Assembly: GCA_902787365.1 (NCBI GenBank)
Contig: CADAGC010000007.1
Coordinates: 1-51,339, forward strand
Length of the DNA stretch: 51,339 nt
Origin: an uncultured Ruminococcus sp.
GTDB lineage: Bacteria > Bacillota > Clostridia > Oscillospirales > Ruminococcaceae
Reading direction: 5' to 3'
In this document: positions 1 to 51,339 of the stretch, one piece after another
Position numbering within the stretch: the stretch's first letter is position 1
Layout: every line of letters begins with the position of its first letter
The notes under the pieces: model-generated
Database searches by the model: none
What the model saw: the letters and a program-made list of their open reading frames with translations, nothing else
Told to the model about the DNA's origin: nothing
Program-made: the position numbers and the translations under genes

Positions 1-16
1 ATCTATTGTATACTGT

Positions 17-49
17 AAAAAAATCGGAGCGGCTATTTTCAAGCCGCTC
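17..49 (-). terminator. Rho-independent terminator, minus strand
   Basis: GAGCGGCT (27-34) and AGCCGCTC (42-49) form a perfect 8-bp stem with a 7-nt loop. On the minus strand the stem is followed after three bases by seven T residues (complement of 17-23). It would stop minus-strand transcripts leaving this end of the window. The stretch between it and 285 shows no convincing gene. Confidence 0.75.
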
Positions 50-284
50 ACAACTTAACGTTTTTATCACAGTTTTTGAATTTACAGAGATTTTTTCGCT
101 GAGCCAACAATTGCGCCGGAACATTATATATGATTACTCCAATATTCTTTTGTGTTTTTGCCTCGGCAAACCCTGCTTTACAAATCGAGATTTTGTACTC
201 GCCCGAATGGGCGACACCTTCATTGTGCATTGATACCCCCCAATTTATCGCCCCCCATATCTGTAATATATCACTCCCACAACC

Positions 285-315
285 AAAAACCGGACGTACC
301 CCAAAGTACATCCGG
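285..315 (-). terminator. Terminator of the sigma factor/zinc-ribbon operon
   Basis: On the minus strand CCGGATGTAC pairs with GTACGTCCGG across a 6-nt loop (ten pairs, one of them G·U) and is followed by TTTTTGG. It lies 28 bases beyond the zinc-ribbon stop codon, as expected for the end of that operon. Confidence 0.8.
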
Positions 316-342
316 CTTGAAACCATATGTAAAGACGAGAGC

Positions 343-627
343 TTAACCCTCTTCCTTCATCTTTGCAAAGCACTCGCTGCAGTAAACAGGCCTGTCTTCC
401 TTAGGCTGGAAGGGAACCTTAGCCTCGCCGCCGCAAGAAGCACAAACTGCTGTGAAAAGCTGCCTGCCGCCTCTGCCTGCGCCCTTTCTTGCGTCACGGC
501 ATTCCTTGCATCTCTGGGGCTCGTTCTCAAAGCCTTTTTCTGCATAGAATTCCTGCTCACCTGCTGTGAATACAAATTCCTTTCCACAGTCCTTGCAAAC
601 TAATGTCTTGTCTTCGTACATAATCAT
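343..627 (-). CDS. Small zinc-ribbon protein
   Basis: A 94-residue soluble protein with three CxxC pairs: CKDC near residue 12, CASC near residue 63 and CSEC near residue 83, plus CKEC near residue 40. This matches the small zinc-ribbon proteins of Firmicutes that carry paired CxxC knuckles and probably bind one or two Zn ions. A basic Gly/Arg-rich patch (GAGRGGR) sits between the ribbons and could contact nucleic acid; that is inference. Two starts are possible: the ATG at 627 with GAGG only 4 nt upstream, or the ATG at 621 with GAGG 10 nt upstream. It lies 12 bp downstream of a sigma factor gene on the same strand and is probably co-transcribed with it. The cellular role is unknown. Confidence 0.8.
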   Translation of the reverse strand: MIMYEDKTLVCKDCGKEFVFTAGEQEFYAEKGFENEPQRCKECRDARKGAGRGGRQLFTAVCASCGGEAKVPFQPKEDRPVYCSECFAKMKEEG

Positions 628-639
628 TTTACCTCGCTT

Positions 640-1191
640 TTAAATATTGCCAAGCTCTGCCCGTAGCTTCTTTCTTGCACGCTGCATAGCATTGTTCACT
701 TGTTTGGGGGTCATGCCTAACTCCGAGCATATCTCCTCGTAACTGAGCCCCACAGAGAAAAGCCTGAATACCTGCCATTCTTTCTTCGAGAGAACTAACG
801 CCGCCTTTTTGTTTATCTCGGCCGCACGCTCTTTTTGCTCAAGTATGTTGTAAGGTATCAGCTCGTTCTTGTCAGCACACATATTCTCCGTCTCTTCGTC
901 AAGCGGCTCTTCCTGAAAGCTGTCAAGCTTCTTTATGGCGTTTATCATGCGGTTTTTTATGCACCTGTTTGCGTATGTCGCAAAACTTGCGCCCTTGTCG
1001 GCGTTGTAGGTCTTCGCCGCCGCAAGACACCCCATTAGCCCCTCTTGGAATAGGTCTTCGTGATATTCGGGAGATATCGCCCATGCCTTGGCATAAGCTA
1101 CTACCGTGTAGCGTGAGAGCAGCTCACTCATGGCCCCTTTATCTGTTTTTGATAAAACGGCAAGCTCTTCGTCGCTGAGTTCTACTGCCAT
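640..1191 (-). CDS. SigH-like sigma-70 family factor
   Basis: A 183-residue RNA polymerase sigma factor of the SigH/ECF-like size class. Region 2 is seen at about residues 35-85 (HEDLFQEGLMGCLAA followed by FATYANRCIKNRMINAIKK). Region 4 with its helix-turn-helix is at the C-terminus (LSYEEICSELGMTPKQVNNA then MQRARKKL), the latter close to the SPKAVDNALQRARRKL signature of SigH. The start is the ATG at 1191, chosen because GGGAGGAATT directly precedes it; the frame stays open further upstream without a ribosome site. In related Firmicutes SigH drives early sporulation or competence genes, but the target set here cannot be told from sequence. It has its own promoter (1271-1299) and shares an operon with the zinc-ribbon gene. 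Confidence 0.85.
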   Translation of the reverse strand: MAVELSDEELAVLSKTDKGAMSELLSRYTVVAYAKAWAISPEYHEDLFQEGLMGCLAAAKTYNADKGASFATYANRCIKNRMINAIKKLDSFQEEPLDEETENMCADKNELIPYNILEQKERAAEINKKAALVLSKKEWQVFRLFSVGLSYEEICSELGMTPKQVNNAMQRARKKLRAELGNI

Positions 1192-1270
1192 AATTCCTCC
1201 CGTGTTATACCGTATAAAGCGCCGCCATACATTATATGGCAGCAACTTCGGTAATAATATGTGCATATTT

Positions 1271-1299
1271 ATAATAGCATTTTTGACCCCCAATGTCAA
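1271..1299 (-). promoter_or_regulatory. Sigma-A promoter of the SigH-like gene
   Basis: On the minus strand TTGACA (complement of 1294-1299) is followed after 17 bp by TATTAT (complement of 1271-1276). The leader between promoter and start codon contains a small hairpin (GCCATA/TATGGC, 1224-1240). Confidence 0.7.
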
Positions 1300-1380
1300 G
1301 CATTTTTTAAAATTCGACAATAAAAAATTAATATTTGTAGGTTGTCACAGATTTAATATTGTTTTATTGTTACTTTTAAC

Positions 1381-2751
1381 CTATTGACTGTCAGTGCCAT
1401 TTGCGGCTTCACGTCTTATCACCTTGTAAAGCAGTAAGAGTGAAACGCACATCATTATCACTTCAGTCATAGGCTGTGCCCAAATCATGCCGCTGAAACC
1501 GAAAATGTGGTTTAACAAAAGCTGCAAAGGTATGTAAAGAATCAGCTGCCTTATCAGCGTTATTGTAAAGGCGTGCTTCGGCTTGCCCATCGCCTGAAAT
1601 GACATTCTGCTCATTGATGTTGCCCCTACAAATGGTAGTATGCACATTATCGCCCTTAATGCTTTAGCCCCCGTTTCTACTACCTCGGGTGTCTTTGAAA
1701 ATATTCCAATCAGAAGCGGTGCAAGCGTGCCGTATGCTATCATTACAGCCAGCTCGGTCATACTTACTACCATAACCCCCGAGCGTAGTACCGAGAGCAT
1801 ACGCTTGTAGTTCTTCGCCCCGTAATTGTAGCCCATTATCGGCTGTGTTCCCGACGCAAAGCCCTGATAGATGTAGTTGCCAAGCGTCATTATCTTCTGA
1901 GCTATGCCAACAGCCGTTACAGTCAGCTCGCCGTAGGCTACCGCTAAGTTGTTGTTTATTATGTATGCCGCAGAGGTCAGCAGCGTTTCAAGCGTCGCAG
2001 GTATGCCTACCCTGAATATTTCGCCAGCTGTCTCTTTCTGTAGCCGAATAAATCTCGCCCTCGGCTTTAACATCGTCTTCCCGCTTAGATAGAAATAAAG
2101 CGATATCCCGAGACTTACACCGTTGCCTATCACAGTTGCAGCCGCCGCACCCTTTACTCCAAGCCCGAATGTGAAGATGAATAACGGGTCAAGCCCTATG
2201 TTCGCTATCGTTCCCGCTATCATTCCCACGATTGATAGCCTGACCGAGCCCTCACTCCGCAGCAGCGCACTTATCGTGTAACTGCCCATTGTGAATAGGC
2301 TTCCAATGAGAAGGATCATCACATAGTCTTCTGTGTAGGCGAATGTGCTTTCCTTTGCCCCCAGTAACTTTACTACCTGCGGCAAAAAGGCTAACCCCGT
2401 AACGGCTATAACTGCGCTGTCTATCACCGTCAAAACAAACCCCGCCGTGAGTGTCTGTTCCGCCCTGCCTTTTTGCCCTGCACCAAGACACCGTGCTATC
2501 AGTGACGACGCCCCCGCACCTATCATGTTTGAAACTGCAACAGATATCATCATAATAGGGTAGGCAAGATTAACCGCCGCCAGCTTGTAATCATCACCCA
2601 TAAGAGAGATAAAGTATGTGTCTACCAGATTGTATAATACCATGATGAACATACCCATTATCAGCGGCACACCTAAAGCTATCACAGCCTTAGCGGGCTT
2701 TTCCTCGCTTAATGTGTATATTCTTTTGTCCTGCTTTGAATCATTTTGCAA
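1381..2751 (-). CDS. MATE family multidrug/sodium antiporter
   Basis: A 456-residue membrane protein with about 12 hydrophobic helices and the MATE pattern: an N-terminal half with PLIMGMFIMVLYNLVDTYF followed by the SNMIGAGASSLIARCLGAG segment, and a second half repeating the fold (YNYGAKNYKRM near residue 320). MATE proteins export cationic drugs or metabolites in exchange for Na+ or H+. Length and both half-repeats are normal, so the gene looks intact. It is a single gene: the next minus-strand gene lies 190 bp downstream and a plus-strand lipoprotein gene diverges from it. The substrate cannot be inferred. The ribosome site (GGAAG) is distant from the ATG at 2751, so the start could be slightly internal. 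Confidence 0.9.
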   Translation of the reverse strand: MQNDSKQDKRIYTLSEEKPAKAVIALGVPLIMGMFIMVLYNLVDTYFISLMGDDYKLAAVNLAYPIMMISVAVSNMIGAGASSLIARCLGAGQKGRAEQTLTAGFVLTVIDSAVIAVTGLAFLPQVVKLLGAKESTFAYTEDYVMILLIGSLFTMGSYTISALLRSEGSVRLSIVGMIAGTIANIGLDPLFIFTFGLGVKGAAAATVIGNGVSLGISLYFYLSGKTMLKPRARFIRLQKETAGEIFRVGIPATLETLLTSAAYIINNNLAVAYGELTVTAVGIAQKIMTLGNYIYQGFASGTQPIMGYNYGAKNYKRMLSVLRSGVMVVSMTELAVMIAYGTLAPLLIGIFSKTPEVVETGAKALRAIMCILPFVGATSMSRMSFQAMGKPKHAFTITLIRQLILYIPLQLLLNHIFGFSGMIWAQPMTEVIMMCVSLLLLYKVIRREAANGTDSQ

Positions 2752-2977
2752 TCATATCACTTCCGTATAATAATGTGGTCAATATTTTGCTATGAAAGAA
2801 AAATCATAAAAAGGTTTTGGGAGGGGCACTCTCCTCATCAATACCCAAAGAATGACCAAAAATGTAAAATACTGCTATATTATTCTACCACGAAACCTGC
2901 CATTAGTCAATGATACCATATACTTTACCCCTATCCCGCCCGATATTAAGCATTGTTATGAATTCGTTTTCAAACTC

Positions 2978-3006
2978 TTGACTTTTTGGCGTCCTTGTGC
3001 TATCAT
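2978..3006 (+). promoter_or_regulatory. Sigma-A promoter of the lipoprotein gene
   Basis: TTGACT (2978-2983), 17-bp spacer, TATCAT (3001-3006), about 60 bp upstream of the ATG at 3065. Confidence 0.75.
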
Positions 3007-3064
3007 TTACCACAGAGGGCATAAGACCTTCGGTGAAACTATAGGAATAAGGAGAGAAAGTATT

Positions 3065-3436
3065 ATGAAAAACATCAAGAAGCTCGCAGCGATCGTTATA
3101 CTTGCTGCACTCACCTGTGTTCTTTTCACAGGCTGCTCGAGCAAGTTCCATGGCACATGGAAGAGCGTAAAGGTTCAGGAGGGCGATTCGACCTATGACA
3201 CAAAGGACGAGACATACGGCGAGTTCGTTAAGACCTTTATGGAGATCGAGATCGAAAAAGGCGGCGAAGGTAAGGTAACAGTCGGCGAAGATAAGTACGA
3301 CCTCGAGTGGGAAGCAGACGGCGACGAGATCACTCTTAAGTTCAATAAAGAGGAAGAGACAGCAAAGCTTGAAGACGACCAGCTCGTAATCAAGGAGAAG
3401 GATTTCAAGGTTTGGCTCGAAAAGGAAGATGACTAA
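3065..3436 (+). CDS. Small secreted lipoprotein, unknown function
   Basis: A 123-residue protein starting at the ATG preceded by AAGGAGAGAAAGTATT. The N-terminus is a classic lipoprotein signal: Lys-rich start (MKNIKKLA), hydrophobic stretch, and the lipobox FTGC with the lipidated Cys near residue 21. The mature part is acidic and predicted to be mostly beta strand (FHGTWKSVKV, GKVTVGEDKYDLEWEADGDE), resembling lipocalin-like or DUF-type small lipoproteins of Firmicutes in which a short barrel follows the GTW motif. It is a single-gene unit with a promoter at 2978 and a terminator at 3454. No partner gene suggests its ligand. Confidence 0.8.
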   Translation: MKNIKKLAAIVILAALTCVLFTGCSSKFHGTWKSVKVQEGDSTYDTKDETYGEFVKTFMEIEIEKGGEGKVTVGEDKYDLEWEADGDEITLKFNKEEETAKLEDDQLVIKEKDFKVWLEKEDD

Positions 3437-3453
3437 TATTTCCTAAAAAAACA

Positions 3454-3481
3454 GGGAGTGCTGTAATGGCACTCCCTTTTT
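3454..3481. terminator. Bidirectional terminator between convergent genes
   Basis: GGGAGTGC (3454-3461) pairs perfectly with GCACTCCC (3469-3476). TTTTT follows on the plus strand and a run of A precedes it, giving a U tract for the minus-strand flavin reductase gene as well. Confidence 0.85.
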
Positions 3482-3506
3482 GTGTTGTTAAGTCGGTAAT
3501 TATGCA

Positions 3507-4028
3507 TTATTTCTTGTACGCCTTAACTATCTCCGCAATATAAGCATAGTGATAATCCCCTGCGGCGTAGTTTGCGCCGTCAAGGTCACGCTCGGTGAAG
3601 CAGTCGCTTTCGAGCTGCTGAACGTAAAGCTTCTTGCATACGAGTATAAGCTCTGCCTGCTCAAATGCTGTGACCCCGTCTGTGAATAGGGGAGTAAGCG
3701 AGGTCTGCGCAAGCTTGTCTGTGTCACGCCCGCTAACTCTGCCGCAGACTGCAAGGTCTTTCCTGTTCTCCTCGGGGAAGAAACTAAGCGTGAAGTATTC
3801 GCTCTTGTCTAAAAATTCCTTGGTGTAGCGCTGCGGCCTTATTACAGTCTGAACGCAGGGCTTGCCCCACATAACGCCTGCAAAGCCCCATGATGCGGTC
3901 ATTGTGTTGAAGCCGCCCTCGTCGCCCGCCGTCACGAGCATCCACTGTGCGCCTATCCTTGAAAAGGGGTCAAAGCCCAGCTGCTCGGGTGCTGTTTCCT
4001 TAAAACCTAATGCTGCCATATCTGCCAT
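3507..4028 (-). CDS. Flavin reductase-like FMN-binding protein
   Basis: A 173-residue protein with the flavin reductase-like split-barrel layout: a substrate/flavin segment near residues 30-50 (WMLVTAGDEGGFNTMTASWG), then WGKPCVQTVIRPQRYT near residue 54 and the FTLSFFPEE segment near residue 78. Such proteins bind FMN and either reduce free flavin with NAD(P)H or act as small NAD(P)H oxidoreductases. The start is well supported by GGAGGTAATCACT before the ATG. Its stop codon TAA lies in TAATGCATAATT, a solitary arm of the dispersed ATGCAT repeat described elsewhere. It appears to be a single gene closed by the bidirectional terminator. Confidence 0.85.
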   Translation of the reverse strand: MADMAALGFKETAPEQLGFDPFSRIGAQWMLVTAGDEGGFNTMTASWGFAGVMWGKPCVQTVIRPQRYTKEFLDKSEYFTLSFFPEENRKDLAVCGRVSGRDTDKLAQTSLTPLFTDGVTAFEQAELILVCKKLYVQQLESDCFTERDLDGANYAAGDYHYAYIAEIVKAYKK

Positions 4029-4053
4029 AGTGATTACCTCCGTTTTTTATTTA

Positions 4054-4845
4054 TTATATCATATCTTTTGTCGCCCTGTCAATGTCGCCGTAAGCACGCT
4101 CTTTGTCCTCCTGCGGCGAGACGGTCATTATGTAGCTTACACCCAAGCCTTTGAGTATCTCTTCCTCTCTTCGCTGTCGCTCTTCAAGGGCTGCTATGTA
4201 GCCCTCAAAGCCCGATAGCCCGTTCGCCCTGCCAAAAGCTCCGCCGCAGTGATAATCTATAACACCGTTCAGCCACTCCTCACCACGCTCGGGGGCGGCT
4301 TTTTCTATAAGCTTGCGTATGTTATCCGAGTGCAGATATACCACCAGCGGCTCAAGAGGACTAATGATGCCGCAAATGCTTTTTATGTAGTCGGCTGATT
4401 CTTTCATATCAAGCCCGAAGCGCATCATCGTCTCGCACATCGGGTTTTGCAGCAGCACGCAGTTGAAAACATACCGCTCATCAGTCTTGGCGCTTTCCAA
4501 AAACTCACGCCATTTGTCAAGCATTATCGGTTTTTCTATCTCCCACGGCAGAAAGTCATATATCTTGTGCTGTAAAAGCTTCTCAAATAATTCACCGTCA
4601 AAACCGCTCAGCGGCAGAATGTAACCGCCATCTGTATTGTCGGCTTTTGAGGTGATAAGCGCCTGCTCGTTTGCCGAAAATCCGTCAAATTCGCTCTTCG
4701 TCAGATATGCGTGAAATTCATAGTCAGCAGGGTGCTCGCCGCTGCCCTCGTCATAAAACCTTGCCCCGCATCTGTCTGCAATATACCGTGAAACCGTGCT
4801 CTTGCCCGAGCAGGGCAGGCCTTCAACTATAATCAGTCTGCTCAT
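4054..4845 (-). CDS. P-loop NTPase, kinase-like
   Basis: A 263-residue soluble protein with a Walker A motif at the N-terminus (EGLPCSGKST, residues 8-17), typical of nucleoside/adenylate-kinase-like P-loop proteins. A conserved IMLDKWREFLE segment and an LVVYLHSDN strand in the middle resemble the Walker B/lid region of dNK-like kinases. The substrate is not identifiable. The start is taken as the ATG at 4845 with AAAGAG about 5 nt upstream; a GTG two codons earlier is possible. The gene follows a DUF3592 membrane protein gene by 9 bp and is probably co-transcribed with it. Confidence 0.7.
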   Translation of the reverse strand: MSRLIIVEGLPCSGKSTVSRYIADRCGARFYDEGSGEHPADYEFHAYLTKSEFDGFSANEQALITSKADNTDGGYILPLSGFDGELFEKLLQHKIYDFLPWEIEKPIMLDKWREFLESAKTDERYVFNCVLLQNPMCETMMRFGLDMKESADYIKSICGIISPLEPLVVYLHSDNIRKLIEKAAPERGEEWLNGVIDYHCGGAFGRANGLSGFEGYIAALEERQRREEEILKGLGVSYIMTVSPQEDKERAYGDIDRATKDMI

Positions 4846-4854
4846 TTTCACTCT

Positions 4855-5295
4855 TTATTTCTTGCTAAAACCAAACAGCAAAACCGACCCTACCAGCGCC
4901 GAAAAACCGCCTGTGAAAAGAATGAAGTAGTATAGCAGATTGTCATAAAAATCGGGCTGGATGTATATGTTCTGTGGCCTGTCGGGGTCAATGAGTATCG
5001 TTACCTTGTCGCCCTTTTCAAACTTGTCATACCTCACGGAATTTCCTGCACGCACGTACTTTTCGCCCTTGTATTCATACTCAAAAACAGGCACGAAGAC
5101 CTCTTTGTTCTCGTTTATCTCCTTGCCTTTTCTGTGGCTCTCAATGTCCGCTACAACAGCCTCGCAGCTTTGCGTGCAGCTGCCGTTATCATGGTATGCA
5201 CGGTAGATAAGAAAAATGCCTATCGCTGCCACGATAACACCTATCACTATAAACGCCGCAAAATACTTTCTGTCTTCCTTGCTCAGTATTTCCAT
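4855..5295 (-). CDS. DUF3592-type membrane protein
   Basis: A 146-residue protein with two transmembrane helices (about residues 11-31 and 118-140) flanking an extracytoplasmic beta-rich domain. The central FEYEYKGEKY, GDKVTILIDPDRPQNIY pattern is typical of DUF3592 proteins. Function is unknown in the family. GGAGGTGTAACA precedes the ATG at 5295. It is the first gene of a two-gene unit with the P-loop protein. Confidence 0.8.
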   Translation of the reverse strand: MEILSKEDRKYFAAFIVIGVIVAAIGIFLIYRAYHDNGSCTQSCEAVVADIESHRKGKEINENKEVFVPVFEYEYKGEKYVRAGNSVRYDKFEKGDKVTILIDPDRPQNIYIQPDFYDNLLYYFILFTGGFSALVGSVLLFGFSKK

Positions 5296-5455
5296 TGTTA
5301 CACCTCCGAATTGATATGGTTAGCCGAAACCGCCGTGCCATACCTTACCTTAAGCCAAACGCTTCATCGGCGGCACTTGACCCGTGCGGCCGAGCACCAT
5401 ACCATAATTCTACCATATCTTCCCCATAAAATCAATAGTGTTAACCATTTAACTG

Positions 5456-5484
5456 TTGATTTTTTTGCCGTGATGTGGTATAAT
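5456..5484 (+). promoter_or_regulatory. Sigma-A promoter of recJ
   Basis: TTGATT (5456-5461), 17-bp spacer, TATAAT (5479-5484), 41 bp upstream of the recJ start codon. No other feature was recognised in the 229-bp divergent gap. Confidence 0.8.
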
Positions 5485-5524
5485 AAAATAGATTATTTAT
5501 ACCCATTTGAAACGGAGACTTAAA

Positions 5525-7546
5525 ATGAAAAAATGGAGCATAAAAAAGCCCGATGAAGCTAAGGCTGCCGATATTGCATCACGCTGTGATATAGATAGGC
5601 TTGCGGTCGATGTAATGGTGGCAAGGGGCTTTGATGATATGGATTCCTTTGCGGCGTTCTTTACAGGCGGCGAGCTTGAAGACCCGTTTGTGATAAAGGA
5701 TATGCAGCAGGCAGTTGATGCCATAACTGCGGCAGTTGATGAGTATGAGCTTATATGCGTCTACGGCGACTATGACTGCGACGGCGTAACAAGTACGGCT
5801 ATTCTTTATGATTATCTTCTGAGTATCGGCGCTAATGTTATCTACTATATCCCCGAGCGTGCCGACGGCTACGGCCTTAATTCGGGGGCTGTGAACTATC
5901 TGCACGACCAGGGCGTAAAGCTCATAGTCACGGTCGATAACGGCATATCGGCTATTCCCGAAGCGGAAGAGATTTATTCGCTCGGTATGAAGCTTGTAGT
6001 TACCGACCACCACCAGCCCGGCAGCTCGCTGCCCCGTGCAGAGGCGGTAGTTGACCCCCATAGAGAAGACTGTCCCTCGGCTTTCAAGCACTTGGCAGGC
6101 TGCGGCGTGGCGCTCAAACTCTGCGCTGCCCTTGACGGGGGAGATTATACCGCCGTGGCAGACCAGTATCTCGACCTGTGTGCTATAGGCACGGTGGCAG
6201 ATGTGGTGTCTCTCACGGGCGAGAACAGATATATCGTCAAGCAGGGGCTTCGCAATTTTAACACGACCGATAACTACGGTCTGCGTGCTCTCAAAAAAGC
6301 CGCAGGCTGTAAGGAAAATATGCGCTCGACCGATATAGCCTTTACCCTGGCGCCGAGAATAAACGCCGCAGGGCGCTTCGGCTCGCCGATAACGGCTGTT
6401 AAGACGCTTCTCAGCGAAGCAAATGATGCCGAGGTCTATGCAGGAATGCTCGTGAACTTGAACGACCAGCGCAAGGAAACGGAAGCAGGCATCTCAAAAG
6501 AGATATTCGGCTACATAAACGACCACCCCGAGATACTCAACGAGCGTGTGCTAATCCTTGCAGGCAAGGGCTGGGCGCACGGCGTCATAGGTATAGTTGC
6601 CGCAAGAGTAATGGATTACTACGGCAAGCCCGTGGTGCTCATCACCGAGGAAAACGGCGTGGCAAGAGGCTCGGCAAGGAGTATCAGCGGCTTTAACATA
6701 TTCAAGTGCTTTCAGGCGGCAGATGACCTGCTCGAAAAATACGGCGGCCACGAGTGCGCAGGCGGTCTGACTATCCTGCCCGAAAATATCGAAGAATTCA
6801 AAAAGCGTGTGTATGAATACGCATCATCTCTTGAGCAGATGCCTGCCATAACCATAACCGCTGACAAGCTGCTTACCCCCTCTGACCTTGATATCGAGAG
6901 GATAAGGGGTCTTTCAAAGCTTGAGCCGTTCGGCGAGGGCAATTCGCTGCCGCAGTTTGCGATAGTCGGCGCACAGGTGCGTGATATAAGGCCGCTGTCA
7001 AACGGCAAGCACTCAAAGATAGCCATAAGCTACGGCGGTGCGCAGGCAGAGCTTGTGATATTCGGCACATCGCCCTCTGCACTTACAGTAAGGGCAGGCA
7101 GCAGGGCTGATTTTATCGTGACACTTGACATAAACGAATACGGCGGGCGTGAATACCCGAGCATAAAGATAATCGACTACCGCCCCTCGGGCTTTAACCA
7201 GAACGCTTATTTCAGCGCCAAGGACTGCTACGAGCGCTACAGGCGTGGCGAGCAGTTGGAAAAAAGCTTTATCGCAAAGATGACCCCCACAAGGGAGGAG
7301 CTTATAAGCGTATACAAGACGGTGCAGGCGGCAAAGGTGATAAGTACCGACAGTCTTTACTACCGCTTTGACCCGAAAGTGATGAATCTTGCAAAGCTGC
7401 GGCTTTGCATTGACATTTTTGACGAGCTTGGGCTTGTGAGCTTCAAAGCAGGCAGCGGCACGGTAACGCTTCTGCCCGTAAGCGGCAAGGTGGAGCTTGA
7501 AAACTCGAAGATACTTGCAAAGCTCGTAGAGCTTTGCAATGCATAA
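5525..7546 (+). CDS. recJ: Single-stranded-DNA-specific exonuclease RecJ
   Basis: A 673-residue protein carrying the DHH phosphoesterase signature in order: YGDYDCDGVTS (residues 80-90), TVDNG (136-140), TDHHQPG (160-166), VVDPHR (175-180), and the DHHA1 motif GGHECAGG near residue 407, followed by an OB-like C-terminal region. RecJ degrades single-stranded DNA 5' to 3' in recombination and mismatch/base-excision repair, with Mn/Mg bound by the Asp/His clusters, all of which are present. The start is the ATG at 5525 after CGGAGACTTAA. The last codons AAT GCA TAA lie inside a left arm of repeat A, so the repeat supplies the stop codon and the final Asn-Ala. It heads the recJ–relA–hydrolase–hemZ order typical of Clostridia. 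Confidence 0.95.
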   Translation: MKKWSIKKPDEAKAADIASRCDIDRLAVDVMVARGFDDMDSFAAFFTGGELEDPFVIKDMQQAVDAITAAVDEYELICVYGDYDCDGVTSTAILYDYLLSIGANVIYYIPERADGYGLNSGAVNYLHDQGVKLIVTVDNGISAIPEAEEIYSLGMKLVVTDHHQPGSSLPRAEAVVDPHREDCPSAFKHLAGCGVALKLCAALDGGDYTAVADQYLDLCAIGTVADVVSLTGENRYIVKQGLRNFNTTDNYGLRALKKAAGCKENMRSTDIAFTLAPRINAAGRFGSPITAVKTLLSEANDAEVYAGMLVNLNDQRKETEAGISKEIFGYINDHPEILNERVLILAGKGWAHGVIGIVAARVMDYYGKPVVLITEENGVARGSARSISGFNIFKCFQAADDLLEKYGGHECAGGLTILPENIEEFKKRVYEYASSLEQMPAITITADKLLTPSDLDIERIRGLSKLEPFGEGNSLPQFAIVGAQVRDIRPLSNGKHSKIAISYGGAQAELVIFGTSPSALTVRAGSRADFIVTLDINEYGGREYPSIKIIDYRPSGFNQNAYFSAKDCYERYRRGEQLEKSFIAKMTPTREELISVYKTVQAAKVISTDSLYYRFDPKVMNLAKLRLCIDIFDELGLVSFKAGSGTVTLLPVSGKVELENSKILAKLVELCNA

Positions 7547-7649
7547 TGCATAATTAAGGTGTGCGCCTTTGGCGCACGAATTATATATGCGGCTGCGCCG
7601 AAGGGGCGGAGGGGTTTCGCCTGCAGGGCGATACATCAATTTTGCATTA
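7538..7649. repeat. Palindromic repeat element A (recJ–relA gap)
   Basis: The left arm AATGCATAATGCATAATT (7538-7555) overlaps the recJ stop codon. Inside are a perfect hairpin GTGCGCC-TTT-GGCGCAC (7561-7577), a GCGGCTGCGCCG palindrome and a weaker hairpin around GTTTCGCCTGCAGGGCGAT. A degenerate inverted arm (ATCAATTTTGCATTA, ending at 7649) closes it 20 bp before relA. The same GTGCGCCTTTGGCGCAC hairpin recurs in element B, which argues for a shared mobile origin. Confidence 0.75.
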
Positions 7650-7668
7650 GATAGAAAGGGTGAAATAT

Positions 7669-9966
7669 ATGGAAGAACAAAAGAATATTACCCCCGAAGA
7701 GGAGGAGAAGGTGCAGGCGGCTAAGAATGAAGAGATAACCGTTGCCACTTCAAGCTCGAAGTTCATTCCCGAGCCTAAGGAGTACACCATAGATGTTCTT
7801 ATACAGAAAATTCTCGACACCGACAAGCAGTATGACCTGTCAAAGATAGTTTCGGCATACGAGCTTGCTGAGAAATACCACCACGAGCAAAAGCGTGAGT
7901 CGGGCGAGCCTTACATAGTTCACCCTGTGGCGGTTGCTTACATACTCTTAGAGCTTGGTATGGACACAGACACCATTTGTGCTGCACTTCTGCACGACGT
8001 GGTGGAAGACACGCCCTGCACGCTCGAAGAGCTTCACAGGCTTTTCGGCTCGGACGTGGCGATGCTGGTTAACGGCGTTACAAAACTCGGTAAGGTGGAG
8101 ATTTTTACAAAAGAAGAGCAAAAGGCCGAGAACATAAGAAAGATACTGCTTGCAATGAGCGATGACATAAGAGTTATCATCATAAAGCTTTCAGACAGGC
8201 TTCACAATATGAGAACTTTAGGCTTCTGCTCTGAAAACAAGAGGCGCACTATCGCTCACGAGACTATGAACATCTATTCGCCGATAGCGCACAGGCTTGG
8301 TATCAGCTCGATACAAAACGAGCTTGAAGACCTTGCTTTCCGCTATCTTGACCCCTTTGCCTATGAAGAGATAGAGCGTCAGATGGCGCTCAGAAAAGAC
8401 GCAAGAGAAAACCTTGTGCGTGATCTTGTTTCTCACATAAGAGAGCGCCTTGCCAAGGACTTTGACCCCGTGCCCTGCGTTGAGGGGCGTGTCAAGAGCA
8501 ACTACGGAATTTACAAAAAGGTCTACCGTGACGGCAAGGAGATAGACCAGATATATGACCGCTATGCGGTAAGAGTAATTGTCAACACCGTGACGGAATG
8601 CTACAGCGTGCTTGGTATCATACATGATATGTACAGACCCATTCCTGCGAGGTTTAAAGACTACATCTCGACACCGAAGCCTAATATGTACCAGTCACTC
8701 CACACGACCGTTATAGGCAGGCAGGCGATACCCTTTGAGGTGCAGATAAGAACATGGGAAATGCACCAGATGGCTGAATATGGTATCGCATCTCACTGGA
8801 AATACAAAGAGGGCATAAAGACCAGCGAAAAAGACGACAAGCGATTAGCGTGGATAAGGCGCATTATCGAGAGCCAGCAGGAATCAAACGACGTCGAGGA
8901 GATAGTAAGGGCGATAAAGAACGACCTTGCACCCGAGGACGTATTTGCATTCACGCCGAAGGGCGACATGATATCGCTGCCTGTGGGGTCTACGGTCATT
9001 GACTTTGCGTATGCTATACACACAGAAGTCGGCCACAAGATGTGCGGCGCCAAGGTTGACAAGAAAATGGTCAGCTACGACTATGAGATAAAGACGGGCG
9101 AGATAATAGAAATACTCACATCGAATGTTGAGGGGCACGGGCCGTCAAGGTCGTGGCTTAACATCTGCAAGACGAATGAAGCCAAGTCAAAGATACGCTC
9201 GTGGTTCAAGAAAGAGAGACGAGAAGAGAACATCTTCGAGGGCAGAATGGCGCTTGAGAGAGAATTCAGGCGCAACATGATACACGTTCCCGAGGAGGAC
9301 TTGGAGGAGTTCTTATCGCTTGACATGAAGCGCCACAACTGCGACACGGTTGAGGATTTCTTTGCGGCGATAGGTTACGGCGGCGTTCAGCTCTCAAAGG
9401 TGATACAGCGCCTAAAGAACGAATACAACAAGCGCTACGCCGAGAAGATAAAGGACGACAACGAGGAGATAATCACAAAGCCCAAGCGCTCATCGAGCAA
9501 TTCGGGCGTTATCGTTGACGGCGTTGAGGACTGCTCGGTGAAATTCGCACGCTGCTGCAACCCGATACCGGGCGACGAGATAGTGGGCTTCATAACCCGT
9601 GGGCACGGCATAAGCATACACAAGAAAGACTGCCAGAATTACCTCACCCAGCGCAACTCAGAATCCGCCAAGGACAGGTGGATAAAGGCTTCGTGGGAGT
9701 CGAGCGACCAGAACAAGCAGTCGTCATACTTCAAGGTGACGCTTGACATCATAGCCGTTGACAGAATAGGTCTGCTCGCTGATGTATCGACCGCACTTGC
9801 GATGATAAACGTATACATCTACGAATCGACATCGAGAGAGCTTAAAAACGGCAACGCCATTCTCTCGGTTACTATGTCGATAGCGGGCATGGATATGCTA
9901 AACACCATTATTGCGAAGCTTAAGAAGATAAGGAATGTTATTTCTGTCGAGCGTAGTGGTAAGTGA
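7669..9966 (+). CDS. relA: Bifunctional (p)ppGpp synthetase/hydrolase RelA/SpoT
   Basis: A 765-residue long RSH enzyme. It has an HD hydrolase domain (HPVAVAYILLELG, then LLHDVVEDT near residues 108-115, so the hydrolase appears active), and a synthetase domain with RFKDYISTPKPNMYQSLHTT near residues 329-348. These are followed by a TGS domain (AFTPKGDMISLPVGSTV, from about 427), a Cys/His zinc-finger-like region (FARCCNPIPGDEIVGF) and a C-terminal ACT domain (about 687-765). It makes and degrades the stringent-response alarmone in response to amino acid starvation on the ribosome. The start is the ATG at 7669 after GAAAGGG; a GTG three codons earlier is less likely. Its neighbours recJ and a metallo-hydrolase are those usual for Clostridia. 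Confidence 0.96.
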   Translation: MEEQKNITPEEEEKVQAAKNEEITVATSSSKFIPEPKEYTIDVLIQKILDTDKQYDLSKIVSAYELAEKYHHEQKRESGEPYIVHPVAVAYILLELGMDTDTICAALLHDVVEDTPCTLEELHRLFGSDVAMLVNGVTKLGKVEIFTKEEQKAENIRKILLAMSDDIRVIIIKLSDRLHNMRTLGFCSENKRRTIAHETMNIYSPIAHRLGISSIQNELEDLAFRYLDPFAYEEIERQMALRKDARENLVRDLVSHIRERLAKDFDPVPCVEGRVKSNYGIYKKVYRDGKEIDQIYDRYAVRVIVNTVTECYSVLGIIHDMYRPIPARFKDYISTPKPNMYQSLHTTVIGRQAIPFEVQIRTWEMHQMAEYGIASHWKYKEGIKTSEKDDKRLAWIRRIIESQQESNDVEEIVRAIKNDLAPEDVFAFTPKGDMISLPVGSTVIDFAYAIHTEVGHKMCGAKVDKKMVSYDYEIKTGEIIEILTSNVEGHGPSRSWLNICKTNEAKSKIRSWFKKERREENIFEGRMALEREFRRNMIHVPEEDLEEFLSLDMKRHNCDTVEDFFAAIGYGGVQLSKVIQRLKNEYNKRYAEKIKDDNEEIITKPKRSSSNSGVIVDGVEDCSVKFARCCNPIPGDEIVGFITRGHGISIHKKDCQNYLTQRNSESAKDRWIKASWESSDQNKQSSYFKVTLDIIAVDRIGLLADVSTALAMINVYIYESTSRELKNGNAILSVTMSIAGMDMLNTIIAKLKKIRNVISVERSGK

Positions 9967-9968
9967 TC

Positions 9969-10193
9969 AATGCACAATGCACAATTGAGGTGTGCGCCTT
10001 TGGCGCACGGATTTGAAAAGCGGCTGCGCCGCAAATTTGCAATTGTGGGTTGTGATATAGTGCATTTGAACTGTGAATTGATAATTAGCCGCCGTAGGCG
10101 GCTGCCCGATACGGGTTGATTCAACAGAGTTGAATCCTATTGCGGCGAAGCCGCAAACCATAATTATGCATTATGAATTATGCATTATGCATT
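9969..10193. repeat. Palindromic repeat element B (relA–hydrolase gap)
   Basis: A 225-bp element with a left arm AATGCACAATGCACAATT (9969-9986) and a right arm at 10162-10193, built from TTATGCATT/TATGAATT units in inverted orientation. Between them is a chain of hairpins: GTGCGCC-TTT-GGCGCAC (9992-10008, identical to element A), GCGGC-TGC-GCCGC, GCCGCC-GTA-GGCGGC, GATTCAAC-AGA-GTTGAATC and TTGCGGC-GAA-GCCGCAA. It fills the whole gap up to the ribosome site of the next gene. No coding potential was seen. Confidence 0.8.
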
Positions 10194-10214
10194 TAAAAAA
10201 CGGAGGTTTTTACT

Positions 10215-10835
10215 GTGCGAGTATTCAGATTAAAGCCTTTGAGCTTTTGTGACACGAATTGTTATATAGTTGCATCGAACGAGGGAAATGCAGCGCTTAT
10301 TGATGCGCCCGATGATGCGGAGTATATTTTGGAGCAGCTTGATGTTTACGGGCTGACGCTTAAAATGATACTGCTCACCCACGGGCATTTTGACCACATA
10401 GGGGCGGCGGCCGATCTACAGCAGCAGACAGGGTGCGAGGTATACATTCACACCGATGATCTGTTTATGGTAAAGGACACCGAGGCGTCGAAAGGCGGCT
10501 TCCCGGGGATAGGGAACATAAAGAGCGTTGAGAACGTTATCCCCGTGACGGAGGATATGGTCATAAAGCTTGACGAGATAGAGTTTGACGTTTTACACAC
10601 ACCGGGGCACACGCCGGGAAGTGTATGCTACATCACGGGAAACGTGATGTTCTCGGGCGACACTTTGTTTGCACGCTCTATCGGCAGGACGGATATGCCG
10701 GGCGGCGACATGGACAAAATGGAGCAGAGTCTGCTTAAGATAAAGGATTTAGGCGGGGATCTGACGATATATCCCGGACACATGAATATCACCTCACTTG
10801 AAACGGAAAAGAGGGTAAATATCTATCTCAGATAG
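10215..10835 (+). CDS. Metallo-beta-lactamase-fold hydrolase
   Basis: A 206-residue protein of the glyoxalase II-like group. The metal-binding motif THGHFDH is at residues 55-61, followed by HTPGHTPGS near residue 131, SGDTLF near residue 149 and the last His in IYPGH near residue 190, giving a complete dinuclear zinc site. Family members hydrolyse thioesters such as hydroxyacylglutathione, but the Firmicutes genes next to relA have no firmly assigned substrate. The start is a GTG at 10215 behind a strong CGGAGG. A right arm of repeat B lies just upstream, so the promoter, if it has its own, would be inside that repeat; otherwise it is read from relA. Confidence 0.88.
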   Translation: MRVFRLKPLSFCDTNCYIVASNEGNAALIDAPDDAEYILEQLDVYGLTLKMILLTHGHFDHIGAAADLQQQTGCEVYIHTDDLFMVKDTEASKGGFPGIGNIKSVENVIPVTEDMVIKLDEIEFDVLHTPGHTPGSVCYITGNVMFSGDTLFARSIGRTDMPGGDMDKMEQSLLKIKDLGGDLTIYPGHMNITSLETEKRVNIYLR

Positions 10836-11252
10836 CTCTTTTCTGGGGTCGGGTTATGGTCGGGCGGCTGCCTTCACGGCGGTGGCATTTGTGCACATAA
10901 TGCCTGCCGCAGCTTTGGCAGGGGTCTGACCGGCGGACGAAGTTAAGTTAACAGGTAACAGTTGAGGAGTCCTGCTTTACAGGACAGATGCCCATTCGGG
11001 CGGAAACGTTTTGCGTTTCTTACCTCTTACTGCTCATCTCCTTCTACTAATAGGGCAAAAAGGGGCAAAAGTTGCATATTCTGCTGCAACATTTGAGAGG
11101 CAAATTTTGCAAAGGGCGAAATTTTGTAGGGCTGCACAAAGATAGAATGCAACAAAGATACACATTGACGAAAGAATTGGAATAATTTGAGAAACGGGCA
11201 CGGAGATTTGCGAAAAGGATTTCGAGAGTGCCTGTTTATTTTGGTGAAGACT
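10836..11252. other. Intergenic hairpin mosaic upstream of hemZ
   Basis: About 417 bp without a convincing gene. It contains small palindromes: GCCTGCC-GCAGCTTT-GGCAGG, GTCCTG-CTTTA-CAGGAC (the GTCCTG arm recurs in repeat C) and CCCATTCGGG. A left GTTAACAGGTAACAG and a right TTCTTACCTCTTAC segment may be arms of a second repeat family. Beyond 11,060 the sequence is AT-rich with the repeated word GCAAAA/GCAACA and presumably holds the hemZ promoter, but no good -35/-10 pair could be fixed. Confidence 0.5.
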
Positions 11253-12722
11253 ATGAAGCTGATATTTATTGGAAATGATTTTAAATACGAAGCAGAGGGC
11301 GTGATGAAGCTATTTATCCCTGCACAGCGCTTTGAGATGGTCTATGATGACATATCGCAGGCGCAGGGCGACTATGCTCTGATAATGCGTGAGGACATGG
11401 GCGAGAGCGTGAAGCTTAGCGTTAAGTGCGCAGTTAGCGGAAACGAGAACGAGCGTAGCGAGAGCCTTGAAAAGGGCGTAGCTGCGCTTGATGACGAGTG
11501 CGAGATGACACTTTGCAGGCTGCTCTACAAGGCGATGTCAGCCCTTACGGGGAAAGTGCCGGAGTGGGGGATAATCACGGGGATACGCCCTGTAAAGCGG
11601 GTAAATCTGCTGCTCTCGCAGGGAATGAGCGAGGGTGAGATAAGGGAGCATATGCGCTCGAGGTATCTATGCTCTGACAAAAAGACCGAGATAGCCCTGA
11701 AGACCGCACGCACGCAGGAGGAGATACTCAAAACCCTTGACAAGCGCAGTTTCGGGCTTTATGTGTCGATACCATTCTGCCCGACGAGGTGCTCTTACTG
11801 CTCATTCGTATCGTCGGCCATTGAGGGTTGCGGCAAGATGATACCCGAATACGTAAGGCAGCTTTGTGAGGAGATAGAATACACGGCGAAGATATGCGAG
11901 CGCATAGGGATATACCCCGACAGCGTATACTTCGGGGGCGGCACGCCGACGACCCTTTCGGCTTCACAGCTTGAAGCGGTAATGGGGCGGATAGAGAAGT
12001 GCTTTGACCTTGGGCGAGTGAGAGAATACACGGTCGAGGCTGGGCGGCCTGACACGGTGACGAGAGAAAAGCTTGAAGTGATAAAGAAAATGGGCGGCGG
12101 GCGAGTATCAATAAACCCGCAGAGCTTGAATGACAAGGTGCTCAAAGCCATAGGGCGAAAGCACACGGTAGAGCAGTTTTTTGAGGCGTTTGCGCTGGCT
12201 AAGAGTGTGGGGTTTGATGTGATAAACACAGACATTATAGCAGGCCTGCCCGAGGACGACACACAGAGCTTTAAAAACACTGTAGACAAGCTGATAGAGC
12301 TTGAAGCTGACAACATAACAGTACACACGCTGTCGATAAAGAGGGCGGCAAGGCTCAACCATGAGGGGACGGACACGGCACTCAACAACCCTGCCGCACA
12401 AATGGTGGAGTATGCGACAGGGAAGCTTTTACAGAGCGGGTATGAGCCGTATTATCTTTACAGGCAGAAGAACATGAGCGACAATCAGGAGAACATCGGC
12501 TGGGCGAAAAAAGGCAAGGAGAGCCTTTACAACATCTACATAATGGAAGAAGTTCAGACGATACTTGCGGTAGGTGCGGGCGGCTCGACAAAGCTTGTTG
12601 ACCTTGATAACAAGCGGCTTGAAAGAGTTTTCAACTACAAATACCCTGTAGAGTATCTGCGTGGGTTTGATGAGATGATAAGGCGAAAGAGCGAGATAGA
12701 GGAATTTTATGAGAAAAAATGA
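11253..12722 (+). CDS. hemZ: Oxygen-independent coproporphyrinogen III oxidase-like radical SAM enzyme HemZ
   Basis: A 489-residue protein close to the usual HemZ length of about 500. An N-terminal domain of about 170 residues is followed by the radical SAM core: SIPFCPTRCSYCSF with the [4Fe-4S] cysteines near residues 176, 180 and 183, then VYFGGGTPTTLS near residue 227, VEAGRPDT and RVSINPQSLN. HemZ-type proteins are annotated as anaerobic coproporphyrinogen dehydrogenases in heme/siroheme synthesis. The ATG at 11253 fits family length but has a weak ribosome site; GTG at 11244 or a TTG at 11187 are alternatives. The 3' end overlaps rlmD by 14 bp, indicating translational coupling. Confidence 0.9.
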   Translation: MKLIFIGNDFKYEAEGVMKLFIPAQRFEMVYDDISQAQGDYALIMREDMGESVKLSVKCAVSGNENERSESLEKGVAALDDECEMTLCRLLYKAMSALTGKVPEWGIITGIRPVKRVNLLLSQGMSEGEIREHMRSRYLCSDKKTEIALKTARTQEEILKTLDKRSFGLYVSIPFCPTRCSYCSFVSSAIEGCGKMIPEYVRQLCEEIEYTAKICERIGIYPDSVYFGGGTPTTLSASQLEAVMGRIEKCFDLGRVREYTVEAGRPDTVTREKLEVIKKMGGGRVSINPQSLNDKVLKAIGRKHTVEQFFEAFALAKSVGFDVINTDIIAGLPEDDTQSFKNTVDKLIELEADNITVHTLSIKRAARLNHEGTDTALNNPAAQMVEYATGKLLQSGYEPYYLYRQKNMSDNQENIGWAKKGKESLYNIYIMEEVQTILAVGAGGSTKLVDLDNKRLERVFNYKYPVEYLRGFDEMIRRKSEIEEFYEKK

Positions 12723-14079
12723 CATAGTGCGCATTGAGATAACAGGTATGACAAACGAGGGCAACGGAGTCGGCAGGTTTGAGGGAATGGCGGTTTTTGT
12801 GCCCTTGACTGCCATAGGTGATGTGATAGATTGCAGGATAGTTAAGCTTGCAAAAAGCTACTGCTACGGGATAATTGAGCAGATAATAACGCCCTCGGAG
12901 CACAGGTGCGAGGCGGGGTGCGAGGCATTTACAAAGTGCGGAGGGTGCGCTTTCAGACACTTTAGCTACGAAGAAGAATTAAGAGTAAAGCTTGACTTTG
13001 TGCGCTCATCGTTTGAGAGGATAGGCAAGCTGCCATTACTGCCCGAGGAGATAATAGGCAGCGAGAGGGTATCGCACTACCGCAACAAGGCGCAGTACCC
13101 TGTTGCACAGCAAGACGGAAAGGCGGTATGCGGCTTTTATTCACGGCGAAGCCACAGGGTAGTGCCGCAGCACTCCTGCGACCTACAGCCCGAGATATTT
13201 GAAAGCATTATCGGGCGGATAATGGGGTATATAAACGAGGAGAACATTCCTGCGTATGATGAGATAACGGGCAGGGGAGTACTTCGGCACATATATCTTA
13301 GGCGTGGGGAGAACACCCACGAGATAATGCTATGCTTAGTTGTGACCTCAAAAACGGCAGCCAAGGCGTTTGAGGGGCTATACAGCGAGCTTGCGAAAGA
13401 ATTCCCCGACATAGCGAGCATAGTTTTAAACATAAACTCAAAGAGCACGAATGCGATACTGGGGCGAGAGTTCATAACCGTCTACGGCAAGGGAACGATA
13501 GATGACATAATGTGCGGGCGGAGGATAACGCTATCGCCTGCGTCGTTTTATCAGGTGAATACCTTACAGGCGCAGCGGCTTTATCAGCTTGCAGGCGAGT
13601 ATGCAGACATCAAAGAGGGCGAGATAGTGCTTGACCTCTACTGCGGCACGGGCACGATAGGCTTATCGCTTTACAAAGAGGGGTGCAGGCTGATAGGGGC
13701 TGACATTGTTCCCTCATCAATAGAAAATGCAAAGAAGAATGCGGCGCAAAACGGCATTGATGCGGAATTTATCTGCGCTGATGCGGCAAAGGCGGCGGAT
13801 GTTTTTTACGAGCGTGGCGAGCGCCCCGATGTGATAATAGCAGACCCTGCACGCAAGGGCTGCGACAGGGCGACCTTAGAGCTTATGGCGAAAATGGAGC
13901 CGAAGAGGATAGTCATGATATCCTGCGACCACTCGACGGCGGCGAGGGACATTGCTATCTTACGTGAGCTTGGGTACGAGATGAGCAAGTGTGCGGCGGT
14001 GGATATGTTTGCGAGGACGGCGCACGTCGAATGCGTCTCTCTCATGACACGAAGCGGGACAACAGATATAAATGGCTAA
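12709..14079 (+). CDS. rlmD: 23S rRNA (uracil-C5)-methyltransferase, RlmD/RumA family
   Basis: A 456-residue enzyme with an N-terminal TRAM domain (about residues 1-60), then an iron-sulfur cluster motif C-x5-C-x2-C (CEAFTKCGGC near residues 71-80) with the last ligand in QHSCDLQ. The SAM-binding site is LDLYCGTGTIGLS near residue 308 and DPARKGCDR near residue 379. The catalytic Cys lies in ISCDHSTAARD near residue 404, where most relatives read SCNPATLARD; the Cys is kept. It methylates uridines of 23S rRNA such as U1939 and/or U747. GAGGAATTTT precedes the ATG inside hemZ. The next gene overlaps its end by 8 bp. Confidence 0.93.
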   Translation: MRKNDIVRIEITGMTNEGNGVGRFEGMAVFVPLTAIGDVIDCRIVKLAKSYCYGIIEQIITPSEHRCEAGCEAFTKCGGCAFRHFSYEEELRVKLDFVRSSFERIGKLPLLPEEIIGSERVSHYRNKAQYPVAQQDGKAVCGFYSRRSHRVVPQHSCDLQPEIFESIIGRIMGYINEENIPAYDEITGRGVLRHIYLRRGENTHEIMLCLVVTSKTAAKAFEGLYSELAKEFPDIASIVLNINSKSTNAILGREFITVYGKGTIDDIMCGRRITLSPASFYQVNTLQAQRLYQLAGEYADIKEGEIVLDLYCGTGTIGLSLYKEGCRLIGADIVPSSIENAKKNAAQNGIDAEFICADAAKAADVFYERGERPDVIIADPARKGCDRATLELMAKMEPKRIVMISCDHSTAARDIAILRELGYEMSKCAAVDMFARTAHVECVSLMTRSGTTDING

Positions 14080-14599
14080 TACAATAAGCGGCATACGGAT
14101 TATTTGCAGCATAGCGTTGCTTTTCTGCCCTGTATTTTCGGCGGTGTTTTATATCTTTTACATCATTGCAGGGGCAAGCGACATAGCAGACGGGGCGGTT
14201 GCGAGGAAAACGGGAACAGTCAGCGAGTTCGGCTCAAAGCTTGACACGGCGGCTGATTTTACAATGGTAGCTGTATGTATGATCAGACTCATTCCGGTCA
14301 TACATATTCCGACATGGCTCATCATCTGGATAATAATAATTGCCGTTATCAAGGCAGGCAATTTGATAATGGGGTTTACAATGCTAAAGCAAATGGCTGC
14401 GATACACACGGTGATGAACAAGGTGACGGGGGTGCTGCTTTTTATGCTTCCACTGACTTTGGCGGCAATTGATATAAAACACAGCGGAGCATTTATCAGC
14501 GCATTAGCGACATTTGCGGCGATACAGGAAGGGCATTATATCAGAACGGGAACGATAAATGGTGACAACAAGAAAAATACAGGTCTGCCCTTACGATGA
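14072..14599 (+). CDS. CDP-alcohol phosphatidyltransferase family protein
   Basis: A 175-residue integral membrane enzyme with about five helices. The family signature is complete: D-x2-DG-x2-AR-x8-G-x3-D-x3-D (SDIADGAVARKTGTV then FGSKLDTAAD, about residues 36-62). Such enzymes join a CDP-activated lipid to an alcohol, as in phosphatidylglycerophosphate or phosphatidylserine synthesis; the short length and lack of extra motifs leave the acceptor open. It overlaps rlmD by 8 bp and ends the hemZ–rlmD operon. Confidence 0.85.
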   Translation: MANTISGIRIICSIALLFCPVFSAVFYIFYIIAGASDIADGAVARKTGTVSEFGSKLDTAADFTMVAVCMIRLIPVIHIPTWLIIWIIIIAVIKAGNLIMGFTMLKQMAAIHTVMNKVTGVLLFMLPLTLAAIDIKHSGAFISALATFAAIQEGHYIRTGTINGDNKKNTGLPLR

Positions 14600-14670
14600 G
14601 CGGTGGGGGCAGGCGTGCTGTAAAGAATAGTGATTAAACGAGGTGCCCTTGCGGGAGGGAGAATACAGCT

Positions 14671-15339
14671 ATGGGAGAATACTTTGACTGGGTAAATGCC
14701 GACAAGAGGGAGTTTATAAGCCCTCACGATTTTGGGCTTGGCAACAAAATATATGAATCATCACAAAAAGACAGCCCGCTGATAGCGGCTTTACACGTCT
14801 TGCTCTGCGGCAGGTGGAAAGGTGACAGGATAGTATGGCTCGGCGACACAAGCCCTATAAATGCCGACACTAACTGCGGAGTACTGAAAAGCTTATACGA
14901 GCAGAGTGAGATAGTCGGTTATGATGGAATGGCAAGTGACATGGTATATAAATACTACAAAGACATAGCAGGGCGTTTTAAAGATGCTGAGAAAGATGTG
15001 CGAGAGGAGATTGAGATATATATTAACAGCCGAGGAGATGAAAACCCATTCAGAAACACATACGGCGTTGATGAAGCAAACCCTTATGAGGGGCTGTTTA
15101 TAACAGCGGGGCGCAGATGTAGGTACACGGTAAACCACACAAAGAGGGTATACTACTCACTTGATGAAACGAGAGTGTATGGTGAAAACGGCAAAGAACT
15201 GCTGCACACCGACCCGCTGCCTATGCTTATGTGTTACGGCAGGGGCATAGAGGGAGAATGGCTCGGCGACATAATCGGCGCAAGTGACGAGCTGCCGCAG
15301 GGCTACACGCTTCTTGAAAGAATAAACATAGCGAGGTAA
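14671..15339 (+). CDS. Hypothetical protein of 222 residues
   Basis: I do not recognise this family. It is a soluble, acidic protein without signal peptide or membrane segment. The N-terminal half is rich in aromatic and charged residues (GEYFDWVNADKREFISPHDF, WKGDRIVWLGD); the middle holds an amphipathic helix (DAEKDVREEIEIYINSRG); the end has GIEGEWLGDIIG. GGGAGGGAGAATACAGCT precedes the ATG, so translation is well supported. The gene sits 3 bp upstream of a GNAT acetyltransferase gene and starts a run of small plus-strand accessory genes, so it is probably co-transcribed with them. Confidence 0.6.
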   Translation: MGEYFDWVNADKREFISPHDFGLGNKIYESSQKDSPLIAALHVLLCGRWKGDRIVWLGDTSPINADTNCGVLKSLYEQSEIVGYDGMASDMVYKYYKDIAGRFKDAEKDVREEIEIYINSRGDENPFRNTYGVDEANPYEGLFITAGRRCRYTVNHTKRVYYSLDETRVYGENGKELLHTDPLPMLMCYGRGIEGEWLGDIIGASDELPQGYTLLERINIAR

Positions 15340-15342
15340 CAA

Positions 15343-15798
15343 ATGCAGATAACAAACTACTTTGACAGCGCCGAGAGGGCGCACTGGCTTGATAAGATAG
15401 GGCTTTGCGAATGGGCGGGCGGAAAGTATCTTCACGAGCTTTTAGAGAATGGCAGCTTCTTTGACATGGCAGGCGAGGGGGCAAGGGTGCTGATGCTTGT
15501 CGAGGGCGACGAGCTGATATCATTTTGCACCTATGCGCCGAAAGACGACATTCAGCCGACCGACTTAACGCCGTGGGTGGGATTTGTCTACACCTATCCG
15601 CAGTTCAGGGGAAAGAGATATTTCGGGCTTTTGCTTGACGAGGCGCTGCGGCTTGCAAAAGCGCAGGGCTTTGATAAGCTCTATATCTCGACCGACCATA
15701 TAGGGTTGTATGAAAAATACGGCTGCGAGTTTCTGACCGAGATGACTGATGTGCGGGGCGATATGTCAAGAGTGTATTTCAAGGAGGTAATGAAATGA
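15343..15798 (+). CDS. GNAT family N-acetyltransferase
   Basis: A 151-residue protein with the acetyl-CoA site of the GNAT fold: VGFVYTYPQFRGKRYFG (strand 4 and pyrophosphate loop, about residues 66-86; here RGKRYFG replaces the usual R/QxxGxG/A), followed by LLLDEALRLAKAQG and a C-terminal LYEKYGCEFL near residue 122. It should transfer an acetyl group to an amine; the substrate is unknown. The ribosome site GAGGTAACAA is within the end of the preceding gene region. It overlaps the next gene by 4 bp (ATGA). Confidence 0.8.
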   Translation: MQITNYFDSAERAHWLDKIGLCEWAGGKYLHELLENGSFFDMAGEGARVLMLVEGDELISFCTYAPKDDIQPTDLTPWVGFVYTYPQFRGKRYFGLLLDEALRLAKAQGFDKLYISTDHIGLYEKYGCEFLTEMTDVRGDMSRVYFKEVMK

Positions 15799-16055
15799 GA
15801 TCACCCAAAACGGCTTTTGTGCTTTCGGGACTTATTATGTCAGTCGGTGTGACACTGACGGCGGCAGGGTTAAATCTGCTTGATGAAGCGGCGCTGTATA
15901 CAGCACTTTTCATCATCGGGATAATACTCTTTATATCCGGGCTGTATCTGAACAACAGATATGTGCGCTGCCCCCACTGTGACAGCCACCTTAAAAGGAT
16001 ACAAGGCTCAAAATGCCCTTACTGCGGCAGAGAGCTTTATAAAAATGACGGGTAA
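15795..16055 (+). CDS. Small membrane protein with zinc ribbon
   Basis: An 86-residue protein with two transmembrane helices (about residues 8-27 and 35-52) and a cytosolic C-terminal zinc ribbon of the form CPHC-x11-CPYC (near residues 59-76). This layout is common among small Firmicutes membrane proteins of unknown function. The start overlaps the GNAT stop in ATGA and has AAGGAGGTAATGAA just upstream. Confidence 0.75.
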   Translation: MRSPKTAFVLSGLIMSVGVTLTAAGLNLLDEAALYTALFIIGIILFISGLYLNNRYVRCPHCDSHLKRIQGSKCPYCGRELYKNDG

Positions 16056-16061
16056 AGTGTT

Positions 16062-16541
16062 ATGAAAGAAAAAATCATTGTTAATATAATGGTATTGATA
16101 CCGTTTATATTTGGCTTATATCTATGTAAAACGGATACAGGTGGGTTTTACGGCAACGGTTCGGGTTTGATAGGCATTCCCATTTGCTTTATATCGGGGA
16201 TATGCAATATATTTTACAGATACATATCGCTTACAGGTCAGCTTAAGAGTGAAGATATAAAAACAAAAAGCAAAAAATCGGTAATGATAAGTGCGGCTTA
16301 CAGCAATATATTATTATGCTTTTTTGGCGCATTGTTTTTCTTGCCCTTGTGTGCGGATGCGCTTGGTACGGCGGCGTTTTGCGTGCTTTTGCTCCTTGGC
16401 TATAATATTCCTGTGGCGGTCAGGAGAAACGACCTTATATTTGGCATCGTCTGTCTGAGCATGATAATGACAGCGGTTAGTTTGCTTATTTGTTGTAAGC
16501 TTGATGTGCGTATGTTTTTTGCAAGCATACACAAAAGCTAA
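16062..16541 (+). CDS. Hypothetical polytopic membrane protein
   Basis: A 159-residue protein with four to five hydrophobic helices (about residues 7-21, 34-50, 72-95, 100-118 and 126-148) and few charged loops. It is not recognisable as a known family. Base composition is more AT-rich than that of its neighbours. It lies 6 bp downstream of the zinc-ribbon membrane protein gene and is presumably the distal gene of the 14.7-16.8 kb unit. Possible start ATG at 16062 without a strong ribosome site. Confidence 0.6.
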   Translation: MKEKIIVNIMVLIPFIFGLYLCKTDTGGFYGNGSGLIGIPICFISGICNIFYRYISLTGQLKSEDIKTKSKKSVMISAAYSNILLCFFGALFFLPLCADALGTAAFCVLLLLGYNIPVAVRRNDLIFGIVCLSMIMTAVSLLICCKLDVRMFFASIHKS

Positions 16542-16556
16542 CGGAGGGAAACTGAT

Positions 16557-16834
16557 ATGGAAAGGTTAGAACTTAGCGGCACGCTTGAAGAGCGGGTGCA
16601 TGAGCTGTTTGAGTTTGCTTTAGCGCACAGGCAAGAAGCTTGAATGCCGTTCCCGTCGGGATAATCGGTGACTACTACGGAGCCTGCGTATACATAACAG
16701 AGGACGGGAAGATACTTGCTTTTCACGACTATGAAAAGATGAAGATGCACGTATTTGAGAGCTTTGAGGAGTTCTGGGTATACGAATTCGGAACTTGCAA
16801 AAATCTGCCTGAGGTAATATGTACGGGGGAATAA
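16557..16834 (+). pseudogene. Frameshifted small gene, unknown family
   Basis: An ATG at 16557 with a good ribosome site (ACGGAGGGAAACTGAT) opens a 28-codon frame ending in TGA at 16643 (MERLELSGTLEER...HRQEA). The other frame continues without break from there to a stop at 16834 and reads as real protein (NAVPVGIIGDYYGACVYIT, then DGKILAFHDYEKMKMHVFES). Joining the two by a one-base shift around 16630-16642 gives a plausible protein of about 91 residues. Either a true frameshift mutation or a base-calling error. The function is not recognised. Confidence 0.6.
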
Positions 16835-16867
16835 ACAATTATTTAACAATATCTTCCTCGAAAATAC

Positions 16868-16896
16868 TTGGAAAAAGTCAATATATGTGTTATAAT
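16868..16896 (+). promoter_or_regulatory. Sigma-A promoter of the NSS transporter
   Basis: TTGGAA (16868-16873), 17-bp spacer, TATAAT (16891-16896), 38 bp before the start codon at 16934. Confidence 0.75.
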
Positions 16897-16933
16897 AACT
16901 ATTATGATTTTTATACAAAGGGAGTAATCTATA

Positions 16934-18340
16934 ATGGGTGAAGAAAAGACCACCAAACGAAATTCATTTTCAAGCTCGATAGGCTTTGTGCTTGCGGCGG
17001 CAGGCTCGGCGGTCGGGCTTGGCAACATCTGGCGCTTCCCTTATCTTGCGGCTAAGGACGGCGGCGGTGTATTCCTTGTGACATACATAGTACTTGCTAT
17101 AACCTTTGGCTTTACGCTGATAGTATCGGAAGTTGCGATAGGGCGCAAGACCAAGCAGGGCTGTCTGACGGCTTACGGCAAGCTTCACAAAAGCTGGGGC
17201 TGGGTAGGCGTATTCTCATCGCTTGTGCCTTTTCTGATACTGCCTTATTACAGCATAATAGGCGGCTGGGTGTTAAAATACATGACCGTTTACTGCACGG
17301 GCAAGGGCAGCGACGCTGCGAATGACGAATTCTTCGGCGGATTTATCACAAGCTACGCACAGCCTTTGATCTTCAACGCCATATTCTTATTAGCAACGGC
17401 TTTTGTAATCTACAAGGGCGTAAACGGCGGCATTGAGAAGCTTTCAAAGGTGCTTATGCCGATACTTTTAGTAGTTGTTATAGGCATTGCGATATTCTCG
17501 CTGACAATAAAGGGCGAGGACGGCAGAACGGGTCTTGACGGGCTTAAGGTTTTCATAGTTCCTGATTTTTCGGGCATGGGGCTTAAGGATTACTTCATAG
17601 TTCTGCTTGATGCCATGGGTCAGCTATTCTACAGCATAAGTGTTGCTATGGGTATCATGGTAACATACGGCTCATACTTCAAGGACGACTCAAACCTCTT
17701 AAAGAGCGTAAACCGCATAGAAGTATTCGACACTTTGGTAGCATTCCTTGCGGGCGTTATGATAATACCGCCTGTAGTGGCTTTCATGGGCACACAGTCG
17801 ATGAAAGAAACAGCAGGCCCCTCGCTTATGTTCGTAGCGCTGCCGAAAGTTTTCGAGCAGATGGGAACAGTCGGCTCTATAGTAGGTGCGGTATTCTTTG
17901 TAATGGTACTTTTTGCAGCGCTCACAAGCTGCATATCAATACTTGAAGCGGTAGTTTCGGGGCTTATGGACAAGTTCGGCTGGTCGAGAAAGAAAGCCGT
18001 TATCATTGAAACGTCTGTAGCCTTTGCGATAAGCGTTATCATCTGCCTTGGCTACAACGCATTCTTCTTCAAGGCAAAGCTGCCCAACACAGCACCCGGC
18101 AGCTCAGCGCAGTTACTTGACATATTCGACTACTTATCAAACAACATCTTCATGCCGATAGTTGCTATAAGCACCTGCATACTCATAGGCTGGGTAGTAA
18201 AGCCCAAGACTGTGATTGATGAGGCCACAAAGAATGGCGAGAAGTTCTACAGAAAGCCCATGTATATCGTGATGATAAAGTTCATAACACCTGTACTGCT
18301 TGCGATACTGCTGTTAGGGTCGTTTGGAATTTTCTCTTAA
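16934..18340 (+). CDS. Neurotransmitter:sodium symporter family transporter
   Basis: A 468-residue membrane protein with the NSS (LeuT-fold) N-terminal signature: GFVLAAAGSAVGLGNIWRFP at about residues 17-36, which lines the Na+ and substrate sites, and about 11-12 helices overall. Bacterial NSS members import amino acids such as tryptophan, leucine or alanine with Na+; the substrate here is unknown. It is a single gene with its own promoter (16868) and terminator (18427). Its TAA stop lies in TTAATGCAAAATGC, the first unit of the left arm of repeat C. Confidence 0.92.
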   Translation: MGEEKTTKRNSFSSSIGFVLAAAGSAVGLGNIWRFPYLAAKDGGGVFLVTYIVLAITFGFTLIVSEVAIGRKTKQGCLTAYGKLHKSWGWVGVFSSLVPFLILPYYSIIGGWVLKYMTVYCTGKGSDAANDEFFGGFITSYAQPLIFNAIFLLATAFVIYKGVNGGIEKLSKVLMPILLVVVIGIAIFSLTIKGEDGRTGLDGLKVFIVPDFSGMGLKDYFIVLLDAMGQLFYSISVAMGIMVTYGSYFKDDSNLLKSVNRIEVFDTLVAFLAGVMIIPPVVAFMGTQSMKETAGPSLMFVALPKVFEQMGTVGSIVGAVFFVMVLFAALTSCISILEAVVSGLMDKFGWSRKKAVIIETSVAFAISVIICLGYNAFFFKAKLPNTAPGSSAQLLDIFDYLSNNIFMPIVAISTCILIGWVVKPKTVIDEATKNGEKFYRKPMYIVMIKFITPVLLAILLLGSFGIFS

Positions 18341-18530
18341 TGCAAAATGCAAAATTCATAATGCATAATTGTGGAGTCCTGCTGCGCAGGACGTATCATA
18401 AAACGGCTTCGCCGTAACGATAATAAGCCCCCGAGGACTTTTCAAAATCCTCGGGGGCTGCTTTTTTTAATATCATCGCACCGCAGGTGCGATACCTTAA
18501 TTATGCATTATGCATTATGAATTATGCATT
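18339..18530. repeat. Palindromic repeat element C with embedded terminator
   Basis: A 192-bp element between two convergent genes. The left arm (18339-18370) and right arm (18499-18530) are inverted copies sharing AATTCATAATGCATAATT. Inside are hairpins GTCCTGC-TG-GCAGGAC, ACGG-CTTCG-CCGT, a 12-bp terminator stem (18427-18460) and CGCACC-GCA-GGTGCG. The left arm overlaps the stop codon of the NSS gene and the right arm contains the last two codons and stop codon of metH, so the element ends are fused to both reading frames. Confidence 0.85.
18427..18469 (+). terminator. Rho-independent terminator inside repeat C
   Basis: AGCCCCCGAGGA (18427-18438) and TCCTCGGGGGCT (18449-18460) form a perfect 12-bp stem followed by GCTTTTTTT. 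It ends the NSS transcript and may also act on metH from the other side. Confidence 0.85.
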
Positions 18531-20972
18531 GATTAAAGAATCCACCAGTCTTACGCAGTCGGCGGCGTCGGTGGAGTAGCCGTCGGCTTCAATTTCTTTG
18601 GCAAAGCCCTCGGTGACGGCGGCACCGCCTACTATTATCTTAGAGGTACAGCCCTTATTACGGGCTATCTCAATGACAGTCTTCATATTCATCATAGTCG
18701 TTGTCATAAGCGCCGAAAGGGCTATGACGGCGGCGTTTTCTTTCATGGCGGTATCGACTATCAGCTCGCTATCGACGTTCTTACCGAGGTCGATGACCTT
18801 ATAGCCGTAGTTTTTGAGCATGAGGGCAACGAGGTTTTTGCCGATATCGTGAACGTCGCCCTCGACTGTGGCTATGACTATGACGGGGGCGTTATCGTCC
18901 TGACCCTCGCTGACAAGCATAGGCTCTAAGTATGCGATAGACTGCTCCATAGCGTTAGCTGAGGCTATAAGCTGGGGCAGGAAGTAGCGCTTTTGCTCGA
19001 AGAGCTTACCCACCTTATTGATAGCAGGGATAAGCAGGGTATTTATTATCTCGGAGGGGGAAGTTCCGCCCTCGACACGCTCTTTGGTAAGGGGGACGAT
19101 GCTGTCCTTTTCGCCGTTCATTACGGCTGTGAAAATGGGGTCGCTTTCGTTTTTATCCTTAGGCTCGGAAGCTGCGGGGGCGGGAGTGCCTGCGGCAGTC
19201 TTGGGGGCGGCTGCGGGCTGGGTGGCCATTTTCTCGGTATAGTAGTTTATACGCTCGATATAGCGCATATCGCTGCCCTCACGGTTTAAGAGCATATCGG
19301 CGGCAGCGGCGGTGTTCATAAGAAGATCCTGCGAGGGGTTAGCGATAGCCATAGTAAGGCCTGCGGCAATACTCATAGCGAGGAATGCGGTATTGACAAA
19401 GCCCCTCTCGGGCAGGCCGAATGAGATATTTGAAAGGCCGCATACCGTAGCAAGGCCACGCTGCTTACAATGCTCAAAGGTGGCAAAGCAGTTAAGGGCT
19501 GATGCTTTATCAGCGCCGACTGTTCCCACAAGAGCATCTACCACGATATCGGTCTCCTTAAAGCCGACAGCGAGGGCACGGTCGATAGCGGTATCGACTA
19601 TGCGGTGTTTTTCTTCTATTGTTTTTGGTATGCCCACATCATCAATAGGCAGGAAGATGAACATAGCGCCGTATTTTTTAGCCATTTGAAGCATAGGCTC
19701 AAACTTTGCGGCCTCGTAGTTTATGGAGTTGATAAGCGCACGGCCGGGGTATATACGAAGTGCTGCCTCGATGACCTCGGGATAGCTTGAATCTATACAC
19801 AGCGGCAGGTCGCTTATCTGGGAAAGCTCGTTTATGACGTTTATCATAGTCTGCTTCTCGTCGATATTGCCCATACCGCAGTTTACATCGAGGATAGATG
19901 CGCCTGCTGCTGCCTGCTCACGGGCAAACTTACGCACGATATCGAGCTTACCGTCGATAAGCTCGGCCTGCAGGGCCTTTTTGCCTGTAGGGTTTATACG
20001 CTCGCCGATAACGAGAAAGCGCTCGCCGGGCATTATCTTTACAGCCTTACGCTCGGAGCAGATAACACGCTGACCGACTTTTCTGACAGTTTTACGCTCG
20101 GTCTTATCGAGGGCTGTTTTGAGAGCTTTGATATGCTCGGGCGTTGTGCCGCAGCAGCCGCCCATTATACTTGCGCCCATAGCTGCAAGAGATGCGGAAT
20201 ACTGCGCAAATTCCTCGGGGGACATCTTATAGACCGTCTGCCCGTTTTCAAGCTCGGGCAGGCCTGCGTTTGCCTTGACTATAACGGGAATATCGGAATA
20301 CTCGATAAGCGTCTGGACTATATCAGACATTTTATCGGGGCCTGCGCCGCAGTTGATACCCACAGCGTCAACGCCCAGGCCCTGCAATACTGTAGGCACG
20401 CACTCGGGCGGCGTGCCGAAGAGGGTACGGCCGTCTGTCTCGAAAGTAAGGGTCGCCATAATAGGCAGGTCGGTCACCTCACGGACAGCAAGCACGGCGG
20501 CACGGGTCTCTTGCAGGCTCATCATAGTTTCAATAACGAACAGGTCGGCGCCTGCGTCAGCGATAGCCTTTGCCTGCTCACGGTAGACGTCAACAAGCTC
20601 TTCAAACTGCAAGTCACCGAGGGGGAAGAGCTGTTTACCCGTCATAGTGATATCGCCTGCGACATAGGCCTTATCGCCCACGGCTTCTTTTGAGAGCTTA
20701 ACGAGGGCTGTGTTCATCTCGACAAGCTTATCCTGCAGATCATACTCGGCAAGCTTTATTCGGTTAGCGGTAAAGGTTGAGGCATAGACTATATCTGTGC
20801 CTGCGTCAACGAAAGCCCTTTGAAGCTGTATCAGGGCATCGGGGTGGTCGAGCACCCATTGTTCGGGGCAGACGCCCACGGGCATACCCGCCTTTTGAAG
20901 ATTAGAGCCTGTAGCCCCGTCAAGTATCACAAAGCGCTCGTTACACAGAGCACGGAATTCTTCTCTGGTCAT
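18522..20972 (-). CDS. metH: Cobalamin-dependent methionine synthase (short form)
   Basis: An 816-residue enzyme with three modules. The homocysteine S-methyltransferase barrel (about 1-290) has zinc-binding cysteines in INCGAG (Cys208) and GGCCGTT (Cys273, Cys274). The pterin/methyltetrahydrofolate barrel spans about 317-560 (FLVIGERINPTGKKALQ). After an Ala/Pro-rich linker (about 585-605) comes the B12 helical cap and Rossmann domain with the cobalt-ligand motif DVHDIGKN near residue 703. The AdoMet reactivation domain of the E. coli enzyme is absent, as in Thermotoga-like forms, so reactivation would need a separate protein. GGAGGAATGACC precedes the ATG. The C-terminus Asn-Ala-stop is encoded by repeat C. 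No B12 or SAM riboswitch fits the short leader. Confidence 0.93.
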   Translation of the reverse strand: MTREEFRALCNERFVILDGATGSNLQKAGMPVGVCPEQWVLDHPDALIQLQRAFVDAGTDIVYASTFTANRIKLAEYDLQDKLVEMNTALVKLSKEAVGDKAYVAGDITMTGKQLFPLGDLQFEELVDVYREQAKAIADAGADLFVIETMMSLQETRAAVLAVREVTDLPIMATLTFETDGRTLFGTPPECVPTVLQGLGVDAVGINCGAGPDKMSDIVQTLIEYSDIPVIVKANAGLPELENGQTVYKMSPEEFAQYSASLAAMGASIMGGCCGTTPEHIKALKTALDKTERKTVRKVGQRVICSERKAVKIMPGERFLVIGERINPTGKKALQAELIDGKLDIVRKFAREQAAAGASILDVNCGMGNIDEKQTMINVINELSQISDLPLCIDSSYPEVIEAALRIYPGRALINSINYEAAKFEPMLQMAKKYGAMFIFLPIDDVGIPKTIEEKHRIVDTAIDRALAVGFKETDIVVDALVGTVGADKASALNCFATFEHCKQRGLATVCGLSNISFGLPERGFVNTAFLAMSIAAGLTMAIANPSQDLLMNTAAAADMLLNREGSDMRYIERINYYTEKMATQPAAAPKTAAGTPAPAASEPKDKNESDPIFTAVMNGEKDSIVPLTKERVEGGTSPSEIINTLLIPAINKVGKLFEQKRYFLPQLIASANAMEQSIAYLEPMLVSEGQDDNAPVIVIATVEGDVHDIGKNLVALMLKNYGYKVIDLGKNVDSELIVDTAMKENAAVIALSALMTTTMMNMKTVIEIARNKGCTSKIIVGGAAVTEGFAKEIEADGYSTDAADCVRLVDSLINA

Positions 20973-21023
20973 TGGTCATTCCTCCGTAATAATGCTAAGA
21001 CAATAGTCAGTACATACACAATT

Positions 21024-21053
21024 ATTATAGCATTTTACGAGGGATATTGTCAA
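21024..21053 (-). promoter_or_regulatory. Sigma-A promoter of metH
   Basis: On the minus strand TTGACA (complement of 21048-21053), 18-bp spacer, TATAAT (complement of 21024-21029). The -35 box overlaps the stop codon of the upstream deacetylase gene, so metH has its own start site within about 75 bp. Confidence 0.8.
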
Positions 21054-21907
21054 GAGATTCCGCACCTTTTAAAGAAATCAGCGCTTGATTCGCCGTAGGG
21101 GCGGTTGAAGCGTTTAAGGCCGTAGAGGTCGTCTTCGCTTTCGATGATATTTACACCCTCCTCACAGCCGAGGGTGGCGTCGAAGCCTGCACTTTTGACG
21201 ATAGCGGCGGTATCTTTACTGCAAAGGCCGTAGGGGTAGGTGAAAGCATTCGGCTCGAAGTCACAGTATTCTCTGAAAAAGCGCTGTGCCTTGAAGATAT
21301 CGCCAAGCAGGCGTGAGCGGTAGGTGTCATCGCTCTCGCCCTCGGCACGCAGAACGCCCTGTCTGCTATCAAGCGAGTGCATATCAAAGCTATGGCAGGC
21401 GATCTCAACAAGTCCTGTAGCACGCAGTTTTTTGATATCATCAGCATCGAGGTAGGAGTAGTTTTCATCGGGGCTTGCCTCCTCTCCTGCGGCAAAGCTC
21501 CACTCACCGACGCAGGAAACGGTCATTTTAAAGCCGTGTTTTTTGATTATCGGCAAGGCACGGGTAAGGGCGTTCAAGTGCCCGTCATCGAGGGTGATGA
21601 TAACGGGTTTATCGGGCAGTTCCTCGCCGTAGCGCAGGTGTCTTACAAGGTCATTGACTGTAACGGCGGTGAAGCCCTGCTGTTTAAGGAAGATGACATC
21701 TTCTTCAAAGGTCTGGGGGCTTACCACATACTCGCCGAGTCGGCTCTCGTCACGGGATATGCTATGATACATTATAACAGGCACGCAGAGCTTACCCTCG
21801 TCGGCAGAGCTGACGTAAGGGGCGGGGAGAATAATGGCGAGAATTACTGCTAACGCCACGGCGGCGGATATGATGAGCAGGGGTTTTAGTCTGATAGTCA
21901 GAAACAT
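21050..21907 (-). CDS. Membrane-anchored polysaccharide deacetylase
   Basis: A 285-residue protein with an N-terminal signal/anchor helix (about residues 8-29) and a NodB-homology domain: VIMYHSI near residue 45, the catalytic/metal motif ITLDDGH (104-110, usually TFDDG), HSFDMH with both metal histidines (172, 177), and FTYPYG near residue 225. Such enzymes remove acetyl groups from peptidoglycan or other wall glycans outside the membrane. It appears monocistronic. A perfect 10-bp inverted repeat sits about 55 bp upstream of the start and may be an operator. The ATG at 21907 is preceded by AAGGAG. Confidence 0.88.
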   Translation of the reverse strand: MFLTIRLKPLLIISAAVALAVILAIILPAPYVSSADEGKLCVPVIMYHSISRDESRLGEYVVSPQTFEEDVIFLKQQGFTAVTVNDLVRHLRYGEELPDKPVIITLDDGHLNALTRALPIIKKHGFKMTVSCVGEWSFAAGEEASPDENYSYLDADDIKKLRATGLVEIACHSFDMHSLDSRQGVLRAEGESDDTYRSRLLGDIFKAQRFFREYCDFEPNAFTYPYGLCSKDTAAIVKSAGFDATLGCEEGVNIIESEDDLYGLKRFNRPYGESSADFFKRCGIS

Positions 21908-21962
21908 TGGAAGGACTCCTTTTATATAGGTAACAGGTTTTGTGCATTGATAAACTCAGGTG

Positions 21963-21987
21963 TATATTGGTATACACTACCAATATA
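21963..21987. promoter_or_regulatory. Inverted repeat, putative operator
   Basis: TATATTGGTA (21963-21972) and TACCAATATA (21978-21987) are perfect inverted copies around a 5-bp centre. It lies between the deacetylase start and AT-rich -10-like boxes (TATAAT on the minus strand around 22,008-22,018), where a dimeric repressor could act. No regulator gene is adjacent. Confidence 0.55.
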
Positions 21988-22063
21988 TATTAATGTTTTC
22001 GTTATATTATACATTATATTCGTCTTTATGTTGTGCAATTACAAGAAAATTGAATAAAAGGGG

Positions 22064-22092
22064 TTGAAATTATTGTGCAATTGTGATATAAT
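22064..22092 (+). promoter_or_regulatory. Sigma-A promoter of the chemoreceptor gene
   Basis: TTGAAA (22064-22069), 17-bp spacer, TATAAT (22087-22092), about 39 bp upstream of the GTG start at 22131. Confidence 0.8.
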
Positions 22093-22130
22093 ATATGCGG
22101 GTAACTATTTTAACATGGAGGTAAACTGCC

Positions 22131-24464
22131 GTGAAATCTATACGTTCTAAAATTCTTGTAACTATGCTGGGCGTAACAATAATTACCAGCTTTATTATAA
22201 TACTGATATTTATGCTTTATGTACGTGCTTCGGGTAAGAACGCTGTTGAGAGCTTTGTGCCTGCGGTGTCGTTTGACGTATCAAGAAGTATCGACAAGTC
22301 GGTAGACAGCTACGGGCTTGCGGTATCAAAGGTGGCGGCAAGGATATCAGAGAAGACCTCACCCGCAGAGATAAAGCCGATGTTTGACAAAGAGACATTT
22401 GTCGGCGTGGGCGTTTACAGTTCGGCGGGCACATTAGATCCGAACTCAGAGGCGATAATAAGCAAGGTCATTGACGAGCAGACGCTGAGAAAGGCGCTGA
22501 GCGTTGCCTGCTACTGCTGCAACACGGATCTTGTGGAGGTTGACGGCAAGTACTACATAGGCTATGTATGCGGCGTCGGCAAAATGGACACGGCGTCAAG
22601 CGACAGAATAGCTGTTGTTGCCTGTCTTGATGACATACTTAAAGACATGAACGAAGTTTCCGACAAGTCGAAAACGAATATCGTGGTTATAGACGCTGAC
22701 AGCAACAAGGTAATGCTGGCGTCTGACAATTCTGCTTTCGGTGCGGGAACAGACATAAGCGAGGGCGATTACAGCGAACTCAATGACGCATACTCGGCGT
22801 CACTCGAATCAGATGTGGCAGAGAGCTGCAAGCTTGACGGCAAGCAGAGGATAATCGCTGCAAGCAAGCTCAAAAACATTGACGCAAACGTTCTTTGCTA
22901 CACCACAACGGACGTTTTCATGGGCATTGAGACATCTACCTACATAATAATAGTTGTAACGGCGGTAGTGCTGATAGCGGGAACGCTCATCGTGGCGATG
23001 TTCTTCTCAAGAAACATATCAAAGCCTATCGTTTCCACCACAGACAGAATCAGAAAGCTTGCACAGGGCAACCTGACTGAGCCTGTTGCGGTATGGGATT
23101 CAAAGGACGAGCTGGGAATACTCACAAACTCGCTCGAAGAAACGATAATGTCTTTAAGGCAATACATATCCCTTATCAATGCGGGGCTGACACAGATATC
23201 CGAGGGCAACCTCTCACACCGCATGGAGGGCAACTTCAAGGGCGACTTTGTAAAGATAAAGGACACATTCAATTACATCTTGGAGGCGCTTTCCGAGACA
23301 TTCGTATCAATAAACACTGCGGCTGAGCAGGTGAACACGGGTGCTTCTTCCGTTTCGGATTCGGCACAGGTGCTCTCACAGGGCTCGACAAGGCAGGCAA
23401 GCTCGGTAGAAGAGCTTTCGGCAACGCTTACGGGCGTATCCAAGCAGATAAGGCAGAACTCTGACGACGCTAAGAACGCTTACAACATAGTATCTGAAAA
23501 CACGGCGGCTATCAACAACTGCAACGACGACATGGGCAATATGCTCTCGGCTATGGAGCAGATAACAGAGGCCACCGACGAGATCTCAAAGATCATCAAG
23601 GTCATCGACGAGATATCTTTCCAGACGAACATACTCGCACTCAATGCGGCTGTTGAGGCGGCAAGAGAGGGCTCGAAGGGCTTCGGCGTTGTTGCTGACG
23701 AAGTAAGGCGGCTTGCTTCACGTTCGGCAGAGGCGGCAAAGCAGACCTCACAGCTTATTGAAAACTCGACAAATGCCGTTGAGCGTGGCTCGGACATAGC
23801 AAAGGAAACGGCGAAGTCGCTTGAGGAGATAGTTGTAGGCTCTGACAACATCAAGGGTCTTGTCAAGAACATCACAGACGCTTCAGAAGCACAGGCTGAG
23901 GCGATAGTTCAGATAAACACGGGCGTTGACCAGATAAGTGCCGTTGTTGCGAACAACACGGCGGCGGCTGTCGGCATAGCTTCGGCTTCTGAGGAGCTTT
24001 CGGGTCAGTCGCTTGTTCTCAAGAACATGATAGCGAGATTCAAGCTCACAGAGGGTGCTGGCGGCGGTGGCAGCGTTACCCCTGCGGCAAGCGCAAGGAG
24101 CAAGTTCGATTACGATGATGACGACATGGAGGCACCTGTTCACGCATCGACGATATCGAAATTCGCATACCCCGATGATGACGATGATGACGAGCCTGCG
24201 GCACCTGCATCGAAGTTTGATTACCCCGACGATGACGACGATGAGCCTGCGGCTTCACCGGTATCGAAGTTTGATTATCCCGACGACGATGACGAGCCTG
24301 CACCTGCAAAGCCCGCATCGAAGTTCGATTATCCCGATGATGACGACGAGCCTGCCCCGGTATCGACTCCCGGCACAAGCTTTGTTTATCCCGATGATGA
24401 GGACTTCGGCTCGGACGATGAGGACATAACTATCGACTTGGATGATGAGGACGATAAATACTAA
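22131..24464 (+). CDS. Methyl-accepting chemotaxis protein with acidic repeat tail
   Basis: A 777-residue receptor. It has an N-terminal TM helix (about 10-30), an extracytoplasmic sensor of about 235 residues, TM2 (about 265-287), a HAMP domain (RNISKPIVSTTDRIRKLAQG), a second HAMP-like segment (INAGLTQISEGNLSHRM near 350) and the signalling coiled coil. The hairpin tip is intact (ISFQTNILALNAAVEAAREG near residues 493-512). Instead of a CheR-binding pentapeptide, the C-terminus (about 648-777) is a very acidic tail with tandem SKFDYPDDDDEPA-type units. Start is GTG after GGAGGT. No che or flagellar genes are in the window, so the receptor may serve an alternative output. Role of the tail is unknown. 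Confidence 0.9.
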   Translation: MKSIRSKILVTMLGVTIITSFIIILIFMLYVRASGKNAVESFVPAVSFDVSRSIDKSVDSYGLAVSKVAARISEKTSPAEIKPMFDKETFVGVGVYSSAGTLDPNSEAIISKVIDEQTLRKALSVACYCCNTDLVEVDGKYYIGYVCGVGKMDTASSDRIAVVACLDDILKDMNEVSDKSKTNIVVIDADSNKVMLASDNSAFGAGTDISEGDYSELNDAYSASLESDVAESCKLDGKQRIIAASKLKNIDANVLCYTTTDVFMGIETSTYIIIVVTAVVLIAGTLIVAMFFSRNISKPIVSTTDRIRKLAQGNLTEPVAVWDSKDELGILTNSLEETIMSLRQYISLINAGLTQISEGNLSHRMEGNFKGDFVKIKDTFNYILEALSETFVSINTAAEQVNTGASSVSDSAQVLSQGSTRQASSVEELSATLTGVSKQIRQNSDDAKNAYNIVSENTAAINNCNDDMGNMLSAMEQITEATDEISKIIKVIDEISFQTNILALNAAVEAAREGSKGFGVVADEVRRLASRSAEAAKQTSQLIENSTNAVERGSDIAKETAKSLEEIVVGSDNIKGLVKNITDASEAQAEAIVQINTGVDQISAVVANNTAAAVGIASASEELSGQSLVLKNMIARFKLTEGAGGGGSVTPAASARSKFDYDDDDMEAPVHASTISKFAYPDDDDDDEPAAPASKFDYPDDDDDEPAASPVSKFDYPDDDDEPAPAKPASKFDYPDDDDEPAPVSTPGTSFVYPDDEDFGSDDEDITIDLDDEDDKY
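24090..24400 (+). repeat. In-frame tandem repeats in the chemoreceptor tail
   Basis: Units of about 45-54 bp each encode S-K-F-[DA]-Y-P followed by four to six Asp and E-P-A; the core words ATCGAAGTTYGATTAYCCCGA recur near 24,208, 24,260 and 24,316, with diverged copies on both sides. The near-identical DNA suggests recent unit gain or loss by slippage. Confidence 0.85.
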
Positions 24465-24475
24465 GCAGATGTAAG

Positions 24476-24541
24476 AAATCAGAGGTAAGAGGTGAGACGG
24501 AAATAGAGTTTCCTGATTCTTGCTTCTTGCCTCTTTGATTT
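24476..24541. repeat. Nested inverted repeat after the chemoreceptor gene
   Basis: AAATCAGAGGTAAGA (24476-24490) pairs imperfectly with TCTTGCCTCTTTGATTT (24525-24541), with an inner GGAAA-TAGAG-TTTCC hairpin (24499-24513). The AGGTAAGAGGT arm resembles the TTACCTCTTAC segment near 11,020. It may act as a transcript end or be another small dispersed repeat. Confidence 0.5.
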
Positions 24542-24562
24542 GACAGAGGGTGAGGGTGTATT

Positions 24563-25357
24563 ATGACAATTAAGACCTTGATACCTTTTTTGGAAGAAAA
24601 TATGAAGGAGTTCAAACTTCATTGTTCGATTGGCACCGATAATGTTTATGATGAATTGAACGATTTTCTTGTGGGCAAGTTCGAGGAAAACCAGTCTTTG
24701 CAAAGCAAAAAGAATTTTGAAAGAAAATATATTCTTTCTGTGATTTACTGTAATAAAGATGAATGGCTTTTTGCGGGAATTTACGAAAGTCTTGGCGCAA
24801 AAGAAAACCCAGACGGCGGCTATATTTACGATACTCGTCTTACCGAATATGGCAAAGAGTATATAGGTAGAGCTGTATTTAAATTTGAAAAAACTTTCAG
24901 AGCTTCATATTTGTGCTTGGAAAAATATATTGACAAATTTGAACTGATAGAAATAAAAAGAGAGCCAATAAAACCCTCATTTCCCGGTTATGATAGAGTA
25001 AATGTAACTTGGAAAGAACTGAATATGTGGATAGACACCGACTCTTGGAAAACTGCGCTTCAGAATCAAAAAGGTGTGTATCTTATAACCGATACACACA
25101 CGGGAAAGCGATATGTCGGTGATACCTACGGTGAGGAAATGATTTGGGGCAGGTGGAAGGATTATATAAACACGGGTCATGGCGGAAATGTCGAACTAAA
25201 GAATCTAGAATTTGAGTATATAAAAGAGAATTTCACATATACCATTCTTGAATGCTTTAAAGGTACTACTGAAAAGGATATCATTGAAAAAAGGGAAACA
25301 TGGTGGAAAGATGTATTACTAACACGAATAAAAAAATATGGATATAATGATAACTGA
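24563..25357 (+). CDS. GIY-YIG nuclease-like protein, AT-rich
   Basis: A 264-residue soluble protein. The C-terminal third carries GIY-YIG features: GVYLITDTHTGKRYVG (about 171-186, the GIY and YIG strands read GVY and YVG), then GRWKDYINTGHGGN, FTYTILECF and a Glu in EKRETWW near residue 243 that fits the metal-binding Glu. The N-terminal 150 residues (starting MTIKTLIPFLEENMKEF) are of unknown fold and could bind DNA. The gene is clearly more AT-rich than the flanking genes and has different codon habits, suggesting horizontal transfer. Stand-alone GIY-YIG proteins of this type are often restriction-like or mobile. No methyltransferase partner is present. Confidence 0.75.
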   Translation: MTIKTLIPFLEENMKEFKLHCSIGTDNVYDELNDFLVGKFEENQSLQSKKNFERKYILSVIYCNKDEWLFAGIYESLGAKENPDGGYIYDTRLTEYGKEYIGRAVFKFEKTFRASYLCLEKYIDKFELIEIKREPIKPSFPGYDRVNVTWKELNMWIDTDSWKTALQNQKGVYLITDTHTGKRYVGDTYGEEMIWGRWKDYINTGHGGNVELKNLEFEYIKENFTYTILECFKGTTEKDIIEKRETWWKDVLLTRIKKYGYNDN

Positions 25358-25372
25358 AAGGACTTGATAAAA

Positions 25373-26452
25373 ATGAAAAAGCGCATAGGCATACTTACAA
25401 GCGGGGGCGACTGTCCGGGACTTAATGCTACGATAAGGGGTGTGGCCAAGGCCGTTTATCACAAATTCGGTGATGATGTGCAGATAATCGGCATAAATGA
25501 CGGCTACTACGGGCTTATAAACAATATGTGCAAGGAAATGACGCCGAATGACTTTTCGGGCATACTCACAACGGGCGGAACTATTTTCGGCACGAAGAGA
25601 ACGCCTTTCAAGATGATGCAGGTTGTTGAGGACGACAAGGTGGACAAGGTAAAGGAGATGAAAGCCACCTACAAAAAGCAGAAGCTTGACTGTCTGCTCA
25701 CCCTCGGCGGCAACGGCACACACAAGACTGCAAATCTTCTCTCGGAAGAGGGCTTGAACGTCATAGGTCTGCCCAAGACGATAGACAACGACATCTGGGG
25801 AACTGATGTGACATTCGGATTCCACACGGCGGTAGGCACAGCGACTGATGTTATAGACAGGCTGCATACCACGGCAAACTCTCACGGGAGGATACTCTGC
25901 GCCGAGATAATGGGCAACAAGGCAGGCTGGCTGACTTTATATGCAGGCGTTGCTGGCGGTGCTGACATAATAGTTCTGCCGGAGATACCCTACGACATAG
26001 AGAAGCTTGCAGAGACCTGCGTAAAGCGCAACGAGGCTGGCAAGAAGTTCTCGATCATAGCGGTCGCAGAGGGGGCTTTTGACAAGAAAGAAGCCAAGAT
26101 GAAGAAGAAAGAGCGTGCTGCAAAGCGTGCAGAAGCAGGCATAACCACTGCCACCACGAGGATAGCTGCGAACATTCAGAACATGACGGGTTATGAAACG
26201 AGAGTTTGCGTGCCGGGGCATATGCTCAGAGGCGGCAGCCCCTCGGCTTATGACAGGATACTTGCGACACAGTTCGGCACATATGCGGCCAAGCTGATAG
26301 CCGAGGAGAAATACGGCAGGGCTGTTGCGATGATAGACTCGAAGGTGGGCGCTAATCTCTTAAAGGACGTTGCAGGCAAGACGAAGTTCGTGCCGGAGGA
26401 CGATCAGATGGTAATGTCGGCAAGGGCGTTGGGGATATCGTTTGGTGATTAA
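25373..26452 (+). CDS. pfkA: 6-phosphofructokinase (group with GGNG motif)
   Basis: A 359-residue glycolytic enzyme phosphorylating fructose 6-phosphate. Motifs: LTSGGDCPGLNATIRG (8-23), TTGGTIFGTKR, the nucleotide/PPi site LGGNGTHKTANLL (111-123), the catalytic PKTIDND (134-140), MGNKAGW near residue 183 and GGSPSAYDR near residue 287. The usual Asp in GGDG is Asn114, and the loop is PKTIDND rather than PGTIDND; both features distinguish a clostridial subgroup and make the phosphoryl donor (ATP or pyrophosphate) uncertain. The start is the ATG at 25373, 15 bp after the GIY-YIG stop, with GAAAGGA upstream. A 12-residue Lys-rich insertion (KKEAKMKKKERAAKRAE) near residue 240 is typical of this group. 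Confidence 0.88.
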   Translation: MKKRIGILTSGGDCPGLNATIRGVAKAVYHKFGDDVQIIGINDGYYGLINNMCKEMTPNDFSGILTTGGTIFGTKRTPFKMMQVVEDDKVDKVKEMKATYKKQKLDCLLTLGGNGTHKTANLLSEEGLNVIGLPKTIDNDIWGTDVTFGFHTAVGTATDVIDRLHTTANSHGRILCAEIMGNKAGWLTLYAGVAGGADIIVLPEIPYDIEKLAETCVKRNEAGKKFSIIAVAEGAFDKKEAKMKKKERAAKRAEAGITTATTRIAANIQNMTGYETRVCVPGHMLRGGSPSAYDRILATQFGTYAAKLIAEEKYGRAVAMIDSKVGANLLKDVAGKTKFVPEDDQMVMSARALGISFGD

Positions 26453-26469
26453 GGCATTATAATAGTTCA

Positions 26470-26496
26470 AGCCCCCGAGATCATTTCCCGGGGGCT
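26470..26496. terminator. Terminator-like hairpin between convergent genes
   Basis: AGCCCCCG (26470-26477) and CGGGGGCT (26489-26496) form a perfect 8-bp stem. The T tract is short on both strands, so efficiency is uncertain. The stem resembles the terminator in repeat C. Confidence 0.6.
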
Positions 26497-26509
26497 TTGC
26501 CATATCTGT

Positions 26510-27568
26510 TTATTTATCTATCGTATATCTTTTGCCCATAAACTCAAAGCTCTCAACGTCCTTTGCGTCGAGGATTATCTCTCCAAAGAAGTACTGTGAC
26601 TGGCCATCTTTTATAGAGCCGCTGCCCGATACCTGAGTTCTTGTGTATTCCTGCTTGCTGCCGTCCTTCATAGTGACTGTGAATATCACTTCATTGTTCC
26701 AGTTGTCCCAGTCGTCCTGAGTGAAGCTGTCAGTTGTTCCGTCAAGAGTCTCTTTGGATATCTCTACCTCGTCTTCTATTTCTAAGCTCATATCGGTGAG
26801 TTTTGCTTTAACGCCGTCATCTCTGATAAAATCGTAGCTTTCAAGGTTCTTGTTAAGCTCTACCTCTATCTCGCCTAAATATTCGCCGCGCTCAGATATA
26901 CCCTCATCAGGAACAAAAAGCTCATAAGCCTTGACTATTAGCTTTATCGGCTCGGCTGTCTTTGTTTCCACTGTAAAGTCGAAAGATTCATACCTATCGT
27001 CGGCTATTCTCTTGCCGCGCCCCCAGCCCTGCTCAGTAAACAGGTCGTTTTCGGGGTCGACGGGTACAAGGTCAAAGTCATAGTTCGCCGTATTTCTCAT
27101 TTTTTCCAAGCCTATATCGTCTATGGCTTCGATAGTGATGAAAAACTCTGCCTGCCTGCCGTCGCAGGCGCCAAGCTCCTGCGTTATTTTGAGGTGGTCG
27201 CATATCTTTTCGTTATCGGGGATAAGGCCTTTCTCGTCAAGCTTACTTGCGGCGTTATCGCCATACTGGACGTTTATCATCTCGTCATGCTCTTCCTTGG
27301 TAAGGCTCACATCACGTATCTTAGCGGCTGCTGTGACGGTCAGCGCTGCTGCTGCGAGAATTGCTGCGGTGACGGTTATCTTTTTACGTATATTTGTCTT
27401 TTGCTCTTTCATTGTTATCCCTGCCTTTCTGCTGACTTGGGAGAGTATTCTTTGCTTTTGGCTGCGGGGCAGGGTATCTTTTTTTGCGGAATCTTCGAGG
27501 ATATCCGCTATCATCATAACCTCCTGCTCTGACAGGCTATCGGCAAGCTGTGAAAGCTGTATGCTCAT
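26510..27568 (-). CDS. DUF4179-like transmembrane anti-sigma protein
   Basis: A 352-residue single-pass protein. The N-terminal 60 residues are cytosolic and helical (LADSLSEQEVMMIADILED), the TM helix is at about 64-83, and the large C-terminal part is extracytoplasmic and beta-rich, ending VESFEFMGKRYTIDK, as in DUF4179 proteins. In Firmicutes such proteins are encoded directly after an ECF sigma factor and are thought to hold it inactive at the membrane; here the sigma stop and this start overlap as TAATG. The sensed signal is unknown. The gene ends just before a shared terminator hairpin. Confidence 0.75.
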   Translation of the reverse strand: MSIQLSQLADSLSEQEVMMIADILEDSAKKDTLPRSQKQRILSQVSRKAGITMKEQKTNIRKKITVTAAILAAAALTVTAAAKIRDVSLTKEEHDEMINVQYGDNAASKLDEKGLIPDNEKICDHLKITQELGACDGRQAEFFITIEAIDDIGLEKMRNTANYDFDLVPVDPENDLFTEQGWGRGKRIADDRYESFDFTVETKTAEPIKLIVKAYELFVPDEGISERGEYLGEIEVELNKNLESYDFIRDDGVKAKLTDMSLEIEDEVEISKETLDGTTDSFTQDDWDNWNNEVIFTVTMKDGSKQEYTRTQVSGSGSIKDGQSQYFFGEIILDAKDVESFEFMGKRYTIDK

Positions 27569-28095
27569 TATTCTCCCTCCTTTAGTATTTCCCGAAGCTT
27601 ATCTATACCACGGGATATTCGTTTATTGACTGTGTTCGGTTTCATAGAAAGAGCCTGCCCGATCTCCTTTGAGCCTTGCCCAAGATAATAGCGGCGGATA
27701 AATATCTCGCTGTCGGGAGCGCCGAGGCGTCTGATAGCTTCAAGCAGCTCGCTCGGCTCGGCGTAGATATCCTCACAGGGGATATCGTTTGCATAGTCGA
27801 GGGGGAGAGTTTCCTCCCTCTTACAGCGTGAGCGGAAAATATCGGTACAATGGCGTTTAGCGATGACCGAAAGCGGCGCTATCACCGAGCGCAGCGCCTT
27901 ACCCTCCTTAAGAGCATAGGCATAAAGCTGCATAAAAACATCGCTGACGGCTTCTTCGATATCCTCGCTCGTGCAGACGTCACTCAGCTTACTGCGGGCT
28001 ATCTTATACACATAGGCCGAGTAAAGCCCGACCGCCTGCCTAAGCCCCTCCTGCGGGTCATCGTAAAACAGCAGGGCAAGCTCTTTATCATTCAT
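27568..28095 (-). CDS. ECF-type RNA polymerase sigma factor
   Basis: A 175-residue sigma-70 family protein with region 2 at about residues 20-90 (YVYKIARSKLSDVCTSEDIE, then AVSDVFMQLYAYA and RHCTDIFRSRCKREE) and region 4 at about 110-170 (DSEIFIRRYYLGQGSKEIGQ then ALSMKPNTVNKRISRGIDKL). ECF factors respond to envelope or extracellular cues. It overlaps the start of the DUF4179 gene, supporting a sigma/anti-sigma pair. The upstream leader contains a perfect 12-bp palindrome. The ribosome site is GTGAGGTATCCATAG before the ATG. Confidence 0.85.
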   Translation of the reverse strand: MNDKELALLFYDDPQEGLRQAVGLYSAYVYKIARSKLSDVCTSEDIEEAVSDVFMQLYAYALKEGKALRSVIAPLSVIAKRHCTDIFRSRCKREETLPLDYANDIPCEDIYAEPSELLEAIRRLGAPDSEIFIRRYYLGQGSKEIGQALSMKPNTVNKRISRGIDKLREILKEGE

Positions 28096-28112
28096 CTATG
28101 GATACCTCACTT

Positions 28113-28124
28113 TGAAACGTTTCA
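28113..28124. promoter_or_regulatory. Palindrome upstream of the ECF sigma gene
   Basis: TGAAACGTTTCA is a perfect 12-bp palindrome 18 bp upstream of the ATG. It resembles LacI/CcpA-like half-site geometry but lacks two central bases of a typical cre site. Possible operator; a -10-like TATATTAT lies just upstream on the minus strand. Confidence 0.45.
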
Positions 28125-28173
28125 TAATATACAGTCGATAAGAAGAACAGAATAGTGACAAGGCTGTGGAAAA

Positions 28174-28346
28174 AATGCATAATTCATAATGCATAATTGA
28201 TGTATCGCCTGCGGCAATGGATTTTAATACGGCTTCGCCGTAACGAAAGAATAACCCCGAGGGATTTTGGTTTCCCTCGGGGTATTGTTTTGTCAGTTGA
28301 TAATCATCGGCGCAAGCCGCCTGGCGCACCATAATTATGCATTATT
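28174..28346. repeat. Palindromic repeat element D
   Basis: The left arm (28174-28198) contains AATTCATAATGCATAATT, identical to repeat C; the right arm is AATTATGCATTATT (28333-28346). Inside are TATCGCC-TGC-GGCAA, ACGG-CTTCG-CCGT (shared with element C), a 10-bp terminator-like stem (28254-28283) and an imperfect hairpin around GGCGCAAGCCGCC. The right arm overlaps the stop codon of the cohesin-domain gene. Confidence 0.8.
28254..28283. terminator. Terminator hairpin inside repeat D
   Basis: ACCCCGAGGG (28254-28263) pairs perfectly with CCCTCGGGGT (28274-28283). On the minus strand it is followed by TATTCTTTC, so it probably ends the cohesin-domain gene transcript. Confidence 0.65.
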
Positions 28347-29439
28347 TTTTCGTGTGCTTTATCCTCTTACGCTTATTGCGGGAGCTTTTTTTGGAGACAA
28401 GGGCAACTATCACCACAAGGATAATTATAAGCACGATGCCGACTGCGGCTATGAGCTTTTTGATATCGCCCGAGCTCTTTTCGAGGGAAAGCTTGCGGGT
28501 GGTGGTGACGGTGCTTTCGGGGGTGCTCTCGGGGGCAGAGGTAGTGGTGACGTCCTGAATGAAACTCTGCTCCTCCTCCTCGGTCATACGGGAGATATGG
28601 AAGGTATAGACAGTCTCATTATCCGCATAGTCACGCACGGCGATAGTACGGGTGATAATGCCGTCATAGACGTTCTCATCGCCTGTATACCATATATAGC
28701 CGTTTTCAATTGACGGCACACCCTCTAAATCGAGCCATGTGCAGTCGTGGGGCACTTTGATATCATACTCCAGCACATCATATGAGAATGCGGGGGAGAT
28801 ATAGCCTGTTGATATCTTAACGGCGCTGAGCTTGCCCTCGGGCACGGAGCCGTCGGCGGGCTTTGCGGTTTCGGTGGTGGTTGTGGTAGTCTGCTCGGTA
28901 TCAGTCTCGCTCTGCGAGGTTGTCTGCTCGGTGAAAGTCGTGGTGCTCTCGTCGGGTTTTTCGGCGGCGGTGGTAGTGGTGGCAGGCTTGGTGGTAGTCT
29001 CGGCGCTGCCCTGCACCTCAATGCTTGCCTCAGCCGAGGGGCTTCTTATACCGTTCTGGCCGCTGTCGGTTATCTGGCAGTTAACGAGCCTAATAAAGCC
29101 GTCACCCTCGCCGATAGTCTTGAAAACTATATTCATAGAATAGACGCCCTCGGCGCCCGTATCGGTGAACGCCCTTACCGTGAGCGTGCCACGGCCTGCG
29201 AAGCTTACATCATCGCAGCTGACGTATTCGAGGACTTTATCGTTATAGCTGATGCTGCCCTGAATATCGGCGATATCGTTCTTATCGCTGCGGAAGGTCA
29301 CGGTGGCCATTACCTCATCGCCCAGGAAGGTATGGGGCTTTGAGAGATATATCTGCACCGTATCTTCGGCAAGCGCCGCAGGGGCGATTATCATGAGCAA
29401 AGCCGCAGTCAGCAGCAGGGTAACTATGCGCTTTATCAC
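28342..29439 (-). CDS. Surface-anchored cohesin-like domain protein
   Basis: A 365-residue type I membrane protein. It has a signal peptide (about 1-24, cleavage after ALA), a cohesin-like beta-sandwich (about 26-143: TFLGDEVMATVTFRSDKND, QGSISYNDKVLEYVSCDD), a Thr/Ser/Glu-rich linker (about 145-200) and a cadherin-like beta-sandwich (about 207-290: FSYDVLEYDIKVPHD). A second Thr-rich stretch, a TM helix (about 329-349) and a strongly basic cytosolic tail (KKSSRNKRKRIKHTKK) follow. Cohesin domains bind dockerins in cellulosomes, but related folds in single-domain proteins can bind sugars or other proteins. Start is a GTG after AAGGAG. The stop codon lies in an arm of repeat D. Confidence 0.8.
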   Translation of the reverse strand: MIKRIVTLLLTAALLMIIAPAALAEDTVQIYLSKPHTFLGDEVMATVTFRSDKNDIADIQGSISYNDKVLEYVSCDDVSFAGRGTLTVRAFTDTGAEGVYSMNIVFKTIGEGDGFIRLVNCQITDSGQNGIRSPSAEASIEVQGSAETTTKPATTTTAAEKPDESTTTFTEQTTSQSETDTEQTTTTTTETAKPADGSVPEGKLSAVKISTGYISPAFSYDVLEYDIKVPHDCTWLDLEGVPSIENGYIWYTGDENVYDGIITRTIAVRDYADNETVYTFHISRMTEEEEQSFIQDVTTTSAPESTPESTVTTTRKLSLEKSSGDIKKLIAAVGIVLIIILVVIVALVSKKSSRNKRKRIKHTKK

Positions 29440-29474
29440 AGGGGCATCTCCTTTCTTTTATCACGTACTCTATT

Positions 29475-29503
29475 ATTATATATCAATTATGTTTTTTAGT
29501 CAA
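29475..29503 (-). promoter_or_regulatory. Sigma-A promoter of the cohesin-domain gene
   Basis: On the minus strand TTGACT (complement of 29498-29503), 17-bp spacer, TATAAT (complement of 29475-29480), about 36 bp before the GTG at 29439. Confidence 0.8.
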
Positions 29504-29540
29504 GTATATAAATCTAAGGATTTTATGTAATAGTGAAGCG

Positions 29541-29574
29541 GCAAAAACAAACACCCCGAACAGCTTTCGGGGTG
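29541..29574 (-). terminator. Terminator of the HD-GYP gene
   Basis: On the minus strand CACCCCGAA and TTCGGGGTG (29552-29560 and 29566-29574 in plus coordinates) form a perfect 9-bp stem followed by TTTGTTTTTGC, 5 bp after the HD-GYP stop codon. Confidence 0.85.
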
Positions 29575-29579
29575 CGTTT

Positions 29580-31292
29580 TCAGCAATCAATTGATGAGTA
29601 GTATTCTTCAAGTCTCGGCCTTGCCTTGATATAGTATGGTTCAAGGCGCTTATCGAAGTGCTTGCCCATACCCTCGGTGATGATATTATTTGCCTGCTCA
29701 AAGCTCATCTTTTCTTTATAGACACGCTTGCTCACAAGGGCGTCGTAGACGTCGGCAATTGCCATTATCCTCGCTTCGAGGGGGATATTCTCGCCTTTCA
29801 AGCCCTCGGGGTAGCCCGAGCCGTCCCACCTTTCGTGGTGGTAGTGGGCAACATTTTCGGCTATGATATGGAACCTCACATCATCTGTAGACTTAAGAAT
29901 CTCGTGGACTATACGTGCGCCCTCTGCGGCGTGGGTCTTCATTATGGCGTATTCCTCGTCGGTGAATCTGCCCTCTTTACAGAGAATCTCGTCCTTGACG
30001 GCTATCTTGCCGAGGTCGTGCATAGGTGCGGCCTTGATAAGGTCTTTACAGAACTCATCATCAAGCTCGAAGTCGCTGCCCTTTCTTATCTCGTCGATAA
30101 GTATACGCACGCCCTCACTCGTTCTTCTGATATGGCCGCCCGTGGAGTTATCACGGCTTTCAACCATAGTCGCCATACTGAGGATAAGGTTATCGTGCAT
30201 CTCAACGATATGGCGGGTCTTTTCGGCGACCTCCTGCTTAAGCTCGGTATTGAAGCTGTCAAGCAGGGTGATATACTGCTGATTCTGGGTATCGTCGGTG
30301 ATTATCAGCTGGTAGCCCCTTTTCCGCCTGCCGTCGGAGAGGTAGTTGACATCTATGAGGTAGGTCTTATCGTCCTTTTGGTAGTAGAACTTATCGTTGC
30401 GGTTGTTTTCCTTAAAGCTTTCAAGCCACACAAGGGCTGTCTTTTTCATAAAGTCGTTTCTGCTTATGGGCTTATCGACGGTTATATTCAAAAGCTCGGG
30501 GAAGATAGTTTTTGCAGTTTCATTCGAGCCGAGGTATTTAAGCCCGAAGTCAAAGGAAACAAAGCCTGTATCTCCCTTCTGAACGAGGGAGTCGATTACC
30601 GTATCGGAAATATCATAGAGCACCAGCCTATGGACGATTATGAGGTAGACCACAAGTGCCACGTCATAGGCGAAGGGGATAAGCTCAACATCGGGGAAGA
30701 AGTCAAAGGTCTTGGAAAGCTTTCTGCCCACAAAGAAGCTGAACACCGACAAGGCCTCGGGGAGAGCCAGCAGGTAGATGAACTTTCTTGAAACCTGATT
30801 ATTCTTGAAATAGCTATAGGCTATAGCGGCTATGCCCATAAGGAAATAGATTATGACCATAGCGTAGAAGAACTTATGCAGAGGGCCGTATTCCTTTACG
30901 AGAACCGCAGAGCCGTTTTCGACCTTATATTCAACGCTTTTATAGTATAGTTCATTCTCGCCTATTTGCAGGGTGAATGAGAACACCACGGTGCAGACAA
31001 GGTACATTATGAGCCGCACATAGCGGTTAAGCTTGATATCACACAGGCTGAAAACTATCAACGTCAGCAAAAGTATAAGATAGCAGGAGCCTATATATAT
31101 TATCTTGTTTGCGATCATAGCCGTTTCGGGAGTATCGGCACGGCCGAGGAAAACGTACCCGAGGTTGCTAAGCGGCACAAGTATGAACACCAGCGATATA
31201 TGCACATCAAAGTGCCTGTGGTATATAAAGCTGTAAATAAGCATCAGCACCACCGAGACGGCGAATGCCGAGATATAGTAAATATCCGCCAA
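29580..31292 (-). CDS. Membrane HD-GYP domain protein (putative c-di-GMP phosphodiesterase)
   Basis: A 570-residue protein. The N-terminal part has about seven hydrophobic helices (residues 5-230), like the 7TM sensor modules of histidine kinases. A PAS-like region follows (about 235-350: DTGFVSFDFGLKYLGSNETA), then a short coiled coil and the HD-GYP domain. Motifs are complete: APMHDLGKIAV (HD, near 421), MKTHAAEGARIV, HHERWDGSGYPEGLKG (near 482) and ARIMAIADVYDAL. HD-GYP enzymes hydrolyse cyclic di-GMP or related dinucleotides. The start is inferred as TTG at 31292 after GGAAGGTGGT; no in-frame ATG with a ribosome site is nearby. Own promoter and terminator make it monocistronic. Confidence 0.88.
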   Translation of the reverse strand: MADIYYISAFAVSVVLMLIYSFIYHRHFDVHISLVFILVPLSNLGYVFLGRADTPETAMIANKIIYIGSCYLILLLTLIVFSLCDIKLNRYVRLIMYLVCTVVFSFTLQIGENELYYKSVEYKVENGSAVLVKEYGPLHKFFYAMVIIYFLMGIAAIAYSYFKNNQVSRKFIYLLALPEALSVFSFFVGRKLSKTFDFFPDVELIPFAYDVALVVYLIIVHRLVLYDISDTVIDSLVQKGDTGFVSFDFGLKYLGSNETAKTIFPELLNITVDKPISRNDFMKKTALVWLESFKENNRNDKFYYQKDDKTYLIDVNYLSDGRRKRGYQLIITDDTQNQQYITLLDSFNTELKQEVAEKTRHIVEMHDNLILSMATMVESRDNSTGGHIRRTSEGVRILIDEIRKGSDFELDDEFCKDLIKAAPMHDLGKIAVKDEILCKEGRFTDEEYAIMKTHAAEGARIVHEILKSTDDVRFHIIAENVAHYHHERWDGSGYPEGLKGENIPLEARIMAIADVYDALVSKRVYKEKMSFEQANNIITEGMGKHFDKRLEPYYIKARPRLEEYYSSIDC

Positions 31293-31312
31293 ACAGCGGC
31301 ACCACCTTCCTC

Positions 31313-31465
31313 AATGCACAATGCAACAATGCACAATGCACAATTACGTAGTATATCAACTTATATTATACAATAAAACAGGTCAAAAGTCAATCAAACA
31401 GTTATTAATTCCTGCAGCGAAGCCGCACACCTTGATTATGCATTATGAATTATGCATTATGCATT
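31313..31465. repeat. Repeat element E carrying the HD-GYP promoter
   Basis: The left arm (31313-31345) is made of AATGCACAAT-type units ending AATGCACAATT, as in element B. The right arm (31435-31465) is the inverted TTATGCATTATGAATT type. Unlike A-D, the interior is AT-rich and holds a sigma-A promoter, plus one short hairpin GCAGC-GAA-GCCGC near 31414. Confidence 0.75.
31365..31393 (-). promoter_or_regulatory. Sigma-A promoter of the HD-GYP gene
   Basis: On the minus strand TTGACT (complement of 31388-31393), 17-bp spacer, TATAAT (complement of 31365-31370). It lies between the two arms of repeat E, so the transcript leader starts with the left arm. Confidence 0.8.
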
Positions 31466-31473
31466 AATAAGGT

Positions 31474-31512
31474 TTCCCCGCCGAACGGGGCGCAAGGCCT
31501 CGGGGCGGGGAA
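31474..31512 (-). terminator. GC-rich hairpin after pspC
   Basis: TTCCCCGCC (31474-31482) pairs with GGCGGGGAA (31504-31512), with further pairing inside. The following minus-strand bases are only moderately T-rich (TTATTAAT). Probable end of the PadR operon. Confidence 0.5.
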
Positions 31513-31532
31513 GGAGAAAAATAGAAACAGGC

Positions 31533-31796
31533 TTAGGTTTTGTCGCTTTCCTCATAGGTATCATAAACGACATTTGACTTCGGCTGGGGGTTGCTGCCCA
31601 TAGCCTCGCTCTTTTCGGGGAGAATGATAGCTGCCACGAAATATGCGAGCAGCCCCGTGCCTGCGCCGAACACAAGCAGCACGACGATAAGCCTTACCAC
31701 GCTTACGTCCATATTAAGATACTCGGCAAGGCCTGCGCACACGCCGCATATCATCTTGTTATTTGAGTCTTTATAGAGTTTTTTCTGTTCGTTCAT
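31533..31796 (-). CDS. PspC domain membrane protein
   Basis: An 87-residue protein with the PspC motif near its N-terminus (KLYKDSNNKMICGVCAGLAE followed by YLNMDVSVVRL) and a hydrophobic helix at about residues 36-58, then a polar tail. PspC domains occur in envelope stress proteins of bacteria. It is the last gene of the PadR operon, preceded by AAGGAGCGATAATCT. In this operon it probably takes part in membrane stress sensing; that is inference. Confidence 0.88.
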   Translation of the reverse strand: MNEQKKLYKDSNNKMICGVCAGLAEYLNMDVSVVRLIVVLLVFGAGTGLLAYFVAAIILPEKSEAMGSNPQPKSNVVYDTYEESDKT

Positions 31797-31810
31797 AGAT
31801 TATCGCTCCT

Positions 31811-32335
31811 TTACTTATTTATATATTCTATCAAGCCGTCAAGGTATTCCTTATCAGCCCAGTCGCAGGGGGTATCTTTGGCTTCTAACAGGCCACGCTC
31901 CCACACCGCAAGGTCTTGCGGCGGCTTTTTTGAAACGCTTTTGATAAGCATTTTGCAAAGCGTTCTATGGGCAAATGACATACTGTTAAGATCAAACGTC
32001 CCTCTGCAATAAAAGCAGGGTATATCTTCAAGGCCGTCTTTCATATTCTGCTGCCTTACCTGTCTATCGGCGTCTTCATCATAGGGGGAAGCACAGCAGT
32101 AATAAACGGCGAGCTTTTTGCCGCCAAGGGCGGATATATTCTTTCTCAAAAAGCCAAGCCCTGCAATACTGCCCGCATATATACCGCCGCCGAGAATGAC
32201 CGTATCATAGCCCGAAAGGGCGTTTATATCGGCTTTTTTAGTCTCAAGGGTTTCAAAGCCCGTGGCTTGATGCAGCCAGTCGGCGTATTTCTTTGACGAG
32301 CCGTATTTTGATGTGTAGAGAATAATACCTTTCAT
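31811..32335 (-). CDS. Flavodoxin domain protein
   Basis: A 174-residue protein starting at the ATG with TAAGGAG 9 nt upstream; the longer frame to 32395 lacks a ribosome site. The N-terminus has the FMN phosphate loop ILYTSKYGSSKKYA (residues 5-18) and VILGGGIYAGSIAG near residue 46, which match flavodoxin-like proteins of the protoporphyrinogen oxidase (HemG-like) type. Cysteines in YYCCASP and CFYCRG are notable and could be redox-active. It is co-transcribed with the DUF4097 and PspC genes. Confidence 0.82.
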   Translation of the reverse strand: MKGIILYTSKYGSSKKYADWLHQATGFETLETKKADINALSGYDTVILGGGIYAGSIAGLGFLRKNISALGGKKLAVYYCCASPYDEDADRQVRQQNMKDGLEDIPCFYCRGTFDLNSMSFAHRTLCKMLIKSVSKKPPQDLAVWERGLLEAKDTPCDWADKEYLDGLIEYINK

Positions 32336-32366
32336 GAATGCAGTCTCCTTATCTTTTGTGCTGCGC

Positions 32367-33242
32367 TTACTCGAAATAGATATCGCAGTCGCCAAGGCCG
32401 CTGGATATCTTCATATCATAATCCTTATCGGAAACGCTGCTGCCGCCCTCATGGATATCAGCATTGTCTTCCTTGATATGGTAGTTATTGCTGCTGTTTT
32501 TTACGTGGAGCTTGACATTGCCCACGCCGCAGCTTATCTTTGAATCGCCCACAAAGCCTGCGAGGTCTACATTGCCCACACCTGCGGAGAGGTGGAAGTC
32601 TTCAAAGTTTATGCCTGTGCCGTCGATATTGCCGACACCTGCCGAGAGATGACCCTCATCGGCCTTGACGTCGGTTATATCAACATTACCAACACCTGCC
32701 GAGAGGTGGAGAGTCTTACACTCACAGCCCTTGAAAACAAGGTCGCCCACGCCTGCGCTTATATGAACTTCGTCATAAAGCTTTTTGGGGATAGTGATAG
32801 TCATTTTGCCGTCGTCATCATCAAAGAGCTTGTCGAGGTCGCCTATGGAGTGTATCTCATCAAGTCTTGAAAGGTCGGGCAGCCAGAAGTGGAAGCTGAG
32901 CTTGCCGAGCTTAATGTTCTCGTCCTTAGGCTCGAATCTGAATGTACCTTCAAAGTTCTCGACTTTATAGGAATCCTTAGCATAGTCTTCTGCTTCTATC
33001 TTTATACGGTCGGTGCTGTCATCAAAGATAATAGTATAGTCATTTGAATCGAGGGATATCTTTATATCCTCGATACCCTCGGCGGAGTATTCTTCGGTGA
33101 ATGATTCACGGCTGCCGGAGCGTGAGGCGGTCTTATACTTTGACATATCGGTATTATTCACAGCGATAATGCCTATTACAAGCACTATCACGCCGAGAAT
33201 AAGAATGGTAAGACCGGCTATATTTTTCTTTTTGCTTTCCAT
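32367..33242 (-). CDS. DUF4097-type membrane protein with repeat beta structure
   Basis: A 291-residue protein with one N-terminal TM helix (about residues 8-28) and an extracytoplasmic beta-helix-like domain. The repeat unit SAGVGN(V/I)D occurs five times (about residues 167-240), as in DUF4097/adhesin-like proteins. The second ATG (33242) is preferred because GGGGG lies 7 nt upstream of it. The function is not established; members usually accompany PadR and DUF1700 genes, exactly as here. Confidence 0.85.
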   Translation of the reverse strand: MESKKKNIAGLTILILGVIVLVIGIIAVNNTDMSKYKTASRSGSRESFTEEYSAEGIEDIKISLDSNDYTIIFDDSTDRIKIEAEDYAKDSYKVENFEGTFRFEPKDENIKLGKLSFHFWLPDLSRLDEIHSIGDLDKLFDDDDGKMTITIPKKLYDEVHISAGVGDLVFKGCECKTLHLSAGVGNVDITDVKADEGHLSAGVGNIDGTGINFEDFHLSAGVGNVDLAGFVGDSKISCGVGNVKLHVKNSSNNYHIKEDNADIHEGGSSVSDKDYDMKISSGLGDCDIYFE

Positions 33243-33254
33243 ATCCATACCCCC

Positions 33255-33953
33255 TTATGCGTTCTGTGCCTTTGACTTATTTACAAGGTTTTTGATAGTA
33301 TCTATCGCCCACTTGACAAGGCTTACAAGCAGCTCGAACGCCCATTTTACAAGCGGGAAGATGAGCAGTATATCAAGTGCTATAACTATAAGGCCGACAC
33401 CGAGAATGATAAGCCCGATAGGGGGTATCTTTATAAGGTAAACAAAGCCTGCAACAGTAAGGCCGACCCCTGCTGCGGTGAATGTAACAACAAGGCCAAT
33501 AGCTACGCCTATAAGACCCATAAGCACGCCGAATGCAGTACCCAGCACGCCGCCCCAGAGGGGAGAGGTGACAAGTATCAGAGCGACTATAATAACTATC
33601 TTTGTGCTCTGGCTCATATTGTTAAAATCATTTTTAAGGTTCTCAAAGAATGAGGGGGCAGCGCCGTTATTATTCTGCGCTGTGTTCTGATTTGCGTTCT
33701 GGCCGCCCTGCTGAGGTCTGACGGCTTCGTCTATCATAAACTCAGGTCTGCCGTCGGGGGAGATACCGTTATCTGAAAGTATCTGCCTTGCGATAGTATC
33801 GGGGTCATCAAGCTCATTGAGTATCTTCTGCTCATCTATTGGGCCTGCCTCGTCAAAAAGCTCATCGTAATATCTTAATGCGTCCTCCCTGTCCTCCTCA
33901 TTAAGAGGCATCAGGCGATTTTCAAGGGCGCTCATAAATTCTGTCCTGTTCAT
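33255..33953 (-). CDS. DUF1700 (HAAS-type) membrane protein
   Basis: A 232-residue protein. The N-terminal ~75 residues are the helical DUF1700 signature (MNRTEFMSALENRLMPLNEE then DREDALRYYDELFDEAG), followed by an Asn/Gln-rich linker and about four hydrophobic helices (residues 115-215). GGAGGAGAAAGAT precedes the ATG. DUF1700 proteins are typically encoded with a PadR regulator and are thought to act with it in membrane-linked regulation; the mechanism is unknown. Confidence 0.85.
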   Translation of the reverse strand: MNRTEFMSALENRLMPLNEEDREDALRYYDELFDEAGPIDEQKILNELDDPDTIARQILSDNGISPDGRPEFMIDEAVRPQQGGQNANQNTAQNNNGAAPSFFENLKNDFNNMSQSTKIVIIVALILVTSPLWGGVLGTAFGVLMGLIGVAIGLVVTFTAAGVGLTVAGFVYLIKIPPIGLIILGVGLIVIALDILLIFPLVKWAFELLVSLVKWAIDTIKNLVNKSKAQNA

Positions 33954-33973
33954 ATCTTTCTCCTCCAATAAAG

Positions 33974-34279
33974 TCACTGGTCAAGTATCTTATCTACCAT
34001 TTCCTTATGGTGCTGCCACTCTGATTTATACTCTTCAAGAGCCAAGATGCCCTTGGCAGTCACCCTATAATAACGTCTGTTGCGCCCCATATACTCTCTG
34101 TCATAGGTCTCAAGCAGGAGATTTTTCTGCAATCGCCTTAGCACAGGGTAGAGGGTCGATTCGCTGACGTCTGCCACTTCTCGCAAGTTTCTGGTTATCT
34201 CATAGCCGTAGGTATCTTCCTTTTCGACTATGGCCAGCACCATTGAATCAAGCAGCGCCGCACTTATCGGAAAGCCCAT
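33974..34279 (-). CDS. PadR family transcriptional regulator
   Basis: A 101-residue winged helix-turn-helix protein: LLDSMVLAIVEKEDTYGYEI (about 9-28), SESTLYPVLRRLQKNLLLE (about 39-57) and YRVTAKGILALEEY complete the short PadR fold. PadR proteins usually repress their own operon. A perfect 12-bp inverted repeat overlaps its promoter, supporting autoregulation. Strong ribosome site AAAGGAGG. It is the first gene of a five-gene operon with DUF1700, DUF4097, flavodoxin and PspC genes. Confidence 0.92.
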   Translation of the reverse strand: MGFPISAALLDSMVLAIVEKEDTYGYEITRNLREVADVSESTLYPVLRRLQKNLLLETYDREYMGRNRRYYRVTAKGILALEEYKSEWQHHKEMVDKILDQ

Positions 34280-34353
34280 ATCTCAACCTCCTTTTTATAA
34301 ATGCACAATTGTTGTATGCCCATACGGGTCTATATGTCTTATCCTTTGTCTGT

Positions 34354-34388
34354 AACAATATTATATCACGTATAATATTGTTTGTCAA
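34354..34388 (-). promoter_or_regulatory. PadR operon promoter with overlapping operator
   Basis: On the minus strand TTGACA (complement of 34383-34388), 17-bp spacer, TATAAT (complement of 34360-34365). AACAATATTATA (34354-34365) and TATAATATTGTT (34371-34382) are perfect inverted copies around 5 bp, covering the -10 box and the whole spacer. A bound dimer would block polymerase. Confidence 0.85.
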
Positions 34389-34524
34389 TACAATATATTG
34401 AATTTTATAATATTTGTCGGATAATAATAATGCGTGACAAATAAATGGGGCCGGCTTTGGTGATATTTGCACAAAAGTTGATTGTTTTTACATATTATAG
34501 TACGCAAAAATGTACATTTCTATA

Positions 34525-34553
34525 TTGACAAGAGGGGCAGATTGTGATATAAT
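34525..34553 (+). promoter_or_regulatory. Sigma-A promoter of the Fn3/transglutaminase-like pair
   Basis: TTGACA (34525-34530), 17-bp spacer, TATAAT (34548-34553), giving a leader of about 80 nt before the ATG at 34643. Confidence 0.85.
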
Positions 34554-34642
34554 TACAAATGGGTTACAACTTATTGCATACTTATATGACGGCTTCAGGG
34601 CTTATAATTATGCTTTATAATAAGGAAGGAAGTATTTATTCA

Positions 34643-36004
34643 ATGAAAATAGGAAAGAGAGTGGTTTCGCTCACGGCGTGTGCGGTGATGCTGATGTCGG
34701 CGGGGGCGCCGATATCAGATGAAAGCGGGCTGTTTGAGCCTGCCATAATAGCAAGCGCAAAGGATGACGACAATGAAGCCAAGACACCTGCGCAGGCGGA
34801 AATAAAAAGCTACAGCGCCGACAGCACATCTGTTACCATAAAATGGGGAAAGATTGCGGGCGTCAAGGGCTACAGGGTTTACAGGCTCGAAGGCGGAAAG
34901 TACAAAAAGGTAAAGGACGTCAGCGCCAAGACTACAAGCCTTAAAATCACAGGGCTTAAGGCAAACACCAAATACAGCTTCAAGGTAAGGGGCTATGCCA
35001 AGGACGCAGGCGGCAACACCGTCTGGGGCAAGATAAGCAAGGCCTACGCTGCCACGACTGCACCAAAAAGCGGCAAGGCATACAAGATAAAGAGCGTGAG
35101 TGTCAAGAGCTTTGAGAACGAATACAAGCAGGCAGACACAAAGGTAACGCTCAAATGGGGCAAGACGGCCTGCACGGGCTATGCGGTATACGCCTACAAC
35201 TTCTATGACGGAAAGTGGGACAGGATAGCTGTTACAAAGGGAGCGAACAGTACATCTATCACACTTTACAAATATTCATATGCCAAGGGGCAGAAGCTGA
35301 TGCTTGACACTTCGGGGCAGGGTTACAACAACGGATACCGTTTCTGCATAAGGCCGTTTTGCAAGGACTCGGCAGGCAACGGAGTGGCGTATGCTAAGTG
35401 CTTCAAGGCAAAGGAAGCGTACTATGACATAGCAGAGCTTGAAGAATTCTACGGCGAGCAGTACAAGCTGCTTGCTAAGATGCTGCCAAAGGCAAAGACG
35501 GGCGTGCCGACGGATGAATATGATTTCTACACCACATCAAAGAACAAGACCACGGGTGCGATAAGCTCGGTAAAGCAGAAATACTACGTCAGCGACAAGA
35601 GCAAGGCGGTATATGCAAAGTTTGCAAAGGCGCACTTTAAGTCGGGCTGGACTGATGCACAGAAGATACTCTACACCCTCAACTGGATAAACAGAAACAT
35701 CAAGTACGACTATGACGGCAAGGCGGGGTATGACCAGTATCTTGAAAACGTGCTGGAAGAGAAGCTGGGCGCCTGCGACAGCTACAACGGCGCTATATCT
35801 GAAATGCTGTCTATTATGGGCTACAAGGGGTATTATCTGCAATGCATGGACCCCACATCGTGGACAGGCGGCGGATTCGGGCAGCACTACAGGACAGAGA
35901 TAAAGATAGGCAAAAAGACCTACAGCTTTGAAACGGGCGAGGGCAACTGGTACTGGCTGTTCAGGGAATACGATCAGGTGCCGTTATCTAAGAAGGGAAA
36001 ATAA
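34643..36004 (+). CDS. Secreted Fn3/transglutaminase-like protein, copy 1
   Basis: A 453-residue exported protein. The signal peptide is MKIGKRVVSLTACAVMLMSA; the mature part has a fibronectin type III domain (about 48-140: VTIKWGKIAGVKGYRVYRL, YSFKVRGYAKD), a second diverged Fn3-like domain (about 145-250) and a C-terminal transglutaminase-like domain. In the last, LGACDSYNGA supplies the candidate Cys and GQHYRTEI the His; the usual Asp position reads SFETGEG. Transglutaminase-like domains in secreted bacterial proteins can be proteases, cross-linkers or inactive binding modules. The next gene is a close paralogue. The GGAAGG ribosome site is 12-13 nt from the ATG in both. Confidence 0.82.
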   Translation: MKIGKRVVSLTACAVMLMSAGAPISDESGLFEPAIIASAKDDDNEAKTPAQAEIKSYSADSTSVTIKWGKIAGVKGYRVYRLEGGKYKKVKDVSAKTTSLKITGLKANTKYSFKVRGYAKDAGGNTVWGKISKAYAATTAPKSGKAYKIKSVSVKSFENEYKQADTKVTLKWGKTACTGYAVYAYNFYDGKWDRIAVTKGANSTSITLYKYSYAKGQKLMLDTSGQGYNNGYRFCIRPFCKDSAGNGVAYAKCFKAKEAYYDIAELEEFYGEQYKLLAKMLPKAKTGVPTDEYDFYTTSKNKTTGAISSVKQKYYVSDKSKAVYAKFAKAHFKSGWTDAQKILYTLNWINRNIKYDYDGKAGYDQYLENVLEEKLGACDSYNGAISEMLSIMGYKGYYLQCMDPTSWTGGGFGQHYRTEIKIGKKTYSFETGEGNWYWLFREYDQVPLSKKGK

Positions 36005-36005
36005 C

Positions 36006-36029
36006 AATGCATAATGCATTATTATAATT
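36006..36029. repeat. Solitary ATGCAT repeat arm between paralogues
   Basis: AATGCATAATGCATTATTATAATT starts 2 bp after the copy 1 stop codon and is partly self-complementary (AATGCATAATGCATT). It belongs to the dispersed ATGCAT arm family but has no hairpin interior. Confidence 0.6.
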
Positions 36030-36050
36030 GAAGGAAGGAAGTATTTATTC

Positions 36051-37427
36051 ATGGAGCTTAAAAAGAAAGTTGTATCGCTTACGGCGTGTGCTGTAATGCT
36101 GATGTCGGCGGGGGCGCCGATAATGAACGAGGCGGGGATATTTGAGCCGCCTGTAAGGGTAAGCGCAAGAGCTGCACCCGAGAACGAGGGCAAGACCCCG
36201 GGGCAGGTAGTGATGAAAGGCTACAGCGCTGACTCTACATCTATAACACTAAAATGGAAAGAGCCTGAGAACGCATACGGCTACAAGGTTTATCTTTTCA
36301 AAGACGGCAAGTACACCACGGTAGCGAAGATAGACACCTATGCTGACAAAAAGAAGATAACAGGGCTTAGCGCAAACCATGAATACACATTCAAGGTAAG
36401 AGCTTACAACCTTGACAAGAACGGCAAAAAGGTCTGGGGCAAGTCGAGCAAGGCGTTTACGGCGACAACTGCGCCTGTAAGCTCCAAGGACTACAAGATA
36501 AAGAGCGTAAAGGTAAAGCTCGGCAGCGAGCACTACTACTACGGCTACGGCGATGACACAACGGTAACGCTCAAATGGGGCAAGACCGATTGCAAGGGCT
36601 ATGTGATATACGCTTACAACAACTGGGATAACAAGTGGGACAAGGTGGCTGTTATAAAAGACAGCGCAAAGACCAGCGTGAAGCTCGGTCTGTACACCAG
36701 GCTGACAGGGCAGAAGAAAACACTATCCGAAACCGGCTCGGGCGGAACAAAGGGCTACCGCTTCTGCGTAAGGCCTTACAATCAGGACTCGGCAGGCAAC
36801 GGCACGGCTTATGCAAAGTGCTTCAAGGCAAGCGAGGCATACTATGACATAACAGAGCTTGAGCGGGCATTCGGCAGCGAATACGAGCTGCTTGCAAAGA
36901 TGCTGCCCAAGGCAAAGGCTGCTGATGCGCCCGATTACTACTACACCTATTCGACATCAAAGGACGCAAAGACGGGAGCTATAAGCTCAACAAAATATAA
37001 GTCATACGTTAGCCAGGCGAGCAGAGATGCTTATGCGAAGTTTGCAAAGGCACACTTCAAGTCGGGCTGGACTGATGCGCAGAAGATACTCTACACACTC
37101 AACTGGATAAACAAAAACAACGAGTACGACACAAATTATGTTGCAAATGCAGGCGGGTATTTTGCAAACGTGACTGTTCAGAAGCTGGGGCAGTGCAACA
37201 GCTACAACGGCGCTATTGCAGAGATGCTGACGATACTGGGTTACAAGGGGCACTATTTACAGTTTATGGATCCCAGCGTGCGCGACTGGCAGCACTACCG
37301 CACCGAGATAAAGATAGGCAAGAAGACATACAGCTTCGAATCGGGCGAGCCGGGCTGGTGCTGGCTATTTGAGGAGTATGACGAGGTACCGCTTTCAAAG
37401 AAGGCGCCTAAGAAGACCACAAAATAA
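36051..37427 (+). CDS. Secreted Fn3/transglutaminase-like protein, copy 2
   Basis: A 458-residue paralogue of the preceding gene with the same architecture: signal peptide (VVSLTACAVMLMSAGAPI is identical), Fn3 domain, diverged Fn3-like domain and transglutaminase-like C-terminus with LGQCNSYNGA and WQHYRTEI. The C-terminal half is the best conserved (FAKAHFKSGWTDAQKILYTL is identical). It shares the GGAAGGAAGTATTTATTC leader with copy 1, so the duplication included the ribosome site. It has a basic tail (KKAPKKTTK). Both are read from the 34525 promoter and end at the terminator at 37438. Confidence 0.82.
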   Translation: MELKKKVVSLTACAVMLMSAGAPIMNEAGIFEPPVRVSARAAPENEGKTPGQVVMKGYSADSTSITLKWKEPENAYGYKVYLFKDGKYTTVAKIDTYADKKKITGLSANHEYTFKVRAYNLDKNGKKVWGKSSKAFTATTAPVSSKDYKIKSVKVKLGSEHYYYGYGDDTTVTLKWGKTDCKGYVIYAYNNWDNKWDKVAVIKDSAKTSVKLGLYTRLTGQKKTLSETGSGGTKGYRFCVRPYNQDSAGNGTAYAKCFKASEAYYDITELERAFGSEYELLAKMLPKAKAADAPDYYYTYSTSKDAKTGAISSTKYKSYVSQASRDAYAKFAKAHFKSGWTDAQKILYTLNWINKNNEYDTNYVANAGGYFANVTVQKLGQCNSYNGAIAEMLTILGYKGHYLQFMDPSVRDWQHYRTEIKIGKKTYSFESGEPGWCWLFEEYDEVPLSKKAPKKTTK

Positions 37428-37437
37428 TAAACTAAAC

Positions 37438-37475
37438 AGAGGTATCGTTTAAAAAGCGATACCTCTTATTTATTG
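37438..37475 (+). terminator. Terminator of the paralogue pair
   Basis: AGAGGTATCG (37438-37447) pairs perfectly with CGATACCTCT (37457-37466), followed by TATTTATTG. The same GAGGTATCG/CGATACCTC stem is used at 46,100. Confidence 0.8.
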
Positions 37476-37878
37476 TTATAGAATATCATTATTTAGGCGG
37501 ATGGATTGAGTGGGAGAATAATATGTCCGAAATCCCACGCTTGCGGGAGAGGATATCGCCTCGCCTGCGCTCGGCTCTTGCCGCCTGACGGCGGCGCCGC
37601 AAAGCGGTCTCGGCGCTATGGCGCCTCAACATTTGCGGCGGGGCGGCGAACATTATTGTTCTTCATAATGCTATTTGTATCATTATGTTTGGCGGTTTAT
37701 AGTACTTAGTTCGCCGCCTTGGCGCCTGTCGGCGATTGGGGCTCAGCCTGTACTCAATCAAGCTTGCTTGATTGAGTACGACCCCGCTGGGGCCAGCCCC
37801 CGTCCCCGCAAGCCCTTTTTGAGGAAAAGGGCCCCTCCGAAAACCTTCTTGTGATTGTGTTTCGGAAGGATAACCATA
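37476..37878. other. Intergenic palindrome mosaic
   Basis: About 400 bp without a convincing gene. It is packed with palindromes: GCCGCC-TGAC-GGCGGC, GCGGCGCCGC, GGCGC-TAT-GGCGCC, GCCCCTGGGGCC-like GACCCCGCTGGGGCC, and a perfect 14-bp hairpin GTACTCAATCAAGC-TT-GCTTGATTGAGTAC (37750-37779). A plus-strand frame at 37506-37709 encodes a low-complexity Arg-rich peptide with no ribosome-site or family support. Confidence 0.6.
37750..37779. repeat. Perfect 14-bp inverted repeat with 2-nt loop
   Basis: GTACTCAATCAAGC (37750-37763) and GCTTGATTGAGTAC (37766-37779) are exact inverted copies separated by TT. This is a near-perfect 30-bp palindrome, longer than any terminator stem in the window and without a T tract. 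Confidence 0.85.
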
Positions 37879-38373
37879 TTATATATTCATTTCCATATCA
37901 AAGCTTTTGACGTTGCCTTTGACCGATTCGGAGACACCGTAGTTTTTATAGCCGAAGCTCTCATAGAACGGGATAAGCGACTCTTTACAGGTGAGGGATA
38001 TATGCTTTTTGCCTGCGGTGGCTGCTTTTTTAAGATAGGCTGCCATAAGCTTATGGGCTACACGCTTATGTCTATAATCGGGGTGGACGGCAAGGCCATA
38101 GATGAGCAGGTTTTCGCCGTTATCGCTATACTCGCTGTCAGAGTCATAGAGGTCGTCGGTTATATAGGGTCTATCGGAGCTGCTGCCGTCGATAAGGCCG
38201 ACGATAACGCCGTCAAGCTCGGCTTTTAAAAACCAATGGGGGAAGCTTTTTAGTCTGAACTCAAATGCTTCACGGTCGGCGGCTTTTTCGGGCGGGAAGC
38301 ATAGTCTCTCTATCTCGTGGAGCGGCTCGATATCGCTTATTTCTGCCTGTTTGATGATGATATTTTCCTGCAT
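37879..38373 (-). CDS. GNAT family N-acetyltransferase
   Basis: A 164-residue protein with the GNAT core: IYGLAVHPDYRHKRVAHKLM (about residues 90-109; the acetyl-CoA loop reads RHKRVA), AGKKHISLTCKESLIPFYES and a final FGYKNYG. The N-terminus IIIKQAEISDIEPLHEIERL is typical of arylalkylamine-type acetyltransferases. The amine substrate is unknown. GGAGGAATAATT precedes the ATG. It follows the LysR regulator by 2 bp and is certainly in its operon. Confidence 0.85.
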   Translation of the reverse strand: MQENIIIKQAEISDIEPLHEIERLCFPPEKAADREAFEFRLKSFPHWFLKAELDGVIVGLIDGSSSDRPYITDDLYDSDSEYSDNGENLLIYGLAVHPDYRHKRVAHKLMAAYLKKAATAGKKHISLTCKESLIPFYESFGYKNYGVSESVKGNVKSFDMEMNI

Positions 38374-38375
38374 AA

Positions 38376-39308
38376 TTATTCCTCCTGCTGCCTTGTGTTT
38401 TTTGCAAGGCTTTTTTTAAGTTCTGATATATACCTCTGGCCTATCTCGCTCAGGGTGCCGTATTTTTTAGTGATGTAGCCTATCTCCATAATACTGTTGG
38501 GGTTTTCGGTATCATCACGGTAGGGCACCACCACATAATCGCTCGAGAATTCCTCACACAGAATACCCGAGCAGAGGGTATAGCCGCCAAGCTCTTTCAT
38601 CAGCTCGCCCATAGCGGCACGGTCGGTAGCCTTTATCACACGGGGGTAGATATTCTCGCTTAGTATCTCCTCGGCGTAGAGGTAGCCGTCACGGCCGTTT
38701 TGCTCGAATGACAGGCAGGGGTATGGCTCAAGCTGTTCAAGGCTTATTGACGGCTCGTTTGCAAGGGGATGGCCTTTCCAGAGATAGACATAGGCCTTAC
38801 ACTTTATAAGCTCGGCAAAGGCAAGCTCGTTTTCTTCGAGAAGCTTATGAAGCTGCTTACGGTTAAAGTTTGAGATATAGAGCACGCCTATCTCGCTTTT
38901 AAGGCTGCCCACGTCTTTTATGACGTTAAGAGTCTCTGTTTCTCTGATAGCGAACTCGAATTCAAGGGTGCCGAACTGTCTGACAGTCTCGATAAAAGCG
39001 CTAACCGCAAAGGAATAGTGCTGGGTAGAAACGCCGAACTTACGCTTGATATCTTTAGTGGTATAGCGCTCGTTTATCATTTCATACTGTCTGTAGAGCT
39101 GGCCGATGCTCTGCAAAAGCTCTGCCCCCTCGGGGGTTGGCACAGCGCCCCTTGGCGTGCGCAGGAATATACTTATGCCAAGCTCTTTTTCAAGCTCACG
39201 CACCGCACTTGTCAAAGCAGGCTGCGAAGCACGCACCTTTTCGGCGGCTTTATTCATTGAGCCGTGCTCGGCGATTGCGAGCACATAGCTTATCTGTTGC
39301 AGGGTCAT
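38376..39308 (-). CDS. LysR family transcriptional regulator
   Basis: A 310-residue regulator. The winged helix-turn-helix is at residues 1-60 (MTLQQISYVLAIAEHGSMNK then AAEKVRASQPALTSAVRELE), followed by the two-lobed effector-binding domain. The start is the ATG at 39308 with AAAGGAGTGG upstream; the frame further upstream lacks a ribosome site. It is divergent from the ABC/cupredoxin cluster, and LysR proteins commonly control a divergent neighbour, so it may regulate that cluster; the gap of about 380 bp between them makes this only a possibility. Confidence 0.9.
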   Translation of the reverse strand: MTLQQISYVLAIAEHGSMNKAAEKVRASQPALTSAVRELEKELGISIFLRTPRGAVPTPEGAELLQSIGQLYRQYEMINERYTTKDIKRKFGVSTQHYSFAVSAFIETVRQFGTLEFEFAIRETETLNVIKDVGSLKSEIGVLYISNFNRKQLHKLLEENELAFAELIKCKAYVYLWKGHPLANEPSISLEQLEPYPCLSFEQNGRDGYLYAEEILSENIYPRVIKATDRAAMGELMKELGGYTLCSGILCEEFSSDYVVVPYRDDTENPNSIMEIGYITKKYGTLSEIGQRYISELKKSLAKNTRQQEE

Positions 39309-39348
39309 TATTTCCACTCCTTTGATATGAATAGTATGGATTGATATA

Positions 39349-39377
39349 ATAGTAACACATATCGGCAGAACTGTCAA
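39349..39377 (-). promoter_or_regulatory. Sigma-A promoter of the LysR–GNAT operon
   Basis: On the minus strand TTGACA (complement of 39372-39377), 17-bp spacer, TACTAT (complement of 39349-39354), about 40 bp upstream of the LysR start. Confidence 0.7.
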
Positions 39378-39399
39378 GTACCCTGATGATATATTATTT

Positions 39400-39685
39400 T
39401 TATTGATAGCTATAAGCCTGATTTATGGCAAGCGGCGTTTGTGATAGCGTTATCTTATCACCCCTGCGATTTGGGTAAAGGAACTGTTACCTGCTTATGA
39501 ACAGCGGGCGCAAAGCGCATTACGACGGGAGTGACAACGTTATCCTGCTTTGTGGGAGCAAATAAACAACCCCTGCAAAAAGGCGCTTATTTGCTATGGA
39601 TTTTGGGGGATAACAATATCTCAAAGTGTGAAGCGTGCGAACGTTATCACGCATTTTTGTTGACCTTTTAGCGATTTGGGGTTAA
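39400..39685. other. Hairpin-rich gap before the binding-protein gene
   Basis: No gene is supported here. Short inverted repeats follow one another: GTGATA/TATCAC (39440s-39460s), GGTAA/TTACC, GCGC-AAA-GCGC and AGCAAATAA/TTATTTGCT (around 39,570 and 39,590). The word CGTTATC occurs three times (about 39,448, 39,539 and 39,649). The stretch runs directly into the lipobox of a binding-protein gene at about 39,685 and replaces its signal peptide and promoter. Confidence 0.55.
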
Positions 39686-40690
39686 ACTGGTGCATCATGC
39701 TCGGTAACAGAGGCAGGCAGCAGCGGCAGCGGCTCAGGCGGCAGCAACGTTCAGCAGACTGACTACAAATACGGCAAGATAGACATTCCCGGCAAGGACG
39801 GCGCACTCTGCGGCGCACCTATATATGTAGCATACGAAAACGGCTATTTCGCAGAAGAGGGGTTTGACGTAAACCTCATATCCACAGACTTTGAGGCAAG
39901 AAAGATAGGCCTTAACAACGGCTCTATACCGATAGTTAACGGCGACTTCCAGTTCTTCCCCTCGATAGAGAACGGCATTGATGTAAAGGTAGTTGACGGC
40001 TTGCATGAGGGCTGCATAAAGTTCGCAGTAAGACCCGATTCAGACATAAGCACAGTTGAAGACCTCAAGGGCAAGAAGATAGGCGTTGACGAGATAGGCG
40101 GCACTCCTCATCAGGTGGCTTCACTATGGCTCGAAAACGCAGGCATCTCGGCCGACCCGAGCAAGGGCGATGTGACATTTCTGCCTTACTCGGACGGCAA
40201 CCTTGAATTTGAAGCCCTTGCAAACGGCGAGATAGACGTTGCGGCGCTGTGGGATCCGCTTGGCTCGATACACGAAAAGGCGGGCGATGTGAAGATAATC
40301 TTCGACCTCGGCACAGACGACTACTTCAAGGATCACTTCTGCTGCTTCCTTTACGCATCGAACAAGGTGCTCGAAGAAGATCCCGACAAAGTAGCAGCAT
40401 TGCTCAGAGCATACCGCAAGGCGCAGGAGTGGATATACGAAAACCCTGACAAGACAGTCGATCTCATCATCGACAAGAAATACTCGGCGATAGAGGACAG
40501 AGAGCTTGCGATAGACTTAGTAAAGAGCTACGGCTACCCCTCGGCGCAGGAGCACTCGAATGACTGGGACAAGCACGTTGAAGATGATGTTAAGTACTTT
40601 GTAGACGGGCTTGCAAAGATAGGATATCTGAATTCCGACCCCGAGCAGTTTGCCAAGGACATTTATCAGAAGGTGGACGTAAACAAATAA
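39686..40690 (+). pseudogene. 5'-truncated ABC substrate-binding lipoprotein (taurine/nitrate type)
   Basis: The frame from 39686 encodes about 334 residues of an SsuA/NMT1-like binding protein: TGASCSVTEAG (lipobox remnant with the Cys to be lipidated), a Gly/Ser-rich linker, APIYVAYENGYFAEEGFDVN, EDLKGKKIGVDEIGGTPHQV, and a complete second lobe ending QKVDVNK. It is preceded in frame by a TAA stop at 39683, and no start codon or signal peptide exists upstream; the first possible start is a TTG at 40001. The gene is therefore broken, or translated from an internal start without export. Cysteines in GALCGAP, EGCIKF and HFCCF are unusual for the family. The permease gene follows by 22 bp. Confidence 0.75.
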
Positions 40691-40712
40691 ACAAACAACA
40701 AGGAGATAACAA

Positions 40713-41792
40713 ATGAGTACACAGACGGCAGTTCTTCCTGCGGCGAGGAAAAAAGAAAGCGCCGCAGTTAAAGATGAAAAGAAAACAGGGAGGATAGACA
40801 AGAGATACATATTATCGCTGATACTCACCATATCGGGTTTTATAATAGCGATAGGTGTGAACATATTCTTTCCGCAGAAAGCGGAGGTAGTATTCAAGGA
40901 ATACATAATCACAGCCTTTGGGCTTGCGTTTCATCTTAACATAAATGATGCATACATTTTTGTAGTGGCGGCACTTGCTTTGGGGTTCTTTATCTCGGGG
41001 CTTATAGCTATAAAGGACAAGGACAGCCGCAGAAAATACAGCAGGAAAGCATACTTTCGCTTTGCGCTCGGCATAGCCCTTGCGGTATGGGACATAGGCG
41101 GCACTAAGCTACAGCTTTTTGCACAGCCTTTCTTCCCGGGGCCTGCGCAGGTAATTGAGGCATATCTTGCAGACAATGAATACATTATACAGAACACGCT
41201 TTATTCGCTGAGGCTTTATGCGGCGGGATTCTCCTGCGGCGTACTGCTGGGTGTGGGAACGGGCATACTGATAGGGTGGTTCCCGAAGGTTTATTACTGG
41301 GTATTCCCCGTGCTCAAAATCACGGGCGTTGTGCCTGCGGTAGCGTGGATGCCCTTTGCGCTGACACTTCTGCCCAACTCATTCACGGCGGCGGTATTTC
41401 TGATAGTTATATGCGCATGGTTCCAGATAGCATTCTTGACGGCGCAGGGCATACAGTCGGTGCCCAAGCAGAGCTACGAAGCCGCAAGGATACTCGGCTC
41501 GGGGCAGGCTGACCTTATTCTGCACGTAGCGATACCTCACGCAATGCCCGACATATTCACGGGCATAGGCTCGGCAAACGCCATGGCGTTCACAACGCTT
41601 GTTATGAGCGAGATGTTAGGACAGCCGGGTGGTCTTGGCTACTACATCAACCAGTCAAAGGTATGGAGCGCATACTACAAGGTGCTGGCGGCGATAGTTA
41701 TAATGGCGGTGCTCTTCTCACTTATCAACCACATCATAGGCCGCATACAGAAGCACACCTTAAGGTGGCAGGAGGGGGTCGTTAAAAAATGA
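40713..41792 (+). CDS. ABC transporter permease (taurine/nitrate/sulfonate type)
   Basis: A 359-residue inner membrane permease. After a cytosolic N-terminus (about 1-30) come two to three extra helices (about 33-53, 70-98, 110-128), then the standard SsuC/TauC core with about six helices. The ATPase-coupling EAA loop is near residue 255 (SYEAARILGSGQADLILHVA then IPHAMPDIFTG). The N-terminal extension of about 100 residues is longer than in typical SsuC. AAGGAGATAACAA precedes the ATG. It overlaps the ATPase gene by 4 bp (ATGA). Confidence 0.88.
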   Translation: MSTQTAVLPAARKKESAAVKDEKKTGRIDKRYILSLILTISGFIIAIGVNIFFPQKAEVVFKEYIITAFGLAFHLNINDAYIFVVAALALGFFISGLIAIKDKDSRRKYSRKAYFRFALGIALAVWDIGGTKLQLFAQPFFPGPAQVIEAYLADNEYIIQNTLYSLRLYAAGFSCGVLLGVGTGILIGWFPKVYYWVFPVLKITGVVPAVAWMPFALTLLPNSFTAAVFLIVICAWFQIAFLTAQGIQSVPKQSYEAARILGSGQADLILHVAIPHAMPDIFTGIGSANAMAFTTLVMSEMLGQPGGLGYYINQSKVWSAYYKVLAAIVIMAVLFSLINHIIGRIQKHTLRWQEGVVKK

Positions 41793-42568
41793 GCAGCAGC
41801 ATAAGCATACAAGGCGTAAACAGGATATACACCGACACTGACGGAAAGGCTGTTGAAGCGCTCAAAGGCATTGACCTTGACATAAGGCCGGGGGAGTTCA
41901 TATCGCTCATAGGCCCGTCGGGCTGCGGCAAGACAACGCTTTTGCGGCTGATAGCCGGGCTTGACAAGCCGCAGGCAGGGCAGCTTGACATTGACGGCAA
42001 GAAAATATCGGGCGTTGACACCGACAGGGGGTATGTTTTCCAGCAGGGGAGCCTATTCCCGTGGCTGACGATAGAAAAGAACATAGCCTACGGCCTGCGT
42101 GCAAGGGGCGTTTACAAAAAAGACCGCCAAAAAGTCGGCGAATACATAAAAATGGTAGGGCTTGACGGGTTTGAGGGGGCATACCCTCATCAGATATCGG
42201 GCGGCATGGCGCAGAGAGTGGCGATAGCAAGGGCGCTTATAAACGACCCCAAGGCGCTGCTGCTCGACGAGCCTATGGGGGCGCTCGATTCGTTCACGAG
42301 AAGCGACCTTCAGGACAAGCTGCTTGAACTATGGCAGCAAAACGGCACGACGATGATACTTGTCACGCATGACATTGACGAGGCGATATATCTTAGCGAC
42401 CGCATAGTGATAATGACGCCACGCCCCGGCAAGATAAGCAGGATAATCGACGTAGATCTGCCCCGCCCGAGGCAGAGAGGCAGCGGAGATTTTCTATCGC
42501 TGCGGCGTGAGATACTGGAATTCTTCGAGCTGGCGCAGGCGATACCGCAGCCTGAATACACCATATAA
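41789..42568 (+). CDS. ABC transporter ATP-binding protein (SsuB/TauB type)
   Basis: A 259-residue ATPase: Walker A GPSGCGKTT (residues 42-50), Q-loop VFQQGSLFPWL near 85, signature ISGGMAQRVAIARAL near 138, Walker B ALLLDEPMGALD near 160 and the switch His in LVTHDIDEA near 194. It powers the adjoining importer; the family moves taurine, sulfonates, nitrate, bicarbonate or thiamine precursors. The substrate here is unknown. Its start overlaps the permease stop. Confidence 0.93.
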   Translation: MSSSISIQGVNRIYTDTDGKAVEALKGIDLDIRPGEFISLIGPSGCGKTTLLRLIAGLDKPQAGQLDIDGKKISGVDTDRGYVFQQGSLFPWLTIEKNIAYGLRARGVYKKDRQKVGEYIKMVGLDGFEGAYPHQISGGMAQRVAIARALINDPKALLLDEPMGALDSFTRSDLQDKLLELWQQNGTTMILVTHDIDEAIYLSDRIVIMTPRPGKISRIIDVDLPRPRQRGSGDFLSLRREILEFFELAQAIPQPEYTI

Positions 42569-42582
42569 AGGCAGGGCTTGAC

Positions 42583-42993
42583 ATGAAAAACGGCAAGGAC
42601 TTTGCAGGCGCAGCAGAGCTTATACTATCGGCTTTGCTGACCGCCAACTCGTTTACACTTATTCGTGCCTGCGACTCGGCCGAGGGGCATTTCATGGCCT
42701 GCCACTGGGCACAGAACACGGTAACGCTCACAGGGGCGGTACTGACAGCGGCGGCGGTCATAAGGCTGTTTATAAAGGACAGGGGAGCAAAGGCGGGAAT
42801 TGCGCTTGTATCGGCTCTGCTATCGGGAGCGGCGGCTTTTATTCCGAACGCTGTGATAAACCTCTGCCTTATGGAGACTATGCGCTGCCACACGGTATTC
42901 AGGCCTGCGGTGACTGTAGCGGCGGCGGTGCTTGCGGTGATTTATACGGCTGACGCAGTTATCGGCATCAAAAGAACAGGAAGAGGAAAATGA
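42583..42993 (+). CDS. DUF4418 family membrane protein
   Basis: A 136-residue protein with four hydrophobic helices. The conserved cysteines and histidines characteristic of DUF4418 are present: RACDSAEGHFMACHW (about residues 29-43) and LMETMRCHTVF (about 97-107). Paired Cys/His/Met near the membrane surface could bind a metal ion or thiol cofactor; no function is established. It overlaps the FtsX-like gene by 4 bp and is translationally coupled to it, a pairing that I recall as usual for the family. Confidence 0.8.
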   Translation: MKNGKDFAGAAELILSALLTANSFTLIRACDSAEGHFMACHWAQNTVTLTGAVLTAAAVIRLFIKDRGAKAGIALVSALLSGAAAFIPNAVINLCLMETMRCHTVFRPAVTVAAAVLAVIYTADAVIGIKRTGRGK

Positions 42994-44192
42994 ACATAAA
43001 CACACTAATGCTCAAAAATCTTATAAAAAGACCCCTGCGCACGGGGGTGCTGGTTTTGACGGCGGCTTTGATGACGGCGGCGATGTTCGGCGGGCAGGCG
43101 GCAGCAAAGAGCATGAGAAACGGCCTTGACAGCTTAGAGCAGCGCTTAGGGGCTGACATAATAGCCCTGCCCGAAGAGGCGCAGGCGAAGACCGACCTTG
43201 AAAACATACTCCTACAGGGCACGCCCGGGTATTTTTACATGAACAAGCAAGTTGCTGACAGGATAGCGGCGATAGACGGGGTGGAAAAGCTCTCGGCGCA
43301 GTATTTCTTAGTATCGGCAAACGCCGAATGCTGCACGACCAAAGTGCAGATAATAGGCTTTGACGAGGAGAGCGATTTTACTGTAAAGCCGTGGCTCAAA
43401 AACACCTACAGCGGCAGGCTCGGCGACAACGAGATACTCATCGGCTCGGAGCTCTCGACCAAAGTGGGAAGCACCCTCTCGCTTTACGGGGTAGAGTGCA
43501 AGACGGTAGGCAAGCTTGAAGAGACAGGCACGGGGCTTGACACGGCGGTTTATGCGACCAATGAAACAGTACAAGGGCTTATAAAGGCCTCACAGGAAAA
43601 GGGCATAGCCGTACTCTCAAAGCACGACCCCGAAGAGGTGATATCATCGGTATACATCAAGGTCAAGGACGGATTTGATATAAATGATGTGCTAAGCGAG
43701 ATAAACCAGACGATTGACGGCGTACAGGCTGTACGCACAAAGAGCATGATAACGGGTACGGCCGACAAGCTGACGGTTTTTTCAAAGGGCATAGGCATTG
43801 TGACAATAGCTGCCTGCATAATCTCGGCGGTGATAATGACGGCGGTATTTTCAGCGCTTGCAGGCGGTAGACGGCGTGAATTCGCAGTTTTGCGCACGGT
43901 GGGCTTTTCAAGAAAGCGGCTTAGTTCGCTGGTATTATCCGAAAGCTTTACGGTATGCTTAGCGGGGGCTTTGCTGGGGCTGTTTTTAGCAGGCGTGGCT
44001 GTATTCCCATTCGGCAGGGTGATAGAAAAAAGCACGGGGCTGCCTTATCTTTCGCCCGATATCGGGGCGGCGGCAGGCTATGCGGCGTTTGCGGCTGTTG
44101 CTGTGATACTCACGGGGGCGTTATCGTCAGCGTGGGCGGCATACAGGTTAAGCCACGCCGACACGGGCAGCATACTCAGAGAGGGTGACTAA
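42990..44192 (+). CDS. FtsX/MacB-type ABC transporter permease
   Basis: A 400-residue type VII ABC permease. One N-terminal TM helix (about 18-38) is followed by a large extracytoplasmic domain of about 230 residues (LEQRLGADIIALPEEAQAKT, IGFDEESDFTVKPWLKNTY), then three C-terminal helices (about 265-290, 315-340, 355-385) and the FtsX motif REFAVLRTVGFSRKRL. Such proteins use ATP for mechanical work on lipoproteins, peptides or substrates outside the membrane rather than for transport through it. It pairs with the ATPase that overlaps its end. Confidence 0.9.
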   Translation: MNINTLMLKNLIKRPLRTGVLVLTAALMTAAMFGGQAAAKSMRNGLDSLEQRLGADIIALPEEAQAKTDLENILLQGTPGYFYMNKQVADRIAAIDGVEKLSAQYFLVSANAECCTTKVQIIGFDEESDFTVKPWLKNTYSGRLGDNEILIGSELSTKVGSTLSLYGVECKTVGKLEETGTGLDTAVYATNETVQGLIKASQEKGIAVLSKHDPEEVISSVYIKVKDGFDINDVLSEINQTIDGVQAVRTKSMITGTADKLTVFSKGIGIVTIAACIISAVIMTAVFSALAGGRRREFAVLRTVGFSRKRLSSLVLSESFTVCLAGALLGLFLAGVAVFPFGRVIEKSTGLPYLSPDIGAAAGYAAFAAVAVILTGALSSAWAAYRLSHADTGSILREGD

Positions 44193-44193
44193 A

Positions 44194-44859
44194 ATGACAC
44201 TGACTGCAAAAAGCATAACCAAGAATTACAAGACCCGCAGGCGGCAAGTGAGCGTGATATATGATGGCGACATAACCGCAAAAAGCGGCGAGCTGACGGT
44301 GATATCGGGGCGCTCGGGCAGCGGAAAGACAACGCTTTTGAGCATACTTGGCGGGCTGACCAAGCCGAGCGGCGGAAGTGTTTTTTATGACGAGAATGAC
44401 ATCTACTCGATGAGTGATGACAAGCTATCACGATACCGCAACGCAGAGATAGGCTTTGTGCCGCAGGGGCAGGGGGCGCTTTCGGCTTTGACGGTGTTTG
44501 AAAACCTGATTCTCCCCGCTTCTCTCAGCGGCAGCAAGGCTAAAGATCGGGCAGAAAAGCTGCTTGAAAGGCTTGGGTTATCACAGCTGCGTGATGCATA
44601 CCCAAGAGAGCTTTCGGGCGGAGAGCTAAGGCGGCTTTCGGTAGCAAGGGCGCTTATCAACTCGCCCTCGGTGATATTTGCTGACGAGCCGACCAATGAT
44701 CTTGATGATGAGAACAGCGAGCTGGTGTTACAGCTTTTAAAAGAGCAGGCGCAAGGTGGTGCAGCGGTGGTGATAGTTAGCCACGAGCAGGCGGCGCTTA
44801 AGTACGCAGACGTCACCTACAGAATGGACAGCGGCAGGCTGCAAAGGGAGGAAAAATGA
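44194..44859 (+). CDS. ABC transporter ATP-binding protein (LolD/MacB type)
   Basis: A 221-residue ATPase: Walker A GRSGSGKTT (about 40-48), Q-loop FVPQGQGALSALT, signature LSGGELRRLSVARAL near 134, Walker B VIFADEPTNDLDDEN near 155 and the switch His in IVSHEQAALK near 192. The start is the ATG at 44194 with GAGAGGG upstream; a GTG three codons earlier overlaps the permease stop. It is the motor of the FtsX-like permease. Its end overlaps the lipoprotein gene by 4 bp. Confidence 0.92.
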   Translation: MTLTAKSITKNYKTRRRQVSVIYDGDITAKSGELTVISGRSGSGKTTLLSILGGLTKPSGGSVFYDENDIYSMSDDKLSRYRNAEIGFVPQGQGALSALTVFENLILPASLSGSKAKDRAEKLLERLGLSQLRDAYPRELSGGELRRLSVARALINSPSVIFADEPTNDLDDENSELVLQLLKEQAQGGAAVVIVSHEQAALKYADVTYRMDSGRLQREEK

Positions 44860-45299
44860 AAAGGAGATATCTTTTATCAGCGCTGATGCTAACGGCGCTG
44901 ATGCTCGGCAGCTGCGGGCAGGCGGAGGACAATGCTGCGGCGGCTGTGAAAAAGGCAGACAAGGCGGCAGAAAGCTCATCTATGCAGGAGAGCGAGAGCG
45001 GAAAAAGCGAGGTATTTCACGGCGTACTGATAGACGAAGACTGCAGCGACTTTGAAGACCCGCCGCTGCACGAGACTGAGTGTATGTTCATGGAAGAATG
45101 CAGAGCGAGCGGTTACGGGATAGACATAAAGCAGGCAGACGGCGAATGGGTATTCTATGAATTTGATGACAAGGGCAAGGAGCTTGCGTGGGAATACTTA
45201 AACCAGACAAGCAAGCCTGACGGACTTTACATCAGCGTAACGGGTGAGCTTAAGGGCAACATAATAGAAGTAAAAGAACTAAAAGAAGAAAAGGAATGA
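44856..45299 (+). CDS. Cys-rich lipoprotein with CSDFEDPP motif
   Basis: A 147-residue lipoprotein. The signal is MKRRYLLSALMLTALMLGSC with the lipidated Cys at 20, followed by an Ala/Lys/Ser linker. The mature domain has LIDEDCSDFEDPPLHETECM and MEECRASGYGIDI (about residues 58-92), giving three closely placed cysteines plus Met, His and Glu, then a beta-rich end (DGLYISVTGELKGNIIEVKE). The pattern looks like a small metal- or heme-handling domain; I know of similar CSDFEDPP proteins in anaerobes but not of a proven function. It overlaps the ATPase gene and nearly abuts the cupredoxin gene. Confidence 0.78.
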   Translation: MKRRYLLSALMLTALMLGSCGQAEDNAAAAVKKADKAAESSSMQESESGKSEVFHGVLIDEDCSDFEDPPLHETECMFMEECRASGYGIDIKQADGEWVFYEFDDKGKELAWEYLNQTSKPDGLYISVTGELKGNIIEVKELKEEKE

Positions 45300-45304
45300 T
45301 AGAA

Positions 45305-46093
45305 ATGGCAACAACAAGAAAGAAGATAACAGCCGCAGCGGCGGCACTTACAGTAGCTTTAGCAGGCATAGCGCCCATTAGTGCGGCGGCAGAGCAGGTG
45401 GTTGTCACAGAATATGACGAGCTTTGGACGGGGAACATAGAAGTCAAGGCTGGGGAGAGCGTTAAGTGGTATGTTAACGTACCCGAGGGCACAGAGCCAA
45501 AGGGCTGCAAGGCGACCATAAAGATACCCGGCCTTGGCTGGGGAACTGACACCCACAACAAGGAAGAGGGGCATTTAAAGCTTGAGCAGGGGGAGAATTT
45601 TGTTTATGAGTTCACACCCGAGGAGGAGGGAGATATTCTCTACACCTGCTGGATGGGCTCGGGCTGCCACAAGGGGTATATACACGTTTTGGCGGCAGAG
45701 CAGCCTGTTGAGGTGGAAGTGCCCGAAGAGGTAACTGTCGAGGAGACAGAGGAGGCGCAGGAGGAAACGGCTTCACCCACCGAGGAAACGACCGAGGCGG
45801 GCGAGCCGACAGAGCAGGAGGCCGCAGCCGACAACACCGAGGAGAAGATCGAGCCGCAGGAAGATATTGAAGCAGAAGAGGACGAGGAAGCAACCGACAA
45901 CGGCGAGGACGAAAAGCCCACCCTCTCACAGACAAAGAACACCTCTGAAACAGCGGCAACGCCTGCGCAGACACAGGAAAACACAGAAACATCTAACCCG
46001 AAAGCAGGCAGCGGCGCAGGAGGATTATTCACAGCGGCGCTGGCAGCAGGGGCTATGGTGATACTTGCAGGGAGAAAGAAAAAGAGTAGATAA
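45305..46093 (+). CDS. Cell-surface cupredoxin-like protein with sorting-signal-like tail
   Basis: A 262-residue exported protein. Signal peptide residues about 1-30; a cupredoxin-like domain (about 32-130) with KAGESVKWYVNVPEG, GWGTDTHNKEEGH and the ligand-like end DILYTCWMGSGCHKGYIHV, where Cys, Met, Cys and His cluster as in type-1 or related copper sites. An acidic Glu/Thr-rich linker (about 135-225) follows, then SNPKAGSG, a hydrophobic segment (about 236-254) and RKKKSR. The NPKAG–helix–Lys tail resembles a degenerate class-B-like sortase signal. It likely binds metal at the cell surface. The ATG at 45305 fits the ribosome site AAAAGGA. Last gene before a terminator. Confidence 0.8.
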   Translation: MATTRKKITAAAAALTVALAGIAPISAAAEQVVVTEYDELWTGNIEVKAGESVKWYVNVPEGTEPKGCKATIKIPGLGWGTDTHNKEEGHLKLEQGENFVYEFTPEEEGDILYTCWMGSGCHKGYIHVLAAEQPVEVEVPEEVTVEETEEAQEETASPTEETTEAGEPTEQEAAADNTEEKIEPQEDIEAEEDEEATDNGEDEKPTLSQTKNTSETAATPAQTQENTETSNPKAGSGAGGLFTAALAAGAMVILAGRKKKSR

Positions 46094-46099
46094 CAAGAA

Positions 46100-46135
46100 G
46101 AGGTATCGTTTATAAAAGCGATACCTCGTTTATTT
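46100..46135. terminator. Terminator shared by convergent operons
   Basis: GAGGTATCG (46100-46108) pairs perfectly with CGATACCTC (46119-46127) and is followed by GTTTATTTATT. It is nearly the same sequence as the terminator at 37,438. It ends the cupredoxin cluster and, from the other strand, the symporter operon. Confidence 0.8.
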
Positions 46136-47540
46136 ATTCAGTTTCGGGGCGGTAAGCCTTGGTCTGCTTTGCGGTGGCTTTTGATAGGAAGAGCAGGGCT
46201 ATGATGTTTGGTATAGCCATAAGGGCGTTGAAAATATCAGCGATACCCCACACTTCGGAAACGGTCATATAAGGGCCTATGAACACTGCAAAGATATAGA
46301 CTATATTAAATGCAAGGGTAGCACCTGCGCATGAGCGCTTGCCCAGCAGATATGCAAGGCACCTCTCGGAATAATAGCTCCAGCCGAGGATAGTGGTGAA
46401 TGCAAAGAACACAAGGCTGGCCATAAGAATGAACTCGGAAACTCTTGCGGGCAGCGGCAGGCCGCTTTTGAAAGCTGCCGAGGTTATCTCGACACCCTCG
46501 AGTGAGGTATCTTTCCACGCACCCGAAATGACGATAGAAAGCCCCGTCATAGTGCATATACAGACAGTGTCGATAAAGGTTCCCGTCATAGTGACAAGAC
46601 CCTGACGCACGGGGTCTTTGGTCTTAGCGGCGGCTGCGGCGATAGGGGCAGAGCCGAGGCCTGCCTCGTTTGAGAAGATACCCCTTGCTACGCCTTTTTG
46701 CATAGCGAGCATTATAGTCCCACCGACTGTAGCGCCGCCTACGGGCTTAAGGCCGAAAGCGCCCTCGATTATCTCACCGACTGCGGCGGGGATCTTGTCG
46801 ATATTTGTTACCATTATAGTCATAGTACACAGTATATAAAGCACCGCCATAAAGGGCACTATCACAGACGAAACTTTTGAGATATTCTTGATACCGCCTA
46901 TGATAACAAGTGCCGCAAAAAGGGTTATAAGAATACCCGTGATTACCGTGACGAGGGAATAGCTGTTGCCGAAGAGGGCTATCTGTCGGCCGTTCTCGCC
47001 GTCGAAGAAATTATTGGCGGCAGAGGCTATGCCGTTTATCTGCGTGAATGTTCCGATACCCATAAGCCCCACGCAGACTCCGAAGAATGCAAACATCTTG
47101 GCAAGGGGCTTTGAGCGGGCGCCCATACCGTTTTCGATATAGTAGAAAGGGCCGCCGAGCTTATTGCCGTCGGGGGCGGTGACACGGTATTTTATAGCAA
47201 GAAAGCCCTCGGCGTATTTAGTCGCCATACCGAAGAGGGCTGCGCACTCCATCCAGAAAAGCGCACCGGGGCCGCCTACTGCGATAGCGGTAGCCACGCC
47301 CACGATATTGCCCGTGCCGATAGTAGCCGAGAGGGCAGTACATAGGGCTGCGAACGAGGATATATCCCCGTCGCCGCCCTCTTCGTTTTTTATCATATAT
47401 TTAAGTGCCTTGCCGAGCCGCCGAAACTGCACCCCGCCAAAGCGGATAGTCAGGAACACGCCGCAGCCCATTATGAGCACGATAAGCGGCACGCCCCATA
47501 TAAAGTCATCGATATTTGTTATTATTTCACCGAAGGTCAA
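46134..47540 (-). CDS. Alanine/glycine:cation symporter (AGCS family)
   Basis: A 468-residue membrane protein with about 10-11 helices. The AGCS features are seen: ATIGTGNIVGVATAIAVGGP (about 72-91), GGPFYYIENGMG near 128, IFSNEAGLGSAPIAAAAAKT near 290 and FAFTTILGWSYYSERCLAYL near 390. It imports alanine, glycine or a related amino acid with Na+. The start appears to be a TTG at 47540 with AAGGAGACATCAC upstream. It follows the ABC ATPase gene by 29 bp and probably belongs to the same operon, an unusual pairing of two uptake mechanisms for amino acids. Confidence 0.9.
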   Translation of the reverse strand: MTFGEIITNIDDFIWGVPLIVLIMGCGVFLTIRFGGVQFRRLGKALKYMIKNEEGGDGDISSFAALCTALSATIGTGNIVGVATAIAVGGPGALFWMECAALFGMATKYAEGFLAIKYRVTAPDGNKLGGPFYYIENGMGARSKPLAKMFAFFGVCVGLMGIGTFTQINGIASAANNFFDGENGRQIALFGNSYSLVTVITGILITLFAALVIIGGIKNISKVSSVIVPFMAVLYILCTMTIMVTNIDKIPAAVGEIIEGAFGLKPVGGATVGGTIMLAMQKGVARGIFSNEAGLGSAPIAAAAAKTKDPVRQGLVTMTGTFIDTVCICTMTGLSIVISGAWKDTSLEGVEITSAAFKSGLPLPARVSEFILMASLVFFAFTTILGWSYYSERCLAYLLGKRSCAGATLAFNIVYIFAVFIGPYMTVSEVWGIADIFNALMAIPNIIALLFLSKATAKQTKAYRPETE

Positions 47541-47569
47541 AGTGATGTCTCCTTAATTGTGCATTGATG

Positions 47570-48331
47570 TTATTTTTCCTCCATTTTCTTTAAGAACGCC
47601 CTTGTGCGGTCGTTGGAGGGGTTGTCGATAACGTCGCTTGGTGCGCCCTGCTCGACTATAACGCCGCCGTCCATAAATATCACCTTATCGGAAACGCTCC
47701 TTGCAAAGCCTATCTCGTGGGTGACTATCACCATAGTCATCTGCTCGTCGGCAAGGGCACGCAGCACCTTTAATATCTCGGCTGTAAGCTCGGGGTCGAG
47801 GGCAGATGTGGGCTCGTCGAAGAAGAGCATTTTAGGCTTCATAGCGAGTGCCCTTGCTATGGCGACACGCTGCTGCTGACCGCCCGAAAGCTGGTGGGGG
47901 TAGGCGTTTGCCTTATCACGCAAGCCCATTTTTTCAAGGAGGGCATAAGCCTCCTGCTCGACCTCGGCCTTGCTGCGCTTTTGAACGTGGACGGGCGCAT
48001 CGGTCAGGTTTTTGAGCACGCTGTAGTGGGGGAAAAGATTAAAATTCTGGAACACGAGCCCGAAATAGCTTTTTATCTCCTTAAGCTCGCTGTTCGGGGC
48101 ATAGAGCATTTTGCCGCCCTCAAAGTGTGCGGCCTGCTTACCGCAATAGACCATACTGCCCTCGTCGGGCTTTTCGAGCATACTTATACAGCGCAGGAAT
48201 GTAGATTTACCCGAGCCCGAGGGGCCTAAGATAGACACGACTTCATTTTCTGCGACTGACAAATCAATACCCTTTAAAACTTCAAGCTCGCCGAAGCTCT
48301 TTTTAAGGCCTTTTATTTCAAGCAGATCCAT
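47570..48331 (-). CDS. Polar amino acid ABC transporter ATP-binding protein
   Basis: A 253-residue GlnQ/HisP-type ATPase: Walker A GPSGSGKSTF (about 36-45), QNFNLFPHY Q-loop near 97, signature LSGGQQQRVAIARAL near 149, Walker B LFFDEPTSALDPEL near 171 and VTHEIGFAR near 207. It energises the fused binding protein-permease encoded 30 bp upstream. The start is the ATG at 48331 with GAGAGGTGATCTTA; a GTG three codons earlier is possible. Confidence 0.93.
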   Translation of the reverse strand: MDLLEIKGLKKSFGELEVLKGIDLSVAENEVVSILGPSGSGKSTFLRCISMLEKPDEGSMVYCGKQAAHFEGGKMLYAPNSELKEIKSYFGLVFQNFNLFPHYSVLKNLTDAPVHVQKRSKAEVEQEAYALLEKMGLRDKANAYPHQLSGGQQQRVAIARALAMKPKMLFFDEPTSALDPELTAEILKVLRALADEQMTMVIVTHEIGFARSVSDKVIFMDGGVIVEQGAPSDVIDNPSNDRTRAFLKKMEEK

Positions 48332-48361
48332 TAAGATCACCTCTCATATCATATTACAAAA

Positions 48362-49873
48362 TTATCTGAAATATTCAAGCTTTTTCTCGATAGCAGACAT
48401 AACGAACGCCACGATGAAATTGAACACGTAGTAGAACACGCCTGCCACGAACAGCGGGATAATAGTCGCTTCTGCCGCCGCCACCTGCTTAGCAAGAGTG
48501 AACATCTCGGTATAGGAGATAGCGAATGCCAAAGATGTATCCTTGACAAGGGTTATGACCTCGTTGGTTATCGAGGGGATAATGTTCTTTATCATCTGGG
48601 GGAAGACTATTCTTACAAAGCGCTGCTGCCTGGTATAGCCTAAAATATCTGCGGCTTCATACTGCCCGACGGGAACTGCCTGTATGCCTGAGCGGTATAT
48701 CTCAGCAAAGTAGGCGGCGTAGTTGAGGGTAAAGCCTATCACCACGGCGTAGAAGCGGTATTCTGAGCTTGTTGAAACGCCGAAGATAAAGTGGGGGCCA
48801 AAGAACACCACTAAAAGTTGCAGCATAAGCGGCGTGCCACGCACTATGGAGATATAAAGCTTCATAAGCAGGCTCAAAGGCTTAAAGCGGCTCATTCTGC
48901 CGAAAGCTATAAGCAGGCCTAACGGCAGCGAGAAGATAAGCGTCAGGGCGAAGATGAGCAGGGAAGCGCCGACACCCTTAAGAAGCTGCTTGCATATACG
49001 AAGCATTTTATCCGAGAAGCTCTCGGTTTTTTTAGTTGAGCCGTCGAGCACGGTATCATCAGCGCTTAAGCACACGCTGTCGGAAAGCTCCCAGTCTTTA
49101 GCTATCTGAGCAAAAGTGCCGTCGTCGAGCATTTCGATAAGGGTCTTTTGCACCTCGTCACGAAGCTCGTAGTTGCCCTTTAAGAAGCCCACGGCATACT
49201 GCTCGGTAGACACGGGCTTTTCGAGCATAACAAACTTACTGCCCCTTGCCTCTATCTCATACTTGGCAACGCCGTAGTCCATACAAATAGCGTTTACGGC
49301 GCCGCTTTCGAGGTTAAGGAATGCCGTATTATAGTTAGGCACCTGCTGGAGCTCCTTGAATGAAGCAGCGTAGGCCTTATTTTCTTCGGTTGCGTCTTCA
49401 CTCTCGAAAGCTGCAAGGGCTGCCGAGTCGGCCTGCACGGCTACCACCTTATCTGCAAGGTCATCAAGGCTCTCTATTCCCGAATCAGCAAGCACGACTG
49501 TTACCTGCGAGTTATCAACATAAGGGGTGCTCCAGGTATAGCTGCTCTCACGGCCTGTTACTGTAAAGCCGTTCCAGATACAGTCGATAGAGCCTGTTTT
49601 GAGCTCCATATCCTTTGAATCCCAGTCGATAGGCTGCTTGACAAGCTCCCAGCCGTTTCTTTTGCAGACCTCTTCTGCAAGTGACAGGTCAAAGCCCACA
49701 TACTCGCCCTCTTCGTTTTTATAGCCATAGGGCGGGAACTCTGCATCAAAGCCCACTATGAGCTTTGTGCGCTTTTCCTCTTTTTTATCTTTGCAGGAGG
49801 TCAGCGCCCCTGCTATGACACCAAACCCCACCGCCGCCGCAAGAAACAGCGATATTACACGTTTTTGCTTCAT
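48362..49873 (-). CDS. Fused amino acid-binding protein and ABC permease
   Basis: A 503-residue fusion. The N-terminus is a lipoprotein-like signal (MKQKRVISLFLAAAVGFG with LTSC at about 24-27). A family 3 solute-binding domain follows (about 35-270: LIVGFDAEFPPYGYKNEEGE, CIWNGFTVTGRESSYTWS), then a HisM/GlnP-type permease with about five helices (about 285-500; EAA loop QYEAADILGYTRQQRFVRIV near 415). Such fusions occur in Firmicutes and import polar amino acids. The specificity is not clear. The second ATG (49873) suits the AGGAG site best. It heads the operon with the ATPase and the AGCS symporter. Confidence 0.92.
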   Translation of the reverse strand: MKQKRVISLFLAAAVGFGVIAGALTSCKDKKEEKRTKLIVGFDAEFPPYGYKNEEGEYVGFDLSLAEEVCKRNGWELVKQPIDWDSKDMELKTGSIDCIWNGFTVTGRESSYTWSTPYVDNSQVTVVLADSGIESLDDLADKVVAVQADSAALAAFESEDATEENKAYAASFKELQQVPNYNTAFLNLESGAVNAICMDYGVAKYEIEARGSKFVMLEKPVSTEQYAVGFLKGNYELRDEVQKTLIEMLDDGTFAQIAKDWELSDSVCLSADDTVLDGSTKKTESFSDKMLRICKQLLKGVGASLLIFALTLIFSLPLGLLIAFGRMSRFKPLSLLMKLYISIVRGTPLMLQLLVVFFGPHFIFGVSTSSEYRFYAVVIGFTLNYAAYFAEIYRSGIQAVPVGQYEAADILGYTRQQRFVRIVFPQMIKNIIPSITNEVITLVKDTSLAFAISYTEMFTLAKQVAAAEATIIPLFVAGVFYYVFNFIVAFVMSAIEKKLEYFR

Positions 49874-49916
49874 ATGCATTATCTCCTGTAAATAATACTA
49901 TTATAAATACCATAAT

Positions 49917-49945
49917 ATTTTACCATATTTTTTATCAAAAATCAA
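49917..49945 (-). promoter_or_regulatory. Probable promoter of the amino acid transporter operon
   Basis: On the minus strand TTGATT (complement of 49940-49945), 17-bp spacer, TAAAAT (complement of 49917-49922). The region is very AT-rich, so other placements are possible. Confidence 0.5.
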
Positions 49946-49964
49946 TAATGGCGTACAATTTTAT

Positions 49965-49998
49965 ACAAATTGTTTACAGCTTGACACAAATTGTTGAC
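49965..49998. promoter_or_regulatory. Two direct repeats 21 bp apart, putative operator
   Basis: ACAAATTGTTTAC (49965-49977) and ACAAATTGTTGAC (49986-49998) differ by one base. Each contains the small palindrome ACAA-A-TTGT, and they are spaced two helical turns apart. The second overlaps the -35 box of the MBOAT gene. They could bind a dimeric regulator shared by the divergent genes. Confidence 0.55.
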
Positions 49999-50022
49999 TT
50001 TAAGTTCTGCGGGTGATATAAT
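49994..50022 (+). promoter_or_regulatory. Sigma-A promoter of the MBOAT gene
   Basis: TTGACT (49994-49999), 17-bp spacer, TATAAT (50017-50022), 35 bp before the ATG at 50057. A solitary repeat arm AATTCATAATGCATT (50024-50038) forms most of the leader. Confidence 0.8.
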
Positions 50023-50056
50023 TAATTCATAATGCATTGAATAAGGAGTGAAGTGA

Positions 50057-50735
50057 ATGACCTTCAGCTCGGTCATATTTCTTTTTATATTCCTGCCCGT
50101 GACATTCGGGCTTTATCTTGTTTGTGCCAACGACAAGGTAAGAAACGCTCTGCTGATGCTGGCAAGCCTTATATTCTACGCATTCGGTGAGCCTGTGGCG
50201 GTGTTTATAATGATAATATCGGTCATTATAAATTACTTCTTAGGCCTTGCGGCGGCAAAGGAGAGGCACGACAAGCTGGCGGTATTTTTGGCAGTATTGC
50301 TCAACATCGGGCTTTTGATAGCGTTCAAGTACACGGGCTTTTTTGCACAGCTTATAAATGATGTGACGGGTATCGGCATACCCGTGCCGAAGATACGGCT
50401 GCCGATAGGCATATCGTTCTTTACATTCCAGGGGCTAAGTTATGTAATAGATGTTTACAGAGACAAAAAGAGCGTACAGAAGAGCTTATCTTCTGTACTG
50501 CTTTACATATCATTCTTCCCGCAGCTGATAGCGGGGCCTATCGTCAAGTATCACGACATAGAGTCACAGCTGCACAAGCGTGAGCTGACTGCTGACAGGG
50601 TATCAAGGGGCGTCAACCGCTTTATCACAGGCCTTGGCAAAAAGGTACTCATCGCAAACCAAATGGGGCTTGTGGCTGACACGGTATTCTCGCTTGACCC
50701 CGACAAGCTGGGCACGGGGATGGGGCCTGCGGTCT
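50057..50735 (+). CDS. MBOAT O-acyltransferase (AlgI/DltB-like), 3' end missing
   Basis: About 225 residues of a membrane-bound O-acyltransferase: FSSVIFLFIFLPVTFGLYLV at the N-terminus, then IRLPIGISFFTFQGLSYVID (about 112-131), FFPQLIAGPIVKYHDIESQL (about 153-172) and NRFITGLGKKVLIAN (about 187-201). Several helices are seen. AlgI-type enzymes acetylate exopolysaccharides outside the membrane, with a SGNH partner often encoded next. The family normally runs to 450-500 residues, with the catalytic His far downstream. Here homology stops around LDPDKLGTGMG and the frame continues into unrelated Arg-rich sequence, so the gene is cut at the junction near 50,720-50,745. Confidence 0.85.
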
Positions 50736-50745
50736 TCTCGCCCGA
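50720..50745. other. Junction between two unrelated sequences
   Basis: Left of this point the plus strand reads as MBOAT protein with the window's normal style. Right of it the coding switches to the minus strand with a different base and codon style (many CG dinucleotides such as GCGCGCGCA near 51,093 and ACCCCGGCCACG near 51,112). No insertion-sequence end, target duplication or repeat arm marks the point. Exact position is uncertain by about 10 bp. Confidence 0.7.
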
Positions 50746-50956
50746 CGAGAAGAACTGCGGCAAGCGCAGTCGCGAGCAGGACGATAGCAGCACCGGCCGC
50801 ATACGGCTTCCAGTTCACGGGATCGTCGCCGATTACGCGATACGGACGGATCCCCGCCTTGCGAAGTTCAGCGTAGGCGTTCTCACGGCTCTTGGCGTTA
50901 ATCCAGCCTTCTTTGTTCTCATTGTCTTTCGTCTGGTAGAGATAGCGGTACTTCAC
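50740..50956 (-). CDS. Fragment of a small membrane protein, foreign to the contig
   Basis: Starting at a GTG (50956) overlapping the upstream stop codon (GTGA), with GGGGA about 8 nt before it, the frame encodes KYRYLYQTKDNENKEGWINA then SRENAYAELRKAGIRPYRVI and a TM helix (AAGAAIVLLATALAAVLLVG), and is cut off at the junction. The first part resembles the N-terminal helical region of GspF-like proteins (residues A-x-L-R-x-x-G-I-x-P), which is weak support. It forms an operon with the TPR protein next to it. Style suggests a Verrucomicrobia/Kiritimatiellae-like source; inference only. Confidence 0.55.
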
Positions 50957-51339
50957 GGGTGCGTCCCCTTTTTCGCTATTTCGTCCAGATATGTCTGCGC
51001 AAACTTGCGAACCCACTTGATGCGCTCTTCAGTTTTATCACCATCGCGTTTTAAAACGCGATCGGCCGATTCAAGCGCCACAAGAAACGCCGCGCGCGCA
51101 GCAGTCACGTCACCCCGGCCACGATCGTAAAAAGTTCTGCCGCGGCAGAGAAGCAGTTCCGGATCGTCTGGATTGTGTTTAAGTCCCTCATCTATGACAT
51201 TTAACGCAAGCTTCTTGTTGTTCATTGAGTTGTTTGCGATGTGCCATGCTGTCGTCCATGCGTCAATATTGTGTGGAGAGGCCTTTACGGACGCCCAGAG
51301 CCACGGCATCAGCTCGACGGACTTCGCTCCGTCGAGGTG
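50953..51339 (-). CDS. TPR-like protein, N-terminal part outside the window
   Basis: The frame is open through the window end, so the true start is not seen. About 128 residues remain: ELMPWLWASVKASPHNIDAW, ALNVIDEGLKHNPDDPELLL, CRGRTFYDRGRGDVTAARAA and a C-terminal helix ending DEIAKKGTHP. The helix pairs with A/G-x3-L-P patterns look like tetratricopeptide repeats. Codon use is unlike the rest of the window. The stop codon overlaps the next gene's start, so the two form a unit that is foreign to the main contig. Confidence 0.65.
   Translation of the reverse strand, partial: HLDGAKSVELMPWLWASVKASPHNIDAWTTAWHIANNSMNNKKLALNVIDEGLKHNPDDPELLLCRGRTFYDRGRGDVTAARAAFLVALESADRVLKRDGDKTEERIKWVRKFAQTYLDEIAKKGTHP

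Follow-up and report, generated by a model that had tools for sequence, protein, structure and literature searches.

Short intergenic palindromes with inverted heptamer arms in a Ruminococcus genome and their association with S23 genes

Introduction

What are the short palindromic elements that lie between the protein genes of an uncultured Ruminococcus sp., and by what means could they have reached their sites? The question is raised by a stretch of 51,339 nucleotides (GenBank assembly GCA_902787365.1, contig CADAGC010000007.1; hereafter the window), for which an initial annotation described a MITE- or REPIN-like family with inverted arms. The arms are built of tandem heptamers. Cyanobacterial STRRs are heptamer repeats, and heptamers are known from Bacteroidetes too. 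The protein S23, which enters the analysis below, is best known from inserts in ribosomal RNA genes, and we know of no settled function for it. Further heptamer families are described in the relevant passages of three papers. For the TAACTGA heptamers of Beggiatoaceae it is stated that 'no mechanism is evident' for their spread (PMC4679880); Xanthomonas GGGAATC forms 186 and 183 arrays, mostly of four units, with 70 and 75 convergent pairs (PMC4692102); and Geobacter GGGACCG occurs as four units in 49 copies (PMC2700814).

Results

Five elements with inverted arms, none of them assigned a strand, were confirmed in the window where the initial annotation had placed them. The arms are inverted tandem 7-mers AATGCAT/AATTCAT with the variants AATGCAC and AATGCAA, and the 10-mer AATGCATAAT, allowing at most one mismatch, was found 42 times against 5.6 expected; none of 100 shuffles reached 42, the maximum being 13. 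Element A (7538..7649) starts with a left arm of two units plus AAT (7538-7554), followed by the hairpin GTGCGCCTTTGGCGCAC and a reduced right end to 7649. Element B (9969..10193) carries a left arm of AATGCAC type (9969-9985), a hairpin chain and a right arm of 31 nt (10163-10193). Element C (18339..18530) has two arms of 31 nt each (18339-18369, 18500-18530), with hairpins and a terminator module inside. Element D (28174..28346) consists of a left arm (28174-28197), the terminator module and a right arm cut down to one unit (28334-28343), so that the right arms of both A and D have shrunk to about one unit. Element E (31313..31465) has left arm units of AATGCAC type (31313-31344) and a right hairpin plus arm (31435-31465). 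Two solitary arms of two units each were also upheld, at 36006..36022 (+) and 50024..50038 (+), while the third one proposed, at 3498, proved to be a single unit (3499..3508, -) that alone is near chance level. Three probable remnants had escaped the initial annotation: a right end at 201..232 (no strand) with the hairpin GCCCGAATGGGC, ACACCTTC and one arm unit, a left end at 34300..34329 (+) with AATGCACAATTG and then the GCCCATACGGGT hairpin, and a right end at 47551..47565 (-) with CCTTAATTGTGCATT.

The interiors of the elements are strings of short GC hairpins, and in most copies the ends next to the arms are alike: the left one reads AATT-NNGGT-hairpin, the right one hairpin-ACCNN-AATT. 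Sharing of interior modules, as claimed earlier, was borne out: A and B have a common left end of 64 nt at 88% identity, and C and D a common stretch of 67 nt, including ACGGCTTCGCCGT and the terminator, at 72% identity. The window copies are located between protein genes and none holds an S23 gene. The family as a whole is mostly intergenic, and some arms reach into genes and form stop codons there. The stop codons of the open reading frames 5507-7546 (+) and 18522-20972 (-) are supplied by an arm (AAT GCA TAA), and the stop codon of 16934-18340 (+) lies across the start of an arm. The promoter ascribed to one copy, E, could not be established. The interior of E corresponds to a collinear, weakly similar stretch in relatives without arms (local scores of 39 and 38, the shuffles reaching at most 39 and 43), and this 'promoter cargo' may be host sequence. 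An Rfam scan of the window gave no family at its cut-off. The neighbouring genes look ordinary, encoding RecJ-like, RelA/SpoT, metallo-beta-lactamase fold, SNF symporter, methionine-synthase-like, sigma-70 region 4, HD-domain and flavodoxin proteins; among nine window proteins searched against Pfam, one (28342-29439) was without a match.

The arm family was then followed across the genome to which the window belongs (2.9 Mb in 137 contigs; G000). The 18-mer AATKCATAATKCATAATT has 117 exact matches there and its reversed control has none, in agreement with a dispersed, modular, MITE-like family of many copies. Arms were measured in the window together with 20 stretches of the same genome picked for holding arms (423,542 bp). 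Among the 83 arms sampled, for which just two units were required, the commonest length was 31 nt, that is, four heptamers plus AAT (54 arms), followed by 17 nt (16), 24 nt (8), 38 nt (4) and 66 nt (1). Only five of the 83 arm midpoints fall inside trimmed coding sequence, though coding covers 77%. Inverted pairs within 500 bp numbered 24 in these stretches and 7 in 20 stretches of a second genome, G006, likewise picked because of arm matches. All 31 pairs were predicted to fold as RNA with arm-arm pairing, the first 40 nt forming 11-35 pairs with the last 40, at energy z-scores of -3.4 to -14.9 against mononucleotide shuffles. The terminator module CCCCGAGG...CCTCGGGG, or a near variant, is present in six of the 24 pairs, including window C, and also in window D, which substantiates the claim that some copies carry a terminator.

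The arms are not unique to the window. The exact 18-mer was detected in 4 of 61 genomes, namely G000 (117), G001 (132), G006 (64) and G045 (1), and a 17-mer in 14 of 394 genomes of the order, including G347 (327), G313 (49), G262 (41) and G245 (20). At least 120 stretches of viral contigs hold arm matches. Comparison with relatives, of which the three nearest named are Ruminococcus MAGs with 91-95% RelA identity, yielded the sites without arms that the initial annotation had suggested looking for. The element at site A is absent in L031 and L032, and site B is empty in L032 and L033. The arms are missing at site C in G004, and at site E in G002 and G004; around D, synteny with the relatives is lacking. 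Since L031 and contig C40 of G004 probably represent one genome, these are not independent comparisons. In L031, site B holds a remnant with a different heptamer (TGAATAA) and the same AAAGGTGCGCC hairpin start; an AAGGT-hairpin start is kept with a different heptamer in L031, L249 and L255.

A matching-end transposase had been proposed as a further check. None was found in the 24 pairs of the own genome, nor arm arrays at four Y1 loci, Y1 being the transposase family scanned for, and the sole gene lying between matching arms in these pairs codes for an S23/IVP protein. The other 23 pairs are without S23, in line with the description of the copies as short, non-coding and inverted-ended. The exceptional copy is 506 bp long (L222, 12458-12963) and has one open reading frame, matching the profiles PF05635 ('23S rRNA-intervening sequence protein') and TIGR02436 ('four helix bundle protein'). 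Its order is heptamer arm, GGT, hairpin, S23/IVP gene, hairpin, ACC and inverted heptamer arm. A solved relative of this protein, 2rld, is one entry with five chains of one sequence.

S23 genes with arms were also observed in other genomes. Within the genus, PF05635 gave 11 matches in six of seven genomes, several flanked by other tandem heptamers (AACAGTT, (T/A)ACAGGT, GTGAATA). Arms of the AATKCA[T/C] type occur at S23 genes of G003, G045, G077, G188 and G302, and G347 has one on the upstream side of one of its seven S23 genes. The whole genome of G045 has just two 17-mer matches, and these flank S23. A different element of G347, 890 bp long, holds an HTH gene in place of S23, indicating that the interior is exchangeable. 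S23 genes were present in 94 of 197 order genomes sampled, and in four of the nine arm-bearing order genomes tested. The search detected no S23 in G245 (99% complete, 20 arm matches) or in G262 (68% complete, 41 arm matches), and in G006 and G001, with 64 and 132 arm matches, the S23 genes found (four and one) carry different heptamers.

The association was measured on 158 S23 loci, 156 of which had both flanks long enough. The set was composed of 40 loci from the 11 genus matches and the 29 best-scoring order matches, 60 hand-picked order loci (about the next 40 by E-value, then 20 with skips), 29 from a phylum search, 17 from 31 plasmid records and all 12 viral loci; duplicates are included in the counts (L448 repeats L406, and L329/L330 and L351/L352 are near-copies). 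The criterion for an array was at least 17 identities in 21 positions at lag 7, no farther than 350 nt from the gene. By this measure a period-7 array stands in one flank or both at 70 of the 156 loci; both flanks have one at 40, and in 36 of these the two arrays are the same heptamer in inverted orientation. The fraction was 24/39 for genus and best order matches, 13/59 for further order matches, 14/29 for the phylum, 10/17 for plasmids and 9/12 for viral loci. In the far flanks of the same loci an array was found in 3 of 147 on each side, and in RelA flanks in 0/30 and 1/30. At other lags from 5 to 10 the share was 0-3%; plasmids stood out at lag 8 with 6% and 12%. Lag 14, being twice 7, was likewise raised at S23 flanks. 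No period-7 array was detected at this threshold in 86 of the 156 loci, including 46 of 59 in the second order sample. The layout of S23 with inverted heptamers recurs in further Bacillota as well as in plasmids of cyanobacteria and in viral contigs. Passing plasmid loci came from Calothrix, Nostoc, Anabaena, Pseudanabaena, Geminocystis, Aulosira and Trichormus, with direct instead of inverted arrays in Pseudanabaena L333. The single Riemerella plasmid locus scored 16/21 on both sides, and the single Gemmatirosa locus fails the array score. S23 is co-directional with both neighbours in 13 of the 15 plasmid loci having both annotated.

The heptamer itself drifts from locus to locus, and period, unit number and strand polarity are steadier. 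In 37 matching-arm loci, counted without the flank-length rule, the median number of units per arm is 4.6 and 4.7 (interquartile ranges 4.3-5.3 and 4.1-5.0; outliers 16 and 37), with a floor near four because an array had to pass a 28-nt window to be counted; the 31-nt mode of the G000 arms is free of this floor. Of 30 distinct heptamers, all read inward, 20 are richer in G than in C, 3 are richer in C and 7 have equal numbers (p = 0.0005, with relatedness left out of account); 26 of the 30 contain at least four purines. Mean heptamer distance was 3.55 for pairs below 30% protein identity, 2.03 at 70-80%, 2.36 at 80-90% and 1.00 above 90% (73 rows, two entered by hand). A strict assignment of one heptamer to each S23 lineage was rejected, the heptamer following protein identity loosely. 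Three-frame stop codons as the cause of period 7 were also rejected, for an inward stop occurs in 34 of 59 heptamers (0.58) against a shuffled mean of 0.61.

Filled and empty sites could be compared directly in cyanobacterial plasmids. Plasmids of Trichormus and Scytonema carry, between two genes of a conjugation operon, an S23 element whose heptamers are of GTCAG type; the plasmids of Aulosira and Nostoc carneum, 97% identical there, lack it. Comparison of the filled junctions, AAAAAGTAAT-element-GTAATTAAC, with the empty sequence AAAAAGTAATTAAC indicates a clean insertion in which GTAAT (5 nt) is repeated. Between the two filled copies the left arm varies by two heptamers; in Nostoc C052 the same site is occupied by a shorter derivative with no S23 gene annotated. 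In a second pair of 93% identity (L337/L460), ATG (3 nt) is repeated, overlapping stop and start codons constraining those bases. L331/L361 and L329/L363 are also filled/empty pairs, with messier junctions.

Discussion

From these sequence comparisons we consider it probable that the window elements are ORF-less, MITE-like, non-autonomous members of a class of S23-type mobile palindromes akin to rRNA intervening sequences, and that S23 aids their copying into new sites. We count in favour of this reading the own-genome copy with S23 between matching arms, the S23 genes with AATKCA[T/C] arms in other genomes, the excess of arrays at S23 flanks over far flanks, other lags and RelA flanks, the filled and empty plasmid site with its two-heptamer difference, the armless sites of the window, the arm pairing predicted in all 31 folds, the AAGGT-hairpin start kept beside a different heptamer, and the Coxiella parallel described below. 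Counted against it are the 86 array-less S23 loci, the arm-rich G245 and G262 without S23, the S23 genes of G006 and G001 with other heptamers, and the unequal duplications of 5 nt and 3 nt at two cyanobacterial sites. We know of no catalytic function of S23, which is also counted against it. The genomes rich in arms and either without S23 or with an S23 of other heptamers imply that gene-less copies outlive their S23, use another one, or need none.

The closest parallel is the intervening sequence of Coxiella 23S rRNA. The parts of PMC4990558 that deal with it describe an S23 ORF preceded by tandem GACAGAT heptamers, whose number varies from strain to strain, and a terminal stem of 28 bp. RNase III is reported there to cut at the first repeat, and an older proposal is cited that the ORF serves mobility. 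According to the same parts, the mobility of rRNA intervening sequences is suspected rather than shown, and Coxiella S23 is probably not produced in vivo, which we also count against our reading. With this sequence the present elements share tandem heptamers, inverted ends predicted to form a stem and, in one pair of the own genome, an S23 ORF. Unlike that fixed rRNA insert, they lie between protein genes in many copies, are mostly without S23, and contain hairpin and terminator modules. It is this layout, matching the Coxiella sequence but placed outside rRNA, that leads us to read the window copies as non-autonomous S23-type elements.

By this mechanism the two arms would pair, either as single-stranded DNA or, by analogy, as RNA. 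S23, a four-helix bundle and probably a ring, may bind the arms and aid copying into new intergenic sites, as its association with them suggests, and ORF-less copies would use S23 in trans. A host enzyme would perhaps make the DNA joint. In a transcript, by analogy, the arm stem could be a site for RNase III, and copies bearing a terminator would be expected to end transcription.

Four other explanations were weighed. Ordinary MITEs of a DNA transposon, with the heptamer arrays as transposase-binding sites and S23 as a passenger or accessory gene, would account for inverted ends, many gene-less copies and the short duplication at one site, and the element with an HTH gene agrees with a replaceable S23; against this, S23 recurs between such arms in unrelated hosts, and 30 different heptamers would require equally many binding specificities, so we regard this explanation as rather unlikely. 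In a retro-element reading, S23, which is distantly related to the retroelement protein Avd, would act with a reverse transcriptase in trans. The S23 of L260 scores 43.7 bits against bAvd and 40.7 bits against DivGenRetAVD, whose cut-off is 80. However, RVT_1 was present in 26 of 94 S23 genomes and in 31 of 103 without S23 (Fisher p = 0.75), leaving 68 S23 genomes, some of them incomplete, that show no RVT_1. This reading appears very improbable, and a diversity-generating retroelement is likewise not supported by the test of RVT_1 association.

Still less weight is given to non-mobile regulatory or terminator repeats arising in place and selected at gene ends. The elements do lie at gene ends, some with terminators, and a role in translation is proposed for the TAACTGA heptamers in the relevant part of PMC4679880; yet whole units are present or absent with flanks intact, and the stop-codon role failed. 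The least probable explanation is a REPIN/IS200-type element moved by a Y1 (HUH) transposase, the REPIN-like nature suggested by the initial annotation. The present elements are palindromic, intergenic and mosaic like REPINs and BIMEs with RAYT, a subject of PMC3116915, and Y1 transposase occurs in four of seven genus genomes, including G000, G001 and G006. The fourth, G005, has Y1 yet no exact 18-mer arm match. The ends here are heptamer arrays, different from single REP hairpins, and no Y1/RAYT gene linked to arms was found: four Y1 loci fetched from four genomes have no arm array, two of these loci having a lone 10-mer each.

With the heptamer families of Beggiatoaceae, Xanthomonas and Geobacter the elements share tandem 7-mers in mostly intergenic positions and, with the last two, the usual number of four units; the relevant passages of those papers name no mobilising partner (PMC4679880, PMC4692102, PMC2700814). 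They resemble the type II MITEs of Anabaena 90, as described in part of PMC3542288, in being short, inverted-ended, intergenic and without a matching transposase, and differ in having heptamer arrays as ends and an S23-bearing form. The words 'four helix' and 'S23' are absent from the main text of these four papers. Among the papers listed by our searches of the open-access literature, we found none tying S23 to dispersed inverted heptamers, the nearest precedent being the heptamers before S23 in one rRNA intervening sequence, as given in part of PMC4990558. The link between S23 and heptamers joins heptamer families, the common S23 genes and rRNA intervening sequences into one testable question, and may help explain the puzzling heptamer repeats of many bacteria.

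A bolder idea, which we think doubtful, is that a hitherto unrecognised class of mobile elements was founded on S23 and has ends recognised by geometry rather than by sequence, a five-fold ring gripping about five boxes spaced 7 nt on one purine-rich strand. The five-fold ring is suggested by the five chains of 2rld and by work on Avd; the TRAP ring is known to read spaced triplets. If true, this model would explain the steady period of 7, the unit number and the polarity despite heptamer drift, and would bring together in one system the intervening sequences of rRNA, the heptamer repeats of cyanobacteria, TAACTGA, GGGAATC and some transposase-less MITEs. Some of the S23 loci without arrays are chains of hairpins linked by short repeats and situated after tRNA genes, and these perhaps form a second subclass.

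Genomic settings of S23 genes

The S23 genes (PF05635, "23S rRNA IVP") are often located between inverted tandem heptamer arms. At seven loci (L252-L254 and L256-L259), the S23 gene closely follows tRNA genes, the arms are GTGAATA- or AATAATG-like, and these arms are in turn enclosed by a longer repeat pair, either AGAAACGCCC / GGGCGTTTCT or AACAGCGCCC / GGGCGCTGTT. At nine other loci (L274, L275, L279, L280, L284, L285 and L467-L469), chains of short hairpins were observed 5' of the S23 genes, joined by linkers of short repeats such as GTGAAGT, GTGAAAT and ATGATGT. A tRNA gene lies directly before several members of this group, which perhaps represents a second subclass. In the group of L332, L333, L344 and L316-L318, S23 elements were also found within CRISPR-Cas operons (cas6/cas4; Cas10/Cmr3) and next to genes that, as judged from the DNA sequence, are putative restriction-modification components.

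Other cargo and repeats

In genome G347, AATGCAT arms enclose an 890-bp stretch (L323 3269-4159, contig C4) carrying an HTH_3 and zinc-ribbon gene in place of S23. Two elements of the relative G006 (L231 18787-19163 and L244 1802-2072) have a GC-rich extra module in common, to which the armless module at the C site of genome G004 (the site of window element C, 18339..18530) is loosely similar.

Within the window, the adjacent ORFs of 481 and 458 aa at 34559-37427 are tandem duplicates, with blocks about 1.4 kb apart and 74-81% identical, and are separated by the solitary two-unit arm (36006..36022, + strand). ORF 22131-24464 includes an acidic repeat region at 24100-24410, where a unit of about 54 bp with abundant GATGATGACGAC recurs in frame.
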